Shown here one piece after another: positions 1 to 64,000 of a DNA stretch of 64,000 bases. Made by a program: the position numbers and the translations under genes. Under the pieces are notes generated by a model. It did not search any database. It worked only from the letters and a program-made list of their open reading frames with translations, and was not told the origin of the DNA. Source of the stretch: a virus; IMG/VR virus record IMGVR_UViG_3300042731_008397, positions 62,001 to 126,000 of that record; one strand, written 5' to 3'. Numbering within the stretch: the first letter of the stretch is position 1; every line of letters starts with the position of its first letter.

Positions 1-687
1 CTCGACAAATTCGCAACGCTCCCATGCCTCCGCCGGATCGGAATTAAACCCCACAAGCGCATAGCTCCGAATATTGCCTTTTGCAACTCCGGCACTTCGC
101 AGCAAGTCAACCGCTTTCAGCCATTGATCGGCATAGGCCATGCTATCAAGTGCAAGCCTGATCATGGGTTTCTTGAGTCCTGCGATGCGCTCCGCGTGAT
201 ATTCTGAAAGCAACCGACTGTCAACGCCCTGGTTAAAGTCTACAGTGTGGCCTTTCTTCGTGATTGGCGTCAGGTGTTTGGAAAGCCTGTCAATGACTTT
301 GTCGAAGTGTCGCTGGCTTGCCGCAAATACATTGTCATCTATCAGCACAGGCAGATCCGGCCAATCTTCCAATTCTACAAAATCGCCGTTGATGCGCTTC
401 ACGCCGCAGAACCCGCATTTATTCGGGCAGCCTGCCGTTGTACGTGTGGCCTGTGGGTTTGCCCGTTGTAGTACTCCCGGCATACTGCGCCCGATGCGAA
501 CATGTTGCAAGTCTGCAAAAAAATCAGGCATTAAGTAGACAGCCGGGCCACCAACCATCGCACGATCCCACATGAACGACTTTTGCAGCAAGAACAAACG
601 CACGTCTGGCAGATTCCACGTAAACGGGATTGAGATATACACAACCCGTTTCTCTATCCATTTGACCGGCCCTTTTGCCCAACTCAT
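1..687 (-). CDS. Radical SAM protein, C-terminus cut by window edge
   Basis: The minus-strand frame is open from an ATG at 687 to the window edge (229 codons visible). The start is a choice; a weak GGGAAAAG lies upstream. About residues 85-95 read AGCPNKCGFCGV, the CxxxCxxC motif that holds the [4Fe-4S] cluster of radical SAM enzymes. Later segments (VDFNQGVDSRLLSEYHAERI, then MIRLALDS) look like successive strands and helices of the radical SAM barrel. In this superfamily the cluster cleaves S-adenosylmethionine to start radical chemistry. The substrate cannot be told. Radical SAM proteins of unknown function do occur in phages, so this need not be a host gene. Codon use looks more GC-rich than in the neighbours. 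Confidence 0.72.
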   Translation of the reverse strand, partial: MSWAKGPVKWIEKRVVYISIPFTWNLPDVRLFLLQKSFMWDRAMVGGPAVYLMPDFFADLQHVRIGRSMPGVLQRANPQATRTTAGCPNKCGFCGVKRINGDFVELEDWPDLPVLIDDNVFAASQRHFDKVIDRLSKHLTPITKKGHTVDFNQGVDSRLLSEYHAERIAGLKKPMIRLALDSMAYADQWLKAVDLLRSAGVAKGNIRSYALVGFNSDPAEAWERCEFVE

Positions 688-713
688 AGACTACTTTTCC
701 CAAGCGGTGTAAC

Positions 714-821
714 ATGTTGTTTTACACAGTAGGACCGGAACAGCCCGAACCGATAACGCCTGTGGAGTTGGTAAAGTTCATGTCTTCGGACAGGTGGCCG
801 ACCATGAAGCAGGAAGCCTGA
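714..821 (+). CDS. Possible 35-residue protein
   Basis: A short ATG-to-TGA frame begins 27 bp from the divergent start of the radical SAM gene and encodes a 35-residue acidic, proline-containing peptide. No Shine-Dalgarno sequence precedes it. Amino-acid composition looks protein-like but there is no domain. It may be a genuine small gene, a remnant, or chance. Position between divergent genes is the only contextual support. Confidence 0.2.
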   Translation: MLFYTVGPEQPEPITPVELVKFMSSDRWPTMKQEA

Positions 822-840
822 AACGTTAAGTTTAGGCAGT

Positions 841-1122
841 TCACGACAGTAAGCTTTTTAATGTTTCCCATGTCTCTTCTAACCCTTCAACAGGGACAAC
901 GTTGCCATGTTCAAATAACGGAGAGACTCCTTCAATCTCTTTAAAAAAATAGAGGAATGCCCGTATTGAAAACGTTTCATTATCCAACTGGAAGTCAAGT
1001 TCTTTTATAAACTGTAAAGCGAAGTCAACTCCTTGAGCGGCAACAATAGACACTAATTGATGGGCAGTTATTTCCCCTTCTACGATTGTTTTAACCGTTA
1101 ATTCTTTGTTGACTAAATCCAT
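841..1122 (-). CDS. Hypothetical protein (93 aa)
   Basis: Not recognised. The ATG at 1122 is preferred over an upstream TTG at 1137 because GAGGAA sits 7 nt before it. The product is acidic and probably helical and soluble (start MDLVNKELTVKTIVEGEI), with no cysteine motif or membrane segment. It is the first gene downstream of the RNA-like elements at 1142-1229 and 1534-1660 and of the miniature transposon at 1277-1464. It may once have been directly led by the structured RNA at 1534-1660 before the transposon inserted. Confidence 0.6.
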   Translation of the reverse strand: MDLVNKELTVKTIVEGEITAHQLVSIVAAQGVDFALQFIKELDFQLDNETFSIRAFLYFFKEIEGVSPLFEHGNVVPVEGLEETWETLKSLLS

Positions 1123-1141
1123 ATCATTATTCCTCAAGTGC

Positions 1142-1229
1142 GGAGCCTACTGTTAAAAACGGGACTTTCACCCTCTTTGGGTATCTTTTCAACGTTCTTA
1201 ACCCGCCACCCACTTCCGACCTCGGCTCC
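1142..1229 (-). ncRNA. Candidate structured RNA upstream of a small gene
   Basis: Read on the minus strand, this 88-nt stretch is closed by complementary ends (GGAGCC at 1224-1229, GGCTCC at 1142-1147). It contains a hairpin ACCC-AAAGA-GGGT followed by GGTGAAAGTCCC, and a G-rich 5' part. The region has no ORF. The layout resembles omega-RNA/HEARO-type RNAs of IscB elements or a similar compact RNA, but no IscB gene is near, and I cannot confirm the family from memory. It lies 20 nt upstream of the gene starting at 1122, so it could equally be a cis-acting leader. Confidence 0.35.
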
Positions 1230-1276
1230 TTGCAGTATAAATTTTATAAGCTAACTCCACATTAATATTAGCATCC

Positions 1277-1464
1277 TTGACGTACTCCCAGGGCTGAAGC
1301 ACCTGGGATTCTGGGGTCAAGCAGCGGTTGCCTCACTCAATGGATGTCTAACACCGCCTTACCCAATGCGTTGACGCCCCAACGCTTTTAAAAAATCAAG
1401 AAATTTTTGTCGAAATTCATCCCTTGGCTAAAGCCATAGAAGGGGCTTTCTTTCGACAGGTCCT
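1277..1464 (-). mobile_element. Non-autonomous miniature derivative of the IS608-like TnpB element
   Basis: On the minus strand the left ~70 bp match the left end of the TnpB element at 30698-32159 (CCTGTCGAAAGAA, then a hairpin around CTTCTATGGCTTTAGCC, then GAATTTCGACAAAAATTTC). The right ~110 bp match its right end, including the hairpin CCCAGGTGCTTCAGCCCTGG. The whole coding interior is missing. The insertion follows a TTAC (minus strand, 1465-1468), and the right end finishes TCAA (1277-1280), the same pair that borders the full element. These are the left target and right cleavage tetranucleotides of IS608-type single-strand transposition. The element is therefore an internal-deletion MITE that would need transposase in trans. 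Confidence 0.85.
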
Positions 1465-1533
1465 GTAACTGATGGCAATGTAATCCGTTAAATTCCTTAT
1501 ATTCGTTATCTGTCGGTTGATGTATCACAATAA

Positions 1534-1660
1534 GCCCTGTAAGGCTCCCCATCCTGTGGGGAGTACGGTTCCCTGACCTGGATACAAGGGTGACAGGGCC
1601 TGCAAGTGGGACCGTCCTCGCAGGGTGTCAATACCTGCATCCATACGGCACGTCCTTATC
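1534..1660 (-). ncRNA. E-family structured leader RNA, copy 1
   Basis: One of six copies of a ~125-nt conserved element. Written on the plus strand it holds: hairpin S1 (CTCCCC-ATCCTGT-GGGGAG); an arm GGATACAAGG that can pair with the downstream CCTGCATCC (pseudoknot-like stem B/B'); and stem S3 (CCTGC...GCAGG). In other copies these stems change by compensatory substitution. Sense is taken as minus because five of the six copies lie upstream of a gene in that orientation. This copy is separated from its gene (start 1122) by the miniature transposon at 1277-1464. Confidence 0.75.
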
Positions 1661-1672
1661 CCGATAAGCGGA

Positions 1673-2575
1673 TTACTCTTCACAGACCACAACCGGGATG
1701 TCGGTTTGTTGGTTAGCAGCGTTTACTCGTTTCTCGTCCGCCTCATTCCCTTTATTCTTGTCTTTGACCACATCTACCTGCGTAATCGGGAACGAAGCAA
1801 AAACAGCGGGAATATAAATAGGCGGTTCCTCAAGCTCAGGTTGTCCCCTTCCCCAGTATGTAAACGAAGGCATGGATCGCATAACTGACCGAGGATTAAC
1901 TTCTTTCAATTCCTGTTCATCTCCGTTATCCTCGTCAACTTCGGTAAGAGCGATAAGAGTCCCGCCAAGAATATCTTCCCACCAGAGCCCGGCGCAAAAA
2001 TCGGCAGATTCCCCGTCTCTAAGCTGTTGAAAGTTCTCTGGTTTGTGGCGCTCTTTAATCGCCAATACTTCTTCTAATGGGGGTAAGATGCCTCGCGGGT
2101 CTTTCTTCTCTGGTAACGGACATTTCCAGGTTTCATAGTTTGCTCTCAACCAACCTTCCCCACCGTCTGGTTCAAGGATAAAAGCCCGGCGATGGACAAG
2201 TAAAAGTCGGCTATTTTTGGTTAATTTGGAAAAGTCAAGATTATCACTTGCCCGCCGTGAGATGCCAAAACGTTTACCTTCTTCTATGAAGTCTGCCACA
2301 TTCTGGTAATGCTCTTCTCCGATCCAGTCCAGAACATGGTATGGTTCATCTTCTTTGTCGGGATTGACTTGAAAAAGGAGTTGACCTCGTTTTTGTAGGC
2401 TAACTGGCTCAGTATCGGGCGGGAATATCATAAGTGAATCTTTTTCGGGGATCGGCAGCGGCGGATCTACAATGAAATAATTCCACGGCAATCCGAACGG
2501 AGAAAGCCCGCAACCTAAATAAATTCCTCCGTATCTTTCACCACAACCCCGTGCTACGGGTATTGGTCCAGACAT
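1673..2575 (-). CDS. Hypothetical phage protein (300 aa)
   Basis: Not recognised. The ATG at 2575 is chosen over an upstream start at 2644 because AAGGAG lies about 8 nt before it. The N-terminus has a glycine/cysteine-rich segment (RGCGERYGGIYLGCGLSPFG) followed by an aromatic-proline stretch. The rest is mixed and soluble, with a charged Lys/Glu/Asn-rich C-terminus. No signal peptide or membrane helix is present. It sits about 95 nt downstream of E-family RNA copy 2 and is in line with the gene at 2827-3795, so both may be co-transcribed with the RNA lying between them. Confidence 0.7.
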   Translation of the reverse strand: MSGPIPVARGCGERYGGIYLGCGLSPFGLPWNYFIVDPPLPIPEKDSLMIFPPDTEPVSLQKRGQLLFQVNPDKEDEPYHVLDWIGEEHYQNVADFIEEGKRFGISRRASDNLDFSKLTKNSRLLLVHRRAFILEPDGGEGWLRANYETWKCPLPEKKDPRGILPPLEEVLAIKERHKPENFQQLRDGESADFCAGLWWEDILGGTLIALTEVDEDNGDEQELKEVNPRSVMRSMPSFTYWGRGQPELEEPPIYIPAVFASFPITQVDVVKDKNKGNEADEKRVNAANQQTDIPVVVCEE

Positions 2576-2669
2576 AATAACGCTCCTTAGTTTGAAGAAA
2601 CAATGAGAGAGTTCCCGTTGTTTCTTAATTAGAATTATGCTCACTAATAGTGAGCGGAATATTCCAGAG

Positions 2670-2796
2670 TCCTATAAGGCTCCCCAACCTGTGGGGAGTA
2701 CGGTTCCCTGACCTCGGTACAGGGGTGACAGGGTCCGCAAGTGGGAACGTCCTCGCGGAGTGCCCGTACCTGTATCGAATTGGCGCGTCTTCACGC
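2670..2796 (-). ncRNA. E-family structured leader RNA, copy 2
   Basis: Same architecture as copy 1. S3 is TCCGC...GCGGA here against CCTGC...GCAGG in copy 1, a clean double substitution. Stem B/B' is CGGTACAGG with CCTGTATCG. S1 is CTCCCC-AACCTGT-GGGGAG. It occupies the gap between the genes at 2827-3795 and 1673-2575 and ends about 95 nt before the ATG at 2575, in the sense direction of that gene. Confidence 0.78.
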
Positions 2797-2826
2797 CGAC
2801 ACGGATAATTTGAGATGTTTTCAATC

Positions 2827-3795
2827 TTATATGTCCGTGCGACAGCGAAGTTCCCATGCAACGGCAGAATTGCGCGGATAAAACACAGGTCCGTCAGGAC
2901 TCGCCTGAGCAAAAGAACCGTTTTCGCCTTCATCAAGTTCAAACACTGTGTTTTTAACAATGGTAAACTTTTCATTCCCGTCAGTTGAGCGAATTACAAT
3001 GTCATATGCTTCGCCTGATTTCAGGAAACCTGTGGGAGCCTGCGCTGGCAAGTGTTCTAAGTCTTCAAATTTCGGGTATTTATATTCGGTAGTGCGGTTG
3101 CTTTCTTCATCTTCATGATATATCGCCCCTTCGATTTCTCCCCCGATTTTTAAGATACCGCCGACTAAATTTTTGATTACCGTAACTTCACCGTCTTTGA
3201 CCGTTAAAAGCTTATCCACGTTTGTTTTTTTAAAGAAATTCTTTAAAGTCACTCTGAGACCTTCACCTTCTGGAAAAAACGACTGGACATACGGGGAATC
3301 CCCCAATTTCCGCTTGATCTCTTCTAATAATTTATTGAAGGCTTCATAGACAAAATACGGCATGGTAATTTTGACGGTGATTTGTTTCATAATGGCGGGA
3401 ATAACATCAGAATCGGTGATTTCAACCCATTCAGGGCGATATTTGGCAAGCAAATAATTCTTTTCATCAATCGAAATTTGCCCGTCATGGTGATGATCCA
3501 GGGCATACGTAATCTCTTTCCTTAGTCTGTCAAAAATCCCCAATTGTTTGACTCCTTTTACGGTACGCCCCTCATAAAGGGTATTTAGCTGTTGTAGTGC
3601 TTTTACTTGCAATCTGTTTCCGGCAATTAACGTTTCAATCTCTCTGACCCAGTTGACGGTCTCAATAACGCCTTGCTCAGATTGGAGTAATTCTTGTAAT
3701 GCCGGAAGTCCTTGCTCAAAATCCCGACTATAGGCATCAAGTACCTTGCGGGTCTCCTCGCTAAGGACAAATGGTATTCGTTTATATTCTGACAT
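2827..3795 (-). CDS. Hypothetical protein (322 aa)
   Basis: Not recognised. The ATG at 3795 has an excellent ribosome site (AGGAGGAGC, 5-7 nt upstream). The protein is soluble: an alpha-helical, Glu/Leu/Gln-rich N-terminal half (about residues 1-110), then a mixed alpha/beta part, and a C-terminal beta-rich domain from about residue 210 (KDGEVTVIKNLVGGILKIGG onward). No catalytic motif was seen. It heads a minus-strand unit driven by the promoter at 3881-3909 and reading towards E-family copy 2 and the 300-aa gene. Confidence 0.7.
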   Translation of the reverse strand: MSEYKRIPFVLSEETRKVLDAYSRDFEQGLPALQELLQSEQGVIETVNWVREIETLIAGNRLQVKALQQLNTLYEGRTVKGVKQLGIFDRLRKEITYALDHHHDGQISIDEKNYLLAKYRPEWVEITDSDVIPAIMKQITVKITMPYFVYEAFNKLLEEIKRKLGDSPYVQSFFPEGEGLRVTLKNFFKKTNVDKLLTVKDGEVTVIKNLVGGILKIGGEIEGAIYHEDEESNRTTEYKYPKFEDLEHLPAQAPTGFLKSGEAYDIVIRSTDGNEKFTIVKNTVFELDEGENGSFAQASPDGPVFYPRNSAVAWELRCRTDI

Positions 3796-3880
3796 AAGCT
3801 CCTCCTGTTGTTGGAGTGGTTAAATCTCCCGTGTTTAAATCGTTATCGGGAGGAAGAATACTGCGAAAAGACAAAGAACA

Positions 3881-3909
3881 CTCTAAAATATTAATAGGTT
3901 AAATGTCAA
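3881..3909 (-). promoter_or_regulatory. Sigma70-type promoter for the gene at 2827-3795
   Basis: On the minus strand TTGACA (3904-3909) is followed, after 17-18 nt, by TTAGAG/TAGAGT (about 3880-3886). The same TTGACA...TAGAGT pair recurs upstream of E-family copy 5 at 45608-45636. A leader of roughly 80 nt precedes the strong Shine-Dalgarno at 3795. Confidence 0.6.
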
Positions 3910-3996
3910 GAATTTTTTTTATTTTTAAACATATATCTTGTAAGTTGTTGTTAATACATTACTTACAGACTCTTGTAAAAATAATAAAAATATTTC

Positions 3997-4035
3997 TTGA
4001 CAATACTTGACAATATATGTAAATAAATTTATCCA
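3997..4035 (+). promoter_or_regulatory. Overlapping promoters for the recombinase-domain operon
   Basis: Two perfect -35 boxes (TTGACA at 3997-4002 and 4007-4012) lie 10 bp apart. The second can pair with TATCCA at 4030-4035 (17-nt spacer), putting the transcription start about 2 nt before the ATG at 4044, i.e. a nearly leaderless message. The first can pair with TAAATA at 4020-4025. No Shine-Dalgarno precedes the ATG, which fits leaderless translation. Confidence 0.55.
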
Positions 4036-4043
4036 TAGATTCT

Positions 4044-4934
4044 ATGGAGACAAATTACGTATATTTTATTCAAGGGACATACACAAAAAACATAAAAATC
4101 GGAATAAGTGCATCTCCTAATAAAAGATTAAAATCATTACAAACAGGGGCATCTGAGCCTTTGGTGTTATTAAAGCAATTAAAAGGGACAGCGGAAATAG
4201 AGACATATTTCCATCAGAAATTTGGACACTTTAATATTTGTGGTGAATGGTTCAGGCCCGAACCAGATTTGATGTTTTTCATAGAGAACTTAACACAATC
4301 GAATATAACGAATTTAAATCAATCGAAAACAAGCAACTCATCAACTTTAAGCATAAAAACAATTAGCCAAAAATTGACACTTCATAATGGTCAATTATAT
4401 GCTGTAAAAGAAGGGAAGACTCCCGGAAGAGTCGCTTACGGATATACCCGTGAATGCGGAGAGATCACTCCTGATTATAATGCCGCAGTTAAAGTGTTAG
4501 CTCTCTTTGCGACGTTTTCAAAAGGCTTCCAAGATAAGGATATTCCTGGAAGATTTACGATTGAGGATTTGACTCAAGTGTTCCCAAAATCCTATAAGGC
4601 AATCCATAGAATCTTGCAAAACCCTACATATACAGGGAAGTTTGTGTGGGGAGATGACAAAAATAAACAATTCGGAGGGGAAGGACAACAAGTATTCTAC
4701 GACCATCATGTCGGTATAGTTCCAACGATGCTATATGAAGAAGTACAAGCAATTTTTTTCATTCCTTTACGGCGATATACCCGTAAAGGAGAAAAAGACT
4801 ATAAAATAACACGATTAGAATATTACTTTGCCTTATATCAGGACAAAGCGAAAGAATGGTTTAACCAATATCCTTTTGATAAATTCAAAATTCCCCCGAA
4901 TGACGAAGTATTTGAGTTTTTTGAGTTAGTATGA
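4044..4934 (+). CDS. GIY-YIG-like (MUG113/T5orf172) domain fused to a serine-recombinase DNA-binding domain
   Basis: Residues ~4-85 carry the T5orf172/MUG113 variant of the GIY-YIG fold (YVYFIQG, KIGIS, RLKSLQTG, a histidine in YFHQKF, then GEWF). Residues ~115-265 match the Recombinase domain that follows the catalytic domain in large serine recombinases (VAYGYTRECGEI, then HRILQNPTYTG, then HHVGIVPTMLYEEVQAIF). The N-terminal resolvase catalytic domain with its serine is absent. So this is not a normal integrase. It may be a site-directed nuclease, or a DNA-binding partner or decoy for a recombinase. It overlaps the next gene by 4 bp (ATGA), and that gene has the same domain. The start is the ATG close behind the promoter. 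The fusion is an inference from motifs; both halves are individually convincing. Confidence 0.65.
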   Translation: METNYVYFIQGTYTKNIKIGISASPNKRLKSLQTGASEPLVLLKQLKGTAEIETYFHQKFGHFNICGEWFRPEPDLMFFIENLTQSNITNLNQSKTSNSSTLSIKTISQKLTLHNGQLYAVKEGKTPGRVAYGYTRECGEITPDYNAAVKVLALFATFSKGFQDKDIPGRFTIEDLTQVFPKSYKAIHRILQNPTYTGKFVWGDDKNKQFGGEGQQVFYDHHVGIVPTMLYEEVQAIFFIPLRRYTRKGEKDYKITRLEYYFALYQDKAKEWFNQYPFDKFKIPPNDEVFEFFELV

Positions 4935-5503
4935 ACATATTAACGATGAATAAACCACGTATTATAGCCCGTAATCAGGCTGTCTATAGGGGCATTACTG
5001 TCCGTAAACCATTAGGCTACATGAACCGGGCAAAGGATGACAAAACGCCCGTTTTAGACCCGACTACGGCTCCAAAGGCGTTACTCTGTTTTATTCTCTA
5101 TTTACATGGCTTCGACCATTATTATACGTTTGGCAAGTTTTCGTCAACTGAAGTAGGCAACATCTTGGGGATTCACGGGCGAACCGTTCAGGCGATCATC
5201 CGAAATCCCTTTTATATCGGGAGTCAACGATGGGCAGGACATATCATCCCCGATCACCATGAGTCTCTTTTACCAAAAAGCATTTTTGATAAGGCGCAAA
5301 CTGCCCTTAAATTGCCGCAAAGAAGCCATATAAATGTTATAGCGGAACAACGGCAACAAACTCTTCAAGGATATTATGAAACATATTTACAAGAAGCAAT
5401 CCGTCTTGTAAAACTTCCGTCTGATGAACGAAGTCAGGCAGATTATGTGTATTCATTCTGGCTTCAAGGAACATTTGAAGTCATTGACCAACTTTCTGAA
5501 TAA
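4931..5503 (+). CDS. Stand-alone recombinase DNA-binding-domain protein (190 aa)
   Basis: The core (residues ~20-130) reads as a Recombinase domain: RKPLGYM, then a helical stretch ending in the helix-turn-helix-like FSSTEVGNILGIHGRTVQAI, then IRNPFYIGSQRW, HHESLLPKSIFDKAQTAL. The catalytic resolvase domain is missing here too, and the C-terminus is a short helical extension. It is translationally coupled to the preceding GIY-YIG fusion through an ATGA overlap, and the two share fold and order of motifs. They probably arose by duplication and may bind DNA as a pair. An in-frame ATG at 4946 is an alternative start. Enzymatic activity is not expected from the visible sequence. Confidence 0.6.
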   Translation: MNILTMNKPRIIARNQAVYRGITVRKPLGYMNRAKDDKTPVLDPTTAPKALLCFILYLHGFDHYYTFGKFSSTEVGNILGIHGRTVQAIIRNPFYIGSQRWAGHIIPDHHESLLPKSIFDKAQTALKLPQRSHINVIAEQRQQTLQGYYETYLQEAIRLVKLPSDERSQADYVYSFWLQGTFEVIDQLSE

Positions 5504-5511
5504 GGCAGCGG

Positions 5512-6090
5512 ATGAGACTTGAGAACAGGAGAAAATGGGCGCAAAGAGTTAAACGGTCGTGCCTATTATGGGCACGTGGATTGAAACATAACTTAAAACT
5601 TTACTTTTTCCGGTTTTGCAAATCCTTCCGTTTGCCGGGGGAGGTGGTGCATACTTTTTATGTAATTTTGCCTCAAGAAGATTATACTATTCCCGAGATA
5701 CGGGGATTTTTAGAGAATTTAGAAAAGGGTCTTTTTGTATCTATCACGCATATTGCCCAACATTCGGGCAATGATTGGCAGGAGCGGCTTTTCTTCTGGA
5801 CAGACCCAGTTTTCCGTGATTTCACTGAAAATCTTAATGTCGGGAATAAAGGCGATTTTCTCCAAGTTTCGGGGATTTGGCCGTATAACCTTTTTCGGTT
5901 ATCTTGCCGTCCCGCAAATTGGAGAATCTATTTGCAACGGAGAGTCCGAATAAACCTGATCTATACGATAGAGAGGTATTTCCAATTCTTACAAACAGAC
6001 ACAAATTTACTGGACGGCGCAATAAAGCTCCAAAGTGAAGAACCACTCCATGAGTTAATAGGCGTCCGCCCGCAACAAGGAGAAACTTAA
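5512..6090 (+). CDS. Unknown protein whose 5' end contains a CRISPR-like repeat
   Basis: Not recognised. The ATG at 5512 has AAGG about 6 nt upstream, 8 bp after the previous stop. But codons 15-26 are the translation of the CRISPR-like repeat at 5556-5587, and the N-terminal ~43 residues are very basic and unlike the rest. A second possible start is GTG at 5644 or 5647, right behind GGGGGAGG. From there the product (~147 aa) looks normal: mixed alpha/beta, aromatic-rich (FYVILPQEDYTIPEIRGFLE). The next gene begins 2 bp after the stop. If the GTG start is right, 5504-5643 would be a non-coding stretch holding the repeat. Confidence 0.5.
   Translation: MRLENRRKWAQRVKRSCLLWARGLKHNLKLYFFRFCKSFRLPGEVVHTFYVILPQEDYTIPEIRGFLENLEKGLFVSITHIAQHSGNDWQERLFFWTDPVFRDFTENLNVGNKGDFLQVSGIWPYNLFRLSCRPANWRIYLQRRVRINLIYTIERYFQFLQTDTNLLDGAIKLQSEEPLHELIGVRPQQGET
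5556..5587 (+). CRISPR. Solitary type I-C-like CRISPR repeat
   Basis: A 32-nt sequence begins GTCGTGCC and ends GTGGATTGAAAC. It contains a perfect 6-bp stem (CGTGCC with GGCACG, loop TATTATG). Length, stem position and the 3' tag ATTGAAAC are those of type I-C repeats. No second copy or degenerate copy is visible within 100 bp on either side, and no cas gene is in the window. So this is not an array but a single repeat unit of the kind phages use as RNA anti-CRISPRs or mini-arrays. Confidence 0.75.
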
Positions 6091-6092
6091 TT

Positions 6093-7628
6093 ATGAAACG
6101 ACAATATTTTAGCACGTCAGGACTTGAAGAGGCCTTGAGATTCGGGTGGGGGGACTTTGACGAACAAGAAAACCACCCTACCCGGTTTGCTCGGTTTCGA
6201 TTTTCTCACCCGGTTCCTAAAACTGAAAAGCGGGGAACACGGGCAGAAGATTGGCCCGAAATAGCAGATATTTTTATGGAGAGTGAAGAAATTCCTTTCT
6301 GGATGAAGCCCAAGAAAGAAGGGAACTGGCGGGAAAATATCACTCAATTACCGATACGCTTGTCAAACCGAACTATGCCTGAAACGATTGTCACCTTTTG
6401 TGGTATCAATAAAGGCGGGAAATACGTCGGCGGTAACTGGCTTTGCCGGATGTATGTTGACCAGAACTTCTACCCGAAAGGCAAGCTGTTGACGGCTCTC
6501 TCAGAGATGCCAGAGAAAGAACGTGATAAAATTCTGGTACAGCATACGCCAATTGATCCAGAAGGAGAAGGCCCGTTGACGGGCGATCCGATTATTCATA
6601 CTGAGCCTTTTATTCATTGCGGGTATGTTGCCCTGAGAGTGGTCGGAAACAAAGAGATTCTTGTCCCGTGTGATTGGGATACTTGCCCCTTTGCCTGGGA
6701 AGAGACAAAGAAATATGGGCTACAAAAAATCTGTAGCTGGAATGGAATCTTTAAATGCACCATGCCGTGGACAGGACTCGCAGGAGAAGCCGTTTTACGG
6801 ACACGAAGCTATGTTTCCATTCACCGGATCAGAGGGGCTTTAACGATGCTTTATGAGGCATTAGATGAACGCTGGCGGCGATACCTGGCACTCCGTCAGG
6901 AGATGCAAGCCATCAAAGCACCTGAAGATCAAGAGCAGTTTCGTCAACAAAATTATCTGCTTATGTATCCGCCTAAACCCCCGTCACTCAAGAATATGTG
7001 GGCAATTATCTCTGTAAAAATGCGCCCGCAAGAATGGAAAGGCAGAATGGGGGAACAGCCCGTTGCCAGTATAAGTTTCACTGGCTATGCGGAAAATGTG
7101 ATGAAGGCGCTTAAAGATGCGGAACCCGAAAAACGGCAGTTAGCGGAATCCGTAGAGTCGGTTGAGGAGACATTGGCGAAAATAAAAACACAAAACGCCG
7201 CATTATGGGACAAATTGCAACCCACGTTTTTCCCGGAATCACCTGAAGATGCCAACGCTGGAAAAGCGAAAAAGGTCTTTGGAGATTGGGTACTGGCAAC
7301 TTATAGTAAGCCGTTAAATACCTTAGACGGGCAAAAGAAAGCGGCAAGTGTATTAGCCAAGCTTGTTACGTTCCATGAATATTACCTAAAACAGCAAAAA
7401 CTTTATGACTTACCAGAGTCCCCCCTTGATTGGGCAGAACAACAGATTGGTTTACCTGTGATTAACTGGTGGTTATTGACAGCGGAGCAACAAAATGACC
7501 TCAATGCCCGTTTAGGGCAGATTCGAGAGCCTGCTACTCCGCCACAGCAGCAAGAAACACCAGAAAAAGGCAAACCAGAGGAAAACCCTTCTCTGGTTAA
7601 TAGTGCTCAACCCCCTAAGAACGGGTAA
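6093..7628 (+). CDS. Unknown 511-aa protein, possibly a recombination-directionality-factor-like protein
   Basis: The ATG at 6093 follows GGAG by 9 nt and the previous stop by 2 bp. Residues ~25-260 form one domain: ARFRFSHP, then ITQLPIRL, then VTFCGINKGGKYVGGNW with paired cysteines (CDWDTCPF), then a strand-rich segment around LAGEAVLRTRSYVSIHRI. The order is reminiscent of the phage family annotated as recombination directionality factor or hydrolase/metal-binding protein, but the match is weak. Residues ~330-460 are helical and charged, and the tail is Pro/Gln-rich. If the resemblance is real, it would fit the recombinase-domain genes upstream. It is otherwise unassigned, and it is followed by terminator-like hairpins. 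Confidence 0.6.
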   Translation: MKRQYFSTSGLEEALRFGWGDFDEQENHPTRFARFRFSHPVPKTEKRGTRAEDWPEIADIFMESEEIPFWMKPKKEGNWRENITQLPIRLSNRTMPETIVTFCGINKGGKYVGGNWLCRMYVDQNFYPKGKLLTALSEMPEKERDKILVQHTPIDPEGEGPLTGDPIIHTEPFIHCGYVALRVVGNKEILVPCDWDTCPFAWEETKKYGLQKICSWNGIFKCTMPWTGLAGEAVLRTRSYVSIHRIRGALTMLYEALDERWRRYLALRQEMQAIKAPEDQEQFRQQNYLLMYPPKPPSLKNMWAIISVKMRPQEWKGRMGEQPVASISFTGYAENVMKALKDAEPEKRQLAESVESVEETLAKIKTQNAALWDKLQPTFFPESPEDANAGKAKKVFGDWVLATYSKPLNTLDGQKKAASVLAKLVTFHEYYLKQQKLYDLPESPLDWAEQQIGLPVINWWLLTAEQQNDLNARLGQIREPATPPQQQETPEKGKPEENPSLVNSAQPPKNG

Positions 7629-7632
7629 TATC

Positions 7633-7676
7633 GGGGGAGGCTTTGTCCTCCCCCTCCAATCATTTTTAGAGAGACA
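7633..7676 (+). terminator. Terminator-like hairpin after the 4.0-7.6 kb operon
   Basis: GGGGGAGG (7633-7640), a 6-nt loop and CCTCCCCC (7647-7654) form a perfect 8-bp GC stem just after the stop at 7628. The T-run (CATTTTTAG) is about 15 nt further on, later than in a canonical intrinsic terminator, so efficiency is uncertain. Confidence 0.55.
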
Positions 7677-7701
7677 ACGGGAGTTTTTTGCTTAAAAATC
7701 T

Positions 7702-7769
7702 ATAGTTATCCAGCTACATTGTATGCCTAAGCACCCCGTATGCTTAGGCTGCCCTGGATAACTATTTTT
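7702..7769 (+). terminator. Long double-stem structure ending in a T-run
   Basis: A 12-bp perfect outer stem (ATAGTTATCCAG at 7702-7713 with CTGGATAACTAT at 7754-7765) encloses a second perfect 9-bp hairpin (GCCTAAGCA with TGCTTAGGC, 7725-7749). The outer stem runs directly into TTTT on the plus strand, and the mirror A-run at 7694-7698 makes it usable in both directions. It is probably a bidirectional terminator or the end of a small structured RNA. It lies in the 312-bp gap before dnaB. Confidence 0.6.
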
Positions 7770-7795
7770 GCCATGATAAGAGTGTGTGTTACTTA

Positions 7796-7894
7796 ACGCT
7801 AAAACTATTAAGCTTCTTGGTTCAATGTTATTCTCAATAGAATGACTCCCCAAGCGTAAATTCGGGCTACACCAGTCCTACTACGGTTTAGCGT
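7796..7894. ncRNA. Candidate small structured RNA upstream of dnaB
   Basis: Perfect 8-bp terminal repeats (ACGCTAAA at 7796-7803, TTTAGCGT at 7887-7894) close a 99-nt stretch. Inside are a second stem (CTTGG 7816-7820 with CCAAG 7850-7854) and a third nested hairpin (ATTCT-CAAT-AGAAT). The segment is non-coding in all frames. It could be a small RNA on either strand, or a leader for dnaB, whose ATG is 47 nt downstream. It does not fit a tRNA cloverleaf. Confidence 0.4.
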
Positions 7895-7940
7895 ATTATA
7901 GCTTTTTATAATTGTCAAGCTTTTATAACTATTTTATGCC

Positions 7941-9413
7941 ATGAAAAAAAGACCGGAAGAGCCAAATGCCCATGATGCGGAACAAGAGGTTATCGGAGCT
8001 ACCTTAGCGTTTCCAGACGTTATCAAAATTATATTATCTGAGAAATTAGAAAGCTTTCATTTTTATTTCCGGTCACACCGGATTATTTTCGATACTATTC
8101 TCCAAATTGTTTCCAACCGACAAGAGGTAGCCGCTGCAACCGTTATCCGAGAACTGTATAAACAAGACAATATTGCAAAGATACACGGGGCAGGCCCTGG
8201 AAAAGCTGAATTAAAGGGCGAAGAATACGTCCAGTGGTTAGCCAACTCGACACCTTCCCATAGAACGGTCATCGGTTCTATTAAACTGATTAAATTTAAA
8301 TTCCATCTCCGGATCTCCGCTGCCCAAGCTGAGGCGATCCAGGCTGCTTGTTATCAAAAAGACGCCAACCCCGATCAAGTTCTTTCTCTTTTCTCATCGG
8401 CAATGATGGAAATCCAATCGAAAGTCGGTGATCGGCATAGCCTTTCTAAGGCTCCTCAAACGGCAGCGAAAACATTCCGTTATTTTCAAGAGTGCTTAAA
8501 AAACAAGAAAAGTATTATCGGTGTCCCGTCAGGCTCCCCGTTACTGGATTATTACACAAAAGGTTTTCAGCCCAGGCGATTATATTTTTTCGGTGCCCGT
8601 CCGAAAGACGGGAAAACAAGCTACATGCTCCAAATGTTAACAAAACAGAGTATCCGAGGCATTGACGGGCGGAAGTATAACGCATACATAGCCAGCATGG
8701 AGACCCCTGAAGAAGAGTTAGGAATGGGGTTTCTCAGTAAATTATCAGGTATCCCGGAAGATTTGATTATAACCGGAGACATTAACCAAACCCAGTATGA
8801 GGCGATAGATAAAGCTAAGGCCTTAATGCAAGCCGGGACATTTTGGATTGATGATAATTCCGAACAGACCATTTCCACATTACGGGCGAATTGCCAGATA
8901 TTACAAGCCACAGAAGGACTTGACATCGTGTATGTGGATTTTATTCAGTACATGACAGACCCGTCCCGACGATGGGAACGGCGTCAACTAGAAATTGCCT
9001 TTATAGCGAAAGGATTACAAACTCTTGCAAAAGACCTCGGCGTCCCCGTTATCGCTTTTGCCCAATTAGGTAGGCAGGTTGAAGAAAGAGGAAAGAAATC
9101 TGATCCGATTGCAACCGGATACCGTAGACCGTATATCGGGGATTACCGTGAAGCTGGTGACATAGAGCAAGCCGGGGATTTTCTTGGATTCTTATGGAGA
9201 CCGTGCATAAAGCAACCTGGAATCATTGACCCGGTAACTGGGCATGAATTTGAAGAGTCATTTACCATCATAGAACGCCAGAGAAAGGGCAAGTCAAATA
9301 TTGACATCCCGAATATGTTGGATAGAAGTATTATGTGGCTTTATCCGAAAGAAGGCGACGGGCAGCAACAAATTCCAGGAACTGCTCCGCCTGAAAATAA
9401 ACCATTTGGATAG
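7941..9413 (+). CDS. dnaB: Replicative DNA helicase, DnaB family
   Basis: Residues ~8-110 match the DnaB N-terminal helical domain that contacts primase (AEQEVIGATLAFPDV, FRSHRIIFDTI). From ~residue 195 comes the RecA-like ATPase: Walker A as GARPKDGKTS near residue 220, Walker B as DIVYVDFIQYM, then PVIAFAQLGRQVE and REAGDIEQAGDFLGFLWRP, the usual DnaB C-terminal signature. It unwinds the phage fork as a ring hexamer and should work with the primase at 34959-36731. Length (490 aa) is normal. No Shine-Dalgarno is seen; a -10-like TATAAC at 7924-7929 would start the message only a few nt before the ATG. TnpB element 1 sits immediately downstream of the stop. Confidence 0.93.
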   Translation: MKKRPEEPNAHDAEQEVIGATLAFPDVIKIILSEKLESFHFYFRSHRIIFDTILQIVSNRQEVAAATVIRELYKQDNIAKIHGAGPGKAELKGEEYVQWLANSTPSHRTVIGSIKLIKFKFHLRISAAQAEAIQAACYQKDANPDQVLSLFSSAMMEIQSKVGDRHSLSKAPQTAAKTFRYFQECLKNKKSIIGVPSGSPLLDYYTKGFQPRRLYFFGARPKDGKTSYMLQMLTKQSIRGIDGRKYNAYIASMETPEEELGMGFLSKLSGIPEDLIITGDINQTQYEAIDKAKALMQAGTFWIDDNSEQTISTLRANCQILQATEGLDIVYVDFIQYMTDPSRRWERRQLEIAFIAKGLQTLAKDLGVPVIAFAQLGRQVEERGKKSDPIATGYRRPYIGDYREAGDIEQAGDFLGFLWRPCIKQPGIIDPVTGHEFEESFTIIERQRKGKSNIDIPNMLDRSIMWLYPKEGDGQQQIPGTAPPENKPFG

Positions 9414-10780
9414 ACTTATAGATAACGGTGCAAGAAAACCCATTCTATCCCTTTAGGGATGGGAGGAATTGCGCCACGGGCGAAAGCCCGTCAAAAAAAG
9501 TGTTCTTTGAGATAAAAAAACCTTGACAATAATAAAAAGCTTTGTTTTTCTAGTAGCCATGATTCACAAAGCGTTTAAATACCGACTTTCACCAACACAA
9601 GCGCAACAAGAGGTTATTGCCAGGACGTTTGGGTGTTGTCGCTATGTGTATAATTGGGGTCTGTCTGAGAAAGTGAAGGCGTATGAGCAGGAGAAACAGA
9701 CGCTTTCCTGTGTTGATCTCATTAAGCGCCTAACGACCTTAAAACAAGAACTCCCCTGGTTGAAAGAGGTGTACTCGCAAGCATTACAGATGTCCTTACG
9801 GAATCTTGACAATGCCTTTACCCGGTTTTTTAAGAAGTTAGGCGGGTTTCCGAAGTTCAAGTCACGGAAGAATCATCACCAATCCTGTCAATTTCCACAG
9901 GGCGTCAAAGTCGATTTTGAGAAGAAGACGGTCTATCTGCCAAAAATAGGAGATGTTCATCTAAAGATGCGAAAAAAAACGCATATCTTTGACGGAAAGA
10001 TTAAAACTGTCACGTTACGGCAGACCCCCTCTGGGAAATATTTTGTCAGTCTCTTGGTGGAACTTGACCAGGAACTTCCGAAAAAACCACCAATTGAACT
10101 AAAGACAACCGTAGGCGTGGATATGGGAATTAAGACCTTTGTCACGTTGTCAACGGGGGAAGAGATTGAGCATCCAAAGACCCTGAAGAAGTCATTAAAG
10201 ACGTTAAAACGCTTACAGCGTCAACTCTCTCGAAAGCAGAAAGGCAGTCGCAACCGGGACAAAGCCAGGAAACGATTGGCAAAATTACATGAACATGTCA
10301 GTAATCAGCGTGAAGATTTTTTGCATCAAGTCTCTCATCGGTTAACGAGTGAGAACCAAGCTACAACGATAGCGATGGAAGACTTGCATATTGCTGGCAT
10401 GGTGAAAAATCACAAACTGGCTCAGGCCATCATAGATAGCGCCTGGGGGATGTTTGACAACTTCGTGGCGTATAAATGTGACTGGCGTGGCAAGAACCAT
10501 CTGCATATCCATCGGTTTGCCGCGAGCAGCCGGATTTGTTCGTTGTGTGGGTGGTATAATACTGAATTAACCCTAAAAGACCGTGTATGGACATGTGGCG
10601 GGTGCGGCGCAAAACGCCCCCGCGATCTCAATGCTGCGAAGAATATTCGCAAATGGAGCGTCCATCCACAAAATATGGTAGGTCTGACATAACCGATGTT
10701 AAGCCTGGGGAGTGTTGCCGGTAGGTGACACGACGAACCAGGAAGGAATCCCAGGTGCTTCAGCCCTGGGAGGATGTCAA
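9414..10780 (+). mobile_element. IS200/IS605-group TnpB element 1 (no tnpA)
   Basis: The element comprises a left end with a hairpin CCCATTCTATCCCTTTAGGG-type structure (about 9445-9470), the tnpB gene at 9559-10692, and a right end. The right end has the hairpin CCCAGGTGCTTCAGCCCTGG (10751-10770) and finishes TCAA at 10777-10780. The right end is nearly identical to those of element 2 and the miniature element, so all three share end chemistry. No tnpA is present, so transposition would need Y1 transposase in trans. The insertion lies between dnaB and the next gene, whose Shine-Dalgarno begins right after the right end. The exact left boundary is uncertain. Confidence 0.75.
9559..10692 (+). 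CDS. tnpB: TnpB RNA-guided nuclease, element 1
   Basis: Starts at the ATG at 9559 (MIHKAFKYRLSPTQ), the normal TnpB beginning; an upstream start at 9523 would add a foreign hydrophobic extension. The RuvC-like core is intact: catalytic Asp in GVDMGIKTF, Glu in TIAMEDLHI, and the last Asp in PRDLNAAKNI. A four-cysteine zinc ribbon lies between the last two (CSLCGWYN, CGGCG). TnpB cleaves DNA guided by the RNA copied from its own right end and promotes element retention. A -35 TTGACA (9523-9528) lies 31-36 bp upstream with a poor -10, again placing transcription start near the ATG. Confidence 0.9.
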   Translation: MIHKAFKYRLSPTQAQQEVIARTFGCCRYVYNWGLSEKVKAYEQEKQTLSCVDLIKRLTTLKQELPWLKEVYSQALQMSLRNLDNAFTRFFKKLGGFPKFKSRKNHHQSCQFPQGVKVDFEKKTVYLPKIGDVHLKMRKKTHIFDGKIKTVTLRQTPSGKYFVSLLVELDQELPKKPPIELKTTVGVDMGIKTFVTLSTGEEIEHPKTLKKSLKTLKRLQRQLSRKQKGSRNRDKARKRLAKLHEHVSNQREDFLHQVSHRLTSENQATTIAMEDLHIAGMVKNHKLAQAIIDSAWGMFDNFVAYKCDWRGKNHLHIHRFAASSRICSLCGWYNTELTLKDRVWTCGGCGAKRPRDLNAAKNIRKWSVHPQNMVGLT

Positions 10781-10795
10781 TAAAGGAGATTGCTT

Positions 10796-11623
10796 ATGCT
10801 ATTAAGTAGAGATGCTTTACAAATGCCGCTATTGGAGACAACGGAAGAACTGTCTACCGCTATTCGGGGAGAGTTGTATAAGCCTATTTGGATACTGGAA
10901 AAAGTGACTACAACCGTCCTCGACCCGGAAACTCAAGAAGAAAAACCCGTGACGCGGGAAGAGCCAGTCGAAAAACTTTTAAGATGTCCAACTCTCGGTG
11001 AGATACGGATATTAAGAAAAGAAGTTTGGGAGAAATTAGCTTTTTGCCGTCCTAAAGACCCGTGTACGTGTTATATGTTGTATCATGAGTTGAAACCGGC
11101 TGCTGAAGTAGCCCGTCAGAAGATAGCCCGGCTCGATTATCTTCTGAAAAATCCCGGTGAACGGGCAGCAAACCAGACAGAAGATATTTTGAAGCAATGG
11201 AGAGAAGACTTTTCTCGGAATTTGGCGAATATCGAAAGCCAACTGCAACCGTATAGAAAGAAAGTCCCGAAAAAACCCGACAAATTGGAAAGAGTTATCT
11301 GTCCATTCCCGCATTGCAAAAAACAAATTCCTGTTCCGCTTGACGTGGCACTTTCTGATAGAGGCGTTCTTGCCCCGATTTCAGAGATACTTTTCAAGAA
11401 ATCATGGAAAGAAATCGAACCTAAATTGCTTGTCAACACCCCGAAATATCTGGTAATGTATGTGTTAAGCTGGATATTGGGATCGCCTGAAGGATTGCCG
11501 GATTTTTGGAAGGCGTTCCTGGAGGGCGGAGTCGGCATAGCCAAGAAGTTTATAGCCGACGCCAGCGGGTTCAATCTGATGGCACCGACGACAAGCCCGC
11601 CAGAAGGGACTTCGCAAACGTAG
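10796..11623 (+). CDS. Unknown protein with a CxxxxC zinc-finger-like motif (275 aa)
   Basis: The ATG at 10796 follows AAAGGAG at 7 nt. The product is helical and charged, with cysteine pairs at CRPKDPCTC (about residue 80) and CPFPHCKKQIPV (about residue 180), the latter resembling half of a zinc ribbon. The C-terminal part (YVLSWILGSPEGLPDFWKA) may pack as a helical domain. No family was recognised. The next reading frame begins where this one stops, and both precede the capsid genes. It may be a head-morphogenesis or packaging accessory, but that is only position. Confidence 0.65.
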   Translation: MLLSRDALQMPLLETTEELSTAIRGELYKPIWILEKVTTTVLDPETQEEKPVTREEPVEKLLRCPTLGEIRILRKEVWEKLAFCRPKDPCTCYMLYHELKPAAEVARQKIARLDYLLKNPGERAANQTEDILKQWREDFSRNLANIESQLQPYRKKVPKKPDKLERVICPFPHCKKQIPVPLDVALSDRGVLAPISEILFKKSWKEIEPKLLVNTPKYLVMYVLSWILGSPEGLPDFWKAFLEGGVGIAKKFIADASGFNLMAPTTSPPEGTSQT

Positions 11624-11625
11624 GA

Positions 11626-12387
11626 CTGTCAGAAGAAGAGCTTGAGGACAGACGGTTCAAGGTCGCCAAAAGACGGCAAATAGAGTTGTGGTCAATGTAT
11701 GAATATTGGCTACAGCGGGGATATTCGCCCGAAAAGGTAGACCAATTGCCGTTTGTACAGGCATGGGGATTCTATCGGATACACCAATATCTCAAGTTAC
11801 AAGAGATTGTCCAATTCCAATACCCTGTTCGGGCAGGGATTGCCTCTGCGTTATTCGGACGCCCGCCGCTCACTTTAGAACGGGCAAGCGGGGATTACTC
11901 AAGAATATACGAATCCCACCAGGAACGCCTTCTTCAGCCGTTAAAAGGCTTTCCGAAGGACGTTAATTTTTTGTCTGCCGATAGTATTCGGGCGGGGCAA
12001 AAAGCAGGTCGGTCGGTTGAAAAAGTCGGATTACCTAATCCTTGGCCCGAAGATCGGGTTGGGGCAGCATTAAACGGAACTCTATTAGCGAAACGGGCAG
12101 CCCAAGAATTAGAGCTTTGGAGATGGTTCTATGCTTACGACTCACGGGGAATCAAAGTTTCCCAGGACATGCTCTACAATCGGGCAAAGATGCTTTTTTA
12201 TATTCGGGCTCTTGAACCTGATCCTCTGATAAAAGATCAAGCAGTAAGAGCGGGAAAAGACCCGAAAGAAGTCTGGTATAATCGAATAGAGCGCCAACAA
12301 CCTGGTATTGTTAAACGATTAGAGCGGGCCCTGGAAAGGACCATGATGCGGGCGGTACAATTCAAATTAGAGCTAAAAAATAAATAA
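11626..12387 (+). CDS. Unknown helical protein, start unclear (~250 aa)
   Basis: The frame is open from 11506, but coding-like sequence (GLSEEELEDRRFKVAKRRQI) begins only at the stop of the previous gene. No ATG or GTG is near: the choices are CTG at 11626, TTG at 11686 or ATG at 11695. The frame is -1 relative to the previous gene, so programmed frameshifting from that gene would also explain the missing start, though no classical slippery heptamer is evident. The protein is helical and Arg/Gln-rich with no recognisable domain. It ends 2 bp before the convergent gene at 12390. Confidence 0.6.
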   Translation: MSEEELEDRRFKVAKRRQIELWSMYEYWLQRGYSPEKVDQLPFVQAWGFYRIHQYLKLQEIVQFQYPVRAGIASALFGRPPLTLERASGDYSRIYESHQERLLQPLKGFPKDVNFLSADSIRAGQKAGRSVEKVGLPNPWPEDRVGAALNGTLLAKRAAQELELWRWFYAYDSRGIKVSQDMLYNRAKMLFYIRALEPDPLIKDQAVRAGKDPKEVWYNRIERQQPGIVKRLERALERTMMRAVQFKLELKNK

Positions 12388-12389
12388 TA

Positions 12390-12755
12390 TCAAGATCGGA
12401 ATTTAACGATAAGTACCCGCGTATAACTATTCAAATCGGCTTTAGCAATATTTTCATAAGAAGCAATTGCCGCTTCCAGTTCTTCTTCAGTCATTGTAGC
12501 TGGAACAAGAGCAGTAATTAAAGTGTTTGAGGCATCTACGTTGGTTTTCAATGCAGTAATTGCGGATAACAACGTAGACACAATCGCTTCCTTTTCGTCT
12601 GTCGATAAATCTACAAGCGCACGACTACCCGAACGGGATTTTTTATCGTTCACGACGCTGTTTTTAGTTTCCAAACCTGATGTGGTGATGCTTGCTCCCA
12701 GTCCGTTTTTATTCTCTTTAATCGTTGGTAAAGTAATATTAATATTCTTTGCCAT
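12390..12755 (-). CDS. Hypothetical protein (121 aa)
   Basis: Not recognised. It is a small protein with a Ser/Lys-rich N-terminal third, a helix-rich Ala/Thr/Leu core (STLLSAITALKTNVDASNTL) and a short C-terminal strand. It is expressed from its own consensus promoter (12805-12834), with a leader of about 40 nt containing GAGGG. The composition (alternating Ala/Thr/Val helices) resembles small phage head-associated proteins, but there is no diagnostic motif. It is convergent with the plus-strand gene ending at 12387. Confidence 0.6.
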   Translation of the reverse strand: MAKNINITLPTIKENKNGLGASITTSGLETKNSVVNDKKSRSGSRALVDLSTDEKEAIVSTLLSAITALKTNVDASNTLITALVPATMTEEELEAAIASYENIAKADLNSYTRVLIVKFRS

Positions 12756-12804
12756 AATAAGCCCTCACGTTGGAAAAATTAGGTTGATGTTATCACACAC
12801 GGGT

Positions 12805-12834
12805 ATTATACAAACTTCTTTATAATTTTGTCAA
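12805..12834 (-). promoter_or_regulatory. Consensus sigma70 promoter for the 121-aa gene
   Basis: TTGACA (12829-12834, minus strand), 18-nt spacer, TATAAT (12805-12810). It overlaps the last codons of the upstream minus-strand gene at 12820-13722, so the two minus genes are separately transcribed. Confidence 0.8.
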
Positions 12835-13722
12835 CAAAATAGTCGTTTCTTTCCAGAGCGTAACTCCATAGAATTTCCCCGTCATCTGGGAAAGTAATCT
12901 CTGGCAATGCGGCTCAGTAATTCCGAAAACAGCATACGGAGTCGGGAAGTTTTCTTGTCTGTAAAGGTCTGATAAACAGACCTCAGTTATACGGAAAAAT
13001 CGCATAATAACAACGAAATACCAGGATAATGCCTCTAATCGGACTCTTTTAGTCCGAAATACTAAAATATCCCGATAACTGTTCTTGACGAAGGTAGAAC
13101 AAAACCGTTTTTCAGAAGGGCGTAATAACGAGGAAATTAATTGATAATTAGTGGAAAAAATCGTATCGCTTTTTATTTTTGCGTGGTCTATCTTAAAATC
13201 TTTTATTGACCGTGATCTTGCCGTATAGAGGTAGTCTTCCAAGAATGTAAGCCGTGATTTTTTCTCTAAGATGTGTAAAAATTCTTTATATGTGCAGGAA
13301 AAAATTTGTTGAGGTTGTCTTACGACCATTCCTAATTGAGAAAACGGGGTTTTACGGAATAGGTGGAAAAGATGTTGGGTTGCTAACGGGGGACGGAGTG
13401 AATATTTTTTGAAGAAAGAAACAATAGTTGTTCGTTCATACGGGCATTCCCAGGCGATCTGCATGGAAAAATCAAAAAGAATTTGATGAGAAAGAATGAA
13501 GTTAACCCATAACAACTGCCATTTTGTAGGAAGAGTAACCCGCTTTAATAACGAATAAAATGGAGTAGTTTTCCCGTTTTGAGAGATAAGTCCTAATATT
13601 ATTCGCCATTGTTCCCACAAAATTCTTTCCTTTTCTTCCCATTCATACGGGTCTTTAGGAGACCGTAAATAGGCGTCAATCCATTGTTTTTGTAGAAAAA
13701 ACCGGCTATTTAAGATTTCCAT
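12820..13722 (-). CDS. Hypothetical protein (300 aa), basic and aromatic
   Basis: Not recognised. It is rich in Phe, Tyr, Trp, Arg and Lys with many helical segments (ERILWEQWRIILGLISQNGK). It has no clear membrane-spanning run, cysteine cluster or nucleotide-binding motif. Its ATG at 13722 is divergent from the capsid assembly gene, with 59 bp between the starts. The inverted repeat GATACC...GGTATC in that gap could be bound by this protein or another regulator. Its AT-rich, lysine/phenylalanine-rich coding style differs from the structural genes. Its strand interrupts the plus-strand head region, suggesting a later insertion (moron-like). Confidence 0.6.
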   Translation of the reverse strand: MEILNSRFFLQKQWIDAYLRSPKDPYEWEEKERILWEQWRIILGLISQNGKTTPFYSLLKRVTLPTKWQLLWVNFILSHQILFDFSMQIAWECPYERTTIVSFFKKYSLRPPLATQHLFHLFRKTPFSQLGMVVRQPQQIFSCTYKEFLHILEKKSRLTFLEDYLYTARSRSIKDFKIDHAKIKSDTIFSTNYQLISSLLRPSEKRFCSTFVKNSYRDILVFRTKRVRLEALSWYFVVIMRFFRITEVCLSDLYRQENFPTPYAVFGITEPHCQRLLSQMTGKFYGVTLWKETTILLTKL

Positions 13723-13745
13723 GAATTCTCTAAACCTGGGTATAG

Positions 13746-13774
13746 TTGACAGATACCCATTTCTTAGGTATCAT
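13746..13774 (+). promoter_or_regulatory. Promoter with overlapping inverted repeat, leaderless start
   Basis: TTGACA (13746-13751), 17-nt spacer, TATCAT (13769-13774), then 7 nt to the ATG at 13782, so transcription should begin within 1-2 nt of the start codon. An inverted repeat GATACC-N9-GGTATC (13752-13772) fills the spacer and the start of the -10, the classic position of a repressor operator. No Shine-Dalgarno is present. Confidence 0.75.
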
Positions 13775-13781
13775 AAAAACT

Positions 13782-15701
13782 ATGATTTTCTTGGAAGACA
13801 ACATAGCGTTAGGATTACTGGATTCAATGCCAGATTATCGGATGTCCGCTTTAGACCTTTCTCAGGGCGATCCAACATCCCGACAAGAACCAGCTTCGCC
13901 TGCCTCTTCTCAAACACAAGACCCGTCCGTAAGCTTGTCCAATGCCGTTGATGAAGGCGATTTAGCCGGACAATATTTACTGAATTGGTTTCGCGTTTTA
14001 AGTGCGGCAGAAGTTGTCAAACATTATTTCTTGTGCAAGTTAGTCATCGATTTTAGTGAGGACGGAGTTTTACAGAATGCCGTCCCTCTTGCTTTTGACG
14101 TGCCGATATATCCTAACCATGACCGTGATATTGCGGTCTGGCTCGGGAAGACAGTTCAGGCAAAATGGACGGAGAGCATTAATGAAAACCACATCCCCGG
14201 TATCACCGCTCACTTTCGGCAATGGACGGGATTAGATCAAAAAGGTAACCTCCGCTCCCAGTATAAATATGACATAGCCGAAGGGGTACGTCAAGGAGTA
14301 ATTTCAAGAGTAAGTTCTGGACTGCTTTATCGTTTCCGGCGTTCTCACCCTGATATGGATGAAAGCATCTTTTATCGAATGATGGGAAAAGATATTGACG
14401 GAGAGAAGGTAAGACTAATTGCCACGGAGATTTTGAATTTTGTGGAGTTCTCTGAAGTGCAAATGGGCGCGGATAAATATGCAGAGAAAGAAAAAAATCT
14501 TGAAATGGAAATGGCTTCAGAGTTCAGTTATCCCGTTATTGCTACATTTAGTGGAAATGACGGCTATGAACTATTTATAAAAACAAGTATTCCAGGAGGC
14601 TATGAAATGGATCCAACAAAAGCAAAACTTGACCCGCAAGACGGAGATCAAGGGAAAGTTAATCTGGCGGTGTCCTTGAATTCAAAAGGTGTTGGTCATT
14701 GTCGGTCATTGATCAATACCGGGAAGTACAATACAACGGCTTCCTGGGAATTTACGGCAGCCGATGGGAATAAACTATTAGGCGATAACAACGATTGGGC
14801 ACGTTATGGAAAAATGTTTCTTGGGGTTGACCCTGACCAGGACGCGGAGACTAAAGGCCATTATAAATACCCATTCGGGAAATTAGACGGAAACGGGAAT
14901 GAAGTCGTTTACCGTCAAGCTCTTATTGCCGCTACCGCCCGTGGAGCCCAACAAGGCGCAACTGAGATTTCTAATTCCGCCCGTGATTTACGGGAGGCTC
15001 TGGATAAAAAAGCCGGGATCTCTTCAGGCAAGTCAAAACAAGATAACTCGCTTGCCGGACAACCCGACGACCAACAATTCGGCAATCAGGAACCGGGTAG
15101 TGATCAAACTCCAAGTGATTCTACGCCTCCCCAGAATACGGGGACTAAATTGACATTGGAAGACGCCAAAGTTCAAATTGCGGAACTAAACGTAAAATTG
15201 ACAGAGAGCCAGAGAGGATTTGATGGAATTTGCAAGAAGTATCAGGAGACGTTAGCCGCTATGGTCCGATTGGAACAACGAGCTACCGAATTGAAGGCGG
15301 AACGGGGTGCAAAGGATCAGGTCATTACTGCATTGAGGGAAGATGTTACTCGATTGTCAGATGAGGCGGTCCAAAATGCCGGCCTTATCGCTTTAGGAAA
15401 ACAATATCTTGCCGACTTGCGATCCGCAACGGAATTGGAGTATCTTAAATATTGTGATACCCTTAAAGAGATCCCGGACAAGTTAATCGGAGAAGAAGAA
15501 AAGGCGACTATGCTTGCCCGGATAAAAAACGAAACCACGGATGTTAACACGCTACGGGAACTTTTAGCAACTTTCAGTATCCACAATCAGGCGATATTGA
15601 CCGAAGGGCGGGATTCAATTCCTGGAAACGGCTCTTCTGTTAAACGATTTGTCCCGCCGCTGAAACTTGGAGAAAATTTCCGGTATCTTTACAGAAAATA
15701 A
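13782..15701 (+). CDS. Capsid assembly/maturation protein with scaffold-like coiled-coil tail
   Basis: Start taken as ATG 13782, directly behind the promoter; the frame extends to a TTG at 13746 that overlaps the -35 box. The middle (about residues 340-420) carries a motif common in phage prohead-protease/assembly proteins: DWARYGKMFLGVD, then KGHYKYPFGKLDGNGNEVVY, then AATARGAQQGA and a short helix. Upstream lies a large alpha/beta region. Downstream come a low-complexity Gln/Pro/Ser linker (~430-465) and a long coiled coil (~470-590, LEDAKVQIAELNVKLTESQR) typical of a scaffold. Together with the next two genes (small capsid protein, major capsid protein) this is the usual protease/scaffold-decoration-capsid order. 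Catalytic residues could not be assigned, so protease activity is inferred from context only. Confidence 0.65.
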   Translation: MIFLEDNIALGLLDSMPDYRMSALDLSQGDPTSRQEPASPASSQTQDPSVSLSNAVDEGDLAGQYLLNWFRVLSAAEVVKHYFLCKLVIDFSEDGVLQNAVPLAFDVPIYPNHDRDIAVWLGKTVQAKWTESINENHIPGITAHFRQWTGLDQKGNLRSQYKYDIAEGVRQGVISRVSSGLLYRFRRSHPDMDESIFYRMMGKDIDGEKVRLIATEILNFVEFSEVQMGADKYAEKEKNLEMEMASEFSYPVIATFSGNDGYELFIKTSIPGGYEMDPTKAKLDPQDGDQGKVNLAVSLNSKGVGHCRSLINTGKYNTTASWEFTAADGNKLLGDNNDWARYGKMFLGVDPDQDAETKGHYKYPFGKLDGNGNEVVYRQALIAATARGAQQGATEISNSARDLREALDKKAGISSGKSKQDNSLAGQPDDQQFGNQEPGSDQTPSDSTPPQNTGTKLTLEDAKVQIAELNVKLTESQRGFDGICKKYQETLAAMVRLEQRATELKAERGAKDQVITALREDVTRLSDEAVQNAGLIALGKQYLADLRSATELEYLKYCDTLKEIPDKLIGEEEKATMLARIKNETTDVNTLRELLATFSIHNQAILTEGRDSIPGNGSSVKRFVPPLKLGENFRYLYRK

Positions 15702-15747
15702 CATCTATCTGACAATAACCGTTAACAGAGCAAAAAGGAGATAGGCT

Positions 15748-16149
15748 ATGTTATTAGCAGACCAAGAAGTACAAGAACCAGGATTGGTTGTCCCGTTTCC
15801 TTGTAAGTCTACGTATACATCACCGGCTAAAGGTGACAAAGTAGAACTTACAGCAGACAATGAAGTAGCCCCTATTGCGGATGCGACTACTTCTAGTGCA
15901 TACGTAGGCGAAGTGGAAACAATAAGTCCTGATGATACGGAAGTTCGAGTAAGGACGCCATTCAGGAAAGTCATTACAGTATCATCTTACGCCGCTATTG
16001 CTAGTCCTGGATTAGGCGTTTGGGTTGGGCAGAAAGTTCGGTTGTATAATGATGGAGTGGATGTCAGTGGCTTAGCGATAGCTTCCCGAATGATGATTTT
16101 GGAAACAGCAACAGGTGCTGACGAAGATGTCCATATAGGTCTATATTAG
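15748..16149 (+). CDS. Small capsid-associated (decoration/cement-like) protein
   Basis: 133 residues, ATG at 15748 with AAAGGAG 8-9 nt upstream. The sequence is nearly all beta, Ala/Thr/Val-rich (SPAKGDKVELTADNEVAPIA, then VSSYAAIASPGLGVWVGQKV), as in DUF2190-like capsid cement proteins. It lies between the assembly protein and the major capsid protein, the standard place for a decoration or stabilising protein. It ends with tandem TAG TAG stops. Family membership is inferred from composition and position. Confidence 0.6.
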   Translation: MLLADQEVQEPGLVVPFPCKSTYTSPAKGDKVELTADNEVAPIADATTSSAYVGEVETISPDDTEVRVRTPFRKVITVSSYAAIASPGLGVWVGQKVRLYNDGVDVSGLAIASRMMILETATGADEDVHIGLY

Positions 16150-16208
16150 TAGGTCTTAGCTTGTATGGGCTATATTATTAACGTAGTAACATAACCAGGG
16201 AGAAAACT

Positions 16209-17480
16209 ATGTTACCAGAATTTCAAAGTTATAAAGATGGATTTCGTCCAGATTCTCCCAACAATTGGGGCTTCAAAAGCCAACTCCCTGAGATTTTCAG
16301 TGGACTCTATGAAACACGGTCGCATGGGTTGGATGTCAGTATTGAGCAGTACGTGTTTGCCTGGGCACAGAATAAGATTAGAACCCCGGAAGACAATGCT
16401 GCTCAAAAATTGATCGCTGCTGCAAAACAAAACGACCTTGAATTGGCTCGCCTCAAAAATGGGATCTTTGGACAACCAAGTGATGACGAAAAAATGCTTT
16501 TCGGCGCTCTTCTACATGATGTTGGGATAGAATGCCTGAATAATATTCGGGCAATTAATTTGATCTCGGTCGAATATGGCTTGCGTGGGATTTTTAATGA
16601 ATTAGTGCGCAGGGCTATTGTTGCTGGGATTAAGTTATCTCCAATCTATCCTCGTATTGTGGCAGAACAGCAGGCGTCGGCCAATGTGCCAACTGTATAT
16701 ATTCCTACAATCGACACAACGACAAGTGCTGCCGAGGCAGTTGGAGAGGCCGTTCAATTTCCTATGGCCGTGGCTGTGTTCAGTTCGCGGAGTGTAAACA
16801 TGCGTAAATATGGACTTGCCTTACGAATTACAGATGAAGCCGTGCGGTATTCTACTATGAATATCCTTCAATTGGTTCTGACCACGCAAGGACAAAAACT
16901 CGGAATGATTTTCGATGCCGCAGCCCTGTATGTTTCGCTCAATGGAGATCAGGTTGACAATTCTATGACGCCTGCTGTTATTGGCGTTACGAATACTGTA
17001 GATGGTTTTACCTATGCGGACTGGGTACATATCTGCCTGCATATGGCAGCAGTAGGGATGAGTCCCAATGTCATCATTGCTGGATTCACGGAATCTGAGA
17101 ACCTGTTAAACATTGAAGAGTTCAAGGAGCCGATTTACCGGATTGGTGACCGAACATTCATTCAAATTTCAGTACAAAATTTGATGATTCAAAAATCAGT
17201 AGAGATTTTGACAAAATCAAACTTTCCGGCGAATACAATCCAGGTCTTAGATAGTTCTAATGCACTTATTCAGTGCAATGGTCGCCCGCTGCTGACTGAG
17301 CAGGATCGAAATATCCTGAACGAAACGAATTTGGCAAAATTTTCTCAAGAAATTTGTTTTGCAAATGCCTTACGTGAGGCCCGCGTGACGGTACTAACGA
17401 ATCAAACGAGAACATCACCATATACATTTGATGATTATGCATTTTTCGCACCTCACGATAACGTTCCGATACAATTATAA
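16209..17480 (+). CDS. Major capsid protein (HK97 fold)
   Basis: 423 residues; ATG after AGGGAG. Features of HK97-type capsid proteins: a helical N-terminal ~100 residues, then VPTVYIPTIDTT, a central SSRSVNMRKYGLALRITDEA, a spine-helix-like region with QKLGMIFDAAALYVSLNGDQ, then TVDGFTYADWVHICLHMAAV and VIIAGFTESENLL. The C-terminus finishes with strand-rich sequence. It forms the icosahedral shell from many identical copies. The upstream neighbours (assembly protein, cement-like protein) support the call. No N-terminal cleavage site can be fixed from sequence. Confidence 0.8.
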   Translation: MLPEFQSYKDGFRPDSPNNWGFKSQLPEIFSGLYETRSHGLDVSIEQYVFAWAQNKIRTPEDNAAQKLIAAAKQNDLELARLKNGIFGQPSDDEKMLFGALLHDVGIECLNNIRAINLISVEYGLRGIFNELVRRAIVAGIKLSPIYPRIVAEQQASANVPTVYIPTIDTTTSAAEAVGEAVQFPMAVAVFSSRSVNMRKYGLALRITDEAVRYSTMNILQLVLTTQGQKLGMIFDAAALYVSLNGDQVDNSMTPAVIGVTNTVDGFTYADWVHICLHMAAVGMSPNVIIAGFTESENLLNIEEFKEPIYRIGDRTFIQISVQNLMIQKSVEILTKSNFPANTIQVLDSSNALIQCNGRPLLTEQDRNILNETNLAKFSQEICFANALREARVTVLTNQTRTSPYTFDDYAFFAPHDNVPIQL

Positions 17481-17555
17481 CTAAAGTCCAATAGGACGGG
17501 GGGGGATAGATGAAAATATCTCCCCTATAATTCTACAATTAAGAAGGTGGAGTAC

Positions 17556-19217
17556 ATGAAAAAGTTCATATCACTTTTATGTATTATTGTAATTATTTTT
17601 GGCTTGAGTACGTTGTCATTTGGGGCTAAGTATACACGACATAATGCGGTGTATGGAAAAAGTGGTGGTCTAAGTTATGATGCTGTATATGAGGCATTAC
17701 AAGGGTACCAATTCCCTTTATCTATACCATTGCTGCAAACCCCTGAATTTGGTGGAACGACAAAAGCATTTGAGATCAATCGTTATATAGCGACAGCGGA
17801 AGCTGATGGTGCAGGGGGATTCACAATTGATAGTAATTTGCCTGCGCTTAGCTATGTTCTTTATGTCCAAAGTCGTGTAGATGTGGCATTAACCGGGACT
17901 GCTACTAATTGGGATCTTACAGTAGGTTCTGGCGGACAAGAAGTCTGTTCTAACCAGGCATTTACTCAAAATACCAAGTGCTCTGCATTTTATGACCCTA
18001 ATGCAAACTCACCAGTATTATCTGCTGAAACAGATTTGTATATTGTTCCTGATTCTGGGAATATCACTGAAGGATTTATTACCGCAGTTGTGTATGTGCT
18101 AGAGGCGACCGATCTTGCGGACACTGTAGCGATGTCATTCTCAGGAGAGACTTTCAGTGAGGATGCTGCGAATGACGGGACAATCGATAACACAACTCCT
18201 GTTACGATTACCCTTACGGGGGAAACCTTTACTGGTAATGCTTCAGACGATTTTGTAGACGATGGTAAAGTTGTTGTGACAAATCTCCCTGAAGGGCTAA
18301 CTGTTGTTGCCACTAGGACATCTGAAACTGTTTTAACACTTACAATTACCGGAACTGCAACCGATCATAACAATGCTGACGATGTTACTACTCTGACCCT
18401 TACATTTCAAGATTCCGCTTTTGGGGCGACCGCATCAGAGATCATCAATTATGCGAAGGCAGACCTGACAGTTGACTTTAGTGCTCCTGTCCTAGCCTAT
18501 AGTGGAGGTACTTTTGGTGAAGCAATTGAAAACGATGGATCAATTGATAATTCTACACCAATTACAATCACATTAGCCGGAGACGTACTCACAGGAGAGA
18601 ATTCTGATGATTTTGTGGACGAAGGAAAAATCGTTGTTTCTAACTTATCAACAGGATTGACAGCAGTAGCTACTAGAACATCATCCACAATTCTCTCGGT
18701 AACTTTGACTGGAAATGCCTCTGCTCATGCCGACGCTAACGATGTTGCCGATTTGACATTTACCTTCCAAAATACAGCTTTTACGAATTCAGATGCCAGT
18801 GAAGTAACAAATTATGCAAAAGCGGATTTAGCCATTGATTATGATGATCCTCCTGAACTGGCCTATAGTGCTAGTACGTTTACAGAACATGGCAATAATG
18901 ATGGAACTATCGACAATAGCACACCGGTTGTGATTACGTTGACTGGAGAGACATTTACTGGGTCGGATACAGATGATTTTGTTGACGGTGGTAAAATTGT
19001 TGTTACAAATCTTCCGGCGAATTTAGTAGCTGTCGCAACCAGGACAAGTAGTACGACATTAAGTGTTACATTGACGGGAGCGGCAACAAGTCATGCAAAT
19101 GCCGATGATGTGTCAGATTTGACCTTTACATTTCAAGACTCGGCATTTACGAATGTTGCGGCGTCTGATATTACCAATTACGCCAAGAGTGATTTAGCCA
19201 TTGATTTCTCTGATTAG
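17556..19217 (+). CDS. Exported repeat protein, three tandem ~115-residue beta domains
   Basis: ATG 17556 with AAGGTGGAG. Residues 1-24 are a textbook Sec signal peptide (MKK, a hydrophobic core of Ile/Leu/Val, then SFGA before KYTR). Residues ~30-205 form a unique beta-rich domain. Then three repeats (about 206-322, 323-438, 439-553) each begin Y/FS-x-x-TF-x-E, contain NDGTIDN-type and ITLTGETFTG-type segments, and end NYAKxDLxIDF. Such acidic beta-sandwich repeats occur in bacterial surface and adhesive proteins. It may be a virion fibre/decoration or a secreted host-surface protein. It is the gene directly after the major capsid protein and ends at a strong terminator. Confidence 0.75.
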   Translation: MKKFISLLCIIVIIFGLSTLSFGAKYTRHNAVYGKSGGLSYDAVYEALQGYQFPLSIPLLQTPEFGGTTKAFEINRYIATAEADGAGGFTIDSNLPALSYVLYVQSRVDVALTGTATNWDLTVGSGGQEVCSNQAFTQNTKCSAFYDPNANSPVLSAETDLYIVPDSGNITEGFITAVVYVLEATDLADTVAMSFSGETFSEDAANDGTIDNTTPVTITLTGETFTGNASDDFVDDGKVVVTNLPEGLTVVATRTSETVLTLTITGTATDHNNADDVTTLTLTFQDSAFGATASEIINYAKADLTVDFSAPVLAYSGGTFGEAIENDGSIDNSTPITITLAGDVLTGENSDDFVDEGKIVVSNLSTGLTAVATRTSSTILSVTLTGNASAHADANDVADLTFTFQNTAFTNSDASEVTNYAKADLAIDYDDPPELAYSASTFTEHGNNDGTIDNSTPVVITLTGETFTGSDTDDFVDGGKIVVTNLPANLVAVATRTSSTTLSVTLTGAATSHANADDVSDLTFTFQDSAFTNVAASDITNYAKSDLAIDFSD

Positions 19218-19243
19218 TGTAGTATTCTCACAGTTAGTTAAAG

Positions 19244-19271
19244 GGCAAGACCTATAGGTCTTGCCTTTTTT
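19244..19271 (+). terminator. Intrinsic terminator of the capsid operon
   Basis: Perfect 9-bp stem GGCAAGACC-TATA-GGTCTTGCC (19244-19265) followed by TTTTTT, 26 bp after the stop at 19217. The next ATG (19276) starts only 4 bp after the T-run, so that gene needs its own promoter or readthrough. Confidence 0.92.
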
Positions 19272-19275
19272 GCTT

Positions 19276-19899
19276 ATGAAAACAACATTAACGCCAACAG
19301 CCATTTATGGTGGGTTTTGGATTGATCTTCCATCTGTATCAAGACAACCCGAAATCGGGCTTGTTTCGCTTGTTTATACAAGACAGGGAATTTGGGTAGT
19401 TGACCATTGCGCGGGGTTCTTTTGGGAATCCTTTCAACCATTTATTCCTGTCTGGTGGTTCCGTTATCTTATGTTAACGGGCAAACCTCCGTCTTTGACA
19501 CTTCTACAAGACCCGATTACTCCCATTTCTGTAAGGATTGAACAGTTAACGAAAGAGCAAAAACCGCATTATACTCCTATAATCGGATATCCTCAAGACC
19601 TGCAAGAATTTTATCAGGAAATCCATGCTGAATGGATACCTGTCCCCCAAAAATGGGATTATTTCATCATGAGATTTAAGGCATCCCGTATTTTTTCGGG
19701 AAACCTACAGTGTGCGCCTCTTCAATTTCGTAATTACGGGGATCAACAGGCGGAGATTTATAGCACTCGCCACCTTCAGGCAGCTATTGGAATTGCCTTA
19801 TCCCTTCACACCCATATATTGGGGCAACCAAAAAGAGAATTATTGACTGGCGTACAGACCGTTCCTGAAGGAGTTTTCTGCGGCATGAAATGTTCTTAA
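19276..19899 (+). CDS. Hypothetical protein (207 aa)
   Basis: Not recognised. The ATG at 19276 is preferred to one at 19261, which lies inside the terminator. The protein is Trp/Phe/Pro-rich (AIYGGFWIDLPSVSRQ, FFWESFQPFIPVWWFRYLML) with no signal peptide; aromatic clusters rather than a membrane helix are seen. No Shine-Dalgarno and no good promoter lie between the terminator and the start, so expression probably relies on readthrough. The product could be virion-associated given the neighbours. Confidence 0.6.
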   Translation: MKTTLTPTAIYGGFWIDLPSVSRQPEIGLVSLVYTRQGIWVVDHCAGFFWESFQPFIPVWWFRYLMLTGKPPSLTLLQDPITPISVRIEQLTKEQKPHYTPIIGYPQDLQEFYQEIHAEWIPVPQKWDYFIMRFKASRIFSGNLQCAPLQFRNYGDQQAEIYSTRHLQAAIGIALSLHTHILGQPKRELLTGVQTVPEGVFCGMKCS

Positions 19900-19978
19900 C
19901 AAGTTGCCCATATTTTCACGGGTGTTTTTCTGCTTGACAAAATTTCTTCTATGGTGATCTCTAGTAACATTACTAAAG

Positions 19979-20084
19979 ATTACTCTTTGGCGAACGTATG
20001 GATTAGCCAGAACGTGATAAGTTTTATTCCGAGTAGTTTCATAGGGGTATGACCTTCCAAGTCCTTAGAAACGAAATTCGACAA
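19979..20084 (+). repeat. F-family dispersed element, copy 1 (subtype b)
   Basis: Shares with five other intergenic copies a 5' part (TCTTTGGCGAACGTATGG, then a CCAGAA arm that can fold back on TTTGG) and a 3' part (TCATAGGGG, a GACCTTCCAA box, then CTTAGAAACGAAATTCGACA). It lies in the 208-bp gap between two plus genes. Function unknown. Confidence 0.65.
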
Positions 20085-20107
20085 CATTTAGCAAGTGAGG
20101 TAATTGT

Positions 20108-20500
20108 ATGAAATGGGAAGAAATTTTGAACACAGAGCCTGTCTCTGAAATCCCGGAAAGTGTGGATGACATCATTGACAAGACCGTTACGGCGGTCAAG
20201 AATTTCCGTGAAATGATGGAAGAGTTCCTTACTATGGGCTTGAGTGACAAAAATATTGACAAGGCGGTCGGAGTCTTTGAAAAAGGCTACATCGTGTACC
20301 AGAATGCCGTCTTTTATGTGCAGGCGGTCGGTAGTAAGTTCGGTGATCTTCTTGACACCTCCCGTGGTGGAAAAGCAGTCGAATTCAGTCAAAAGCTCCA
20401 CGCAGCGGGCGCAGCAGAGATGTTTCGGTCTCTTCAGAACGTTTCAACCCCGTTACCGTATTTATCCGAGTTCGGAGATGTACGGATGGACACCGTTTAG
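20108..20500 (+). CDS. Hypothetical acidic helical protein (130 aa)
   Basis: Not recognised. ATG 20108 with GAGGT 6 nt upstream. Almost entirely helical, no membrane segment: KWEEILNTEPVSEIPESVDD, then FREMMEEFLTMGLSDKNIDK, then VEFSQKLHAAGAAEMF. It may form helical bundles, as in small tail or chaperone proteins. The following glycosyltransferase-like gene starts 4 bp after its stop, so both are expressed together. Confidence 0.6.
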   Translation: MKWEEILNTEPVSEIPESVDDIIDKTVTAVKNFREMMEEFLTMGLSDKNIDKAVGVFEKGYIVYQNAVFYVQAVGSKFGDLLDTSRGGKAVEFSQKLHAAGAAEMFRSLQNVSTPLPYLSEFGDVRMDTV

Positions 20501-20504
20501 AGGG

Positions 20505-21428
20505 ATGGACGGAACGCTTCTTTGCATTGGAGAACCAGAAGATTTATTGCCTCTCACCGAGGAACGGGTGGTCTCTCCATTGTTGGCAGGGTTGCAAGAA
20601 CAGACCGATCTTGTCAGAATCCCCTATAGTCGGGTTACTAATTTCCACACCGCAAAAGAAGTTTTTCAAAGTCATCATTTCGGGAAAGTTCTCTTTTGTG
20701 ATTTCTGGAATCCAGTATTGCCCGTTGTTGCCTACTATTTAGGGATGGCTGAAATTCCATTGATCGGATTGTATTCTTATCCCCTGCCCCGTTTTCAATG
20801 GGAAGAGCGGGTAGTGGCAACAAATTTTGCCAATTTTGCCCAGTATCTCTATACCGTTACGTTAACCAATTTAGAAATTTCCCTTGAAAAGGTCAAGTTG
20901 ATCTCTTTTCCTTTGCTTCCAATAGATTGCCCGCCACGTAAGGGAAAAGAGTGGTTCCCGCGTCTTGTTTTCGCTTATCCCTGGGAGGAAATTTATGGGA
21001 TTGCGGAATTTTTAGATTTTGTTGGCTATTTAAATTCTATACCTATACGGGAATTTTTATCTATTACAGTAAGAAAATTCCCCGATTCGGTAATCCCTCA
21101 AGAGCTATTAGAGTCTTTACAGATAGAAGTTTTACCTGAGGAAACCTCGTTATCAGAAATTTTTAAAGAAGGCGGATATATCTGGGGAGATACGCCAGAA
21201 AGTGCTTACTTATTGATAGATGCCGTTATTAATGGGGCAAGTCCGTTTGTATCCCGAAAATCTTCTATCTTTGAAATTTTCGGAGAGGAACTCCGTTACG
21301 GTGAATTTGATGATGCCGTGAGGCGGATTGCTTCACGGCTTATATTGACAGATATGCAGTGGCAAGAAGTCTGTCAAGCGGACAAACGAATTAAAGAAAC
21401 CCTGATTACTCATATTCTCCAATTGTAA
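20505..21428 (+). CDS. Glycosyltransferase-like protein (GT-B fold, ~307 aa)
   Basis: The open frame reaches back to 20244 across the previous gene; coding-like sequence starts at ATG 20478 or 20505 (MDGTLLCIGEPEDLL). The N-terminal half alternates strands and helices as in a Rossmann domain (KVLFCDFWNPVLPVVAYYLG). The C-terminal half has VFAYPWEEIYGIAEFLDFV. It ends with LLIDAVINGASPFVSRKSSI, then EIFGEELRYGEFDDAVRRIA, the arrangement of the nucleotide-sugar-binding half of GT-B enzymes (conserved glycine, acidic residue, DD-AVRRIA helix). It might glycosylate virion proteins or modify host surface sugars. The specific donor is unknown, and the family call is from fold-like motifs only. Confidence 0.5.
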   Translation: MDGTLLCIGEPEDLLPLTEERVVSPLLAGLQEQTDLVRIPYSRVTNFHTAKEVFQSHHFGKVLFCDFWNPVLPVVAYYLGMAEIPLIGLYSYPLPRFQWEERVVATNFANFAQYLYTVTLTNLEISLEKVKLISFPLLPIDCPPRKGKEWFPRLVFAYPWEEIYGIAEFLDFVGYLNSIPIREFLSITVRKFPDSVIPQELLESLQIEVLPEETSLSEIFKEGGYIWGDTPESAYLLIDAVINGASPFVSRKSSIFEIFGEELRYGEFDDAVRRIASRLILTDMQWQEVCQADKRIKETLITHILQL

Positions 21429-21433
21429 TTTTG

Positions 21434-21462
21434 TTGACTAATTCCTAACTGACTGGTATAAT
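21434..21462 (+). promoter_or_regulatory. Consensus promoter for the tail-fibre cluster, leaderless
   Basis: TTGACT (21434-21439), exactly 17 nt, TATAAT (21457-21462), then 6 nt to the ATG at 21469. Transcription should start at or within 1 nt of the A of the start codon. No Shine-Dalgarno is present. The same spacing is seen at 59313-59348. Confidence 0.85.
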
Positions 21463-21468
21463 GAATTT

Positions 21469-22023
21469 ATGAAACGGATTGGATGTATCATTGCAATAAT
21501 CTTGATAAGCTTAGTTTGGGGGTCTACTCACATTACAATCCGTATTGAAACCAATCCTGCTATTGAAGCGGCATTCCCCCAAGTTCAGACAGGACAAATT
21601 GCAGATGAGGCAGTGACACTTGTCAAGCTTGCGGCGTCACTTCAATCTGAATGGAATCAATTCAGGAATCTTGTTGGCGATACGAATGAAATCACATGGA
21701 CAGTCTCAGCCGTTCAACAGATCACAGATCCCAACACAACACTCACCATAACACACGGGATTCAACAGTTTGAAGGGATCGGGGGCGTTATCCTGACATC
21801 GACTCCAACGATAGCTGACGGGATTGATGGACAGTTAGCGCGTATTCGATGCGTGTCTGACACGAATTTACTAATCTTTCAATCAGAGACGAATTATCCT
21901 GGCTCAGAATTAATTCTATCAAACGGGCAGGATTTCTACTGTGGTCACGGGGATTCGATGCTATTGGCGTTCAACGGGCTAATTTCACGGTGGGAAGAGA
22001 TTAGCCGAATTGATATACAATGA
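21469..22023 (+). CDS. Exported protein with fibre C-terminal domain (184 aa)
   Basis: Residues 1-20 are a signal peptide or membrane anchor (MKRIGCIIAIILISLVWGST). Residues ~30-70 resemble phage fibre trimerisation segments (QTGQIADEAVTLVKLAASLQ). Residues ~90-184 form a beta domain homologous to the C-terminus of the next gene: ITHGIQQFEGIGGV, then DTNLLIFQSETNYPGSELIL, then GHGDSMLLAF. The shared domain suggests gene duplication. Likely a virion fibre or secreted surface protein. The signal peptide is unusual for a virion part. Confidence 0.65.
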   Translation: MKRIGCIIAIILISLVWGSTHITIRIETNPAIEAAFPQVQTGQIADEAVTLVKLAASLQSEWNQFRNLVGDTNEITWTVSAVQQITDPNTTLTITHGIQQFEGIGGVILTSTPTIADGIDGQLARIRCVSDTNLLIFQSETNYPGSELILSNGQDFYCGHGDSMLLAFNGLISRWEEISRIDIQ

Positions 22024-22033
22024 GGTATTTATT

Positions 22034-23251
22034 ATGAAAAGATTACGATATGTCTTGATTGCATTACTTATTACGCATCTTTTGAGTGCAGTTCCTATCG
22101 AAGCGACTTCTTTGGGAGGAGCAGGGAATCAAAATGAGTGGGTGCTCCCCGATCTCAGAATCGGGGTATCTGGGACTGATTACACCTTCCCTTCCACAAG
22201 AGGGACGGAAAATCAAATTCTCAAACTTGATGCATCGGGGAATTTGACCTTTCAGGCTGATGCCGGTGGCGGTTCGGATGAGAAAGTCGGGGTTGATGCT
22301 CTCGCTACCCCAGATTATCTTGGGGCATCTGGAAGTACAGGGGTATTACGGATTGACTCTACAGGACTCACATATACTGATGGTGGAGATCATGTCACGT
22401 TAGGATGTGATGTCGCGGACACTGATACCGTAGGGTGTTTATCGGATACAGATTGGGATACATTTAACGGGAAACAAGATGCCCTGGTCGCTGGAACGGA
22501 TTACGCGATCCCTGGTGCGAATGACGATATTACATCAATGACCGGGTTGACAGGTGATATTGGCTCCCCATCATCAATTACCTTTGCTGATGGCGGAGCT
22601 ATCCGATCAAGTACTACGGATACAGACACGCTTTTAGGTCAAGTATGGGATGTGGACGGAGCATCCTACACAACATTTTTTACGGCGACTGTCGGGAACA
22701 CTCCGACGTTTGATCTGGCCTCTTTCACGACCATTGGAGGCAGTTCTATTGGAACCGTCACGTCAATTTCAGCCGGGAATGGGATGGATTTTACGACGAT
22801 CACGGGAAGCGGTCCTGTAACGATGGGAACACCGGGGAGTCTAACTCCCTCGACAACGAACGCGACGACTACAACAAGTCATACCCATGAAGTCACCGGG
22901 TTTTTAGTGACTGATGGGCTTCACACACAAACTCCCTCATCAGATACGGCGGTTGTTGCTGGAACGGCTCTTACTATAACCAAAGGGATTATGCGAATTG
23001 TCGGGTCTGGGGGCCCTGTCACAGTGACAGCAACTCCATCTATCGCAGACCTGGCAGATGGAACGTGTTTCGTGTTACAAGGCACGGATGACACGAACAC
23101 CGTGACGTTTCAAAGTGAAGGGTCATTATCGGGATCAGGATTAACATTCAGCAACGATCAAAATTTTACGTTTGGAAAAGGTGATATGATGCTCCTATGC
23201 CGAGACGATGGAGAAGATACACTATACGAGGTGTCACGGAGTGATAATTAA
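22034..23251 (+). CDS. Tail-fibre-like protein with signal peptide (405 aa)
   Basis: ATG 22034 follows GAGGT. Residues 1-26 form a Sec-type signal (MKRLRYVLIALLITHLLSAV). The body is typical of fibre/surface repeats: DTDTVGCLSDTDWDTFNGKQ, then GTDYAIPG, then DDITSMTGLTGDI. These FNGKQ/DITS units are common in phage fibres. A Ser/Thr/Gly-rich middle contains HTHEVTGF. The last ~95 residues repeat the C-terminal domain of the gene at 21469. Role inferred as adsorption or surface display. Coupled to its neighbours by short gaps. Confidence 0.7.
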   Translation: MKRLRYVLIALLITHLLSAVPIEATSLGGAGNQNEWVLPDLRIGVSGTDYTFPSTRGTENQILKLDASGNLTFQADAGGGSDEKVGVDALATPDYLGASGSTGVLRIDSTGLTYTDGGDHVTLGCDVADTDTVGCLSDTDWDTFNGKQDALVAGTDYAIPGANDDITSMTGLTGDIGSPSSITFADGGAIRSSTTDTDTLLGQVWDVDGASYTTFFTATVGNTPTFDLASFTTIGGSSIGTVTSISAGNGMDFTTITGSGPVTMGTPGSLTPSTTNATTTTSHTHEVTGFLVTDGLHTQTPSSDTAVVAGTALTITKGIMRIVGSGGPVTVTATPSIADLADGTCFVLQGTDDTNTVTFQSEGSLSGSGLTFSNDQNFTFGKGDMMLLCRDDGEDTLYEVSRSDN

Positions 23252-23252
23252 G

Positions 23253-23501
23253 ATGAAAGACCTAATATACATCACGATTATTTGTATCGTCTTATTTTTT
23301 TCATGGCTATCAAGGAATACTCCGTTAGAATATCTCGCATATATGTGTAATCGAAATCAATCACAGCCTCAGTATTTTTGTGGGGAGAACGACAATTCTA
23401 TAGAAATAACACTCCCACCGGAAGTCAGTATTGTCGATATTCTTGAAACCCCATATTGGAGTGAGAAGTCATTGGTTCTTGGTTATGATGTACGGGAATA
23501 A
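23253..23501 (+). CDS. Small membrane-anchored protein (82 aa)
   Basis: ATG at 23253, overlapping region of the previous stop (TAAG-ATG). An N-terminal hydrophobic helix (residues ~4-20, LIYITIICIVLFFSWL) is followed by a short extracytoplasmic part with two cysteines (YMCNRNQ, YFCGEND) that could form a disulfide. No family recognised. The start was chosen because the upstream in-frame methionine lies inside the previous gene. Confidence 0.6.
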   Translation: MKDLIYITIICIVLFFSWLSRNTPLEYLAYMCNRNQSQPQYFCGENDNSIEITLPPEVSIVDILETPYWSEKSLVLGYDVRE

Positions 23502-23502
23502 A

Positions 23503-24285
23503 ATGAATATTCGTTTTAGAGTCTTCACGGTTATTTTCTGTTGTGTATTTCTGATATATACAGCTAGGATCGTATCACAATCAGCCCAACTCGGAGGATC
23601 AGGGGCCTCAAATCCAGAATACTTTTCTGGAAAGGTCACCATCGCTGATAGTTCAACCACCCCACCGTTGAATCTGACAGAGCGTTCCACATCCCCTTCT
23701 AGCCCATCATCGGGGGACATTTACCTTGATGACGGAACAAACTGTACAGATGGCTCCAATCCCTGTTTACGGCGGTATACCGGGGCAGCCTGGGAAGATA
23801 TTAACAATACTGGAAGCGGAAGTCCTTACACGGGAGACTACAAATGGTCAGCCCAAACGGCTGATCATGGTAACTGGTTACTCTGTGATGGAGGGACGGT
23901 GTTACGATCTTCATCGCTAGGGACACTTCTGGTCAGTTTAGGATTACCGTTTGGGGTCGGGGATGGAAGTACGACCGTCAATATCCCCGACCCGGCTGGA
24001 CGGTCGTTGTTAGCAGCCGGGTCGGGAAGCGGGCTTACAACCCGATCTATCGGAGATTCAGGCGGAGAAGAAACTCATCAACTTACGATTTCAGAAATGC
24101 CTGCACACACCCATGATGCTCCTAACTCAAAAAATTTCATCACATCAACAGGGTCTTCTGGAGCAGCCGGAGGTGGATGGAATAGTGTAGAAACGTCCAC
24201 AGCTTCAACGGGTGGAGACGGAAGCCATAATACGATGCATCCGTTCCTGGCAGTGGGGAACTTATTTATTTATGCTGGTTCGTAA
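23503..24285 (+). CDS. Phage tail collar domain protein with N-terminal signal/anchor
   Basis: ATG 23503, 1 bp after the previous stop. Residues 1-22 are hydrophobic (FRVFTVIFCCVFLIYTA). Residues ~100-260 show the phage tail collar domain (PF07484-like): GNWLLCDGGTVLRSSSLG, then FGVGDGSTTVNIPDPAGR, GGEETHQLTISEMPAHTHD, and a final MHPFLAVGNLFIYAGS. This domain sits in fibre/collar proteins of many phages. The cysteine pair CTDGSNPC lies before it. The exported-protein N-terminus on a collar protein is odd and is shared with three neighbours. Confidence 0.85.
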   Translation: MNIRFRVFTVIFCCVFLIYTARIVSQSAQLGGSGASNPEYFSGKVTIADSSTTPPLNLTERSTSPSSPSSGDIYLDDGTNCTDGSNPCLRRYTGAAWEDINNTGSGSPYTGDYKWSAQTADHGNWLLCDGGTVLRSSSLGTLLVSLGLPFGVGDGSTTVNIPDPAGRSLLAAGSGSGLTTRSIGDSGGEETHQLTISEMPAHTHDAPNSKNFITSTGSSGAAGGGWNSVETSTASTGGDGSHNTMHPFLAVGNLFIYAGS

Positions 24286-24328
24286 ATAGAGAGACTAACA
24301 CATGAAACACTTTTCAGAAGGGAATACG

Positions 24329-25015
24329 ATGGTTTTGATAGAAAACGCTATCGGAACCAAATTTCAATGTCCTGTAGAGGTTTTTATCATTCTGGAACCT
24401 GATTATGTTCCTGTCTCGGATCCGTATATTTCCCGGAAATGGACAGAAACGAGTCAGAGTAAAAGTACTGGGAAGCAACAAGTCTCGGATAGCTTCTACA
24501 ATGAAACACGATTCAATAATTATGTAACCGCTCTCTCATCCTATCAAGCAGCGTATTTACAGAATTATCTTTGTTTATCATCAGGGGTTGTTGAGGCTGT
24601 TTGTTCTTATGAGTTGGGATGGCAGTCTGCCGATCAACATCTCACGGTATCTCCTGCCGAATTAGAATCTCTTGATCCGATTATTCATGATTCAGGGATT
24701 CCACGATGGATTGAAGAAGTGACAACACCTGAGATTACTATTGATAGTGTGGGACTACGTGTCAGAACCACCGCCGAAATGGAGGTCTTTCAGCAGTACC
24801 TGGACTGGGAGATTGAACAGGCGGCAGTTGACGCTCAAGCACAGGCTAAAATAGACTTTTCGACAGTCCCGGAAGTATTGCGGACATATACGGCTGACGA
24901 AGCTGTTGCCTGGATTGAAACAAACGTGACCGATCTAGCGTCAATCAAAACCACGTTAAAATATTTGGCGCAAGCCTATTGTTATTTGCGGGATTATGTC
25001 CGCATCAAGGGATAA
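24329..25015 (+). CDS. Hypothetical virion-region protein (228 aa)
   Basis: Two starts are possible: ATG 24302, or ATG 24329, which has AGAAGGG at 6 nt and is preferred. Not recognised. The protein has a beta-rich first third (KFQCPVEVFIILEPDYVPVS), an aromatic middle, and a helical C-terminus (TADEAVAWIETNVTDLASIK, ending in a YLAQAYCYLRDYV helix). No signal peptide, unlike its neighbours upstream. It probably belongs to the tail/fibre cluster. Confidence 0.6.
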   Translation: MVLIENAIGTKFQCPVEVFIILEPDYVPVSDPYISRKWTETSQSKSTGKQQVSDSFYNETRFNNYVTALSSYQAAYLQNYLCLSSGVVEAVCSYELGWQSADQHLTVSPAELESLDPIIHDSGIPRWIEEVTTPEITIDSVGLRVRTTAEMEVFQQYLDWEIEQAAVDAQAQAKIDFSTVPEVLRTYTADEAVAWIETNVTDLASIKTTLKYLAQAYCYLRDYVRIKG

Positions 25016-25025
25016 TAGTTAACTT

Positions 25026-25865
25026 ATGGCACTTGTTACCAACCAACTTTTCAATGAAGCTCCAAACGGTACAAGGACCACGTTCACGACAACACCAAAG
25101 GTGTTCGTTGTCGGGACACTTTGGGTCACACAAGGAGGGCTTGTCGTTTGGAATTTTTCATATACAAACAATTACAAGATTAAATTTGATACCGCACCTG
25201 ATCCGGCAAACGGGGATCTCCGTTGGTCTGGACAGCTTGCATTCGGCGATGAGAGTGAACCATCACAATTCCCTGCCTATACACTGACCAGTATGTGGAC
25301 AGTGGCGTCGTTCCTGCTCTGGTATCGGTATGAACCAGAACAATTTATGCCCTTTGTAACATTTGTCAATTGGGAAGATTTTGAAAATTTTATAGGTAAT
25401 CTCCTTCAACAGGCAGAAGGAAAACTCCAACGATATTTACGTCCATCAGACGACTTTTACGACCGTGGAACAGCAGACCCAGTCGCTTCTGGTGATGAAG
25501 ACATCGCATTATCTGTCAAGGAAGCAATCGCGTTACGAACATGCCAGATTATCCGTGATGTTTATGGTGTTGCTGGACAGCTTACTACTGTGCAAAACCT
25601 GAAAGAGCAGTCAATTACATTTGAAGGTGCGGGAGAAGTAGAACTAACGTATCGAAATCCTATCACAGAAGATATTGCCGCCCAAAACCTTATTAATCTC
25701 TCTGAAATACATATGTTCGATGCCTTGTTTGTCCCTCTTTTGAACCTATCTGGGAGCTTTGGGCGTGTGCTATCATTAGCCGATCTGCCTTCTCAGGTTG
25801 AAAGTACCTACTATTGGAATACTTCCTATCCAATTTTGGGAAATGTGGAAGAAACTGCATTATAA
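25026..25865 (+). CDS. Virion-associated protein, beta N-domain plus helical middle (279 aa)
   Basis: The N-terminus (~residues 1-85) has the pattern seen in phage tail proteins that begin NGTRTTFTT and continue through a short beta domain (KIKFDTAPDPANGDLRW). Residues ~115-180 are helical (ENFIGNLLQQAEGKLQRYLR), somewhat like gp6-type connector proteins. The C-terminus is mixed. No exact family was assigned. Its 3' end overlaps the convergent HD-GYP gene by 40 bp, so no terminator separates the two transcription units. Confidence 0.55.
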   Translation: MALVTNQLFNEAPNGTRTTFTTTPKVFVVGTLWVTQGGLVVWNFSYTNNYKIKFDTAPDPANGDLRWSGQLAFGDESEPSQFPAYTLTSMWTVASFLLWYRYEPEQFMPFVTFVNWEDFENFIGNLLQQAEGKLQRYLRPSDDFYDRGTADPVASGDEDIALSVKEAIALRTCQIIRDVYGVAGQLTTVQNLKEQSITFEGAGEVELTYRNPITEDIAAQNLINLSEIHMFDALFVPLLNLSGSFGRVLSLADLPSQVESTYYWNTSYPILGNVEETAL

Positions 25866-26827
25866 TTATTCTTTTTTATGGCAAGGAAGGTGTGTTTATT
25901 CTGTGAAAAAATATCAACCAGCGCGGGATCTAAATGTGTGCCTGCTTTATCTTGCATGATTTGAGCCGCTTTACGGGAAGAATACGCTTCTTTATAAGAA
26001 CGTTTTTTAGTTAAAGAATCATACGTATCCGCTGCCGCTACGATTCGGGCCTCAAGCGGAGTTTCTTCTTTGACTAATTCCGAAACATATCCAGTTCCAT
26101 CCCACCATTCATGATGAAAAAATGCAATGTTGACCGCAATTTGGGGAAATCCGTTTTGTTCTAAAATTTGTTTCCCATAAATAACATGTTTTTTGACTTC
26201 TTCCCGCTGTTCTGTTGAATATTCCCCGGGATAGTTTAAAATTTCCCGACTTAGCCCGACGTTGCCTATATCGTGAAGTGATGCATACCGGCGAATATTT
26301 CTTATAAATTGGACATCGCAACCATAAAACTCTGCGAAACAGGCGGAATAAGCACAGACCCGTTTTATGTGATGCCCTGTTACCGGGTCATTTAAGTTCG
26401 TAATATCCTCAAGGACATTGACCAGCGTAATTGTAAGCCGCTCTATCTCCTCTTGTTGGGCTATTTGGTCGGTAAGATCGTCATGAATTGCTACGATTTC
26501 CCCACCAGGAAGTCGGAATACATAATTTCTAACCCAAAGTCCTCCTATTCGGCTGTTTTCATAATGTGATAACGGGAGTTCCGCCATGCCGCCTTTTTCG
26601 TTGACTTGTTGGAAGAGATCAAAAAGCCCGATAGCTTTGACACCTGGGAAGACTTCAGTTACTCTTTTCCCGACAACTTCTTTTTCTTTAACGTGGTTGA
26701 TTTCTTCTCCTCGCTTATTTAAAGCGATAAAGACAAAATCTTTACCTCCATCTATTGCCCGATAGATGGCTATTCCACTATTAACGCGGTTAAATACAGA
26801 GCGCCAAAGCATGTCTTCACGGGTCAT
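25826..26827 (-). CDS. PAS-HD-GYP domain protein, probable cyclic-dinucleotide phosphodiesterase
   Basis: Residues ~1-120 look like a PAS sensor domain (NSGIAIYRAIDGGKDFVFIA, then GKRVTEVFPGV). Residues ~140-325 are an HD-GYP domain: HHIKRV (152-157), HD (185-186) in SLHDIGNVGL, His214, HHEWWDGTGYV (238-248), AAADTYD (264-270). Metal ligands are all present; the last GYP residue is Val instead of Pro. HD-GYP enzymes hydrolyse c-di-GMP, and some hydrolyse 3'3'-cGAMP. It starts 1 bp after the previous stop, at the end of the tape-measure operon, so it is expressed with tail genes. A phage-borne HD-GYP is rare. It may lower host c-di-GMP or counter cyclic-nucleotide defence; both are inference. 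Confidence 0.85.
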   Translation of the reverse strand: MTREDMLWRSVFNRVNSGIAIYRAIDGGKDFVFIALNKRGEEINHVKEKEVVGKRVTEVFPGVKAIGLFDLFQQVNEKGGMAELPLSHYENSRIGGLWVRNYVFRLPGGEIVAIHDDLTDQIAQQEEIERLTITLVNVLEDITNLNDPVTGHHIKRVCAYSACFAEFYGCDVQFIRNIRRYASLHDIGNVGLSREILNYPGEYSTEQREEVKKHVIYGKQILEQNGFPQIAVNIAFFHHEWWDGTGYVSELVKEETPLEARIVAAADTYDSLTKKRSYKEAYSSRKAAQIMQDKAGTHLDPALVDIFSQNKHTFLAIKKNNYNAVSSTFPKIG

Positions 26828-27307
26828 TTAACACCTCGTTGTCGGTGAGCCGTGTCCATAGCGGTGCAGTTGAACCGCTATGCGGGTTTGTTCACAAATA
26901 GTATGTTCTGAAAGCTGTAATAACGGATACACTTCTTTGAATCCTTTGTCAAGATTAACATCCTTAACATAAATCGAAAAAAGGATTCTTTGGGCATATT
27001 CAAACTGTAAAAGGCGGGGAGGAAGCGGGGGCGGGTTATAAAGTTTTACTGCATTATGGGAACGGAATTCAAACTCGGAAACAATTTTTTCTCCACCTCT
27101 TTCATTGACTTGGATCGTGGCTAAAATAACTCTTAAATCCCCGTCATCAGGATTCCGAATGTCAATCGGTTTGACCATAAATTTGATTTCCCATAGTGCT
27201 TTGTGACGACCAAACGGGTAAGGCTGATCAAGGATACAATGAATGATGTCCGGATCAAGCCGATTCTGGACGAGTTTAGTCATTAAAAAGGGTTTCTTTC
27301 GTGGCAT
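26828..27307 (-). CDS. Hypothetical tail-operon protein (159 aa)
   Basis: Not recognised. Lies between the tape measure gene (3-bp gap) and the HD-GYP gene (TAA immediately followed by its ATG), so it is co-translated with both. The sequence is beta-rich with a repeated strand pattern (HKALWEIKFMVKPIDIRNPD, then LRVILATIQVNERGGEKIVS) and a proline-rich turn (NPPPLPPRL). Position directly after the tape measure suggests a distal-tail or assembly role. No motif confirms it. Confidence 0.65.
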   Translation of the reverse strand: MPRKKPFLMTKLVQNRLDPDIIHCILDQPYPFGRHKALWEIKFMVKPIDIRNPDDGDLRVILATIQVNERGGEKIVSEFEFRSHNAVKLYNPPPLPPRLLQFEYAQRILFSIYVKDVNLDKGFKEVYPLLQLSEHTICEQTRIAVQLHRYGHGSPTTRC

Positions 27308-27309
27308 TT

Positions 27310-30300
27310 TTATTGATTCCCAAACTCAAACACCTTTTTGCCTTCTTCCGTTGTATGGTATCCCTTATAGAATCTCCAATCTTCAAACGGTGTGGGCGGT
27401 TTCGTGTAGCCAGATTCAGGCGTTCCGTAAAAACCCGCCTCTGGATTATAAGCCCGTTGACCTTGCCTCCCTTCTTCTCCCTGCTGCCGTCTCTGTTCTA
27501 ATCCCAGTTTTTCGGACATGAGTTTCGTGTTTTCGGCAATCAGTTTCAGGTATTCCAGTTGTTGCTCCGCACGGGCTGCCTGCTCCTCGGCATCTTGTAA
27601 GATCGCTTCCTCAAGCCCGGCTTGCGCCTCCGCAAGAGCTTCCGTCTCTCCACCACGTTTGGCAATTTCCCGGAGTTGTTCAAAGGCGGGGATTTTCGCC
27701 GCTGCTGGTCCTTCAGTGGCGACAATTTCTTCCAGAAGTCCACGGCGCTCTTGATCCCGTTGTTGTTGCTGTTCCAATAATTGTAATTCTTTTTCCTGCG
27801 CGGTTACGCTCTCTTCCTGGGCTTGTCCGTAATAGTCAAGGGCTTCTTGGGCATATTTTCTTTGCTCTTCCGGGGTTTCTGCTGCCTCTGCCCGTTCTTC
27901 CATTAGAGCCGCCAATTCACCGGCGATTTGCGCCCGTCCTTCAGCGGTTTGGGTCATTTCAAGACGTTTTTTCAAGACCTCTTCTTGCTTTTCTGCGATA
28001 GCCGCAAGCTCTTTTTTCATACTACTGTCGGTTACGTCAGGAAGCACGTCTTGAAATTTTTCCTTAACATCAACGGCGCTTTTCCCGAAATCTGCCCACA
28101 TGTCGGTGAATTTTCCGAAGACATCGGCTGCCCGCTGTTCAAATTCGTTAATCGGTTCTAACATGTAGGCGTCAAAATCTTCTCTGATGTCTACCAGGCT
28201 AAGCTCCGCCTGAAGGTCAATGGTGGCAAGATCAAACATTGCCTGTTCCACGTCTCGGGTTGCTTTTTCGACATCCATAAGAGACTGTTGCCACGCCATC
28301 GTCTCTTTGTTCGCTTCGACAAGACCTTCAATTTGGAACATTCTGGCCTGTCTCTGTTCTTCCGTTGCCGCTGCTTCCGCTTCCTCAGTGGCAACAATCC
28401 CCATCGCCTCTTCAATTGAAACGCCCCTTGCTTCGGCTACCTTGCCCGCTTTCGCCATTGCTTCCTGCTGCCGTCTCTGTTCCTCTATTTGGGCGTTCCA
28501 CTTCTCTTGCATTTCACTAAGAGCTTGATCTAATGCTTGCGTTTCTTCTTGCTGACGGGCTTTTTCTTCAGGAGATAATGGTTGTGGGGCTCCGGGCTCT
28601 TCCCAGGCAGTCCGTTCAACGGTAATTCCAAGCTTTTCAAGCTCTTGCCGGGTTAACTCCATTTCTTTCCTGATTCTCTCTAAGCGTTCTTGATCACCAC
28701 CTCCTGTTTTAATTGTTTCTTGGAATGCTTTTTCTTGCATCTCGGAAAAATGTTGTTGGAGGATTTCAATTTCTTCTTTCCCGGCAGCTTTTTCCTTAGC
28801 GGTTTCGCCGCCTAAAACAACGTCAATGCGTTGAGCCCCTTTTTCCCCGAATAGTAGGTTCCGAATATTTTCGGGGATAGCTTCATAGATTCCCCGTACT
28901 CCCCCTTCTATAGCAGCAAGTGCTCCTTGTATAGCAGCACTAAAGGCAGTTGCAAAAAGTTCTGTTAACCGATCTGTGAACTCTTGCCCGAAAATAGAGT
29001 CAATCCACTCACCTACGGATGCTCTGAGCCAGTCCATCGCCGGGGTGATGGCTTCTTGTATCGCCCCCGTAATAGCAGGGGCAGCGGCACTGATCGCGGT
29101 GACGGTCTTGTCGGCGATGTCTTTAACAAGGTCGAAAACTTTCCCGACTTCTGGCGCAATTCGGTTAATAATGTCCTCGAAGCCCTCAGCCAGTACGTCA
29201 ACGGTAAATCCTTCTGCCTGGATTTTTTCGTTCAGGTCATGAAATCCTCTTGCGGCTTCTTGGTACACGCGGGACAATTGATTATTGAAATCTGTAGCTG
29301 GGCCTCCAATAAACCCGAAAAGAGATTCTGCCAGGGCTTCTACTCCGCTCCGTAAGATGGCGACTGAATTTTGGTAGGTAGAGCGGATGACTCCTGCGTG
29401 TTCCTTTGTGATTCCGGTTGCAGCTTCTAATTGCTGGCTATACTCTTCGATGGACCGCCCACCCGCATCCATAAGAACGTTGAATGATGCCATCGCCCTC
29501 GTTCCGGCGATCTTTGCGGAATAAAAGTTTTTCTCTGCACCGGTCAATCCTTCATAGCGTTCCCGGACCTCGTTCAGAATCTCCATCGTCTCCCGAAATT
29601 CCCCGGACGAATCCCGAACGGAGACGCCTAACTGCTCTAACGCCCCCATTGCGGTGCTCGTCTGTCCGGTGATTCTGGACAGAATATTCCGCATGTCGGT
29701 CCCAGCTTTTCCGAACCGAATTCCGGCGTCACCAAGAATCCCGATCGCAGCAGCGGACTCTGAGAATTCTAACCCCGCGGCACGGGCGACCACCCCCATT
29801 TGTTTCATTGCCGCAGATGAGGACTTAATGCTGGCACCAGACGTGACGTGAAGGGCGTTGAGAATGTCTAAGGTTTCACCTAAATCATCCATATCTCTCC
29901 CGAATTGTCGGGAAGTGACAGCGGCGATGTCGGTGGCTTCTTCGAGGCTTAATGACCGAGCGGTGGCAAGATCAAGGATTTGAGGAATTCCTTTTAAAGC
30001 GTCTTCTCCTTCAAATCCTAACTGGATAAAGCTTGCGGCTGCTTTAGAGGCTGCCTCAGCGGTATGTTCTGTTGACATCCCCAGTTCACGGGTCATGTCA
30101 ACAACTTGGGCTGTTATCCCCGGATCAAACTGTTCATACCGCCCCAAAAGAGCCTCAAGTTGTTTTGTGGCTCCTTCAAAAGCCCCGCCTACGTCAAGAG
30201 TTAGCCCGATCCAGTTAGTCATTAAGTCTCCAATCTGTCGGATTCTCTTCATGAGAAAATCAAAACCTTTGTTCAGGGTATTGAAAATTCCCACGCCTCG

Positions 30301-30456
30301 GACAAATTGGTCGAACCAGCTTTTTGGACCTTGTGATCTTGTGAGAAGGTCTTGTTTTGCTTTTATCCCTTCTAACTCTGCCTTCATTCGGGCGAGTTCA
30401 TCAAGGATTTTTTCCGCTCCTGTACTACCATAATCTAAATTTAAACCAGATGCCAT
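27310..30456 (-). CDS. Tail tape measure protein
   Basis: 1,048 residues. About residues 100-330 carry the PhageMin_Tail/tape-measure core (MTRELGMSTEHTAEAASKAA, then LSLEEATDIAAVTSRQFGRD, GVVARAAGLEFSESAAAIGI, FGKAGTDMRNILSRITGQTS). Two hydrophobic Ala/Ile-rich stretches follow (~455-520). From ~560 on there is a very long Glu/Gln/Ala coiled coil with repeated EEQ runs. The protein sets tail length and is the scaffold for tail-tube assembly. By the usual 0.15 nm per residue the tail would be about 150 nm. It is preceded by its own promoter (30503-30531) and a Shine-Dalgarno AAGGT. There is no sign of truncation. Confidence 0.95.
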   Translation of the reverse strand: MASGLNLDYGSTGAEKILDELARMKAELEGIKAKQDLLTRSQGPKSWFDQFVRGVGIFNTLNKGFDFLMKRIRQIGDLMTNWIGLTLDVGGAFEGATKQLEALLGRYEQFDPGITAQVVDMTRELGMSTEHTAEAASKAAASFIQLGFEGEDALKGIPQILDLATARSLSLEEATDIAAVTSRQFGRDMDDLGETLDILNALHVTSGASIKSSSAAMKQMGVVARAAGLEFSESAAAIGILGDAGIRFGKAGTDMRNILSRITGQTSTAMGALEQLGVSVRDSSGEFRETMEILNEVRERYEGLTGAEKNFYSAKIAGTRAMASFNVLMDAGGRSIEEYSQQLEAATGITKEHAGVIRSTYQNSVAILRSGVEALAESLFGFIGGPATDFNNQLSRVYQEAARGFHDLNEKIQAEGFTVDVLAEGFEDIINRIAPEVGKVFDLVKDIADKTVTAISAAAPAITGAIQEAITPAMDWLRASVGEWIDSIFGQEFTDRLTELFATAFSAAIQGALAAIEGGVRGIYEAIPENIRNLLFGEKGAQRIDVVLGGETAKEKAAGKEEIEILQQHFSEMQEKAFQETIKTGGGDQERLERIRKEMELTRQELEKLGITVERTAWEEPGAPQPLSPEEKARQQEETQALDQALSEMQEKWNAQIEEQRRQQEAMAKAGKVAEARGVSIEEAMGIVATEEAEAAATEEQRQARMFQIEGLVEANKETMAWQQSLMDVEKATRDVEQAMFDLATIDLQAELSLVDIREDFDAYMLEPINEFEQRAADVFGKFTDMWADFGKSAVDVKEKFQDVLPDVTDSSMKKELAAIAEKQEEVLKKRLEMTQTAEGRAQIAGELAALMEERAEAAETPEEQRKYAQEALDYYGQAQEESVTAQEKELQLLEQQQQRDQERRGLLEEIVATEGPAAAKIPAFEQLREIAKRGGETEALAEAQAGLEEAILQDAEEQAARAEQQLEYLKLIAENTKLMSEKLGLEQRRQQGEEGRQGQRAYNPEAGFYGTPESGYTKPPTPFEDWRFYKGYHTTEEGKKVFEFGNQ

Positions 30457-30502
30457 AAGCTTTTACCTTGTGGATATACAAAACTTGGGTTTTTGATTTC
30501 TC

Positions 30503-30531
30503 AGTATATCACAAAGCAAAAGAAAGATCAA
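30503..30531 (-). promoter_or_regulatory. Promoter of the tape-measure/HD-GYP operon
   Basis: On the minus strand: TTGATC (30526-30531), 17-nt spacer, TATACT (30503-30508). The leader is about 40 nt and holds AAGGT before the ATG at 30456. It places tape measure, the 159-aa gene and HD-GYP in one transcript, downstream of the inserted TnpB element 2. Confidence 0.75.
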
Positions 30532-30784
30532 TTATGGCATGTTTTCGTGAGGAAGTTTTCTCCTGGCTAGAAAAACTATAGCTAAATTTTGACTCTAAGC
30601 AGTTGGAGGTAAATGCCGATATGAAGATAGGGGGTAAGTTGTTTTGGTCAAACTGTGAGCTTGTGAAGTATCCAAAAATTGATTTTTGGCGTCTTACCGA
30701 ACCTGTCGAAAGAAGGCCTCTTCTATGGCTTCAGCCAGAGGATGAATTTCGACAAAAATTTCTGAATTTTTTATAAAATAGTTC

Positions 30785-30822
30785 TTGACACTATGTAGTT
30801 AATTTCATAATATGACTACATA
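30785..30822 (+). promoter_or_regulatory. Promoter and probable operator of the element-2 RHH gene
   Basis: TTGACA (30785-30790), 17-nt spacer, TAATAT (30808-30813), and the ATG is at 30823, so the leader is only about 2-4 nt. An inverted repeat TATGTAGT...ACTACATA (about 30792-30822) covers the spacer and start site, as expected for autoregulation by the encoded ribbon-helix-helix protein. Confidence 0.7.
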
Positions 30823-30993
30823 ATGAAACAAGAAGATAAATATACAACGCTCCGAATTTGGACATCAAGTGTCCAAAAGCTTCGTCTCATCTATGCGTTG
30901 ACAGGTGAAACGATGGTGAAAATTTTAGACCGATTGTTAACGGATGAATTGAAACGAATACAAGCATCTCATGATCATCACGAAAAACTATAA
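30823..30993 (+). CDS. Ribbon-helix-helix regulator inside TnpB element 2 (56 aa)
   Basis: The frame reads MKQEDKYTTLRIWTSSVQKL and continues RLIYALTGETMVKILDRLLT. This is a strand (TTLRIW) followed by two helices, the Arc/CopG-type ribbon-helix-helix fold, with the usual T-x-R-I-type strand. Its last 23 bp overlap the start of tnpB. The inverted repeat in its promoter is the probable binding site. It likely limits transcription of the element; coupling with tnpB suggests joint expression. Confidence 0.75.
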   Translation: MKQEDKYTTLRIWTSSVQKLRLIYALTGETMVKILDRLLTDELKRIQASHDHHEKL

Positions 30994-32119
30994 ATACAAG
31001 CTGTACCGGAATAAGAAAAACAAGCACTTACATCAACAGATTAACATTGCAGGGATTATCTATAACCATTGTATCGCCCTGCATAAAAGGTACTACCGGA
31101 TTTATGGGAAACATCTGAACTGCTATCACATCCAAAAGCATATCACAAAACTTAAGAAACATCCGCGTTATGCATTCTGGAACCTTGTCGGTTCACAAGT
31201 CATTCAGAATATTTGTCAACGCATCGACAAAGCGTATAAACTCTTTTTCCGTAACTTGAAACACAGCATCAAGACGGCTCCGCCAGGCTTCAAGAAGGTC
31301 AAAAAATATAAATCGTTCACCCTCAAACAAGCCGGGTGGAAACTGCTTGACGGCAATAAAATTCAACTCAATTCCCATGTTTATAAATACGCAAAAAGCC
31401 GTGACATCGAAGGAACTATCAAAACCGTTACCGTTAAGCGAGACACCTTAAATAATCTGTACTTGTGTTTTTCGGTCAAACAAGAAATCGAAATACCAGA
31501 CACCAGGGATAACAGCCGGGTCTGTGGATTTGATTTTGGACTAAAAACCTTTCTCGTTTTGTCTAATGGCAGTGACATCAAGAATCCTCTCTTCTTTAAA
31601 CAATCTCAAAAGGACATCAAACACGCTAATCGTGATCTATCCCGAAAACAAAAAGGTTCCAATCACTACAAACACGCCAAACGGACGCTTGCTAAAGTCC
31701 ATGAAACGGTCAAAAACCGTCGCAGGGACTATCAGTTCAAACTGGCACATCAATTGATCGATGACTACGATGTCCTGATATTTGAAACCCTCAATATCAA
31801 AGGAATGCAACGGCTGTGGGGGAAGAAAGTCAACGACTTAGGATTTGCCTCGTTTCTGCTAATTTTGAAACATGTGGCAGTTCCGAAAGGCAAGATTGTC
31901 TTCTTTCTTGACCAGTGGCAACCGACGACGAAACCCTGTTCCGCGTGTGGGTATCTGAATTACGGCTTAACACTGAACGACCGGTATTGGACATGTCCGC
32001 AATGCAGTACATTCCATAATCGAGATAAAAACGCTTCGATAAATATTGAGCGACAGGGCGTTGTCGCTCTTGGGTTAGGCGGTGTAAGACCTCCATTAGG
32101 TGAGGCAACCGCTGTCTGA
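30971..32119 (+). CDS. tnpB: TnpB RNA-guided nuclease, element 2
   Basis: 382 residues beginning MIITKNYKYKLYRNKKNKHL. The RuvC residues are intact: Asp in GFDFGLKTF, Glu in VLIFETLNIKG, Asp in HNRDKNASINI. The zinc-ribbon cysteines are in CSACGYLNYG and CPQCST. The C-terminal ~20 residues (GLGGVRPPLGEATAV) are encoded by the right end, where the guide-RNA scaffold should lie. It overlaps the RHH gene by 23 bp. Sequence is clearly diverged from the TnpBs of elements 1 and 3, so the three are separate arrivals. Confidence 0.9.
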   Translation: MIITKNYKYKLYRNKKNKHLHQQINIAGIIYNHCIALHKRYYRIYGKHLNCYHIQKHITKLKKHPRYAFWNLVGSQVIQNICQRIDKAYKLFFRNLKHSIKTAPPGFKKVKKYKSFTLKQAGWKLLDGNKIQLNSHVYKYAKSRDIEGTIKTVTVKRDTLNNLYLCFSVKQEIEIPDTRDNSRVCGFDFGLKTFLVLSNGSDIKNPLFFKQSQKDIKHANRDLSRKQKGSNHYKHAKRTLAKVHETVKNRRRDYQFKLAHQLIDDYDVLIFETLNIKGMQRLWGKKVNDLGFASFLLILKHVAVPKGKIVFFLDQWQPTTKPCSACGYLNYGLTLNDRYWTCPQCSTFHNRDKNASINIERQGVVALGLGGVRPPLGEATAV

Positions 32120-32155
32120 CCCCAGAATCCCAGGTGCTTCATCCCTGGGAGTACG

Positions 32156-32359
32156 TCAAATATCCTGTTTTATCGTTGCCGTATTGCGGAGAATTCGATC
32201 CATCACTTTGGGTGTGTCAACAGACTGTTTTTGAAGGAAACATCCGGTACATCCTTGGGCAATATACGGGCAAGTAGAGTTCAAAAGTTCAGTTTCACAG
32301 TGAGGAGTTATCCCCTTTATACGGGATACGGTCATTAATTCTTTAGATTTCATAGACAT
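32156..32359 (-). CDS. Small cysteine-rich protein, stop codon at the TnpB insertion site
   Basis: 67 residues (or 65 from the second ATG at 32353). Four cysteines in the pattern C-x9-C-x6-C-x2-C (HCETELLNSTCPYIAQGCTG) suggest a zinc or iron-sulfur site. The last codons coincide with the right end of TnpB element 2: the TGA is formed by the element's TCAA. Joining the flanks after precise excision gives a stop at the same place (ATG TAA), so the insertion changes at most one residue. No Shine-Dalgarno; a TTGAAG...TTTACT promoter would give a short leader. The opposite strand also has an open frame here after excision, so strand choice is not fully certain. Confidence 0.5.
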   Translation of the reverse strand: MSMKSKELMTVSRIKGITPHCETELLNSTCPYIAQGCTGCFLQKQSVDTPKVMDRILRNTATIKQDI

Positions 32360-32451
32360 TCCAGTTAGAGTAAAACTGTAACAACAGAACTCTTCAAAAC
32401 TTAGATGTTTATTCTAGGAAGTTTACGATCTTCTGGAAGTTTCTAAGCTGT

Positions 32452-32967
32452 TTACGTTATCCCCCGATATAATTCTTTTAACAGAGACGGCATAAGGGAT
32501 CTATGTAGACCTAAAATGTATTCTCTGAGTTGGCTTATATAGTTTCTTGGGCGGATCCCGCTCACCCATCGTAAAAAGAATTCCTGCCCTGCCCATTGTT
32601 TGCGTCCGTAAAAGTGCATATATTGAGCCGTAACCGGGCCGTGAGCGGCTGTACCTTCATCAAGGAAATGAATAATATGATTGACGGTAATGTTAGTATC
32701 GGGGTTTACAATGCCTGTGCCCATCGTATGAAACCATTTAATATAACCGTTTCCGATTTCATACGTCCAACCTGCTCCTAATAATGGGGAGTCAACGTCA
32801 TCTCTAATGATTTTTTCAATCCGAATAACCCCTTGTTTCCCCAGTGTATGGAGATGAGAGAGAAAGAGCGCCGGTGCTCTTCCTTGAGCTATTTTGAATT
32901 GAACCTCCAAACGGGAAATACGGTATAACAAATCATTAATTGACGAATTTCCTTTGAATCCGATCAT
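32452..32967 (-). CDS. HK97-gp10-like tail completion/connector protein
   Basis: 171 residues. The start overlaps the portal stop by 4 bp (ATGA). The N-terminal half is helical (INDLLYRISRLEVQFKIAQG). The C-terminal half has the HK97-gp10 pattern: IIHFLDEGTAAHGPVTAQYM, then FYGRKQW and FFLRWVSGIRPRNYI. That family closes the head-tail junction or tail terminus and normally lies near portal genes, as here. Moderate confidence; position supports it. Confidence 0.6.
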   Translation of the reverse strand: MIGFKGNSSINDLLYRISRLEVQFKIAQGRAPALFLSHLHTLGKQGVIRIEKIIRDDVDSPLLGAGWTYEIGNGYIKWFHTMGTGIVNPDTNITVNHIIHFLDEGTAAHGPVTAQYMHFYGRKQWAGQEFFLRWVSGIRPRNYISQLREYILGLHRSLMPSLLKELYRGIT

Positions 32968-34400
32968 AAATCTGCCAAATGCACCGTATGATGGGCAACG
33001 GTTTTATATAGTCTCGGGTTAGAATCTGGATTTTGATAATGATTAAAGCTAAAAACCCCGCAATATAAGTTTTCACAGTGTTTAGCATGAACTCCGTAAT
33101 AATTTCGGGCTAAAATGTCCTGGACATGGATCGGAAATGTTCTTGCTTCTTCTTCTTCTCCATATCCCATGTGTTGAAGGGCTTTTTGCGGGTCATACAT
33201 AAGCTTTTCTACCAGCTTGACGTAATAGTCGGCCTCTGTATTCTTTTTCTTCCAGAATCGTTCCGAATCTTGGGAAAAAGAGAGTTGGACATCATAGATT
33301 TTCCGCCCTTTTAAGAGCAAATGGAGCAAAATGCCTATTTCTAGCATAGCGGCAACCAGCCCCTGGGTATGTTGGAGTTTGGCAAGCATTTTTTCATAGA
33401 CTACAGAAATCCATGAAGAGGCGCGGGCGGTATCTTCTGTCATCCATTCCCCCAGTGACTTGACAAGGCGGTTTTGCAAAAGTTTCATGAAACCGAGAGA
33501 ATTATTGATTTCACCGGCGAAATTCAATATTTTCGGGCTTTCGATACTTTCATAATGAGTAACGATGCCTTCTTGGAAGCCCTTTCGTAGGGTCTCATGA
33601 ACGATTGCCAGATAATTTTCAAGTCGGGTCTGGTATGCCAATTCAGACTCAAAAAACATCTTGACGGGCTTTTTTACCTGTAGTGCTAAAAGCCCTAATA
33701 ATCCTAGTTTCTTTATCGCCCGATCTATACTTGCTAAAGCATTATTCAACCGCCCCATTTCTTCCAATGCACTTAGAAACGGGGGGATAGGATAGGGCTC
33801 TTGTGACAATGCCCGCATTGCTAGAAGTTGGTATTTAGGGTATTTTAGAGGCGTTAGTTTCCCCGTATTTGTTTGCTGGTACGGGGCATAACCATGTTCT
33901 TTTTGATTATATTGTAATACCAACATAGGCACGTCAACCCGATGGATGGCGACAACCTGGCCTCTCCGTTTCCTGGAATCATCATACGCTATTTCCCATT
34001 CCTGGGAGATTGCCCCGGACGTGATTAACTGCATAAAAAGATCATTAATTAGCCCCGGTAGCCCGCCCAGTTCTTTCCTGATCTTTCGGGCAAAGGCATT
34101 GAGGTCTAACTGTGCAAGTTTTATGTCCCGTTCATTCGGGCTTAACAAGGTGACTTTATGTCCCGTCCCGGCAAGCTGTTCAATATCGCTCGTTACACGG
34201 GCAAAATCACCCTGCCATGCTACCAAAAACTCAATTTGCGGGATAGCCTCTTTTATAGAGTCCCACGTTAACATGTGGGGTCTCGGATAATGTTCCTTGA
34301 GAGATTGCCTTCCCGCTCGAATCGGGGGAATAGACGATACTTGAGTAGGAACAGGAGGTTGTAGCATCTCAAATTCTGGCAAAAACTGCAATTTATACAT
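32964..34400 (-). CDS. Portal-like protein
   Basis: 478 residues. Signs of a portal: an N-terminal YPRPHMLTWDSIKEA stretch; then GGLPGLINDLFMQLITSGAI, SRKRRGQVVAIHRVDVPMLV and a KLTPLKYPKYQLLAMRALSQ strand-helix unit. A long helical stem region follows (LSALEEMGRLNNALASIDRA, later LRKGFQEGIVTHYESIESPK, FMKLLQNRLVKSLGEW), and a mixed C-terminus. This resembles Mu gp29/HK97-type portals. As a dodecameric ring it would form the DNA gateway and tail attachment point. It sits between a small acidic protein and the connector-like gene. The capsid genes lie on the other strand 17 kb away, which is unusual. Confidence 0.6.
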   Translation of the reverse strand: MYKLQFLPEFEMLQPPVPTQVSSIPPIRAGRQSLKEHYPRPHMLTWDSIKEAIPQIEFLVAWQGDFARVTSDIEQLAGTGHKVTLLSPNERDIKLAQLDLNAFARKIRKELGGLPGLINDLFMQLITSGAISQEWEIAYDDSRKRRGQVVAIHRVDVPMLVLQYNQKEHGYAPYQQTNTGKLTPLKYPKYQLLAMRALSQEPYPIPPFLSALEEMGRLNNALASIDRAIKKLGLLGLLALQVKKPVKMFFESELAYQTRLENYLAIVHETLRKGFQEGIVTHYESIESPKILNFAGEINNSLGFMKLLQNRLVKSLGEWMTEDTARASSWISVVYEKMLAKLQHTQGLVAAMLEIGILLHLLLKGRKIYDVQLSFSQDSERFWKKKNTEADYYVKLVEKLMYDPQKALQHMGYGEEEEARTFPIHVQDILARNYYGVHAKHCENLYCGVFSFNHYQNPDSNPRLYKTVAHHTVHLADL

Positions 34401-34402
34401 GA

Positions 34403-34852
34403 TTATTTTTTCGCTTTTGTGGATCGTTTGGGTTTTATCGCCTCAATAGGTGGATTTCCCTCGTCAAGGGCCTCTACTTGATCGGCTTCAATTGGTTTTG
34501 GAGTGGCGCTTTCTGTCATCTTTGCCGTTGCTCCCCTGCTGTCGGGCAGTTTATTAACAAATTTGACATCGGCGGTATGAACATATTCCCGGATCTGTTC
34601 TTTCTCCCATCCTTTCGTTTCATACAAGTATTTGACCGCTTCTTCACCGCTAAGTGGGATCAAAGAACCTGCTTGGATTTTTTGCTGGACATCTCTCAAG
34701 TTGACAAGTGAGGCTCCGATTGGAACGACCAAAATTCGGTCACCGGCAAGCTGGACATTTGTTTCATTCCCGTCTTTTTCCCTCATGTGGACGGTACATG
34801 TCGGATAATCCGATTTACTTTTCTTCTTTAACTGCAAATATTTGTATTTCAT
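34403..34852 (-). CDS. Hypothetical protein before portal (149 aa)
   Basis: Not recognised. ATG 34852 with AAAGGAG. N-terminal ~70 residues are beta-rich (YPTCTVHMREKDGNETNVQL, then DRILVVPIGASLVNLRD), followed by a helical segment (GEEAVKYLYETKGWEKEQIR) and an Ala/Pro/Lys-rich disordered tail ending KRSTKAKK. First gene of the portal operon, driven by the promoter at 34918-34946. A structural accessory role is plausible only by position. Confidence 0.65.
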   Translation of the reverse strand: MKYKYLQLKKKSKSDYPTCTVHMREKDGNETNVQLAGDRILVVPIGASLVNLRDVQQKIQAGSLIPLSGEEAVKYLYETKGWEKEQIREYVHTADVKFVNKLPDSRGATAKMTESATPKPIEADQVEALDEGNPPIEAIKPKRSTKAKK

Positions 34853-34917
34853 AGGTTACTCCTTTCGTGGTACGTGAATAGAATCCCATACTATAGGGTT
34901 AGTGCTATTATGGAGAT

Positions 34918-34946
34918 AGTATAACAGAGGAGTTGAAAAAAGTCAA
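34918..34946 (-). promoter_or_regulatory. Promoter of the portal operon
   Basis: Minus strand TTGACT (34941-34946), 17-nt spacer, TATACT (34918-34923). A ~60-nt leader ends with AAAGGAGTAACCT before the ATG at 34852. It starts just downstream of the primase stop. Confidence 0.8.
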
Positions 34947-34958
34947 TTATTGATTTGA

Positions 34959-36731
34959 TTAAGTTGTCCGATAAAAGGTCACATAGAATCTTAAAAGTTC
35001 ATCTTTCTCCTTTAATAAGGGAGAAGTGCCTTGGTTGCTTTCTTGTAAACTTTTCCGGGTTAGATCTTGGAGTTCTTTTTCTACTGACAGACGGGCGTAA
35101 TAATCGAGGCAATCAGTAATTATAGAATCTGCTGCCTCTCCCGTTATCGGGGTTGCCACAAGAGCCGTGATATAGGTATGGTATTCTGGTGAGACTTTAT
35201 GGAGGATAGCCCCTAAATTGGGACTCTCCGAAGGATCGGCCAAAAAGTGAGAAATTACTATCTGACCTACTTCCGTCATTTGGGCAGGGTCAACAGAATA
35301 TTCTTGCCGCCGATCCCTCGGTAAACCGGCTAATGCCCGTATGAACAGGCGTTCCGCCGGTGGTAATGTTACTTGCTTAGATTTAAGGGGTTTAGGAGAA
35401 GTTCCTGAAAGAATTCTCCCGAAATGGAGTGCCAATGTTGGATGACTCATTTGTAATTTTTCTGCCAGCACCTCTAACTGGGATAGCCGTGGCCGTCCTG
35501 CCGGTAACTGGGAGAGAAGAGTTCCGATAGTAGTCAAACATTTCCATTCTTGAGTCATCCCGGATTTAGGCTGATAATGGGCAATAATCTGGTCATATAA
35601 AAAATGCAGTAATGGCACAGACTTGGTAAGATATGATTCAAACTCCACTTGCCTTTCGGGGAGCAAGGAAGCAGGGTCTTCATTTAAAGGAAGAGAAATA
35701 ACTTGAATATTTTTTTCCAGTAATAGCCGTTTGGCGGTTTTTGTGAACGTCAATGTTCCGTCTTTCATAAAATGCCGGGAAATAGCTCTTTTCCCGGCGA
35801 CATCCCCGTCAAAAAGACAGATTAAAGTATCCGCGTATCTGCCCAAATTCTCTATATGATCCTCAGTGAGGGCAGTTCCGAGCGTTCCAATAACATTCGG
35901 ATGATGGCATTGCCACATAAGGATCGGATCAAAATAACCTTCTGTTAAAAAGACTTGTCGGGCTTTTCTGATAGAGTCTTTAGCAAGATGAAACCCGAAA
36001 AGTGTTTGTCCTTTCTTAAAGACTTCCGATTCGGGGCTATTGAGATATTTCGGTTGTTCGTGTCGGCGTGAAGTAGGCATGGAGTCATCTAAAATCCGAC
36101 CGCCAAAAGCAACAAGCTTTCCTCTTCCGTTATAAATCGGGATGATAACCCGATGCCTGAAAAAATCGTAATGTGTGTGTTTTTTCGAATGTTCCTGGAT
36201 TAACCCGAATTTCAACATGTCTTCTATTTTAAACTGGGAACCCAGTTGCCTCAATAGCCGTGTCCAGGCATTAGGCGCATATCCTAAACCATATTTCCGG
36301 ATCGTTTCATCTTTTAATCCCCGGTTACGTAAGTAAGAAAGGGCAGGATTTTTGCTTTCCCAAAGACATGTTTGGAAAAATGCCAAGGCTGCCTCTAATA
36401 GGCTGTCATCATATTGAGGCGGAGTGTCTTGACCCCGATCAGGAAGTGAGATACCCGCTTTCCCTGCCAGAAGTTGGACGGCTTCAGGAAAGGTACAGTG
36501 ATTAATCTTCATAATGAAATCAAAAACGTCTCCGCCTTCGCCACATTGCCCAAAACATTTCCAGTATTGCCCTTTCGGGTTGACCATAAAGGACGGGGTT
36601 TTCTCATGATGAAATGGGCAAAGTCCTTTTAGCCAGTTCCCACCTTTTTTCAAAAAAACATATTCTGGTATGACTTCTTCTAACGGGCTTTTTTGCTGGA
36701 TTTCTCTGATTAACTCGTTTGGATATTTCAT
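34959..36731 (-). CDS. dnaG: DNA primase, DnaG family
   Basis: 590 residues, normal length. Residues ~38-66 are the CHC2 zinc-binding domain (CPFHHEKTPSFMVNPKG, then KCFGQCGEGGDVFDFIM). The RNA-polymerase core follows, including the Toprim motifs EGYFDPI (~residue 263; usually EGYMD) and LFDGDVAGKRA (~residue 306). The C-terminus (~420-590) is the helical region that docks on DnaB. It makes RNA primers at the phage fork together with the DnaB at 7941-9413. It lies downstream of SbcD and a tiny lipoprotein on one transcript. Confidence 0.95.
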   Translation of the reverse strand: MKYPNELIREIQQKSPLEEVIPEYVFLKKGGNWLKGLCPFHHEKTPSFMVNPKGQYWKCFGQCGEGGDVFDFIMKINHCTFPEAVQLLAGKAGISLPDRGQDTPPQYDDSLLEAALAFFQTCLWESKNPALSYLRNRGLKDETIRKYGLGYAPNAWTRLLRQLGSQFKIEDMLKFGLIQEHSKKHTHYDFFRHRVIIPIYNGRGKLVAFGGRILDDSMPTSRRHEQPKYLNSPESEVFKKGQTLFGFHLAKDSIRKARQVFLTEGYFDPILMWQCHHPNVIGTLGTALTEDHIENLGRYADTLICLFDGDVAGKRAISRHFMKDGTLTFTKTAKRLLLEKNIQVISLPLNEDPASLLPERQVEFESYLTKSVPLLHFLYDQIIAHYQPKSGMTQEWKCLTTIGTLLSQLPAGRPRLSQLEVLAEKLQMSHPTLALHFGRILSGTSPKPLKSKQVTLPPAERLFIRALAGLPRDRRQEYSVDPAQMTEVGQIVISHFLADPSESPNLGAILHKVSPEYHTYITALVATPITGEAADSIITDCLDYYARLSVEKELQDLTRKSLQESNQGTSPLLKEKDELLRFYVTFYRTT

Positions 36732-36734
36732 GAT

Positions 36735-36824
36735 TTACCATAATGGCGTACAGCCGCTTACTACAACGGCTAATCCGATCAATGGTATTACAACAAAAGC
36801 AAACTTAAAAAATAATCGGTTCAT
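36735..36824 (-). CDS. Tiny lipoprotein (29 aa)
   Basis: The frame from ATG 36824 to TAA 36735 gives MNRLFFKFAFVVIPLIGLAV followed by VVSGCTPLW. It has a positively charged N-end, a hydrophobic helix and a lipobox-like VSGC, leaving only four residues after the modifiable cysteine. It lies in the 97-bp gap between sbcD and dnaG, 4 bp after the sbcD stop, with GCGAGGT as ribosome site. Entericidin-like or spanin-like peptides are this small, but its place in a replication operon is odd. Below the usual size cut-off of gene finders. Confidence 0.6.
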   Translation of the reverse strand: MNRLFFKFAFVVIPLIGLAVVVSGCTPLW

Positions 36825-36828
36825 GTCG

Positions 36829-38031
36829 CTACCTCGCTAATTGACGGGTTGCTTCTAACAATTCCGTCTGTAAAGGTTTATATTTCGGGTGGTCTTTTGT
36901 GTATTGTTCCACTTGAGTCTCAATAGCGTCCTCAAGTGTAACCGTGACCGCCTGTTGCTCCGTGTCTCGGTGTAAAGGGGTTATTTCGACATGGGATATA
37001 AAATGAACACCTTTTTGTTTAAACAACTTAAAGATGGAAGAAAGCATCCCACGAACTGCCATTATCCGGTCAGTGCGGATTTCAATTTTGACAATTGCCC
37101 TTTCAATATTGTAACTGAGTAAGGCAGTTTCGATTTTTTCAAGAGAGTCAATCCCTTCCATCGTAAAACAAAATTGATGAAACTCTCTTGCAGGGGATTC
37201 TATAAAATCATATTCTCCGAAATCTGTTCTTCGGAGAGTCACAAAAACCCCTCCTTTCGGGTCATTTCGTTCTCCAAACGTAACCCGTTCAAGTGTCCCT
37301 GAATATACTATTGGAGGCGTATTTGACACCCCAATAGAATGATCATTCCCGATATTCTGGTATTTATGAATATGTCCCATTGCCACGTATTGGACTTCAG
37401 GAAATGTAAAAAGATGTCGAGGGACAACCGGCTCCGTTCGTCCTGGCATAGAGAGTCTTCTCTCTGTGCCTTCATAGGTAGCCCCCTCAATTCCAAAATG
37501 CCCTAAAAAGATTGTCGGAATGGTATCTAACCCTTGTAACAGCATTTGGATTGTCTCTGTGTATCCAGCCTCTAAATCTGGATATTGAGATGGCAGTAAC
37601 CACGGAACAGCGATAACCCTTAAAGGCAAGCCTTTTTTTGTCTCTATAACCCTGCTACAGGGGGTTTTTAGAATGAATAGTGATTTGAAAGTAAATTCTC
37701 CTAATGCCTGAAGAAGGGAAATCCCTTGGGCACTATTAGGGAGATCATGATTCCCTGGTATCATGATAATAGGAATTTTTTCTTGTGTCACGGGTTGCAA
37801 TGCCTGAGCTAACTTCGCTATATACACGGGCTCCATAGACCATGTGTGGCAAATATCTCCTGCAATAACCAAAGCGTCCATATCCCGTTCTAATCCGGTT
37901 TTAATTAGAAATGTCAAGCTGTTTAGGATGTCCTGAGTTCGTGAATGTATCCGAGTCACCGGATCAAAACGCCCGTGTGTTCTCATGTTCAGGTGAATAT
38001 CGCCTAAATGTAGAAATTTTATAGTATCCAT
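36829..38031 (-). CDS. sbcD: SbcD/Mre11-type nuclease subunit
   Basis: 400 residues. All metallophosphoesterase motifs are present in order: GDIHL (near residue 11), AGDICH (~58), GNHD (~94), LGHFG (~171), MGHIH (~213). The C-terminal half is the capping/Rad50-binding region. With SbcC (39683-42292) it forms an ATP-dependent nuclease that opens hairpin and protein-blocked ends, as gp46/gp47 do in T4. Start ATG 38031 with AAGGAG. E-family RNA copy 3 ends only about 20 nt upstream, in the sense direction. Confidence 0.92.
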   Translation of the reverse strand: MDTIKFLHLGDIHLNMRTHGRFDPVTRIHSRTQDILNSLTFLIKTGLERDMDALVIAGDICHTWSMEPVYIAKLAQALQPVTQEKIPIIMIPGNHDLPNSAQGISLLQALGEFTFKSLFILKTPCSRVIETKKGLPLRVIAVPWLLPSQYPDLEAGYTETIQMLLQGLDTIPTIFLGHFGIEGATYEGTERRLSMPGRTEPVVPRHLFTFPEVQYVAMGHIHKYQNIGNDHSIGVSNTPPIVYSGTLERVTFGERNDPKGGVFVTLRRTDFGEYDFIESPAREFHQFCFTMEGIDSLEKIETALLSYNIERAIVKIEIRTDRIMAVRGMLSSIFKLFKQKGVHFISHVEITPLHRDTEQQAVTVTLEDAIETQVEQYTKDHPKYKPLQTELLEATRQLAR

Positions 38032-38052
38032 TTTTCTCCTTTTTTAATTGCA

Positions 38053-38175
38053 GTCCTGTAAGGCTCCCCATCTTGTGGGGAGTACGGTTTCCTGGCTTAG
38101 GTGTAAGGGTGAAAGTGTCCGTAACTGGGAACGTCGTTGCGGAGTTCCAGTACTTACATCTATTTAGCACGTCCT
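38053..38175 (-). ncRNA. E-family structured leader RNA, copy 3 (before sbcD)
   Basis: Most diverged copy, with preserved pairing. S1 is CTCCCC-ATCTTGT-GGGGAG. Stem B/B' is TAGGTGTAAG with CTTACATCTA, which differs from other copies on both arms. S3 is TCCGTAA with TTGCGGA. It ends about 20 nt before the sbcD start, so it must be part of the leader of any message reading from upstream. Confidence 0.8.
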
Positions 38176-38436
38176 CAGAACCGGGTATCTCCCGGTTAAA
38201 GCTGAGGTAAGCGTCCATTTAGATACAATGATTTGATCTGTGAAAGTTCCGGTTTCAGAGAAAGGTTGGGTTTGAGTGCATCTGAATTGATCCCGACTTT
38301 CGGGTGGATCGCTACAAATACCATATTCTCCACTGATGTCCCGGCAATTTTCTTCTAATAAGAAAAAATATAACAGGAAAAAGCCTATTACAGGTTTTCC
38401 TTCTGGTGTTGTTTCGATTAATTCTTGTAAGGTCAT
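38164..38436 (-). CDS. Small protein with hydrophobic segment and cysteines (90 aa)
   Basis: Not recognised. ATG 38436 with a strong AAGGAGAAG. Residues ~15-28 are hydrophobic (KPVIGFFLLYFFLLEE), after which come cysteines (ENCRDISGEYGICSDPPESR, QFRCTQTQ). It may be membrane-associated. A -35 TTGACA lies upstream (38467-38472 on the minus strand) with TATAAG at 15-nt spacing. Its 3' end touches E-family RNA copy 3. Confidence 0.6.
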   Translation of the reverse strand: MTLQELIETTPEGKPVIGFFLLYFFLLEENCRDISGEYGICSDPPESRDQFRCTQTQPFSETGTFTDQIIVSKWTLTSALTGRYPVLRTC

Positions 38437-38514
38437 CTCTTCTCCTTATAAAACAAATATGATAATGTCAAGACATTTTTTCTGAGTAGTCAACATAAAT
38501 AGCGAAAAAGCCCG

Positions 38515-38709
38515 TTAGACAAAGCCTTTTTCCTCTGCTAACCATCGAGGAAGTTTAATGGTTGTTACTTCGCCCGTCATTATATCGGACTCATCAAATT
38601 CAATTTGGCTTATCGGCAACCATATCTCTTCATCCCCGTAAGCAACGAGGATCGCCATATCGGTAGCTTGTATTATATCACCTTCGATTTCTACTATTTC
38701 TTCTGCCAT
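38515..38709 (-). CDS. Conserved-type small acidic protein (64 aa)
   Basis: MAEEIVEIEGDIIQATDMAI followed by LVAYGDEEIWLPISQIEFDE: a compact all-beta protein of a kind seen in many phages and plasmids (EIEG-x-II-x-T-AILV, then VWLP-S-x-IE). It is probably a small beta-barrel; the biochemical role is unknown. No good Shine-Dalgarno. It follows the gene at 38716-39012 by 6 bp and belongs to the minus-strand early-type operon. Confidence 0.7.
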   Translation of the reverse strand: MAEEIVEIEGDIIQATDMAILVAYGDEEIWLPISQIEFDESDIMTGEVTTIKLPRWLAEEKGFV

Positions 38710-38715
38710 TACCCG

Positions 38716-39012
38716 TTATAAGAGGCTCATTTGGACTCCCTGAATTCCAAATCTTGACGGATTCTCTAAAATCATCCAAAATGTAATTAGAACCGCACGG
38801 ATTTTGAGGAGTTCACGGTCTCTTTCCAGTTTTGACCGCTCTAAGGCATCATTGACTAGCTTTTCGATATAACGGTCACCTGCCCGAGGATCAAGTTCAT
38901 GGATACGTCTTGCAAACTCAGCCGCCCCAGGTATCGGCGGTTGATCTAACCGCATTATAAACCAGGGGTCATACTTCTCCAAGATTACCCGTTGTAAGGG
39001 GGTCATTGTCAT
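38716..39012 (-). CDS. Hypothetical helical protein (98 aa)
   Basis: Not recognised. It is helical, with a cluster of Arg/Glu (ALERSKLERDRELLKIRAVL) and two tryptophans. It starts at ATG 39012, 6 bp after the extended reading frame of the amber-interrupted gene upstream (TAA at 39018-39020). The close spacing to that TAA rather than to the TAG at 39090 supports the longer product of the neighbour. Confidence 0.6.
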   Translation of the reverse strand: MTMTPLQRVILEKYDPWFIMRLDQPPIPGAAEFARRIHELDPRAGDRYIEKLVNDALERSKLERDRELLKIRAVLITFWMILENPSRFGIQGVQMSLL

Positions 39013-39089
39013 TAGTGTTATTCCAAATAATGTAAATGCTCCAATTCTTCGGCTTCTTTTTTACTTTCCGGGTGTTCTTTTGCCAGAGC

Positions 39090-39329
39090 CTAGGCAATCT
39101 TCTGTAACCACGGGTCATGAATGTCTAATTGATCGGCAATCCATTCGTATTTGCCCGGATCACGGAGTACCTCAAGGACGATATTCAAACATAATTCAAG
39201 GTCTTCTCTGTCTAACCCGTCAGGCAAAAGAACTGACCGGTCATAATCATCTTTTGGGACAAGTTGAACCATCCCGTCATACGGAGAGGAAAGTTCAATC
39301 GGAATAATGCTTATCGGTTGTTTTAGCAT
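39090..39329 (-). CDS. Small protein with in-frame amber; frame continues to 39018
   Basis: ATG 39329 with AGAGGAAC. 79 residues up to a TAG at 39090-39092 (ending DPWLQKIA), not recognised. The same frame continues after the TAG for 23 protein-like residues (ALAKEHPESKKEAEELEHLH and YLE) to a TAA at 39018-39020, 5 bp before the next gene. The normal stop is therefore probably the TAA. The TAG may be a CAG-to-TAG mutation, a readthrough codon or a sequence error. Other genes here end in ordinary TAG stops, so wholesale recoding of TAG is unlikely. Confidence 0.6.
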   Translation of the reverse strand: MLKQPISIIPIELSSPYDGMVQLVPKDDYDRSVLLPDGLDREDLELCLNIVLEVLRDPGKYEWIADQLDIHDPWLQKIA

Positions 39330-39360
39330 AAATAGTTCCTCTTGTTGTTGTTAATATTGT

Positions 39361-39458
39361 CAAATTTCGATTGTAAGACGTTGGAACGTCAATCCCTATA
39401 CCTATAGGGGTTATGTCCCAAAGTCCTCATGTGGCGTCTCTCAGAGCGCCAGAGTGTT
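39361..39458 (-). repeat. F-family dispersed element, copy 2 (subtype a)
   Basis: Minus strand: CTCTGGCGCTCTGAGAGACG-type hairpin (GGCG...CGCC), GAGGACTTTGGGACATA, hairpin CCCCTATAGGTATAGGGG, TTGACGTTCCAACGTC, then TTACAATCGAAATTTGACA. Fills the gap between two minus genes and is in their sense direction. Confidence 0.7.
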
Positions 39459-39461
39459 AAA

Positions 39462-39686
39462 TTATTTGTATGCCGTGCCTGCTTTCCAATTTAGCATCAA
39501 AGCCACGTTAAAGATACGTTCAGCCTGATATTTCACGTTTTTAGGTAAATCATCCCATGCCCATTCTTGGATTTTATGCTTTTTTAGGGCACATCCACGG
39601 GCAAGAGACACTTTCGGGCCTGAAAGAATACATTTTATAACAAGTGCCCGTTGCCAAGTCTCCATGATGTTCCAAAGTTCTTTCAC
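39462..39686 (-). CDS. Small protein coupled to sbcC (74 aa)
   Basis: Begins at GTG 39686 overlapping the sbcC stop (GTGA); an ATG at 39665 is the alternative. Helical and basic, with tryptophans and a HKIQEWAWDDLPKNVKYQAE segment. Not recognised. The overlap means translation depends on sbcC. Confidence 0.55.
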   Translation of the reverse strand: MKELWNIMETWQRALVIKCILSGPKVSLARGCALKKHKIQEWAWDDLPKNVKYQAERIFNVALMLNWKAGTAYK

Positions 39687-42292
39687 GTTATGACGGCTAA
39701 TGTTGAGCCTTCGCCTGGAATCTTGTTTACTTCAATCCTCGCGGGGAATTGCTCTTTTAGTTCCTCTATATGGGTGATAACAATGATTTTTAAGAAGTCT
39801 TCAGCCAGATCATATATTGCCCTTAAAAAATTCTCCCGTCCTTCGGCGTCTTGACTGCCAAATCCTTCGTCAATAACAAGCACTTTTAACGGAAGCCCGG
39901 TATGTCGTTTACAAAGTAATTGCGCCAGTCCTACCCGGATGGCAAAGTTGATCCGGAACTGTTCTCCGCCCGAAAATAACTCATAAGGCTGTTCAAACCC
40001 TCCGTACTGGCACATAATTTCTAACAGTTCAACCGTGTTACCTGAACCCGTTTCATATTCGGTTTTGAAATAGATAGCCGCGCCTCTCAAGAGACGTTGA
40101 AGGATGTCGTTTACTTCTTTCTCAAACTCTGGTAACGCTGTTGTTGTTAACCATGCGGGGATTCCGTCTCTTCCAAAAATCTCTTGTAGGTATGCAAAGA
40201 CCTGGACATTCTTTTCTAATCGGGCAATTTCCACAGAAAGCTCCGCAAGTGTGTTCATAAGCTCCTCTTGACGGGTTGTTAATGCTTCTTTTTGCCCAAC
40301 ACGGCGTTGTAGCATATCACAAGATTGTTGCCAACTCTGGACTGACCGGGTGATTTCATCCAAATGACGGGTATCTTGCTGCAAGGTTTCAATTTTTTGT
40401 CTCAGGTCTTCCCGTTCTTTGGTCAACCTTTCAATCTTCAGTAAAAGATCACCAATACGCTGTTCTTCCTGCTCACAAATTGGCGTAAGGGTTTCAACGC
40501 CCGATTTGGCGACGGTTAGCTGTTCATATAAAACATTATTGTTTTGTAATTCCTTATCTCCGAGTAACACTCGGATTCTTTCGTGTTCCTCGGCATCATA
40601 TTCAGGAAGGACCAACTTATTCAGTTTTTCCTCAAGAGATTCTTTGTATTCTCCCGTCTTAAGGAGCGTTTGCAGTTTCTCATAACGCTGTCTTTTGACA
40701 CTTATACTTGCCTGAAGGTATGTTATATCTTCTGTAACCGATGTTAAGCGTTCCGCTATTCGGGTTAATTCAACCTGTGTATCCCGTACCACGTCAAGAG
40801 TCTGTTCTATTTCGGCATGTCTTGTATTTAGCTCCGGTTGTTTGCTTTTTATTGCCATGTTTGCCTCTGCAAACTTCCTTGATTTCTCTTTTTCCCGAAT
40901 AAGTTCTATAAGAAGCCGTTTAAACGCTTCTTCAGAGAGAGGTTGACTACAAAGCGGGCACTCTGCCGTTCCTTCCGGGGCTTCTTCAAGAAATTTTATC
41001 TTTTTGTTTAATTCTTGCTCTTGGGTTAACAACCGCTTTGTCTCCTCGCTACGGGCATTGTCTTCCGAAAAAGCCTCTCGGAGGTCTTTTTCGCAAATTA
41101 CCCGTTGCTCTTCCAATTCAATTATTCTCTGTTCAACCTTTATACGGGAGCTTAACCGCTCTTCAAGTTCAGTTTTTTCTTTTTGCTTCTCTTCTAACTG
41201 TAAGGTTTCCGTTTCAAGGGCTTCCTGGGTTGTTTTTAAGTCTTTTTCAAGATTTCGTTTAAGCTCCTCTATGCGGGTCAAGATGACCTTTTGTTCAGAG
41301 CTTATCCGTAAAAACTCCTGGTAAACCTGATCGATGGATGACGCCTTTATCCGGGCTTCTTCATAAACCGTATGCGCCTTGACAACCTCTTCTTCCTTTT
41401 TAAGAATTTCATGGTATTGTTGGATTGTTTCTTTATGGGCATTTAATGACCGATCGAGGGATATTTTTGTCTCTTCTACCCCCGTAACCTCTTGTGAGAT
41501 GGTTGTGATCCGTTCTTTTGCCTTATTAAGCTCTATTTCCTGAGCTTTTAGTTTTTGAAGAGTCTCTTTTTCATGCTCTAATCGGGCTTTGGCGACCCCT
41601 AAGTCTTTTTCAACATCTTTAAGTTCCTTCAAGTCTTCCGTTACCTGTTCTAAAGCTGCCGTACTTTGGGAAAAGTGATACTGTAAGCCTCCCAACTTCC
41701 CCGCAAATTGGTCATGTTCCTGCTTTGCTTTTCTACTGAGGACTTTAAATCTCTCCAATCCGATTACTTCATGAAATATTTCCTTTCTTTGGGCTGGACG
41801 GGCTTCTGTAAATCTTCCGGCATTATTTTGTTTTAAAAAGACCGAGGAAACGAAGGTTTCAAATCTCATCCCCACTATTCGGGTGATCTCTTCCTGTGTT
41901 CCTTTATTTGTTTTCCCCGTTAATGACCGAAATTTGGGGGAAATTTGTTCAAAAGTGATTTTCATTGTACTTTTATCCAGATCATGTGAAGAAGATAGAT
42001 AAAGTTCCCGATAGACGGTGAATGTGCTATTGTTTTTGTCAAGTAACCGGAATGTAAATTCAACCGAGCACGATCTGGTACCATGCCGGATCACCCCAGT
42101 TCCTGGGGTAGCCTTTCGCCCTGCTTTCCGTGCTTGTCCCCAAATTGCCCAGGTTAAGGCGTCAAGTAATGAGGATTTTCCATTTCCGTTCTGTCCCGAA
42201 AGGCAAATTAAATGCAGTTCCTCGAAATTGATTTCCGGGACATCTTCGCCGTAACATAAAAAATTACTTACTTTCAATGTTACTGGTATCAT
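39683..42292 (-). CDS. sbcC: SbcC/Rad50-type ATPase
   Basis: 869 residues. Walker A GQNGNGKSSLLDA (~residue 34); two long coiled coils; the zinc-hook cysteines CPLC in ECPLCSQPL at the apex (~residue 442); ABC signature FSGGEQ (~771); Walker B LKVLVIDEGFG (~800). It is the ATP-driven clamp partner of SbcD, folding back at the zinc hook so both ATPase halves meet. The genes are separated by ~1.6 kb of small genes, unlike the usual adjacent order. The start overlaps the preceding small gene by 29 bp. Expected role: end processing in phage recombination-dependent replication. Confidence 0.94.
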   Translation of the reverse strand: MIPVTLKVSNFLCYGEDVPEINFEELHLICLSGQNGNGKSSLLDALTWAIWGQARKAGRKATPGTGVIRHGTRSCSVEFTFRLLDKNNSTFTVYRELYLSSSHDLDKSTMKITFEQISPKFRSLTGKTNKGTQEEITRIVGMRFETFVSSVFLKQNNAGRFTEARPAQRKEIFHEVIGLERFKVLSRKAKQEHDQFAGKLGGLQYHFSQSTAALEQVTEDLKELKDVEKDLGVAKARLEHEKETLQKLKAQEIELNKAKERITTISQEVTGVEETKISLDRSLNAHKETIQQYHEILKKEEEVVKAHTVYEEARIKASSIDQVYQEFLRISSEQKVILTRIEELKRNLEKDLKTTQEALETETLQLEEKQKEKTELEERLSSRIKVEQRIIELEEQRVICEKDLREAFSEDNARSEETKRLLTQEQELNKKIKFLEEAPEGTAECPLCSQPLSEEAFKRLLIELIREKEKSRKFAEANMAIKSKQPELNTRHAEIEQTLDVVRDTQVELTRIAERLTSVTEDITYLQASISVKRQRYEKLQTLLKTGEYKESLEEKLNKLVLPEYDAEEHERIRVLLGDKELQNNNVLYEQLTVAKSGVETLTPICEQEEQRIGDLLLKIERLTKEREDLRQKIETLQQDTRHLDEITRSVQSWQQSCDMLQRRVGQKEALTTRQEELMNTLAELSVEIARLEKNVQVFAYLQEIFGRDGIPAWLTTTALPEFEKEVNDILQRLLRGAAIYFKTEYETGSGNTVELLEIMCQYGGFEQPYELFSGGEQFRINFAIRVGLAQLLCKRHTGLPLKVLVIDEGFGSQDAEGRENFLRAIYDLAEDFLKIIVITHIEELKEQFPARIEVNKIPGEGSTLAVIT

Positions 42293-42509
42293 TGTCTTCT
42301 CTTCCCGTTAGCCGGTCAATAAATGCCATTGCTTTTGTAATCGCTTCTGACCGTTGCGCGGGCAGTCCTATTATAAACCGATATTGTTTTCTCACAAAAT
42401 ACCCGTCTTTTGCAGGTTCTCTGACCTGAATTGTTGCCGTTTTTTTCCGTCCTTTTCCTGCTTTTCCATGCCCCTCCGATTGGGCAATGTCATATCCTTT
42501 GTATCGCAT
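42264..42509 (-). CDS. Small basic protein before sbcC (81 aa)
   Basis: ATG 42509 preceded by GAAGGAAATTG. The sequence MRYKGYDIAQSEGHGKAGKG, then TATIQVREPAKDGYFVRKQY, then FRFIIGLP-type strands and a helix (RSEAITKAMAFIDRL) looks like a small nucleic-acid-binding alpha/beta protein common in phages. Not assigned to a family. Its 3' end overlaps sbcC by 29 bp, so they are translationally linked. Confidence 0.65.
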   Translation of the reverse strand: MRYKGYDIAQSEGHGKAGKGRKKTATIQVREPAKDGYFVRKQYRFIIGLPAQRSEAITKAMAFIDRLTGREDNDTSNIESK

Positions 42510-42650
42510 CTTTCAATTTCCTTCAGAAATCTCTGAAAGCGTTTGGAGGAAGGCGCGAGCCTCCCTCGCTGGACGTGAAATGCGCCACATAGCCGGTCAA
42601 CATTTCTGCCTTCCGGGTACTTTTTCTTTGAGTCAACACCGTATCCAGGA

Positions 42651-43397
42651 TTAACTATTGTACTGTATTACCGGGACATAACCTTCTTTAGCCTGCCAGA
42701 GTCCTAATTGTACGGGCCTTTCCTGCGTTACTGGCTCACGCGGTTTTTGGTAATGAGGACAATCAATATTCCCGATTTTTGACTCACATTCGGCGCATAA
42801 CCGCCATTGACGGTCTTTATCCTCCCACGCGGTTTTTTCGACCTGTTCACCGCCTGGGCATAGAACCGTCTCCCGATATTTCGGGCACGGATCGGGATAT
42901 TCGGTAAAATATTCCGGATCGCCGCACTCTTTGAGGTCTTCATTCCAACAAAGGCATGTATGGCATTTGTCAAGCGGATACTTGTAAAGATAAACAACAT
43001 CATCCGCCCCGGCTTGAAAAAATTCAACCAGCCATTGTTCTCCGTGTAAGTAACGGACATATCCAGAGTTTTCTTCTATATCATACCACGATATTTCAAT
43101 ATAGTAAACTCCCGATTCAAGGCTGGTTTTTTCAATGCTGCCTTTCCATAAGTTCTCTTTTGTCTCCATCACGGCAAAAGGAGCTAACACTTCCCGAACA
43201 AGGCGATTCCGCTCCTCTTGAAAATTATAGCCCGGAGCGGCATATACCATTTTAGGGATCGGGAAAGGCCCTCCTTTCCCTTTTACCAATGTCCCATTAC
43301 GGACATATTTGTTTAAAAGTCGTTTCTCTTCTTTCGATAACTGCCCAATGTCGGTTATAGATTTAGCAATAGCTCTTTGAATTAATTTTGGCGACAT
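42651..43397 (-). CDS. Cysteine-rich phage protein (248 aa)
   Basis: The N-terminus (KEEKRLLNKYVRNGTLVKGK, then GPFPIPK) resembles a helix-loop module found at the start of small phage proteins. From ~residue 145 the protein is cysteine-rich (CHTCLCWNEDLKECGD, CPKYRETVLCPGG, CAECESKIGNIDCPHY), enough for two or three zinc or iron-sulfur sites. No catalytic motif recognised. The start at ATG 43397 lies 20 nt after E-family RNA copy 4. Could be a DNA- or RNA-binding regulator. Confidence 0.65.
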   Translation of the reverse strand: MSPKLIQRAIAKSITDIGQLSKEEKRLLNKYVRNGTLVKGKGGPFPIPKMVYAAPGYNFQEERNRLVREVLAPFAVMETKENLWKGSIEKTSLESGVYYIEISWYDIEENSGYVRYLHGEQWLVEFFQAGADDVVYLYKYPLDKCHTCLCWNEDLKECGDPEYFTEYPDPCPKYRETVLCPGGEQVEKTAWEDKDRQWRLCAECESKIGNIDCPHYQKPREPVTQERPVQLGLWQAKEGYVPVIQYNS

Positions 43398-43417
43398 TAT
43401 TATATTTTTCTCTTGAA

Positions 43418-43537
43418 AAGCTCCCTATCTTGTAGGGAGTACCGGTTCCCTGACCTGGGTACAGGGGTGACAGAGTTTACAAGTGGGAACGTCCTCATAA
43501 AGTGTCGTTACCTATATCCATGTGGCACGTCTTTATC
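43418..43537 (-). ncRNA. E-family structured leader RNA, copy 4
   Basis: S1 here is CTCCCT-ATCTTGT-AGGGAG: relative to other copies a C-G pair is replaced by T-A on both sides. S3 is TTTA...TAAA instead of CCTGC...GCAGG. B/B' is TGGGTACAGG with CCTATATCCA (one mismatch). The element ends ~20 nt before the ATG at 43397. Confidence 0.8.
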
Positions 43538-43571
43538 CCCACCCGTTAGGCGAACATAAAGTAAGTATAGT

Positions 43572-43955
43572 CTTTAAAAAACTTCATATCTTATAACTTG
43601 CCCAGTTTCAGGGGCTTTTGAGTACCTTTTTTCAGAGCGAATTTAAAAAACTTGAAAACTACAATTTCCCCGGTTTCAGGGAGTTTTACTTTTTATGTTT
43701 ATAAGATGTTAAGTTTTTTGAATATAGTCTTTAAAAAACTTAACATCTTACAACATCCCCATCTTCAGGGAGATTAGAGCATGTTTTTTGTATAAGTTTT
43801 CAAATTTTTTGACCCTATATATTTCTTTTTAAAATTTCTCTTTAAGAGAAATAATATTAAATATATCATTCAAAAAACTTAAAAACTATGGCTAAAATCT
43901 TCTGAGTCTGACTGATTAACGGGACTTCTGTAAGATGTTAAGTTTTTTGAATTCT
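43572..43955. repeat. AT-rich iteron-like repeat array, candidate origin or centromere
   Basis: In a 637-bp gap without genes, a core like TTTAAAAAACTTAACATCTTA occurs at least six times: direct at ~43574, 43652, 43731 and 43869, inverted at ~43702-43723 and 43931-43951, with a diverged inverted copy at ~43783-43815. Copies at 43702 and 43731 form a near-perfect palindrome. Three direct copies are each followed by CCC-N4-TTCAGGG-type motifs (43601, 43669, 43757), so the repeating unit is ~80 bp. Very AT-rich stretches lie between. Such arrays are typical of replication origins (iterons) or partition centromeres. Confidence 0.7.
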
Positions 43956-44034
43956 TATAGTGAATTTTCACGTCAAATTCCTGACTTTGCCCTATTAGCA
44001 GCCGCTTTCTCGGAATTCAAATAATTTGAATTCC

Positions 44035-44394
44035 CTAAAAACTCCCGCTATACAGTCGGCAAGAGTTTAATCGGTTGAATTTTTTCATAACAATATTTTC
44101 AGAGAGCCCATACCTTGTTTCTAATCGGGCAATAGCCGCTCTTATTCGGTCCATCTCATTGTTAGTCCGGTGAAATGCTGCCCAGTTCATGGTCTCCTGG
44201 ATGACCTTACCTTTCCCTCCGTCTTCATATTCAGCTTGACCCCATAGATAATCGAGGTACTGACTTAACTGTTCCCATCTTTCGGCTTTTTTGACCAATC
44301 GTTTTTCTTCAGGAGACAGTCCTTTATAAGTAATCTTTAGTCGCCGTGTCCGGATCTGGTCTTCTCTGATATTTGCTTTTAAATACTTTTGCAT
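44035..44394 (-). CDS. Helical, basic protein next to the repeat array (119 aa)
   Basis: Not recognised. It is strongly helical and rich in Arg/Lys (REDQIRTRRLKITYKGLSPE, EKRLVKKAERWEQLSQYLDY), with a final KKFNRLNSCRLYSG. The gene ends 80 bp from the last iteron-like repeat. Size, charge and position fit a DNA-binding replication or partition protein, but no fold signature is visible. F-family copy 3 lies directly upstream in antisense orientation. Confidence 0.6.
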   Translation of the reverse strand: MQKYLKANIREDQIRTRRLKITYKGLSPEEKRLVKKAERWEQLSQYLDYLWGQAEYEDGGKGKVIQETMNWAAFHRTNNEMDRIRAAIARLETRYGLSENIVMKKFNRLNSCRLYSGSF

Positions 44395-44407
44395 AGTTTC
44401 TAAAAAA

Positions 44408-44510
44408 TACTCTCTGGCACTCTGAGAGACGCCGTATGGCTCTTTCTCTCATAATCCCCTATGAGTATAGGGATTGACATTCCGACTGCTTACAATCGAA
44501 ATTTGGCACG
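44408..44510 (+). repeat. F-family dispersed element, copy 3 (subtype a)
   Basis: TCTCTGGCACTCTGAGAGAC, then CCCCTATGAGTATAGGG hairpin, TTGACATTCCGACTGCTTAC and AATCGAAATTTGGCA. It lies between two minus genes but is oriented against them, unlike copy 2. Confidence 0.7.
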
Positions 44511-45218
44511 TTATGAGACGTTTTCGGTTTTATGTAGCTTAACCAGCACAGGCCCCATAAGGCTAATAACGTCATCGGATTTCCATTCAGAAAGTTCCCA
44601 TTCTCTTGTTAAGTCTTGCCGGGTTTCTTGATCACCTCCTGAAGCCCGTAACAAGAGTTGTTGCAATAATGATGGCTGATCTGGATGTTCGCTAAACCAC
44701 TGTATAGCGGGCGTCAACTCGTTTCTTCTCCATTCTTTCCAATCAAATTGAGGAGATGTTTGTACCGGAGCCCCAGTATGCGGTAAAGGAATAACCGGAG
44801 TAGTAGAGGATGTTGGACGTAATTTGATTTCTTGTATGATTGCGGTTTCTTCTTTTTGGCATATAAGGGCGGTCAGCGGCAGAAGATTAACCCGAAAATG
44901 CCGCCGTGTGGCGAATTGACGTTTTAATGCTCGAACCTCTCTGAAAAGTACCGTCTCCGGGATCTTTTCCAACGTTTTTTGTTGCTGGTAATATGAGAGA
45001 AGAGTGTCCTTCTCCATTTGTGGAACGGTTTTCCAAAATGTTCCGTCAGGCTGAAGTTGACCAGCTAAAATAAAGTAAATCTGTTGACTTGTTAAATAGA
45101 GCATAATCCGGTCTGCCGGTGTCCCCCAAACTGCCGTAAGACGGTAAAGGACAATCCAAGTATCTCTCGGAATAATATCGAAAAACATTGGAGCTATTAA
45201 AGAATTGACATCTTCCAT
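44511..45218 (-). CDS. Unknown protein near repeat array, possible replication initiator (235 aa)
   Basis: The N-terminal ~100 residues are helical with a winged-helix-like alternation (RDTWIVLYRLTAVWGTPADR, IMLYLTSQQIYFILAGQLQP, VPQMEKDTLLSYYQQQKTLE). The next part is strand-rich and basic (ALKRQFATRRHFRVNLLPLT). A Pro/Thr-rich linker leads to a C-terminal helical domain. Plasmid Rep proteins often have such an N-terminal winged helix and lie beside iterons, but no Rep signature is definite. E-family copy 5 and a 14-bp-arm palindrome lie upstream. Confidence 0.5.
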   Translation of the reverse strand: MEDVNSLIAPMFFDIIPRDTWIVLYRLTAVWGTPADRIMLYLTSQQIYFILAGQLQPDGTFWKTVPQMEKDTLLSYYQQQKTLEKIPETVLFREVRALKRQFATRRHFRVNLLPLTALICQKEETAIIQEIKLRPTSSTTPVIPLPHTGAPVQTSPQFDWKEWRRNELTPAIQWFSEHPDQPSLLQQLLLRASGGDQETRQDLTREWELSEWKSDDVISLMGPVLVKLHKTENVS

Positions 45219-45297
45219 AGAATTTACTTGACAAGAAGATACCTATAGGAGATAGTTGGCAATACTTCATATAGGCATTTCTGGTTAGTTGTCTTTT

Positions 45298-45332
45298 CTT
45301 AGGTGACTTGTGTACGGGACAAGTCACCTAAG
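45298..45332. promoter_or_regulatory. Long perfect palindrome, likely operator or protein-binding site
   Basis: CTTAGGTGACTTGT (45298-45311) and ACAAGTCACCTAAG (45319-45332) are 14-bp perfect arms around a 7-bp centre. No T-run follows on either strand, so it is not a normal terminator. It lies 80 bp upstream of the gene at 44511-45218. Confidence 0.6.
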
Positions 45333-45442
45333 CGAAATTCCTCAATCGTTTGTTATTTCAAAAACCTTCGTTTCAAATTCTTTGTTGATCGGGATCTTAA
45401 CATAGCTTATTTGCCGTGTGTCAGTACTCGGTGACACCCTTC

Positions 45443-45567
45443 CCTGTAAGGCTCCCCATCTTGTGGGGAGTGTCGGTTCCCTGACGTCGGTGTTGGGGTG
45501 GCAGGGCCTGCAAGTGGGAACGTCCTCGCAGGGTGTCGGTACCAACATCGGTGCCGCACGTCCTTAT
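45443..45567 (-). ncRNA. E-family structured leader RNA, copy 5
   Basis: S1 CTCCCC-ATCTTGT-GGGGAG. B/B' is CGGTGTTGG with CCAACATCG, a fully Watson-Crick or G-T paired stem that differs from all other copies in both arms. S3 CCTGC...GCAGG. It follows a promoter (45608-45636) by about 40 bp and is ~225 nt upstream of the gene starting at 45218, farther than the others. Confidence 0.8.
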
Positions 45568-45607
45568 AACGAAGTCATTAATAAGGTAGAGTGATACGAA
45601 TTTTTAC

Positions 45608-45636
45608 ACTCTAAAAAAGTGGTAAAGAATTGTCAA
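45608..45636 (-). promoter_or_regulatory. Promoter of E-family copy 5
   Basis: Minus strand TTGACA (45631-45636), 17-nt spacer, TAGAGT (45608-45613). The start would be ~45600, about 35 nt before the RNA element, supporting the minus strand as the transcribed one. Confidence 0.7.
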
Positions 45637-45666
45637 GAATTTTTTTAAACGCTTTACTATTCAGAG

Positions 45667-45687
45667 AAAGGGCGGACTCCGCCCTTT
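45667..45687. promoter_or_regulatory. Perfect GC palindrome in the divergent region
   Basis: AAAGGGCGGA (45667-45676), one base, TCCGCCCTTT (45678-45687). It lies between the divergent promoters of E copies 5 and 6. It could be an operator or a partition site for the ParM/ParR pair downstream. Confidence 0.5.
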
Positions 45688-45722
45688 GACAAACACACGG
45701 GCATTTTAATAAAAAAAATAGC

Positions 45723-45770
45723 TTGACATTTTCAAATATTATTTTATGATAGTTTTTATGATAAAATAAT
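45723..45770 (+). promoter_or_regulatory. Promoter with inverted-repeat operator before the par/ruvC genes
   Basis: TTGACA (45723-45728), 16-nt spacer, TATGAT (45745-45750). Arms ATTATTTTAT (45738-45747) and ATAAAATAAT (45761-45770) form an inverted repeat across the -10 and start point. ParR proteins commonly repress their own operon by binding repeats in the promoter, so this region is the best centromere/operator candidate for the system downstream. Confidence 0.65.
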
Positions 45771-45827
45771 AGTCGCTTCACTGTTGTACGGGTGTAGGAG
45801 GTTGCACTTCTTTAAGACCGCCCGTGT

Positions 45828-45945
45828 CGGCGTGAAGACGCGCCAGATGGATATAAGTAACGGCACCTTATGAGGACATTCCCACTTGTAAGCTCTGTCA
45901 CCCTTATACCCAGGTCAGGGAACCGTACTCCCCACAAGATGGGGA
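45828..45945 (+). ncRNA. E-family structured leader RNA, copy 6 (plus strand)
   Basis: The only copy on the plus strand, and the only one before a plus gene, which fixes the sense of the family. S1 CTCCCC-ACAAGAT-GGGGAG. S3 CTTA...TAAG in the reverse-complement view. B/B' TGGATATAAG with CTTATACCCA (one mismatch). It ends ~50 nt before the ATG at 45999. Confidence 0.8.
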
Positions 45946-45998
45946 GATTGCTGTAATCACAAACCATGTATTAACCCCGAAAAAAGGAGTACACACGT

Positions 45999-46325
45999 AT
46001 GTCAAAAGTAACCACAAATCGAATTACGAAAGACCAGATTTTGGGCTTTCATTCCACGCTTGTTATGACCATTGCCGCTCTAATTAAACAACGGTCAAAC
46101 ATCAATGCTGAACCGCTGTTTAGTCCCCCGCCTAAAGGGAAAGAAGAAGAAAATAAACCGACAACAAAAGAACTGGGGCAGCGGCATGAAATTGACCTCA
46201 ATACGGCATTTGCGTCGATCCATGCTGAACAGAAAAGGGCACAGCTTACCGTATTGGACGCAAAAGTTGACGTATTAACCGATGTATTAACCCAATTTGA
46301 GGAAGCATTTGGAGTTGAAAGATAA
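45999..46325 (+). CDS. Hypothetical protein upstream of parM-like gene (108 aa)
   Basis: ATG 45999 with AAAGGAG about 10 nt upstream. Not recognised. Helical N-terminus (KDQILGFHSTLVMTIAALIK), a Pro/Lys/Glu-rich disordered middle, and a helical C-terminus (VLDAKVDVLTDVLTQFEEAF). First gene after E-family copy 6, 37 bp before the parM-like gene. It could be an accessory of the segregation operon. Confidence 0.65.
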   Translation: MSKVTTNRITKDQILGFHSTLVMTIAALIKQRSNINAEPLFSPPPKGKEEENKPTTKELGQRHEIDLNTAFASIHAEQKRAQLTVLDAKVDVLTDVLTQFEEAFGVER

Positions 46326-46362
46326 TCCAAGATGCTTCTCTTTCCCAGTAAAAGGAGACCCT

Positions 46363-47430
46363 ATGTTACCAAACAAAAAAATTTCTGTCGGGTTGGATCT
46401 TGGAGGAATGTCAACCAAAATAGTGCTTTCTGAAAAAGCCGGGACAATTGATAAACATTACCATTTGTCGGCTACTAAGGCGATATTAGACCAGAAAGAT
46501 CATTTTAAACTCTTTGCAGACCAGCCGTTTACGTTAGACCTTCCACATAAACGCCATTTCAGCCAGTTAGCGGCATTGATCAAAGGTTGTACCTATTCTT
46601 TGGATTCTCTTTCAACCCCGGATTCTCCACATACGGAAACGCTTGTTATCGGGTCTATTCTGCATGGACTATCACCTGAGATAACAGAGGCTATAATTTA
46701 TCTGACCGTGGGAATCCCGGAAGGCAAAGATGAAATCGGAAAAGGATTTGTCCAGCATTATCGAGGTAAACACATTACGGGCAAACTCAAAGGTCGTCCT
46801 GAAGTCAATTTGGTGTTTAAATATATAGACTGGGATTACCAAGCTATTTGGGGAGTCCTGGGAAAATCTTTGTCATATTCCCCAAATGGCAGCATTGACG
46901 AAGATGAAGAAGTCGGAGAATCCCATTATGTGGTCATAGATGGAGGATCAGCGCAAATCAAAGTTTGCGAAGTCTTGCCGGGTTATGTTCTTGGCCCCCA
47001 TGATTCGGAAGAAAACGGAACATGGACATATTTGAAAGAACTCCGGCGAATCCTTCAATCGGTTCATAAAGGGAAATATTTACCATTTACCGTTATGCAA
47101 GCCCTGACGAAGGGCGAATTGACTACAGGAAATGATAACTACCCCGTTGCCAAGAATTTCAAGCCGATCATTGAGGAATATTGCGCCGGGGTTGTCAATC
47201 TTGTCCGTAATACGGTTTCTGACTGGACAAATATTCGGAAAGTTTTCATTATGGGCGGTATGGCAGAATTTCTACTCCCAGTCATCCGAAATACATACGG
47301 GCCTGATGTCGGTGAGGATCATATTGTTATCATCTCAGATGACCCGATTTTCTTTATGGCACAAAGCATGGAGATTTCCTCCCGATATGAGATACTGTAT
47401 GGTGAGGAGTCAGGACATGCCGATTCATAA
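46363..47430 (+). CDS. ParM/StbA-type actin-like ATPase
   Basis: The ATG at 46363 (MLPNKKISVGLDLGGMSTKI) follows AAGGAG; the frame's earlier start at 46297 lies in the previous gene. The actin-fold motifs are present: phosphate-1 GLDLGGMSTK, connect region, phosphate-2 VVIDGGSAQIKV (~residue 215), adenosine motif VFIMGGMAEF (~residue 310). 355 residues is normal for ParM-like proteins. These polymerise in an ATP-dependent way and push replicated DNA apart. It overlaps the next gene by 14 bp, which has the size of ParR. This suggests the phage is maintained as a plasmid, or partitions its DNA in the cell. Confidence 0.85.
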   Translation: MLPNKKISVGLDLGGMSTKIVLSEKAGTIDKHYHLSATKAILDQKDHFKLFADQPFTLDLPHKRHFSQLAALIKGCTYSLDSLSTPDSPHTETLVIGSILHGLSPEITEAIIYLTVGIPEGKDEIGKGFVQHYRGKHITGKLKGRPEVNLVFKYIDWDYQAIWGVLGKSLSYSPNGSIDEDEEVGESHYVVIDGGSAQIKVCEVLPGYVLGPHDSEENGTWTYLKELRRILQSVHKGKYLPFTVMQALTKGELTTGNDNYPVAKNFKPIIEEYCAGVVNLVRNTVSDWTNIRKVFIMGGMAEFLLPVIRNTYGPDVGEDHIVIISDDPIFFMAQSMEISSRYEILYGEESGHADS

Positions 47431-47863
47431 AACAATCTCATTTATTGAGGATACGCCCGAAAATGAACGAATCTTGGAGTTTGTTAAAACCGGAGAATGG
47501 AAAACCCATCAACATTCCGGGAATTTCTCTGTGTTTATCAGACAACTTATTTGGGAACGGTTTTTCTCACAAGACGGGTTAGCCAAAGACTTGATCTTAT
47601 TTCAACAGATACTTGCCCGGAATAAACGGTTTTTGGGGGCGTTTGAAGCGATCTTGGTAGCAGCGGGCGGACAGCCCGCTGTGATTCTACCGCCGTCTCC
47701 GCCCAATATGGCAGAAAAGGCATTAGAAATAGCGGCTAAGACTGGTACAGACCTTCCGGTAACTGAAATTTCATCTAATCCGCATGGGCAGGTTGGAGAA
47801 AAGGAAGTTAAACAAAAGCCAGTTAAAGCCTTACAACGGCGTAAAAGGAAAAAAGATGAGTGA
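47417..47863 (+). CDS. ParR-like partner of the ParM-type protein (148 aa)
   Basis: ATG 47417 with GAGGAG, inside the last codons of the parM-like gene. N-terminal part (ISFIEDTPENERILEFVKTG, then HSGNFSVFIRQLIWERFF) is a short strand plus helices compatible with a ribbon-helix-helix DNA-binding domain; the C-terminal part is Pro/Lys-rich and disordered, ending in RRKRKKD. ParR adaptors bind centromere repeats and cap ParM filaments. Assignment rests mainly on gene order, overlap and size. It overlaps the RuvC-like gene by 8 bp. Confidence 0.6.
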   Translation: MPIHKTISFIEDTPENERILEFVKTGEWKTHQHSGNFSVFIRQLIWERFFSQDGLAKDLILFQQILARNKRFLGAFEAILVAAGGQPAVILPPSPPNMAEKALEIAAKTGTDLPVTEISSNPHGQVGEKEVKQKPVKALQRRKRKKDE

Positions 47864-48482
47864 AGAAATCGAAAGAAAAGCAGTTTTAGCGGTAGACCCG
47901 TCCTTTCGTTGTACCGGATGGGTTCTATTTGAAGACGGGAAACCTCAATTACATGGAACAATTCGCACCAAATCACGGGGGAGGAAGTTGAAGATCAGGA
48001 AAGGAAGCGCCGATATACAAGACATCCTTTTCATTCAAAAGAAATTACAAACGATTTGTTACCAACACCCTGTCCGCATAATTGTGGCGGAAGAGCCCGC
48101 TGGCTCAACGAAAGGCACCCGAGGCACGAAAACCTTAGCGTATGCGGTAACGATTATTGCCGGGTTAGAAGGCTATTTAGGCTATCCGGTCATTTGGATT
48201 CGGTACGATGAGGCTAAGGAAGTGGTCGCTGGGAAAAAGACGGCTACAAAGCTTGAGGTACGGGCGAAAGTGTGTGCCAAGTGGCCTATGTATGACTTCA
48301 AACGCCCTCAATACGGGGGGAAAGACCTAACTCTTCCAGAAATCGAGGCGATTGGAGATGCCGCTTCCGTCTACTGGGCAGCCACAGAGCTTGATCCGAC
48401 CGTTAAGCTTTTACATGTTCCAAAATTTCCTATTATACCGCTTAAATACCCCAATTATCGGGTTGAATGTGGTCCAGATTGA
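47856..48482 (+). CDS. RuvC-like Holliday junction resolvase
   Basis: 208 residues from ATG 47856. RNase-H-fold motifs: VLAVDPSFRCTGWVLFEDG (first Asp, near residue 13), RIIVAEEPAG (Glu), GLEGYLGYPVIWIR, and the last acidic residues in EIEAIGDAASVYWAA. These match RuvC and related phage resolvases that cut branched DNA before packaging. It follows the parM/parR-like pair with an 8-bp overlap. Length is close to bacterial RuvC. Confidence 0.8.
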   Translation: MSEEIERKAVLAVDPSFRCTGWVLFEDGKPQLHGTIRTKSRGRKLKIRKGSADIQDILFIQKKLQTICYQHPVRIIVAEEPAGSTKGTRGTKTLAYAVTIIAGLEGYLGYPVIWIRYDEAKEVVAGKKTATKLEVRAKVCAKWPMYDFKRPQYGGKDLTLPEIEAIGDAASVYWAATELDPTVKLLHVPKFPIIPLKYPNYRVECGPD

Positions 48483-48844
48483 CATTCTTCTGAGTGAAAA
48501 ACGCCCGTCAGAAAGAAAACAAAAGTAGGAGGGGGTAGTTGGCGAAGTTCCTTGCTCTGTAAGCAACGAACTGGGGGAAATATCAAAAATATAATTTCCC
48601 CGAATAAGACAGGAAGTTGGGAATTGGAATACCCGGTGAATGTTTTCATAGGGGCTATGCTTCCAAAAACGCCTTAGAATCGAAATATGAAAGCCGGTTT
48701 TGGAAGCCCCGTCATTCGGGAGATTCCAGCACCCCGAAAAAGCCCGTCATTCGGGCAAAGAACTTTTTAACAGAAAAAGCGTTTAAATCTCCCATAGCCA
48801 GTCTCAATATGTGAGTTTTAAGCACTAAACAGAGGAGAGAAGTC
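48483..48844. other. Intergenic region with hairpins and F-family copy 4
   Basis: 362 bp with no convincing gene. It contains a hairpin GGGGGAAAT...ATTTCCCC (about 48573-48601). A diverged F-family element follows at about 48636-48697 (TTCATAGGGGCTATGCTTCC, then CCTTAGAATCGAAATATGA). Two copies of CCCGTCATTCGGG occur at about 48709-48721 and 48743-48755, the second a perfect hairpin GCCCG-TCATT-CGGGC that may end the par/ruvC transcript. Confidence 0.5.
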
Positions 48845-49177
48845 ATGGAAGTTTTAGATGGCGGAAAAGACAAAAAAGAACAACCGGAGGTTACGGAAAC
48901 CCCGCAAAAAGGGCAAAAAGATAAGCCGAAACCGGCTTTCCCGACTGCATTAGATAAGGTTATGGATGATGTCCGGGAACACCTTGAAACGGCTCTTCCA
49001 AAAGCTATTGAAGGAGTTAAGGAAACGATGGAGAAGGCATCTGTCACTGTTACGGTCGAAATGGGGTATAATAAACATGATGAACTTGTGACCACGGTCG
49101 GCGGACGGGTCAATATCCCCATGAAAAAGAGTGTCCATGAAGGAGAAATCTTGGATGGTCAGCTCCATTTTTGGTAA
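48845..49177 (+). CDS. Hypothetical acidic-basic protein (110 aa)
   Basis: ATG 48845 with GAGGAG. Not recognised. The first ~35 residues are Lys/Glu/Pro-rich and disordered; a helical middle (ALDKVMDDVREHLETALPKA) is followed by an amphipathic beta end (ASVTVTVEMGYNKHDELVTT). It may be an exported-free cytoplasmic protein. Next to F-family copy 5, convergent with the tail operon. Confidence 0.6.
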   Translation: MEVLDGGKDKKEQPEVTETPQKGQKDKPKPAFPTALDKVMDDVREHLETALPKAIEGVKETMEKASVTVTVEMGYNKHDELVTTVGGRVNIPMKKSVHEGEILDGQLHFW

Positions 49178-49181
49178 ACAT

Positions 49182-49283
49182 CACCAAATTTCATTTCTAA
49201 GCGTTCGGAAGTCCAGCCCCTATACACATAGGGGCTATATCCCAAAGTCCTCATGTAGCGTCTCTCAGAGCACCAGAGAATGA
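49182..49283 (-). repeat. F-family dispersed element, copy 5 (subtype a)
   Basis: Minus strand: TCTCTGGTGCTCTGAGAGAC, GAGGACTTTGGGATATAG, CCCCTATGTGTATAGGGG hairpin, GGACTTCCGAACGCTTAGAA, then ATGAAATTTGG. It lies between convergent gene ends, where a 5' leader role is impossible for the flanking genes. Confidence 0.7.
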
Positions 49284-49285
49284 TT

Positions 49286-50302
49286 TCAAGAAGTGGTGAT
49301 CTGGAACATAAAAGGGATTACCAACAAAAGATATTTGATATTCCCATAACCAACAAGGATCCCTGCCAATATAAAATACGCATAAGGGTGCCATGAAATA
49401 CACCATAACGGGAAAAGATAGAACGGAATTGCCTTTAAAGAGGCGCATGATAAATGTACCCATCTCCATTTCAATGAATGGAAGAGCTTTAGCATGAGTT
49501 TTTTGAGCACATTTTTTCTTGGGAGTGTATTGCTTGGTCGTCGGTACATCGAATAAAGCCCACCTGAAAATTGATGTAGCAGAAAGCGGGCGTGAAGATG
49601 GCCCCAGTACCATTTTGACGCCCACCATCCATAGATCCCTCCACCTATAATCGGTAGCGTGATTGAAAAAGAAGGCCACAGCATCGGAATTAAGAATGGC
49701 ACTACAATAATCGTTGAATATTTCAGGAAACACGCCAAAAGTATTGTGACTCCTGCAAACCATCTATGATGCATTTGGATAAAACGTAGTGCAATAAGTA
49801 CCAGACCAAACGCATACAAGTCATTCATTGGCTGTAATGACATTATTTGCATAAGTGGGGTGGCTGCGATTAACAACATTTGTGTACGCCCATATAACAC
49901 GATACATAATTTTAAACATACGCCGGTCCAAAAAAGGGCATAAATTTGCTGTAAGAAATAAGAAGGAGTTTGCGCAACCAGCCACGTAAATAGCGGCGGT
50001 TGCAGCTTAACGTAGTTGCAAAATGGAAGTGTCTCAAGAAATTGATGAACGGATAATCCGTGGAGAAGATAAAGTTGATTCCAGGTTATTCGCACATCAA
50101 TGCAGAGCATAGAGCCTTTGAACCCCACAAGAAGATTTAATAAATAACACAAAAGAATTCGTTCTGATGTCCAAGTATACTCAATAGCCAAAAAACAGAT
50201 AAGCATATTTACACATATAATTATCCACTGTAGACAAGACAATGATAAACTATCTTTAAACACCAACCCAACCACTAATAGCCTCCGGGCACTTCGATCC
50301 AA
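49286..50302 (-). CDS. Multi-pass membrane protein, possibly glycosyltransferase-39-like
   Basis: 338 residues with roughly eight to ten hydrophobic helices (WIIICVNMLICFLAIEYT; LFTWLVAQ; LLIAATPLMQIMSLQPMNDL; FLKYSTIIVVPFLIPML). Features like KLQPPLFTWLV and PMNDLYAFGLVL are reminiscent of membrane-bound dolichol/undecaprenol-type glycosyltransferases, but no acidic catalytic motif is certain. The frame begins at ATG 50302 inside the end of the previous gene (28-bp overlap). Last gene of the tail operon. A serotype-conversion-like or virion-glycosylation role is possible. Confidence 0.5.
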   Translation of the reverse strand: MDRSARRLLVVGLVFKDSLSLSCLQWIIICVNMLICFLAIEYTWTSERILLCYLLNLLVGFKGSMLCIDVRITWNQLYLLHGLSVHQFLETLPFCNYVKLQPPLFTWLVAQTPSYFLQQIYALFWTGVCLKLCIVLYGRTQMLLIAATPLMQIMSLQPMNDLYAFGLVLIALRFIQMHHRWFAGVTILLACFLKYSTIIVVPFLIPMLWPSFSITLPIIGGGIYGWWASKWYWGHLHARFLLHQFSGGLYSMYRRPSNTLPRKNVLKKLMLKLFHSLKWRWVHLSCASLKAIPFYLFPLWCISWHPYAYFILAGILVGYGNIKYLLLVIPFMFQITTS

Positions 50303-51321
50303 TCACCAGCATCACACGTCAAATCAATACTCCCACAAACATCTCCAAGTGCCGTCCCTTCACCTTCATCAAAATTCCACTGTGCAGCACAGTGGGGATA
50401 TGACCCTTCTTTTGTAATCCCTTTCCACGAGCTAGCCGGGAAGACATCATTGTCTCCAAATGCCATAAACATGATCCGTCCGTCTACGGAACTGCCCAAA
50501 TTAACCGTGTCTGTTGTGCCGACCCCTGTATAATTATCGAAATCCGTTACAGCGGCAACTACGGCACCACAAGTGCCATTAACACAAAAAGTTACCTCAT
50601 CATTCGTTCCATCATAGGAAACATCAATTTGGATCGGGACGCCGGTTTCTTGTGCCCCTAGCGATTGAGATGTATAGGTGTAGGTCGTAGTCGCAGGTGT
50701 TCCCCCTAAATCTGTTCCGACCGTGACATACAGTTGATTTGAGGCATCAATCCCAACACGGAGACGTACCGCAGAATATTCGGAATTAATAAAATCCCAT
50801 AGTGTACAAGTTTGGAGCGTATCAATCACCATCGCTGCGGACCAATGCCAATTCGTCTTAAAAAAAACTGGTTTTAACGTTGATGCGGAAATGGTAGTTG
50901 TCGCCATTGTGCCTGTCCCGTTATCATCAAGCCCATACTCAAGACTCCCTCCACTGCCTGACCCAACCTCAGCCCAGTCTTCTCCGTAATTTTGATACAT
51001 TAATATCCCACTAGTGTTTTTAAACCGGACAGGAAGAGATGTCATAGAGTTGTAAAGAAATAGCACTTCTTCATCCAAAATTGATGGCGTAATGGTCATG
51101 ACCCCATTACTGGATGTTGCGTTTTGCTCCGTAATCTCTGTTAACGGTTCTCCTCCTGGAGCAATAATCACTGTCCGCCGTGGAGTCCCCGAATCTTGAA
51201 TAACTTGCGAGAGCGCCTGCTGTTTCCGGGCAAGTAATTCTTGTTGAGCGTGAATAAACAAAATTCCAACCCCTAAACCACATAAAAAAAGTAGGCTATA
51301 TACAAACTGTTTTCGTGTCAT
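50275..51321 (-). CDS. Exported LamG-like beta-sandwich protein (348 aa)
   Basis: Residues 1-25 are an N-terminal signal/anchor (QFVYSLLFLCGLGVGILFIH). A coiled stretch follows (QELLARKQQALSQVIQD). Residues ~130-310 look like a LamG/concanavalin-type sandwich (SAVRLRVGIDASNQLYVTVG, VPIQIDVSYDGTNDEVTFCV, TVNLGSSVDGRIMFMAFGDN). The C-terminus has three to four cysteines (CAAQWNFDEGEG, CGSIDLTCDAG). Probably a carbohydrate-binding tail or fibre component. The signal peptide again is odd for a virion protein. Confidence 0.65.
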   Translation of the reverse strand: MTRKQFVYSLLFLCGLGVGILFIHAQQELLARKQQALSQVIQDSGTPRRTVIIAPGGEPLTEITEQNATSSNGVMTITPSILDEEVLFLYNSMTSLPVRFKNTSGILMYQNYGEDWAEVGSGSGGSLEYGLDDNGTGTMATTTISASTLKPVFFKTNWHWSAAMVIDTLQTCTLWDFINSEYSAVRLRVGIDASNQLYVTVGTDLGGTPATTTYTYTSQSLGAQETGVPIQIDVSYDGTNDEVTFCVNGTCGAVVAAVTDFDNYTGVGTTDTVNLGSSVDGRIMFMAFGDNDVFPASSWKGITKEGSYPHCAAQWNFDEGEGTALGDVCGSIDLTCDAGDWIEVPGGY

Positions 51322-51335
51322 AATCTTTCATCTCC

Positions 51336-52259
51336 TTACCAATACTCCTCATGGAGGAGTCGGATTGATTCATTTAAGATGAGACGAATCCGAACATACC
51401 CGCTAGGACTATAAGATCCGCTGTACCAATCCCCGTCATTACGATACTCGAATTCTCCTGGAAATTCCAGCCAATCTTCTGAAGTTTCAATAGGGCACCA
51501 TCCCCATGCTCCTGTTGCAACATGACCGGTGACTTCTCCGCTTCCCCCGATTAGACTGACATCAAATTCATATCGAAACATTTCGTATTCAGTTGTATCA
51601 CTCGTACATAAAAAACTGACAATAAGGGTATTCCCAGAAAAAGAGACAATGACAGATAACATGGATAGATAGCCAACATAACTAATATGTTGACCGACCC
51701 ATCCTGTCCACCATAGCATAAGATCATAGGTTGTAATTCCTGGCGCAGGATCTGATGTCTGACCGGGATGGCGAACAATATACCCTAAATGAGATGTCCA
51801 AGCGTTCTCACCATCTGGATTCTGTGAAAAATCAGAATACACCATAGGATTGTGAACGACAATATCTTTTGTCTCAAGAATCCCAATTTGTGACACTAAC
51901 CGAGACCATTGTGTATTACACCACTCAGTTCCTGTACATTTATATCCAAATCCAGCAAAAGCTGTTGAGTTAAAATACGGGTAGCCTAGTTTGGGCCCCC
52001 ATTCATAACGATAGTCAAGAGGAATAACATATACATGAATTTTTTGTTCGGTTAAGAGTCCACGATCCACAGGTTGATGTTTAGGGAAAATCGGATGGAA
52101 AAGAGCGGGCGGTTTCGGAGCAATGGCTTGTTGCCCTTTCGGGTCTACCATAACAAACCAGTCTCTGTATTTGACATTTGTTAAGACGTTCCCATCCTCG
52201 GTAATACCGATGCCTCCCCCGATAAATTTGATAATTTGATCAACTTTGGATTTACTCAT
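51336..52259 (-). CDS. Hypothetical tail-operon protein (307 aa)
   Basis: Not recognised. N-terminus MSKSKVDQIIKFIGGGIGIT is followed by a beta-rich, Trp/Tyr-rich body (KLGYPYFNSTAFAGFGYKCT, GVGQH-type turns, GAWGWCPIETSEDWLEFPGE). This composition is common for receptor-binding or baseplate-distal proteins. 14 bp separate it from the LamG-like gene. No signal peptide. Confidence 0.6.
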   Translation of the reverse strand: MSKSKVDQIIKFIGGGIGITEDGNVLTNVKYRDWFVMVDPKGQQAIAPKPPALFHPIFPKHQPVDRGLLTEQKIHVYVIPLDYRYEWGPKLGYPYFNSTAFAGFGYKCTGTEWCNTQWSRLVSQIGILETKDIVVHNPMVYSDFSQNPDGENAWTSHLGYIVRHPGQTSDPAPGITTYDLMLWWTGWVGQHISYVGYLSMLSVIVSFSGNTLIVSFLCTSDTTEYEMFRYEFDVSLIGGSGEVTGHVATGAWGWCPIETSEDWLEFPGEFEYRNDGDWYSGSYSPSGYVRIRLILNESIRLLHEEYW

Positions 52260-52363
52260 TTCGCCACACCCGATGTCTTATTAACATCGTGCCTTCCATT
52301 GCTTCACAAAGCATCCAAATAAATCCGATCTAGTTAAATAGATGACAAATTCTTGGAATCCCA

Positions 52364-53674
52364 TTAATCTTTGCGATTATTCTCGTCTTCAAAACTTCCT
52401 ATTAAAAAATATCTGTCTAACCCCTTGAACGTAGCGAGATAAACCGGGATCTCTTCCTGTAGGTCGCCTTGTTTTGTAAGCATGAACTTTTGAGGAAATT
52501 CATTAGGAAGAGTTTCCAACAACTTTTGATAGCTGTCTTGCCGGAATACTTGTTTTAGCCGTAATTGTGTTTTATCTAAATTAAGAATCCGAGAGACGTT
52601 CGTATTTACCCATTGTAGAGTATAGTTAAAATCCAATGACATTAAACAGATTTTATAGTCATGTAGGTCAATCTTACCATAGGGGAATATTTGTGTCAAT
52701 CGTTCGCAAAAGGTTATTTTTTTATCTAATGCGATATTATAGGTAGTAAATAGCCTTACTGGGAAAACAGTTCCTGATTTTGTAGTATTTAACGTTATGA
52801 TTACAGAAGATTGAGAGTAATCAAAGAAAGAGGACTCTTTCAGAAAAAGGGGGGCATAAATAAATACAGGCTTTCCAATAACTTCCTCAACCTTGTAGCC
52901 GTGCATCTCGGCATCAAATTTATTGGTATAGATGATTTTTTTTGTAGAAATAGAGGAAATCGTAAGTCCGATATTTTTAACCGAATCTAATGCAAGTTGA
53001 AAAGATTCCAGTAAAAATTTTTCCTGAACAGCATTACTAATATCAGAAATCCCTGCCTTGAACGAAAATGCTGCCTCACCATGAAATTCTTTACTCATGA
53101 CAAGTTGACCCCATCCTGTTGACCCGTTTTTTCTTATAAATTTAATTGAGAACGTTTGTGGGCAGTCATGTGTTTCCTGGCTTTTTGCATACTGAGAAAT
53201 TTGGGATAAGATATTATTGGAATCATCATGGAATATAGTTGCTAGTGGCATTCCTTGAAGTTCTTGGCTTGAGTACTCCAACATTGTTTCACATAATTTG
53301 TCAATCCATTGAATGGTCAAGTTTTGTGAAAGCCTCATCCCCATGATATTGAAAGATTGATTGATAGTGTATCGTTCTTTATTTTTTCTTTGCAATCGGT
53401 ACCGTGAATTGAGAAGTTTTAGGTAACCCAGTGCAACAATAATAAGTGGAACCGAAAGCAAACTTTCCCACAAAGAGAACGGAGAAAAAACATACCAAAG
53501 ATTACCAGGAAACGGGTATAACCGGAGTATGAGTTTCCCGATAATATATATACCTAGATACACATAGAAAAACACTTGCATTTTTTTTAAATTCCCATCA
53601 GGCAACAAAAAATAGTGGGAAGAGATTGAAAAGAGGCATAATGCCATAAATACGTTTAAGAACAGAAAGATCAT
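52364..53674 (-). CDS. Membrane PAS-domain sensor without kinase domain (436 aa)
   Basis: Three N-terminal membrane helices (~1-20, ~33-52, ~68-88), then a basic linker and two to three PAS-like domains. PAS1 (~105-215) includes IDKLCETMLEYSSQELQGMP and a FIRKNGSTGWGQLVMSKEF strand. PAS2 (~225-330) has a KIIYTNKFDAEMHGYKVEEV and VIGKPVFIYAP pattern. A third, weaker unit is at ~345-430 (YTLQWVNTNVSRILNLDKTQ). There is no histidine kinase, GGDEF or other output domain. It overlaps the receiver gene by 1 bp (TGATG), so both are made together. It probably senses a small ligand or membrane state and signals through the receiver protein or a host partner. Confidence 0.8.
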   Translation of the reverse strand: MIFLFLNVFMALCLFSISSHYFLLPDGNLKKMQVFFYVYLGIYIIGKLILRLYPFPGNLWYVFSPFSLWESLLSVPLIIVALGYLKLLNSRYRLQRKNKERYTINQSFNIMGMRLSQNLTIQWIDKLCETMLEYSSQELQGMPLATIFHDDSNNILSQISQYAKSQETHDCPQTFSIKFIRKNGSTGWGQLVMSKEFHGEAAFSFKAGISDISNAVQEKFLLESFQLALDSVKNIGLTISSISTKKIIYTNKFDAEMHGYKVEEVIGKPVFIYAPLFLKESSFFDYSQSSVIITLNTTKSGTVFPVRLFTTYNIALDKKITFCERLTQIFPYGKIDLHDYKICLMSLDFNYTLQWVNTNVSRILNLDKTQLRLKQVFRQDSYQKLLETLPNEFPQKFMLTKQGDLQEEIPVYLATFKGLDRYFLIGSFEDENNRKD

Positions 53675-54252
53675 CAGGACTCTCCTAAAAATCGCTTCAG
53701 ATAACCAATTAACGCATTAAAATCAATCGGTTTCGTCAAATACGGGATGGAAAGGTTTTGTAAGAAATTAATGACAGCCTTGTCTATATAGGCACTAACC
53801 ACAAGAATACTTACATCATTTCCTTCCTCTTTTATTGCTTTGATTAAATCTATTCCTGTTAATTCGTTTAAACGAATATCTACAATTAAGACGTTAAACC
53901 GAATATGGTGTAACATGGAAAGTGCCTCCTCTGCCGATAATGCAAAGAAGAACATACTATTAGGCGCTTTATTCCGAAATGCTAGCCGATAGAGTTGACG
54001 GGTGTCTTCTTCATCATCCACAACTAAAATTTTATACTTGTAAAGTAAAAGTTCCTGTATGCCTGCTCGGAGAAGGGCTGTTGCTTCCCGCTGTTCGTTT
54101 ATCCGTTCTCGAAAATGTTTGGTTGCCGGGATATGATCTAAAACTGAAAACGCCGAGTTTTTGGTACTCTGCCACTCCTTAACTGTATACCCAATAATAA
54201 TGATTGTTCCAACAATTAGTGTGGCTAAAATTGCAATGCTTAAAATGTCCAT
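53674..54252 (-). CDS. Membrane-tethered receiver (REC) domain protein (192 aa)
   Basis: Residues ~3-25 form a membrane helix (ILSIAILATLIVGTIIIIGY). A linker helix precedes a complete CheY-like receiver at ~72-190: acidic pair DD at 79-80 (KILVVDDEEDTRQ), phospho-acceptor Asp125 in VLIVDIRL, Ser153 in LVVSAY, Lys174 in YLTKPID. No DNA-binding or enzymatic output domain follows. All residues needed for phosphorylation are present, so a kinase (host or from outside the window) could act on it. It starts at the last base of the holin-like stop (TAATG) and ends overlapping the PAS gene. Confidence 0.88.
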   Translation of the reverse strand: MDILSIAILATLIVGTIIIIGYTVKEWQSTKNSAFSVLDHIPATKHFRERINEQREATALLRAGIQELLLYKYKILVVDDEEDTRQLYRLAFRNKAPNSMFFFALSAEEALSMLHHIRFNVLIVDIRLNELTGIDLIKAIKEEGNDVSILVVSAYIDKAVINFLQNLSIPYLTKPIDFNALIGYLKRFLGES

Positions 54253-54539
54253 TATCGCTGTTGTCCTTTAATGATAGTGGATAACTCTGTAATTGCCTTC
54301 GTAACTTCTACTACGTTATCAAGTACATCCTTTGCAAACCGTTCTAACAATACATTCTTTTCGGTTTCTTTTTTGATGACCAATCGTAATAGATACCACG
54401 CCACGTTAAAAAGAATTACATTCAAGATAAGCGACAGCCCTAGAACTCCACCTTCACCTTTAATCCATTTATCCATTAAAGAAACTTCTGGGGGGGCTGT
54501 TTGCGCTAACAATAGAATATAGGTTTGTAAAAACATCAT
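54252..54539 (-). CDS. Holin-like small membrane protein (95 aa)
   Basis: ATG 54539 (or 54536) with AAGGAG. A short N-terminal hydrophobic segment (YILLLAQT) and one strong membrane helix at ~30-55 (GLSLILNVILFNVAWYLLRL) are followed by a helical, charged C-terminal half (KETEKNVLLERFAKDVLDNV). Size and topology fit a holin or a membrane scaffold. The C-terminal coiled coil could dock other membrane proteins. The downstream REC gene shares its stop codon. A lysis role is inferred from topology only. Confidence 0.6.
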   Translation of the reverse strand: MMFLQTYILLLAQTAPPEVSLMDKWIKGEGGVLGLSLILNVILFNVAWYLLRLVIKKETEKNVLLERFAKDVLDNVVEVTKAITELSTIIKGQQR

Positions 54540-54544
54540 GCTCC

Positions 54545-55825
54545 TTAAAATTTATACAATCTTAGATATAAAATCCCCGCAAAATTTTTTGATCCGTTCG
54601 CTGCTTGGTAAATGACGGTCTTAAACAGGTGATCAGCCGTAAATGTCAATTCTCCCGGTAAAAAGTCTCCTTGAGGCGTCAAGTCTTTAACGTATGAATC
54701 GGTGCTATTACTGATTGTCGGTTTATCGGCATCGTCCGTGATAAGGCCGGTTTCAGTTGGAGGATTGCCACCAATGACCTTTAAAAGATCAAGTTTGGTG
54801 TCACCTGCTGTTCCAGGAGTTTCTGCCGATAAGACGAAACTTTCAATTGTTCCTGGGTATCCTGGACAAAACGGGCTGCCGAAGAGTTGACCTTCTGCCG
54901 GTTTCAAATCTCCCCAAAATTCAGTCTTAAATGGTGTTGGTTCAATATTAAAAAGTATTAAATCGGAAAAAATGTTGTCTTGAGTAATTGCTAAAATTTC
55001 ACCAGGAGTTCCAGTCACGCCTGTATTTTGGACATCTATATAACCTAAAGAAATCCAACCAGGGATGGGCGACGGCGTAACTAAATTCGTCTGAAGATCT
55101 GCTTCCGCACTTTCTGAGACTGAAATAATCCAACTCCCATCATAATCGAGGGAAATCCTAAGTCGTTTCCAATAATCAGCGGTTGTAAAAGCCCCCACTT
55201 CGGCATTTCCACCCGCTCCAAAGTTAAGCTCCATACCTGGAAAATAGCCAATGCTCCCATCTCTCCCGATAAGGGCAAATCCAGATTTTGTTACCCAGAT
55301 TTTCTTGTCGTTTTCTACGGAGTCATCAAATCTCCCTAAAGAGTAGGAGAGTAAGGCAAGCATTTTTAGCCAAGGATACTCTTCTATTCTTTGAATTGCC
55401 GCAATTTCTCTATGATGAATCAGGCAATCGGCATTACTGTAAAGCCCTTTATATGAGATTAGAGCGGTTTTGCCTTTGTCGCCAACAGGGAAGATAAGTC
55501 TGGTTGACATCGGCTTTTGAGAAATCCCGATAAAGACCTCATCCGCGCCAGGCGGACGTGTAACCACGGGAGTTCTTGGATTTCCTTCTACCGTTGCCGT
55601 AAATCCCGATACGCTAAGGAACGTTGCCAGATCAACCCATAAATTGTAAGCCCCGGTTGTAACTTTTGGAATATAGTCAAGTTCAACCACATAATCCCCT
55701 GTTACCGGGATATATTGCGCCTCATCTATGACATCAACCTCAAGCTCTAAGTCCAGATAACTCTCTATTTTCGGGAAAGAGGTAATTCCTATATCGTTTC
55801 GTGTCGGATAAAAAAGCTTGTCCAT
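54545..55825 (-). CDS. Tail/baseplate beta-rich protein (426 aa)
   Basis: Not assigned to a family. Mostly beta: MDKLFYPTRNDIGITSFPKI, IPVTGDYVVELDYIPKVTTG, GRDGSIGYFPGMELNFGAGG, YWKRLRISLDYDGSWIISVS. The pattern (KIWVTKSGFALIG, LRISLDYDGSW) resembles lectin-like sandwich domains of fibres. Ends 5 bp before the holin-like start. Position in the tail operon suggests a distal tail or receptor-binding component. Confidence 0.65.
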   Translation of the reverse strand: MDKLFYPTRNDIGITSFPKIESYLDLELEVDVIDEAQYIPVTGDYVVELDYIPKVTTGAYNLWVDLATFLSVSGFTATVEGNPRTPVVTRPPGADEVFIGISQKPMSTRLIFPVGDKGKTALISYKGLYSNADCLIHHREIAAIQRIEEYPWLKMLALLSYSLGRFDDSVENDKKIWVTKSGFALIGRDGSIGYFPGMELNFGAGGNAEVGAFTTADYWKRLRISLDYDGSWIISVSESAEADLQTNLVTPSPIPGWISLGYIDVQNTGVTGTPGEILAITQDNIFSDLILFNIEPTPFKTEFWGDLKPAEGQLFGSPFCPGYPGTIESFVLSAETPGTAGDTKLDLLKVIGGNPPTETGLITDDADKPTISNSTDSYVKDLTPQGDFLPGELTFTADHLFKTVIYQAANGSKNFAGILYLRLYKF

Positions 55826-55840
55826 CTTTAAATCCTCCCG

Positions 55841-56305
55841 TTATGTAATCAATCCACGGACATAATGTGTCTCTAAAATTTCTGCTTGCATGTTTGCCCA
55901 TCCCGTGATAAAATACCGTATCCTGGGCAATGCTTCTTGACTTATTTCAAATGATTCCGCTCCGAATCCACCTTTCCCAAATCCTCTATAGCCATATATC
56001 GGGGGAAGCTTCAACATTGCATAAAATGGATATGTGTATATGCCCGTTGGAAGGGTAGTTTGCAGAGTAACTTTTAAAGTTCCTTGTTTCTCTGTTACGA
56101 AGTCCGCAACGGAAATCGGGAAAACAAACGTTTGACCATTTGTTTCAAATTTGACGGTCAATCCGGGGATGATAATAAAAAACCCGTCCATTTGGGGAAG
56201 CGCCGGGATAATCACATTGTTATATGTCAACGTCTGGTAGACCTCTGCTTCAAGCAGTCGTAGCGGGTAAACCACACCTTGAATTTCTCTATAAAATTGA
56301 ATCAT
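55841..56305 (-). CDS. Tail-operon protein (154 aa)
   Basis: Start overlaps the previous stop (ATGA at 56302-56305). It is beta-rich: IQGVVYPLRLLEAEVYQTLT, MDGFFIIIPGLTVKFETNGQ, KQGTLKVTLQTTLPTGIYTY. It is probably a small structural domain of the tail tip. No family recognised. Confidence 0.6.
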   Translation of the reverse strand: MIQFYREIQGVVYPLRLLEAEVYQTLTYNNVIIPALPQMDGFFIIIPGLTVKFETNGQTFVFPISVADFVTEKQGTLKVTLQTTLPTGIYTYPFYAMLKLPPIYGYRGFGKGGFGAESFEISQEALPRIRYFITGWANMQAEILETHYVRGLIT

Positions 56306-56529
56306 AATAAAAATTGTGCCCCGTTTCCGTCCGTTATTATAGTAGATTCCCCTTCAAAAAATTGTGTCCGGCTCCCTAAAGTCGGCATAAAGATAACCGA
56401 AAGTCCTGTTTCCATTTTTAGCGGTTTCTTAGGATACCCGCGTTGAATGATTCTCTCCGCCCGTTCTGCAAATCTTGTCAGAGTTCTTTTATTTTCCGCC
56501 CTCATCATAGCATAAGAAAAAGCCCCCAT
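56302..56529 (-). CDS. Small tail-operon protein (75 aa)
   Basis: It starts at ATG 56529, 2 bp after the large hub-like gene. Helical basic N-terminus (MRAENKRTLTRFAERAERII) and a beta C-terminus (ETGLSVIFMPTLGSRTQFF). Unknown; coupled to both neighbours. Confidence 0.55.
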   Translation of the reverse strand: MGAFSYAMMRAENKRTLTRFAERAERIIQRGYPKKPLKMETGLSVIFMPTLGSRTQFFEGESTIITDGNGAQFLL

Positions 56530-56531
56530 AG

Positions 56532-58499
56532 TTAACTTCCTCCAAAACCGTTTTCGTCACTGGCAATAAAACCTTTCGTATTTAGTCCTATGTCATATCC
56601 CCCGGAAGCAGACTCAATAACAGAGAATCCGACAACCTTACACCCATTAAATGTCTGTCCCGGTAGAATTGGATACGGGACATGCTCCCAGTTACGGGAA
56701 ACCCGTGACTCGATATTTTTATTTTGAACAAATGCCGTCCAGATTTCTAGGTCTTCCCAATTACAAGAAGAAATCCCGGCTGTCATCGGATAAATTAATT
56801 TTTTTTCTCCAAAATCTCCTTCTCTATAACGTAACCGCTGCCTTCGTAGTTCTTTCGGGGCTGAAGGGATTTGGTCAGATCCAATTGTTTCTTCATCAGT
56901 TTGTGTAGTTGTCGCGCCGGTTGCTGGATCAAAGGTTGTCGCAATTCGCCTGAACGTGTATGTCCCCATTGCGTCAGGCTCAATTGTTTTCGTATGAACC
57001 TCTAAATCCTGCATAGTGGTAAATATAGCAATTGATGTTGGAGATAATCCTTTAGACCCAATGTCAGCTATAATTGAAGCCATAACCCGATCAATCGGAG
57101 TAAGAATGTCGAATAGTGGAGATGTTTCCCCAGCATACGTGAAATACACCACTTTTCGGGAGACGGACACAGTGTTATTTTGCAAACTTCCTTCAAACCA
57201 ACGTTCATCGGCATCTTCCTCACTAGTGTACTCCCACAATTCATCTCGGATTTCATAGTTATCAGTCCATGCCTGATACGCCGAAATGAGAACGTCTGTA
57301 TAAGAGGCTTCTCCTCCGCTAATTCTCGCCAAAAGTGTTTCACGATCTAGCATCTCAAGGGTATTTAACAAAAAGAATTGTCTCCCATATCCAGTCCCTA
57401 AATATCCAGGATAGTAGTAATTTATATATCCTGAGATGGCTCTGGTTTTATGGGTTATCCGTGCTTTTGCGTATACCCAAGGATCGGTAAATTCTGTCTG
57501 AAAGGTGGTCTCTGTTTCCTGGAGCGTTATGTCGTTACTATAGTCCCCATAAGCGTCTCGCCAAATTTCCCCTGTCACGATCTCCTCTTCAGAAATGGTA
57601 TAAAAAGGATTTCCAAATTGATCAGGCATATAGGTTGTGGTAATCGTAAGCGTAGCGCTCTGTCCTCCAAAAGATGTTGTTTTCTCACGAGAATCCTCAC
57701 GCTCTACAGGCTCGGTAACTTCAATATCGTAGTATCTGGTTTTATCAGGTTTCCCCATTCCGCCCGTGATTTCATAAGCATCATAAGGCGGAATATCTAC
57801 TTCCGTGATTTCATAGCCCGCTATATTTGTCGGATAAGCAATTTGCGAAGGACTTCCAGCCGGGTCAATAAATGAAATGGTCAATTTGTCGTTTGTAGCA
57901 AGCCAAATCGTTTCGACAATCCCCGGAATAAGGGATTGTAAGAATTGCAAGAGAGAAGTTCTTGGCTCATATTGTTGGGAAATATTCCCGGTATAAAGTT
58001 GAGGAAGGTCACATTCAATTTTGATCTCCGCCAACTCTCCTATTTTCTCCATAATGTCTTTAATTGCCCACCCGGTTGTCGGGTAATTATCCGATTCCTT
58101 GTGATAAACGTCAACCAACTCTGTGTTAAGCTGGTCTTGAATTTTTAAAAATTTGGCATTAGAGCAGGAAATGAAATATATCGGACGCCCATAAGATTTT
58201 GTCAACTCCCGCATAATCTTAGGCACATACTGGGTAGTCCTTTCAATTCCGTTTGTTCCAACCCGAGTTTTGGGGGTTGAGCGATAACAGTCCCAATCTA
58301 TTCCGACAAAGGAAATAGTCATCTCTTCAGGCAGAAGATCCCAAGAATTTACATCAAATTCTCCGATCAAAGTCCCGCCTAAAACGGCTACCTCAGAGAT
58401 GTTAAATACAGGACAGATTTGTCCCGGACTCTGTTGAGCCGATATTTGGGTTAAACCCGATTGTAGACCTAACATTGAACCGATTGAAAAAAATTCCAT
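56532..58499 (-). CDS. Tail hub/baseplate-like protein (655 aa)
   Basis: Start chosen at ATG 58499, because GAGGG and the previous stop lie just upstream; the frame begins 15 bp earlier. The first ~250 residues contain beta modules and a small helical insert (IKDIMEKIGELAEIKIECDL, QFLQSLIPGIVETIWLATND) as in phage tail hub or gp27-like proteins. A large beta/Thr-rich middle follows. The C-terminus has PYPILPGQTFNGCKVVGFSV, an end common in tail-associated proteins. It is the largest gene of the operon. A hub/baseplate role is inferred from size, order and fold-like pattern. Confidence 0.6.
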   Translation of the reverse strand: MEFFSIGSMLGLQSGLTQISAQQSPGQICPVFNISEVAVLGGTLIGEFDVNSWDLLPEEMTISFVGIDWDCYRSTPKTRVGTNGIERTTQYVPKIMRELTKSYGRPIYFISCSNAKFLKIQDQLNTELVDVYHKESDNYPTTGWAIKDIMEKIGELAEIKIECDLPQLYTGNISQQYEPRTSLLQFLQSLIPGIVETIWLATNDKLTISFIDPAGSPSQIAYPTNIAGYEITEVDIPPYDAYEITGGMGKPDKTRYYDIEVTEPVEREDSREKTTSFGGQSATLTITTTYMPDQFGNPFYTISEEEIVTGEIWRDAYGDYSNDITLQETETTFQTEFTDPWVYAKARITHKTRAISGYINYYYPGYLGTGYGRQFFLLNTLEMLDRETLLARISGGEASYTDVLISAYQAWTDNYEIRDELWEYTSEEDADERWFEGSLQNNTVSVSRKVVYFTYAGETSPLFDILTPIDRVMASIIADIGSKGLSPTSIAIFTTMQDLEVHTKTIEPDAMGTYTFRRIATTFDPATGATTTQTDEETIGSDQIPSAPKELRRQRLRYREGDFGEKKLIYPMTAGISSCNWEDLEIWTAFVQNKNIESRVSRNWEHVPYPILPGQTFNGCKVVGFSVIESASGGYDIGLNTKGFIASDENGFGGS

Positions 58500-58500
58500 G

Positions 58501-58884
58501 TTATCCCTCAACAAGGCATTTATAGATGGCTCCTGAAGCGCAAGGTGTTGTCTGTTTTTCTTTTATCGTATAGTTTTTGTCCTCAAATCGGAGCCGTTCA
58601 GTTGTTATCGCATTTGATCCGGATGGAACGAGGAGATATAAAAGAAAACTTGCCTCTTGCCGATCTCCGCTTTTAGCGGGTTTTTTCAAAGTAACCTGCT
58701 CTCCTTTGAAACAAGGAACATAGTCAGGACTTGGAGTTTCGTGTTCAGTCCAGCCCATTTGATCTTTAAACGATTGCCCGGACTCTTCTGTGTTTCTCAA
58801 AATTAAGCACATAGGGGAATTTTGGGATTTATGGAAAAAATAGAAAAAACTTTCATCTATCTTGTGTGTCGGGATTGTCAGCAT
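58501..58884 (-). CDS. Hypothetical tail-operon protein (127 aa)
   Basis: Overlaps the preceding gene by 7 bp and ends 1 bp before the hub start. Mixed alpha/beta with two or three cysteines (PCFKGEQ, TTPCASGAIYKC). Beta strands in SFLLYLLVPSGSNAITTERL. Not recognised. Confidence 0.6.
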   Translation of the reverse strand: MLTIPTHKIDESFFYFFHKSQNSPMCLILRNTEESGQSFKDQMGWTEHETPSPDYVPCFKGEQVTLKKPAKSGDRQEASFLLYLLVPSGSNAITTERLRFEDKNYTIKEKQTTPCASGAIYKCLVEG

Positions 58885-59345
58885 ATTGTAAATACCCCAT
58901 CTTTAAGCTTTCCCGTTAAATACCGGGTAGTTGGTTCATGAATATGAGATCCGACCGTGCTTATTTTGATCAAAGCTTCTTCATCCTGGGGGAGCCGTTG
59001 AACAAAAACTTGGATGAGACCTAATTGATTGCCCTCATACCCGTTATGGCGTTCATCTCGGAGAAACATGTCTTCTAACAACGTTAAAACGGCAGTCTCT
59101 ACTGAATCACCCAAAACTCCTTTCGGATCTCTCTGAATAGCCGGTTCAACAAAGGTTTCGGGCTTGACTGGCGGTTCAATGAGTCCGGTATCAGGCCAGT
59201 TCATATCATTTTCATCAAAAAATTCGGATGCTACCTCTATCTGGTGAAGCAATTCCGCGAAAACTTCTTGATCTTCCTGGTTTTCTTGATCTTCTTCAAA
59301 CCCCATTTCCTGTTGACAAGGCTCGTTAGATGAGTTATAATCCAT
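58878..59345 (-). CDS. First gene of the tail operon, acidic protein (155 aa)
   Basis: ATG 59345 is the likely start. The first ~50 residues are very acidic (QENQEDQEVFAELLHQIEVA), the rest is beta/alpha (ETAVLTLLEDMFLRDERHNG, then GLIQVFVQRLPQDEEALIKI). It is divergent from, and overlaps the promoter of, the plus gene at 59348. A TTGACT (59369-59374 minus strand) could serve as -35 but the -10 is poor. Function unknown. Confidence 0.6.
   Translation of the reverse strand: MDYNSSNEPCQQEMGFEEDQENQEDQEVFAELLHQIEVASEFFDENDMNWPDTGLIEPPVKPETFVEPAIQRDPKGVLGDSVETAVLTLLEDMFLRDERHNGYEGNQLGLIQVFVQRLPQDEEALIKISTVGSHIHEPTTRYLTGKLKDGVFTIC
59313..59341 (+). promoter_or_regulatory. Perfect leaderless promoter inside the divergent gene
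   Basis: TTGACA (59313-59318), 17 nt, TATAAT (59336-59341), then 6 nt to ATG 59348: both boxes match the consensus exactly. Start-site spacing predicts a transcript beginning at the A of the ATG. It overlaps the first codons of the minus-strand gene at 58878-59345, so the two are mutually exclusive or coordinated. Confidence 0.85.
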
Positions 59346-59347
59346 GT

Positions 59348-59914
59348 ATGGCTTACTATGGAACTAATAGTCAAATTAATGTTTATGGATCGTTAGCCCA
59401 GTTTATAGAAGATTGCCCGTCAATCCCTGATATTCCGAAGTTTTTTGACCTCGAAAGTCCTACATATCGGGGAGAACGGCAGGACAGCCCCCATCATTTG
59501 GTCTATTACTTCCAAATGCTCCCGGCAACGGGCTATGAACAAGGCACCCGTTGTCATTTCTATGCCGTTGCCTCTGTTATTCATGAAAACGAGTTAAAGC
59601 TTTACAAATCATGGACACAGCGGATAATTGACCGGTTACGTAGGTATTTTCTGGAATCTCCGATCCCGTTACTCAATTTTGAGGAACTTTGTTCAGAGTC
59701 TTTATGGGATACTTTTCTGAACACAGGAAACTTTGCTCCCTTAATTACCGGGATGGAAGGAGTCCCACAACAAATTTCGGATATTATGTTTCACCCGAAA
59801 TTATTGGGAACTCCGACCCCATCGTCTACTCCTTCTACGGTTGAAACGTCCTGGCAGATAGAATTAGCCCATTTAGCGGTTGACAACATCTCTCCGCTTA
59901 ACTCTTCGCCTTAG
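59348..59914 (+). CDS. Hypothetical protein, leaderless start (188 aa)
   Basis: Not recognised. The ATG at 59348 (MAYYGTNSQINVYGSLAQFI) is exactly 6 nt behind a perfect TATAAT; an upstream in-frame start at 59330 lies inside the promoter. The protein is soluble, mixed alpha/beta, aromatic- and proline-rich (HHLVYYFQMLPATGYEQGTR, FYAVASVIHENELKLYKSWT). Its last 17 bp overlap the convergent small gene at 59898. Confidence 0.65.
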   Translation: MAYYGTNSQINVYGSLAQFIEDCPSIPDIPKFFDLESPTYRGERQDSPHHLVYYFQMLPATGYEQGTRCHFYAVASVIHENELKLYKSWTQRIIDRLRRYFLESPIPLLNFEELCSESLWDTFLNTGNFAPLITGMEGVPQQISDIMFHPKLLGTPTPSSTPSTVETSWQIELAHLAVDNISPLNSSP

Positions 59915-60023
59915 AAGTTCCCCGTTTTTTGGGAGTAGACCTCAGAAAAGGCCCGATTTTCCTTCCTCTTCTAATATGAGACCTGACGTAAACTGTCTTT
60001 TTATTCTGTCTTGTCTGTGCCAT
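59898..60023 (-). CDS. Very small basic phage protein (41 aa)
   Basis: MAQTRQNKKTVYVRSHIRRG followed by RKIGPFLRSTPKKRGTSKAK. The VRSHIRRGRKI core is a recurrent pattern in tiny basic phage and archaeal proteins, probably nucleic-acid binding. AGAG lies ~7 nt before the ATG. F-family copy 6 is directly upstream in antisense orientation. Below the usual size cut-off of gene finders. Confidence 0.6.
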   Translation of the reverse strand: MAQTRQNKKTVYVRSHIRRGRKIGPFLRSTPKKRGTSKAKS

Positions 60024-60029
60024 AAAAAT

Positions 60030-60132
60030 CACTCTCTGGCGAACGTATGGGTAGCCAGAAGACACCAAAAATTGATCCGAGTACCTTCATAGGGGTTGAC
60101 GTTTCGACTGCTTAGAATTAAAATCTGGCAGC
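60030..60132 (+). repeat. F-family dispersed element, copy 6 (subtype b)
   Basis: CTCTCTGGCGAACGTATGG, CCAGAAGACACC, CTTCATAGGGGTTGACGTTT and CTGCTTAGAATTAAAATCTG. The first half matches copy 1 (19979) almost word for word; the 3' half matches all copies. Confidence 0.7.
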
Positions 60133-60166
60133 ATTTTTTATCTAAGGAAATTAACAACCCCGTTCC

Positions 60167-61138
60167 TTACGAAATTACATCAACGGTCGCCCGGCTAACT
60201 GCGCCTAATAGACTGTCATACTTTTTTCCGCTTTCCTGTTTCGGATACACGAAAACATAGTAATTCCCCGCTACCGTGATGGTTGCGAGGTCTTTTGCCG
60301 TCTGGTCATAGTATTCCGTGATGCCGGTAACTGATTGAACCCCGTCAACAGGGGCTGGTTGAGCATCTTCAATAGACGGCAACATCAATTGTCCTACGCC
60401 TTCGGGGATACCAAATTCAGAGATACCTTCTCCGTGCTTGAGGACATAGATGTCATAATATTTCACCCGTCCCCGTTGATCGGGAGCTAACCAGCTTGAA
60501 TGGGTATCCCATGAAGCGTCAATTGTATAGGCAGACGGGCTTTCCACAGAGAGATTCTGGACGGCAATAGGTCTTGCCTCTTGAGTCCGTGCGCCTATAA
60601 CCCCGTTAATCCCGATAGAAGACGGAAAACAGATTGCTTTCTGGACAATAGCCCCTTTCGGATGGTCGTAGAGAACCGCCCCGCCTGCACCAAACCCCGC
60701 TATATTAGCGGTAACACCACTTGTATAACCGGAGTCTACCCGTACTACTTCATAATTTGGAGCATCTTGAATCCTGAGCGTGGTTGGATAATCATCCATG
60801 ATTGCCAGGAGTTGGTTCGCTTCTAACAGGGGATACCCGTTAGATTCTTCATTTCTGACCGTAATTTGGGTGGAAACATCAGCGGTGAGAGCGGCTGTGA
60901 GGAAACTTTCTGCCCGAATAGCGGCATGAGGAACGCCCCATCCTCCATATAAGGCGTTGGCTAATAAGAAATCAACCAAGAAGATCGGATCATCCTCTGC
61001 CCCACTAACGAGAAAGCAAATTTGCTCTCCCTCTAACTGGGAGATTAAAGCGTTAACATCGAAATTGTCTAATTTGGCGGTAAACGTTGATCCGGAAAGG
61101 AGTATAACTCCCGTTGAATCCCATCTATAGACTTTCAT
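60167..61138 (-). CDS. Virion-type beta protein (323 aa)
   Basis: ATG 61138 with GGGAGAGGG, ~40 nt downstream of a consensus promoter. N-terminal alpha/beta part (FTAKLDNFDVNALISQLEGE, then DPIFLVDFLLANALYGGWGV) is followed by beta modules. One is fibronectin-III-like near residues 205-260 (QNLSVESPSAYTIDASWDTH, RVKYYDIYVLKHG), another at the C-terminus (DLATITVAGNYYVFVYPKQE). It fits a tail or decoration protein. No family name assigned. Separated from the main tail operon. Confidence 0.65.
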   Translation of the reverse strand: MKVYRWDSTGVILLSGSTFTAKLDNFDVNALISQLEGEQICFLVSGAEDDPIFLVDFLLANALYGGWGVPHAAIRAESFLTAALTADVSTQITVRNEESNGYPLLEANQLLAIMDDYPTTLRIQDAPNYEVVRVDSGYTSGVTANIAGFGAGGAVLYDHPKGAIVQKAICFPSSIGINGVIGARTQEARPIAVQNLSVESPSAYTIDASWDTHSSWLAPDQRGRVKYYDIYVLKHGEGISEFGIPEGVGQLMLPSIEDAQPAPVDGVQSVTGITEYYDQTAKDLATITVAGNYYVFVYPKQESGKKYDSLLGAVSRATVDVIS

Positions 61139-61177
61139 AGTCCCTCTCCCTATAATAATGGTTTTTAGTTTTCCCTT

Positions 61178-61206
61178 ATTATAAACGAGAAGGCCAGAGA
61201 TGTCAA
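61178..61206 (-). promoter_or_regulatory. Consensus promoter of the 323-aa virion gene
   Basis: Minus strand TTGACA (61201-61206), 17-nt spacer, TATAAT (61178-61183). It overlaps the region just after the stop of the gene at 61213-61566. Leader ~35 nt, with a strong Shine-Dalgarno. Confidence 0.88.
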
Positions 61207-61212
61207 CAGGAA

Positions 61213-61566
61213 TTAATCTGACGGACTTTTTTGCGACCGCTGAAAGGCACGGATTTCCTCAAGAGTCGTTTGGATGTCCTCTAACGGGAGGTCTAATGGA
61301 GGACGCTCTTGAGTGTGCGGTGACGGGGCAGATTCTTTTCCTCCTGATCGGATAAATAAAATATCTTCTTTTATCTCTGTTATGACTTCCTCAAATCGGG
61401 CAAGAACTGGATATTTATCATCTTTTTTGAACTCAGGAGGAATATCGCCATTTGTGGAATCAATTGTTTTTCGGGCGTCTTCGAGTGCCCAAGTCATAAA
61501 TCTCAAATATTTATCTATGTAAACGATTAACAGTTGCCGAAATAAGGCTGTTGTTGGATCATCCAT
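61213..61566 (-). CDS. Hypothetical protein (117 aa)
   Basis: Not recognised. Helical (LFRQLLIVYIDKYLRFMTWA, EEVITEIKEDILFIRSGG) with a Pro-rich linker and a C-terminal helix (LEDIQTTLEEIRAFQRSQKS). Follows the truncated frame at 61570-61667 by 3 bp, so both once formed an operon before TnpB element 3 inserted. Confidence 0.6.
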   Translation of the reverse strand: MDDPTTALFRQLLIVYIDKYLRFMTWALEDARKTIDSTNGDIPPEFKKDDKYPVLARFEEVITEIKEDILFIRSGGKESAPSPHTQERPPLDLPLEDIQTTLEEIRAFQRSQKSPSD

Positions 61567-61569
61567 ATC

Positions 61570-61667
61570 TTATGTCCCCGCTAAAAGGTTAACAAGAGCA
61601 ATAATGAAATCTTCTTCAGAGTCTTTGGGATCCCAATTATCATGTCCTATAGACTCCCGTAAATTCA
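61570..61667 (-). pseudogene. C-terminal fragment of a gene cut by TnpB element 3
   Basis: The frame up to TAA at 61570-61572 reads ESIGHDNWDPKDSEEDFIIA then LVNLLAGT, an acidic protein-like sequence with no start codon. The upstream side is occupied by the right end of TnpB element 3. The missing 5' part was not found beyond the left end at 62925, so it may have been lost. Confidence 0.5.
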
Positions 61668-62925
61668 GTGAATGCTCTACCGGCTGGAAGCCAGTAGCTT
61701 CTCAGGAGTCAGGCTAAAGCCTGTCCTACGCCCTGCATTCCCAGGGCGAGAATATTTACCGCCGCATTCTGATCGCGGTGTAACGAAAGATCACACGACG
61801 GACAATGAAATATTCGTTGAGACAATGTGAGTTTATGCCGTTCCCCGCAACGAGAACAGGTTTGCGAGGTATAGGCAGGGTTGACCTGAATTACTTGTTT
61901 TCCGGCCCATGCTGCCTTGAAAACAAGGATATTCAGAAAACTCCGCCATGCAGCATCACTAATACTTTTATTCAACCCCCGAAAGCCGTTTTTCTTCATC
62001 TCATTAATCGAGAGGTCTTCGACACAGATCGTATTATAGCTGTCGATGATCTTCCGGGAGGCTTGATACACAAAATTGTGTCGTTTGTTCGTAATGCGTT
62101 CATGGATTCGGGCGACGACTTTCCGGCGCTTTGTTCGCTCGGACGTTCCTTTTTTAGCGGCGATCAATTTCCGTTGGGCTTTTCCCAATGTTTTTTCTTC
62201 GGTTCTGAAAAAGCGTGGGTTTTCAATGACCTCGCCGGTATCATGTGTCGCAAAGTTTTCGAGACCCATATCAATCCCAGTTACGGGCTCTACCGGCTGT
62301 GGAACGGGTATTTCGTCAAGCTCACAGACAAACGACACAAACCATTTTCCAGTCGATGCTCGTCGGATTGTACAGGTTTTCACGGTACCCTCTATCGGGC
62401 GGTGAAGTTTCGCCTTAATTGCGCCGATTTTAGAAAAGAACACCTTGTTATCATGAATCTGAAAAGCTGCTGCCTGGGGATAGGTGAAGGAGTCATAGCG
62501 AAACTTTCCACGAAAGCGGGGATAACCTGGATCTTCTCCGGCCTTAACTCTGCGAAAGAACGCCCGGAATGCCAGATCGATCCGAACCGCGATATTTTGA
62601 AGGACTTGACTGTGTATGTCTTTCAGAAATTTATAATCATCTTTCAATACGCTAAGAGTTTTTTGTTGTCCGAAACGAGAGAGACTTTTCTGTTCGGTTT
62701 CCCAGGCGGTTTTTCGTTGCTCAAGAAAATGGTTATAGAGCCAGCAACACCCGTCAAGAGTTTGCTCAAGTATCCTTTTTTGAGCGTTCGTTGGGAAGAG
62801 CCTGTATTTAAACGTTTTACGCATACATTACACAATATTAGAGTATGTGTGTAATTGTCAAGAAGAAATTACAACAAACTGAAGATTTCGCCTGAAGGCG
62901 AAGGCTTTAAACCATGAGGAGGACT
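61668..62925 (-). mobile_element. IS200/IS605-group TnpB element 3 (no tnpA)
   Basis: On the minus strand the left end follows TTAC (62926-62929) and has the hairpin GCCTTCGCCTTCAGGC (62887-62902). The right end has the hairpin GCTACTGGCTTCCAGCCGGTAG (about 61676-61698) and TCAC at 61668-61671. It carries only tnpB. Its ends differ from those of elements 1 and 2. The right boundary is approximate. Confidence 0.7.
61709..62824 (-). CDS. tnpB: TnpB RNA-guided nuclease, element 3
   Basis: 371 residues, start MRKTFKYRLFPTNAQKRILE. The RuvC residues are intact: Asp in GIDMGLENF, Glu in TICVEDLSIN, Asp in LHRDQNAAVNIL. Zinc cysteines in CSRCGERH and CPSCD. Promoter TTGACA (62856-62861), 18-nt spacer, TATTGT (62832-62837), and ATG 7 nt later: another leaderless start. 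Not closely related to the TnpBs of elements 1 and 2. Confidence 0.9.
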   Translation of the reverse strand: MRKTFKYRLFPTNAQKRILEQTLDGCCWLYNHFLEQRKTAWETEQKSLSRFGQQKTLSVLKDDYKFLKDIHSQVLQNIAVRIDLAFRAFFRRVKAGEDPGYPRFRGKFRYDSFTYPQAAAFQIHDNKVFFSKIGAIKAKLHRPIEGTVKTCTIRRASTGKWFVSFVCELDEIPVPQPVEPVTGIDMGLENFATHDTGEVIENPRFFRTEEKTLGKAQRKLIAAKKGTSERTKRRKVVARIHERITNKRHNFVYQASRKIIDSYNTICVEDLSINEMKKNGFRGLNKSISDAAWRSFLNILVFKAAWAGKQVIQVNPAYTSQTCSRCGERHKLTLSQRIFHCPSCDLSLHRDQNAAVNILALGMQGVGQALA

Positions 62926-63185
62926 GTAAATGATGTCTCCGTGAGAAATTACCTTACTCTGGCAGTCAAAGAACGGACTAACATATTGTGGCTTCTCATT
63001 TCTATTCTAAACGGGATGCCTCGCTTTTTTGCCCGGACTTTTGTTCTTTTCAAATATCGGAAGACTTCAGCTTCTTTCGGGCGTCCTGGTCTGCTTTTGG
63101 AGTGTGTCAATACATAGATTCTCTCCCAGTAATGGAATGCCTCTGCCCATTTACCTTGACCTAAAGCAAGTTCATCATGCCGTTT

Positions 63186-63458
63186 CTATAGGGCATCCAT
63201 GTCTTTTGTTGTTTGTATCCATCGTTGAAATAGCCGATAACCGGGCATCCCGCAATGTGACCATTGTAATTCTTGACATTCCGGGCAACGATAGACAACC
63301 GCTAATTCTTTGTTCCTATGAGTCCCGTATGGAGCTTCTGAGAAACCAACGCAGTCCGATCCGAAAATATCAAGGTCTCTATGTTGACAAAATCCACAAT
63401 CTGTAACCTGCCGGTTATGTGTCCCGATATTAGAGACTTTATGCTCCGGTCCTATCAT
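63186..63458 (-). CDS. Zinc-ribbon protein with in-frame amber; frame continues to 62949
   Basis: The ATG at 63458 comes 1 bp after the previous stop. 90 residues to a TAG at 63186-63188 (ending TTKDMDAL). Cysteine pairs CGFCQHRD and CPECQELQ form a probable zinc site. The same frame continues after the TAG for 78 protein-like residues (KRHDELALGQGKWAEAFHYW, then ERIYVLTHSKSRPGRPKEAE) to a TAA at 62949-62951. Gln at the TAG would read MDALQKRHDELALGQ. This looks like one protein of ~169 residues interrupted by a CAG-to-TAG change, a suppressed stop, or programmed readthrough. Confidence 0.65.
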   Translation of the reverse strand: MIGPEHKVSNIGTHNRQVTDCGFCQHRDLDIFGSDCVGFSEAPYGTHRNKELAVVYRCPECQELQWSHCGMPGYRLFQRWIQTTKDMDAL

Positions 63459-63459
63459 A

Positions 63460-63807
63460 TTAAAAAGGACTGCATTGCCTATGATTCCCGACTTTGCGAC
63501 CAAACCGGATTGTTAATTGCCCACAATCAGGGCAATATGATTTATACCAATTTCGAGTTTTTTCAATCGGGATAAGCACATAATTTGACCAATAGCCTAA
63601 ACACATCCACCAGAATCCCTGTAATTTGCAGTATAACGGGGATTCTGCCTTTTGCTCTTCTACCCAATCTCTCATCATTTCCACGGTATGACACTCATGC
63701 GGGAAATGTTCGCCGGGCATAAGACATTTTTCCGGGAACAAACAGCCCGTCCGCCATTCGCCCGTCTTTTGCATCTCTTCATATTCCGCTATGTCAACTT
63801 TTTGCAT
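63460..63807 (-). CDS. Cysteine/histidine-rich zinc-ribbon protein (115 aa)
   Basis: ATG 63807 with CCGGAG. Not recognised. N-terminal CLFPEKCLMPGEHFPHECH may bind metal; a hydrophobic aromatic middle (LQGFWWMCLGYWSNYVLIPI) follows, then a zinc ribbon CPDCGQLTIRF...QC. Overlaps the preceding gene by 14 bp and is coupled to the next zinc-ribbon gene, so the two probably act together. Confidence 0.65.
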   Translation of the reverse strand: MQKVDIAEYEEMQKTGEWRTGCLFPEKCLMPGEHFPHECHTVEMMRDWVEEQKAESPLYCKLQGFWWMCLGYWSNYVLIPIEKTRNWYKSYCPDCGQLTIRFGRKVGNHRQCSPF

Positions 63808-64000
63808 AAGATTTTCTCCGGATCAAGGCAATTACTATGCGGGCAAATACTTCCATGAACACAAAGAAATAGGCGAAATTGATTGCCGTTGTAAAAATAG
63901 CTTTACTATCGTTTCGTTTTAACTGTGCCTCGGTTGTTTCGACTACTTCTAATTCACTAATTACCGCATTTCCCAGTTGGGTATTTAAGGCAACAAGGAG
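63794..64000 (-). CDS. C-terminus of a membrane protein, cut by window edge
   Basis: The minus frame is open from the edge (64000) to TGA at 63794-63796, 68 codons. A helical, charged part (VISELEVVETTEAQLKRNDS) is followed by one hydrophobic helix (IFTTAINFAYFFVFMEVFAR, IVIALI) and a basic end. The N-terminus lies outside the window, so no family can be given. Confidence 0.6.
   Translation of the reverse strand, partial: LLVALNTQLGNAVISELEVVETTEAQLKRNDSKAIFTTAINFAYFFVFMEVFARIVIALIRRKSYAKS

Follow-up and report, generated by a model that had tools for sequence, protein, structure and literature searches.

Introduction

RNA elements that act as antiterminators are found in operons and in mobile elements, with EAR, put and canT as examples (PMC11658703). 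In phage HK022, the element putL lies just downstream of the promoter PL and putR approximately 270 nt downstream of PR, and the reach of a put-type element is 10 kb or more (PMC9378689). EAR (epsC) is an RNA antiterminator that works in its operon without a dedicated protein (PMC2864571).

Here we analysed a window of 64,000 nt taken from a virus record of 132,054 bp (IMG/VR IMGVR_UViG_3300042731_008397, positions 62001-126000), together with the rest of that record. The RNA family described below shares with HK022 putL and putR that it is a structured, sense-strand phage RNA present in more than one copy, and that two of its copies occupy the arms of divergent promoters (early promoters in HK022, predicted ones here) close to the start of transcription. 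However, put is approximately 70 nt long, has two stem-loops and occurs in two copies, whereas the complete elements here span 136–183 nt, have five or six helices and occur in eight copies (a, b and c1 to c6), some of them inside operons; we saw no sequence relation between the two. Specifically, the ~70-nt layout of two stem-loops is absent from the consensus, which consists of the helices P0, B, S2, S3, S1 and S4, and a put-like position next to a promoter would apply to c5 and c6, which lie behind predicted promoters; b, c1, c2 and c3 lie inside operons. The put RNAs also bind the zinc domain of the RNA polymerase β′ subunit and bring about read-through of terminators.

Other described RNAs resemble the element in part. 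EAR/epsC (RF01735) is likewise a structured operon RNA, has antitermination activity and is of similar length, but it comes from another organism and gene setting and its model gave no match at E-values up to 10. Tn916 canT is a mobile-element RNA located early in a long operon and proposed to modify RNA polymerase, a likeness of description and not of sequence or fold; to our knowledge, it is not a multi-copy family. Cyanophages have the manA and wcaG RNAs (RF01745 and RF01761), which are also structured and lie in likely 5′ UTRs of phage genes, but these are tied to metabolic genes of marine cyanophages, and Rfam gave no match to them here. The sbcD RNA (RF01757) takes its name from the gene that follows c3, but it is known from Burkholderiales, its model does not match, and different genes follow the remaining seven copies. 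The nested double pseudoknot of HDV-like ribozymes, which cleave themselves 5′ of their first helix, was not recovered (the crossing helix shows no double change and the loop contact is invariant; see below). An omegaRNA scaffold would overlap or adjoin a tnpB gene, and no copy of the eight borders on one. We kept the element out of any known family because the features tested were either absent or, for the promoter-proximal position, present in only some copies.

Results

Eight copies of a structured RNA in one phage genome

The original prediction placed six copies of the RNA in the window, and we found all of them there, the first five on the minus strand and the sixth on the plus strand. 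The count for the genome is higher: a single copy used as query against the whole record, and then a covariance model of the full set of copies, returned eight, each scoring 138–155 bits. The next-best score in the genome was 9.2 bits; the eight-copy set is far beyond chance, and the existence of the family is near certain. Pairwise identity among the copies ranges from 68% to 94% (128 columns). The boundaries first proposed were too short at the 5′ end, as the 5′ strand of helix P0 lies further upstream.

Outside the window, copies a and b lie at genome positions 42101-42227 (plus strand) and 57702-57828 (minus strand), respectively. Inside it, c1 (1533..1668, minus, from P0 to S4) lies 5 nt past the stop of the ORF at 1673-2644, and its S4 is followed by a GTG, with AGGG on the 5′ side, that opens a frame of approximately 47 codons. 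Copy c2 (2668..2850, minus) has its P0 across the stop codon of the upstream ORF (2827-3795), with a likely downstream start at the ATG at 2575, preceded by AAGGAG. Copy c3 (38052..38207, minus) ends 20 nt 5′ of the sbcD start at 38031, and c4 (43409..43561, minus) lies 11 nt 5′ of the start of the ORF at 42651-43397. Copies c5 (45440..45586, minus) and c6 (45776..45958, plus) are the first elements after the predicted minus-strand and plus-strand promoters of a divergent pair; 40 nt beyond c6 is the ORF at 45999-46325, and a ParM-like gene comes next.

Matched base changes support a nested fold

Folding the sense strand with RNAalifold gave a long hairpin composed of B (9 pairs), S2 (4 pairs) and S3 (8 pairs), closed by a 10-nt loop (GACGTTCCCA) and followed by hairpin S1; a short 3′ hairpin, S4, was added to this fold. 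From 5′ to 3′, the order is P0, a conserved GACGYGC linker, the B/S2/S3 hairpin with its conserved 10-nt loop, a conserved linker, S1 and S4. The nested helices B, S2 and S3 and the 3′ hairpins S1 and S4 comprise 30 pairs, with 96.2% of cells paired, and 13 of the 30 (28 cells) carry double changes that keep pairing. The observed pairing and double-change values were reached by 0 of 500 shuffles, and controls in which the 3′ partners were slid by 1–3 columns gave at most 3 double-change pairs. Such matched changes across eight copies bear out both the description of a conserved structured RNA and the covariation claimed earlier for S1, S3 and B/B′. Because the shuffle control ignores the relatedness of the copies, we added a count of GU against AC cells, which gave 18 versus 6, an excess in favour of the stated sense strand.

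When every possible pair of columns was scanned, S3 and B came out on top, with no other helix comparable. Single-sequence folding gave z-scores from -1.3 to -3.8, and not every helix was recovered in every copy. The alignment shows that, in copy b, the 3′ side of S2 contains 12 bases that duplicate its 5′ side, which breaks S2. Among the unpaired columns, 34 of 58 are invariant, a conservation beyond the needs of base-pairing that suggests recognition by a partner.

The pseudoknot of the original prediction, in which B/B′ crossed the pairing that encloses S3, was not supported: B/B′ and S3 are nested, and the crossing helix GTACGG/CCGTAC is 77.5% paired with zero double changes. A loop contact between GUUCCC and GGGAAC downstream of B is possible, the two stretches being 93.8% paired and invariant, with zero compensatory changes. 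We also discarded an alternative helix, CCCTG/CAGGG (87.5% paired, zero double changes), a role of S1 as an intrinsic terminator (it has no general U run), and a protein-coding origin of the conservation, since no frame stays open throughout the set of copies and a 1-base insertion sets c4 and c5 apart.

P0 is a further covarying helix, outside the boundaries first proposed. In every copy, a segment that begins 14–61 nt upstream forms pairs with the bases directly 5′ of the conserved GACG. The strands are CTTCAT/GTGAAG in a and b, CTTAT/ATAAG in c1, CTTCGC/GTGAAG in c2, CCTCAG/CTGAGG in c3, CTTTAT/ATAAAG in c4, CCTTAT/ATAAGG in c5 and CTTCAC/GTGAAG in c6. Six unbroken pairs are formed in 7 of 8 copies, and by Watson-Crick pairs only in 4 of 8, compared with means of 2.4 and 0.17 and maxima of 6 and 2, respectively, in 500 trials with shuffled upstream sequence. 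In b, as in c2, P0 crosses the stop codon of the upstream gene.

Copies occupy gene gaps behind predicted promoters and inside operons

With ORFs called mechanically, each of the eight copies falls in a gap between genes and runs in the same direction as the downstream genes, so that the predicted agreement between the sense strand and that of the downstream gene holds throughout (8/8). Copies c5 and c6 stand back to back between divergent operons, beginning approximately 15 and 19 nt past predicted start sites at approximately 45601 (minus) and 45757 (plus), respectively. That of c5 lies at 45608..45636 (minus; TTGACA-17-TAGAGT, 10/12) and that of c6 at 45723..45750 (plus; TTGACA-16-TATGAT, 11/12); the c6 promoter sequence is repeated at genome positions 6687 and 9887.

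Copies c5, c4 and c3 follow one another within one run of minus-strand genes, among them those for primase and portal as well as sbcC and sbcD; the sbcC-like gene (39683..42292, minus; phrog_77) lies between c4 and c3, and the sbcD-like gene (36829..38031, minus; phrog_100, E 7e-28) lies downstream of c3. Another long operon, entirely on the minus strand, carries c2, c1 and b in series and ends in queuosine-pathway genes, with b placed between queD and queE and a predicted promoter at the operon head (3880..3909, minus; TTGACA-18-TAGAGT). The genes downstream of the eight copies have no common pathway (sbcD, ParM-like, PIG-L, the queE side and unknowns).

The original prediction envisaged a phage-wide cis-regulatory RNA, or a leader that protects transcripts, coordinating several operons; the protective role is conjectural. 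The elements do belong to several operons and are spread through this genome, although we found no other phage with the element, and several copies fill gaps inside operons instead of leading them. A leader role agrees with c5 and c6, which directly follow predicted promoters, its mechanism being inferred. Possible start codons occur shortly 3′ of S4 in most copies. Specifically, b, c1 and c5 have a putative Shine-Dalgarno sequence, AGG(A/G), inside hairpin S4 with a start codon 4–9 nt on, and c3, c6 and c2 have AGGAG-ATG 10–80 nt past the element. In the c5-c4-c3 region we counted 21 terminator-like sites versus 16.8 ± 4.4 in shuffles, which is no clear excess.

Possible modes of action

The RNA most likely controls the transcripts in which it sits, and we are fairly confident that the copies are paralogues belonging to one family of structured RNAs that act in cis in this large phage. 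We propose a cis-acting element with one common partner because 34 of 58 unpaired columns are invariant, the eight downstream contexts are unrelated, and copies are located directly behind predicted divergent promoters. The element would be transcribed within mRNAs of the phage itself, lying at their 5′ end in c5, c6 and probably a and c4, and between cistrons in b, c1, c2 and c3; a single factor may recognise all eight copies, which would then constitute a regulon. The nascent RNA, unaided or together with a protein of the phage or the host, could bind the RNA polymerase during elongation and thereby alter polymerase processivity, on the model of HK022 put, B. subtilis EAR and Tn916 canT.

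We favour such an effect on the polymerase because, among functional parallels, HK022 put comes nearest in layout and because EAR and canT show that RNA elements of operons and mobile elements can have such an effect; by this analogy, an antitermination-type action is quite possible, if still short of probable. It is consistent with the strong covariation on the sense strand, with c5 and c6 starting soon after predicted divergent start sites, a layout known from HK022, and with the serial placement of c5-c4-c3 and c2-c1-b in long one-strand operons; moreover, RNA antiterminators without a dedicated protein are known from operons and mobile elements (PMC2864571; PMC11658703). On the other hand, the region downstream shows no clear enrichment of terminator-like sites, a put-type reach of at least 10 kb (PMC9378689) makes three copies within 8 kb seem redundant, and antitermination does not need the possible start codon found near the end of most copies.

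A close rival is regulation at the translational or post-transcriptional level, in which a phage or host RNA-binding protein, or a ribosome leaving the upstream gene, refolds the RNA near the start and so sets translation of the next gene. The Shine-Dalgarno sequences within S4 (b, c1 and c5) or in AGGAG-ATG after the element (c3, c6 and c2) point this way, as does P0 lying across the upstream stop codon in c2 and b. However, AGGA/AGGG is part of S4 itself, and by our estimate a start codon would fall in range by chance in approximately 1.7 of 6 copies, so that three are not significant; the geometry also differs in c6, c4 and a, and pairing between S4 and the Shine-Dalgarno sequence is thus not general. 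We regard this explanation as somewhat unlikely. The serial repetition within operons would suit the other close rival, a processing or stability element, whereby a polycistronic transcript is cut by a ribozyme or nuclease, or exonucleases are blocked, and each segment receives its own stable end. A compact fold with many invariant unpaired bases, and the position of c5 and c6 at transcript 5′ ends (as judged from predicted promoters), are in line with such a role, but no ribozyme family in Rfam matched at E-values up to 10, and a nested HDV-like pseudoknot needs the crossing helix, which is without covariation. Processing is an unlikely account overall.

A ligand-sensing riboswitch could have this size and the invariant loop and linkers, and b does sit between queD and queE; given that the downstream genes share no pathway and that Rfam, home of the known classes, returned no match, we consider it very improbable. 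The genome contains five TnpB genes, and the duplication of copy a seems to have included the 3′ end of queD, both of which could point to a repeat that is mobile or guide-like, for instance an omegaRNA scaffold or an element derived from IS200/605. Yet no copy adjoins a tnpB, similarity stops near the element without shared ends, and P0 covaries between copies, making this origin extremely unlikely. Separately, a repeat family in the same genome (family i) was considered as a TnpB scaffold and dropped, a promoter having been seen ahead of it.

Eight paralogues within one genome yield covariation without homologues, and the fold is well supported even though the family is an orphan. If the element modifies the polymerase as we favour, it would represent a new class of RNA-only antitermination; we know of no earlier such class used many times in one phage. 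If it acts on translation or processing, one RNA would coordinate repair, partition, queuosine-pathway and other phage genes. A wider reading is conceivable, though we hold it to be doubtful: an undescribed RNA class that targets the transcription machinery (or acts in cis by other means), multiplied to eight sites, might join with one or more further multi-copy families of structured leaders in the genome to establish RNA-defined regulons that replace the usual phage-encoded protein switches.

Relatives and copy history

The absence of a known class, noted in the original prediction, was upheld by Rfam 15, which gave zero matches at the gathering score and only unrelated chance matches at E-values up to 10. 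It had also been proposed to look for the RNA in metagenomic phages: four patterns run against IMG/VR returned 10 loci and no homologue, none being a covariance-model match or a convincing RNA. One pattern against GTDB and blastn against annotated phages and plasmids found nothing. Covariance-model searches of 4 genomes with related TnpB, 3 records reached via the pattern loci and 50 phage records related through a distant capsid protein gave no credible homologue; their sole marginal match (11.5 bits, E 0.18) was taken as chance. Primase, terminase and capsid proteins led to no close phage relatives in the collections searched. These negative results hold at the stated sensitivity, and some collections may omit records very near this one. 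The structured RNA family is apparently undescribed so far and so far limited to one phage genome.

Within that genome, copies a and b are 83% identical over a stretch of 172 nt, which extends slightly past the element and into the last queD codons. To judge from this shared stretch, one of the two copies probably arose by duplication from the site of the other.

Other repeated elements and genes in the phage genome

In addition to the eight-copy RNA family, the genome carries a second multi-copy family of about 100 nt, family i, with four copies (genome 15968-16077, 26499-26607 and 35030-35138 on the plus strand, and 104528-104622, i.e., window 42528-42622, on the minus strand). Its fold comprises three hairpins with a few compensatory changes, two of the copies have a TTGACA..TAATAT promoter on their 5' side, and the window copy is followed by a start codon in the minus-strand gene run that includes sbcC. 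Family i may be another structured leader RNA. Copies of a third intergenic family (~100 nt) were found at genome 101358, 111185, 106409 (minus), 15334, 128351 (minus), 43316 and 49118, with related shorter copies near 1219, 5756, 6109 and 11669; it combines an invariant CCCCTAT..ATAGGGG hairpin with a GGCG..CGCC hairpin, and its covariation is slight.

We also found a repeated promoter-leader-ribosome-site module (genome 48932, 52488, 50890, 904-995 and 4151), ordered on a single strand as TTGACA-17-TTATAT, leader, CAGGAGG and ATG. Downstream of c5, a minus-strand copy of the main RNA family, lies a 14-bp inverted repeat, CTTAGGTGACTTGT..ACAAGTCACCTAAG, which has no U run (window about 45300-45350, minus strand).

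This single phage genome contains five TnpB / OrfB_IS605 genes (window 9523-10692, 30971-32119 and 61709-62824; genome 44202-45251 and 24640-26475). Their end sequences are repeated, and some such ends occur without a gene. A long tandem repeat with units of roughly 70 nt (genome 26811-27433) lies downstream of the 611-aa TnpB gene. Finally, the presence of the queuosine-pathway genes queC, queE and queD (genome 52933-53595, 56812-57408 and 57839-58243, respectively) suggests 7-deazaguanine DNA modification or tRNA queuosine.

Follow-up and report, generated by a model that had tools for sequence, protein, structure and literature searches.

The timing of phage lysis is mainly understood as a holin clock that receives antiholin inputs, and the RI/T lysis inhibition of T4 belongs among the phage systems of lysis control. 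Several described systems come close to the locus discussed here. EpsW, a single-domain response regulator of Myxococcus, works by binding the membrane protein EpsZ (PMC12802240). In Yersinia entomophaga, a lysis cassette is governed by the PhoB-like protein RoeA, which acts on transcription from the bacterial chromosome (PMC10101115). In jumbo phages, HD-GYP proteins are interpreted as counter-nucleotide enzymes, and cREC is a divergent receiver that stands outside two-component signalling (PMC7824862). In the open-licence literature on receivers, kinases, HD-GYP, lysis timing, and spanins, we came across no report of a phage lysis cassette that includes a receiver or a kinase.

Here, we focus on a phage locus with three overlapping genes, which encode a small membrane protein, a receiver, and a membrane-spanning PAS protein, and on a cassette of similar order in a 545 kb phage (L065). 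Like EpsW, the receiver of our locus lacks an output domain and has the canonical phosphorylation residues; in contrast to EpsW, it is anchored by a transmembrane segment (TM), it is phage-encoded, its gene overlaps the small-membrane and PAS genes, and no cognate kinase was found. The arrangement recalls classical two-component systems in that a membrane PAS sensor lies beside a receiver, and L065 has the complete pair, whereas the phage of our locus is without HisKA/HATPase and DNA-binding output and carries the genes in a late-gene location. As in phage lysis cassettes (holin, endolysin, Rz/Rz1), a small membrane protein ends a late structural run, and L065 has spanins, but no endolysin or spanin is recognised in the record that holds our locus. 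RoeA offers a precedent for a response-regulator-like protein that governs a phage-type lysis cassette, although the receivers of our locus and of L065 have no DNA-binding domain. The jumbo-phage cREC and HD-GYP proteins are alike in that receiver-fold and HD-GYP genes occur in large phages, but the receiver described below fits the canonical receiver model far better than the cREC model.

Three overlapping membrane genes

The stretch of DNA analysed as a whole (the window, 64,000 nucleotides) comes from a virus record of 132,054 bases, which is linear, has no end repeats, and is possibly incomplete. The record encodes a tape measure (phrog_1533, 1.6e-55), a portal (phrog_3753, 2.5e-30), a major head protein (phrog_3922, 1.4e-16), a head protease, and a GpA-type terminase. 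Its head, portal, terminase, and tape-measure genes identify the record as a phage. Neither an endolysin nor a spanin was recognised beside the module or elsewhere in the record, and the window locus thus does not classify as a lysis cassette. A few lipoprotein candidates and other small TM ORFs are present in the record.

The module consists of three ORFs on the minus strand, and neighbouring ORFs overlap by 1 nt each. The small membrane protein and the receiver share the stop/start sequence TAATG (54250..54254, start at 54252), and the receiver and the PAS protein share TGATG (53672..53676, start at 53674). An AGGA-type sequence lies upstream of the start codon of each gene. The first gene of the module begins 5 nt past the end of a 426-aa ORF on the same strand (54545..55825), which belongs to the same run and is virion-like by context but without a family match. 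The run can be followed back to 59345; its genes overlap slightly or lie no more than 15 nt apart. Among the genes downstream of the module, one encodes a product with an N-terminal TM and another a polytopic membrane protein. Codon usage of the three genes is typical of the 132 kb record, and their G+C content is 35–37.5% versus a record mean of 43.6%. Small single-TM ORFs make up 13 of the roughly 204 ORFs of the record; since they are not rare, the presence of one as a neighbour is by itself unremarkable, and it is the one-base overlaps and the receiver that are remarkable.

The first gene (54252..54539, minus strand) encodes a 95-aa protein with a single TM near residues 32–50, oriented N-out/C-in as judged by charge. 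Its C-terminal part is predicted to form an amphipathic helix (about residues 63–94; helical moment 0.65 at 67–84), and the AF2 model has helices at residues 31–57 and 63–94 with a mean pLDDT of 65. The protein therefore has the size and topology of a holin (small, one to four TMs, charged tail), with one TM and a charged, amphipathic C-terminal helix. It matched no family in Pfam, PHROG, or NCBIfam, no phage sequence by tblastn, and no BFVD fold at E 0.001.

The second gene (53674..54252, minus strand) encodes a 192-aa receiver anchored by a TM. A TM at residues 3–21 is followed by a linker (22–72) and a REC domain (75–184), and the C-terminus ends with REC. The domain is a canonical PF00072 receiver (1.6e-17; 64.1 bits versus a cut-off of 30.2; residues 75–184). 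Membership in cREC (PF20274) was rejected, the score of 21.3 bits lying below the cut-off of 27 (4.5e-4 versus 1.6e-17 for PF00072). The acidic pair (D79, D80), the acceptor Asp (D125), the Ser/Thr (S153), and the Lys (K174) are all kept; the codon of the predicted phospho-acceptor D125 is at 53878..53880 on the minus strand. Pfam, PHROGs, and NCBIfam revealed no further domain, and the protein thus has the make-up of a single-domain response regulator. It is the only receiver in the whole 132 kb record.

The third gene (52364..53674, minus strand) encodes a 436-aa PAS protein with three TMs near residues 1–19, 32–50, and 62–80. Its first PAS domain, at about 118–198, is well supported (PF13426 3.7e-10, 40.5 bits versus 27; TIGR00229 2e-12, 47.4 bits versus 22.9). 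A second, at about 237–312, is weak (TIGR00229 1.8e-4, PF13426 0.0025), and a possible third PAS-like stretch was undetected by the domain searches. HisKA and HATPase_c were absent from the protein in the domain search, and it therefore does not count as a sensor histidine kinase; neither HATPase_c nor a kinase was found anywhere in the 132 kb record. A fold prediction of the PAS protein showed the TM helices and was otherwise uninformative (pLDDT 44). Charge-based topology prediction places the soluble parts of all three proteins in the cytoplasm.

A preliminary description of this DNA had proposed a holin-like protein, a membrane-tethered REC with all phosphorylation residues, and a membrane PAS sensor without kinase, joined by shared start and stop codons, devoid of output domains, and located in a tail operon. 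Most of this stands: the 1-nt overlaps are in the sequence, the receiver has its TM at 3–21, its PF00072 domain, and the five residues, the PAS protein has three TMs and a strong first PAS domain but no HisKA/HATPase, and no kinase or output domain was found at the three ORFs. The term holin-like holds for topology (small, single TM) but not for family, as no holin family was matched. Likewise, the late phage context agrees with a tail operon, but the genes immediately upstream match no Pfam or PHROG family.

A possible functional partner, not adjacent to the module, is a PAS-HD-GYP protein encoded at 25826..26827 on the minus strand (HD_5 2.1e-27, PAS_4 0.0033). Its gene belongs to the tape-measure run, where it comes straight after the tape-measure gene and a 159-aa ORF. 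In the alignment, residues of the metal-ligand type are kept (H153, H185, D186, H214, H238, H239, D267), and the signature motifs are variants, HDIGK being changed to HDIGN and GYP to GYV. The protein matches the structure PDB 4mcw (1e-34).

Recurrence of the gene order in a 545 kb phage

The preliminary description had called for a search for the three-gene set in other phages; no close relative was found to carry the trio, but a similar order is present in the 545 kb phage. When IMG/VR was scanned with patterns from the small protein, the receiver, the PAS protein, a 660-aa upstream protein, and TerL, no relatives turned up; pattern scans of this kind, in IMG/VR and GTDB alike, detect close relatives only. 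The PAS protein was unmatched in GTDB genomes, phages, and plasmids. Relatives of the major head protein (about 29%, 28 contigs) included none with a receiver or the 660-aa gene. The receiver gave general receiver matches only in phage records. Receiver-like genes are rare there, as they occur in five of 50,697 phage records at E 1e-5, and most or all of these are bacterial-looking; the matches in MW462191 and in Acinetobacter, Salmonella, and Listeria 'phage' entries were judged to be bacterial DNA. A generic receiver scan of IMG/VR returned three loci, two of them bacterial-looking, and it overlooked the L065 receiver, which indicates that the scan is insensitive.

A phage contig of 545,322 bases (L055, G037) with two receivers emerged from a scan for HD-GYP genes. 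One of them is part of the L065 cassette (G037:339000-349500). It is a stand-alone receiver of 136 aa (PF00072 2e-12), in which E7/N8 replace the DD pair and the acceptor Asp, Thr, and Lys are kept. The gene for a PAS kinase starts 2 nt later; its three-TM product has HATPase_c (8e-20), HisKA (6e-7), and PAS (3.5e-10) and thus the domains of a full histidine kinase. The receiver gene is preceded, in order, by genes for a 2–3-TM protein, an NlpC/P60-like protein, an i-spanin, an o-spanin, a 164-aa single-TM coiled-coil protein, and an endonuclease-like ORF. The i-spanin is Rz-like (phrog_739, 2.7e-5), as is the o-spanin lipoprotein (phrog_812, 1.2e-4), and such an adjacent spanin pair is one of the marks of a lysis cassette. 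The NlpC/P60-type motifs YVWGG, DCSG, and HVG were recognised by eye in a protein that is unmatched in Pfam, PHROG, and PDB. The major head gene (phrog_2522) lies about 6 kb upstream, and farther upstream, at about 26 kb, the same strand carries a terminase gene. Judged by its sequence, the 545 kb phage encodes both members of a two-component pair next to spanin genes in its late structural region.

In both the window and L065, a gene for a single-TM protein is thus followed by those for a receiver and a three-TM PAS protein, in this order, with the endonuclease inserted between the first two in L065. This recurrence is one of order and composition only, seen in two otherwise unlike phages and noticed post hoc. 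When the two phages were compared, neither their PAS proteins nor their small proteins showed significant similarity, and the two receivers are as similar as any receivers are. The N-terminal membrane domains of the PAS proteins were also considered as possible homologues, but this was rejected, as the score was no better than that of shuffles. As a rough estimate, a random site in 545 kb falls within 3 kb of the spanins with a chance of about 1%, a figure that doubles for two receivers.

A hybrid kinase and a stand-alone receiver in the giant phage LR756501 were also considered as a parallel and set aside, the context not being one of lysis; this receiver is not near lysis genes.

Proposed mechanism and alternatives

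Taken together, the arrangements in L065 and the window suggest, at the level of sequence, that some phages may use bacterial-style signalling for lysis control. For the window, we propose tentatively, as a reading whose chances fall somewhat below even, that the receiver and the PAS protein belong with the small membrane protein in a single unit expressed late, and that by acting on this protein they adjust a late event at the membrane, of which lysis timing is the likeliest. Lysis is the first candidate for this event because of the spanin neighbours in L065. The three genes would be expressed together, and the anchored receiver and the PAS protein would contact the small membrane protein from the cytoplasmic side of the membrane. 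D125 would be phosphorylated by a small phospho-donor or, speculatively, by a host kinase, since no phage kinase was found. Direct protein binding rather than DNA binding would relay the state of D125, a second cue, from the cytoplasm, would come through the PAS protein, and the outcome would be a tuned timing of lysis. In the giant-phage version, the PAS protein itself would be the kinase of the pair.

In favour of the lysis unit are the ORF overlaps in one late-gene run, the intact receiver without output domain, the predicted cytoplasmic location of the soluble parts of all three proteins, the EpsW precedent, the rarity of receiver-like genes in phage records, and the L065 cassette. Against it, the PAS and small proteins of the window and L065 showed no significant similarity, no endolysin, spanin, or holin-family match was recognised in the window phage, no relative with the module turned up, and the LR756501 receiver lies elsewhere. 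Control of a membrane event such as lysis by PAS and REC, as proposed in the preliminary description, is partly supported: the same order stands beside two Rz-like spanins in L065, but the PAS and small proteins are not demonstrably homologous, and the window record has no recognised endolysin.

The strongest competing explanation is that the phage interferes with the signalling of its host. The genes would then be a host-signalling moron, in which the receiver serves as a phosphate sink or decoy and the PAS and PAS-HD-GYP proteins rewire host two-component and cyclic-dinucleotide signalling during infection, while the small protein next to them has no connection with this and serves in lysis or in the virion. 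Such a role would suit the separate PAS-HD-GYP gene of the window phage, the recurrence of HD-GYP genes in jumbo phages (PMC7824862) and other IMG/VR contigs, and the distance of the LR756501 stand-alone receiver from lysis genes. However, a decoy needs no membrane anchor, the one-base overlaps link the small protein to the receiver, and the receiver/kinase pair of L065 adjoins spanins. We consider this explanation rather unlikely.

It is also conceivable, though improbable, that the small protein is antiholin-like or an adaptor and that, in the manner of lysis inhibition, the module holds lysis back until a PAS cue arrives, with the true holin and endolysin encoded elsewhere or in the missing part of the record. 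The neighbour of the L065 receiver is a single-TM coiled-coil protein, and a separate 2–3-TM protein is the better holin candidate there; the window record, linear and without end repeats, may be incomplete, and it has further small TM and lipoprotein ORFs. This possibility is a variant of the lysis unit rather than a true alternative to it.

A role in superinfection exclusion or envelope protection, exerted at the inner membrane after infection and without a part in lysis, is very unlikely: all three products are membrane proteins and membrane proteins also follow downstream (one with an N-terminal TM, one polytopic), but the position in the late run fits lysis better than early exclusion, and the L065 pair has spanin neighbours. 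Just as slight is the chance that the neighbourhood is accidental, with recently acquired host genes of low G+C overlapping a membrane gene of the phage by coincidence. Although the module's G+C is 35–37.5% versus 43.6%, small single-TM ORFs number 13 of about 204, and no relative with the module was found to show conservation, the low G+C is common to all three genes, so that the block acts as a unit, codon usage is phage-typical, and a similar order recurs in L065.

If the lysis unit proposed here is real, some phages would read cell physiology via phosphorylation to decide the time of exit, and a phage-encoded two-component output would have a membrane event, rather than transcription, as its target. 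In its general form the claim is more doubtful, namely that some large phages control lysis by two-component-type signalling, in which a receiver is paired with a membrane PAS sensor (with its own kinase or none) in a lysis or late membrane-gene cassette that times the opening by cell state.

Other receivers, HD-GYP genes, and further genes of the record

Other phage contigs carry receiver or HD-GYP genes in various settings. In a short phage contig, a portal-like gene is closely preceded by a gene for a stand-alone CheY-like receiver (L047 1048-1437), and a two-TM ORF, holin-like by eye only, lies about 4 kb from it. In a 155,895-base phage (G034), a degenerate receiver with a coiled coil follows tail-fibre-like genes (L067 5785-6417); this phage also encodes an HD-GYP gene. 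Membrane HD-GYP proteins of 345 aa are encoded in similar places in three prophage-like contigs (L048 7626-8663, L049 4930-5967, L051 7632-8669). HD-GYP genes were found in other IMG/VR contigs as well.

The window phage encodes several further proteins of interest. A caspase-like (Peptidase_C14) protein was recognised by sequence and Pfam match at L004 16416-17285 (G000 54416-55285). QueC-, FolE-, and QueD-like genes are present at L004 and L005 (G000 ~52900-58250); QueF-like and GTP cyclohydrolase genes have Pfam matches and the others were recognised by eye, which suggests that the phage may have a 7-deazaguanine pathway. Several TnpB-like genes and an IS607-like pair are present in one record (window 9523-10692, 30971-32119, and 61709-62824; L003 5640-7475; L004 5613-7251). 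Host assignment via TnpB was indecisive, the best matches being 50% to groundwater and CPR bacteria. Four fibre- or lectin-like proteins of the window (17547-19217, 22010-23251, 23431-24285, 50275-51321) have N-terminal signal-peptide-like segments, which is unusual for virion fibres. Perfect TTGACA/TATAAT promoter-like sites with 17–18 nt spacing occur at window positions 61206 (minus strand), 59313 (plus strand), and 12834 (minus strand), and these three are the only such sites of the record at a spacing of 16–18 nt.
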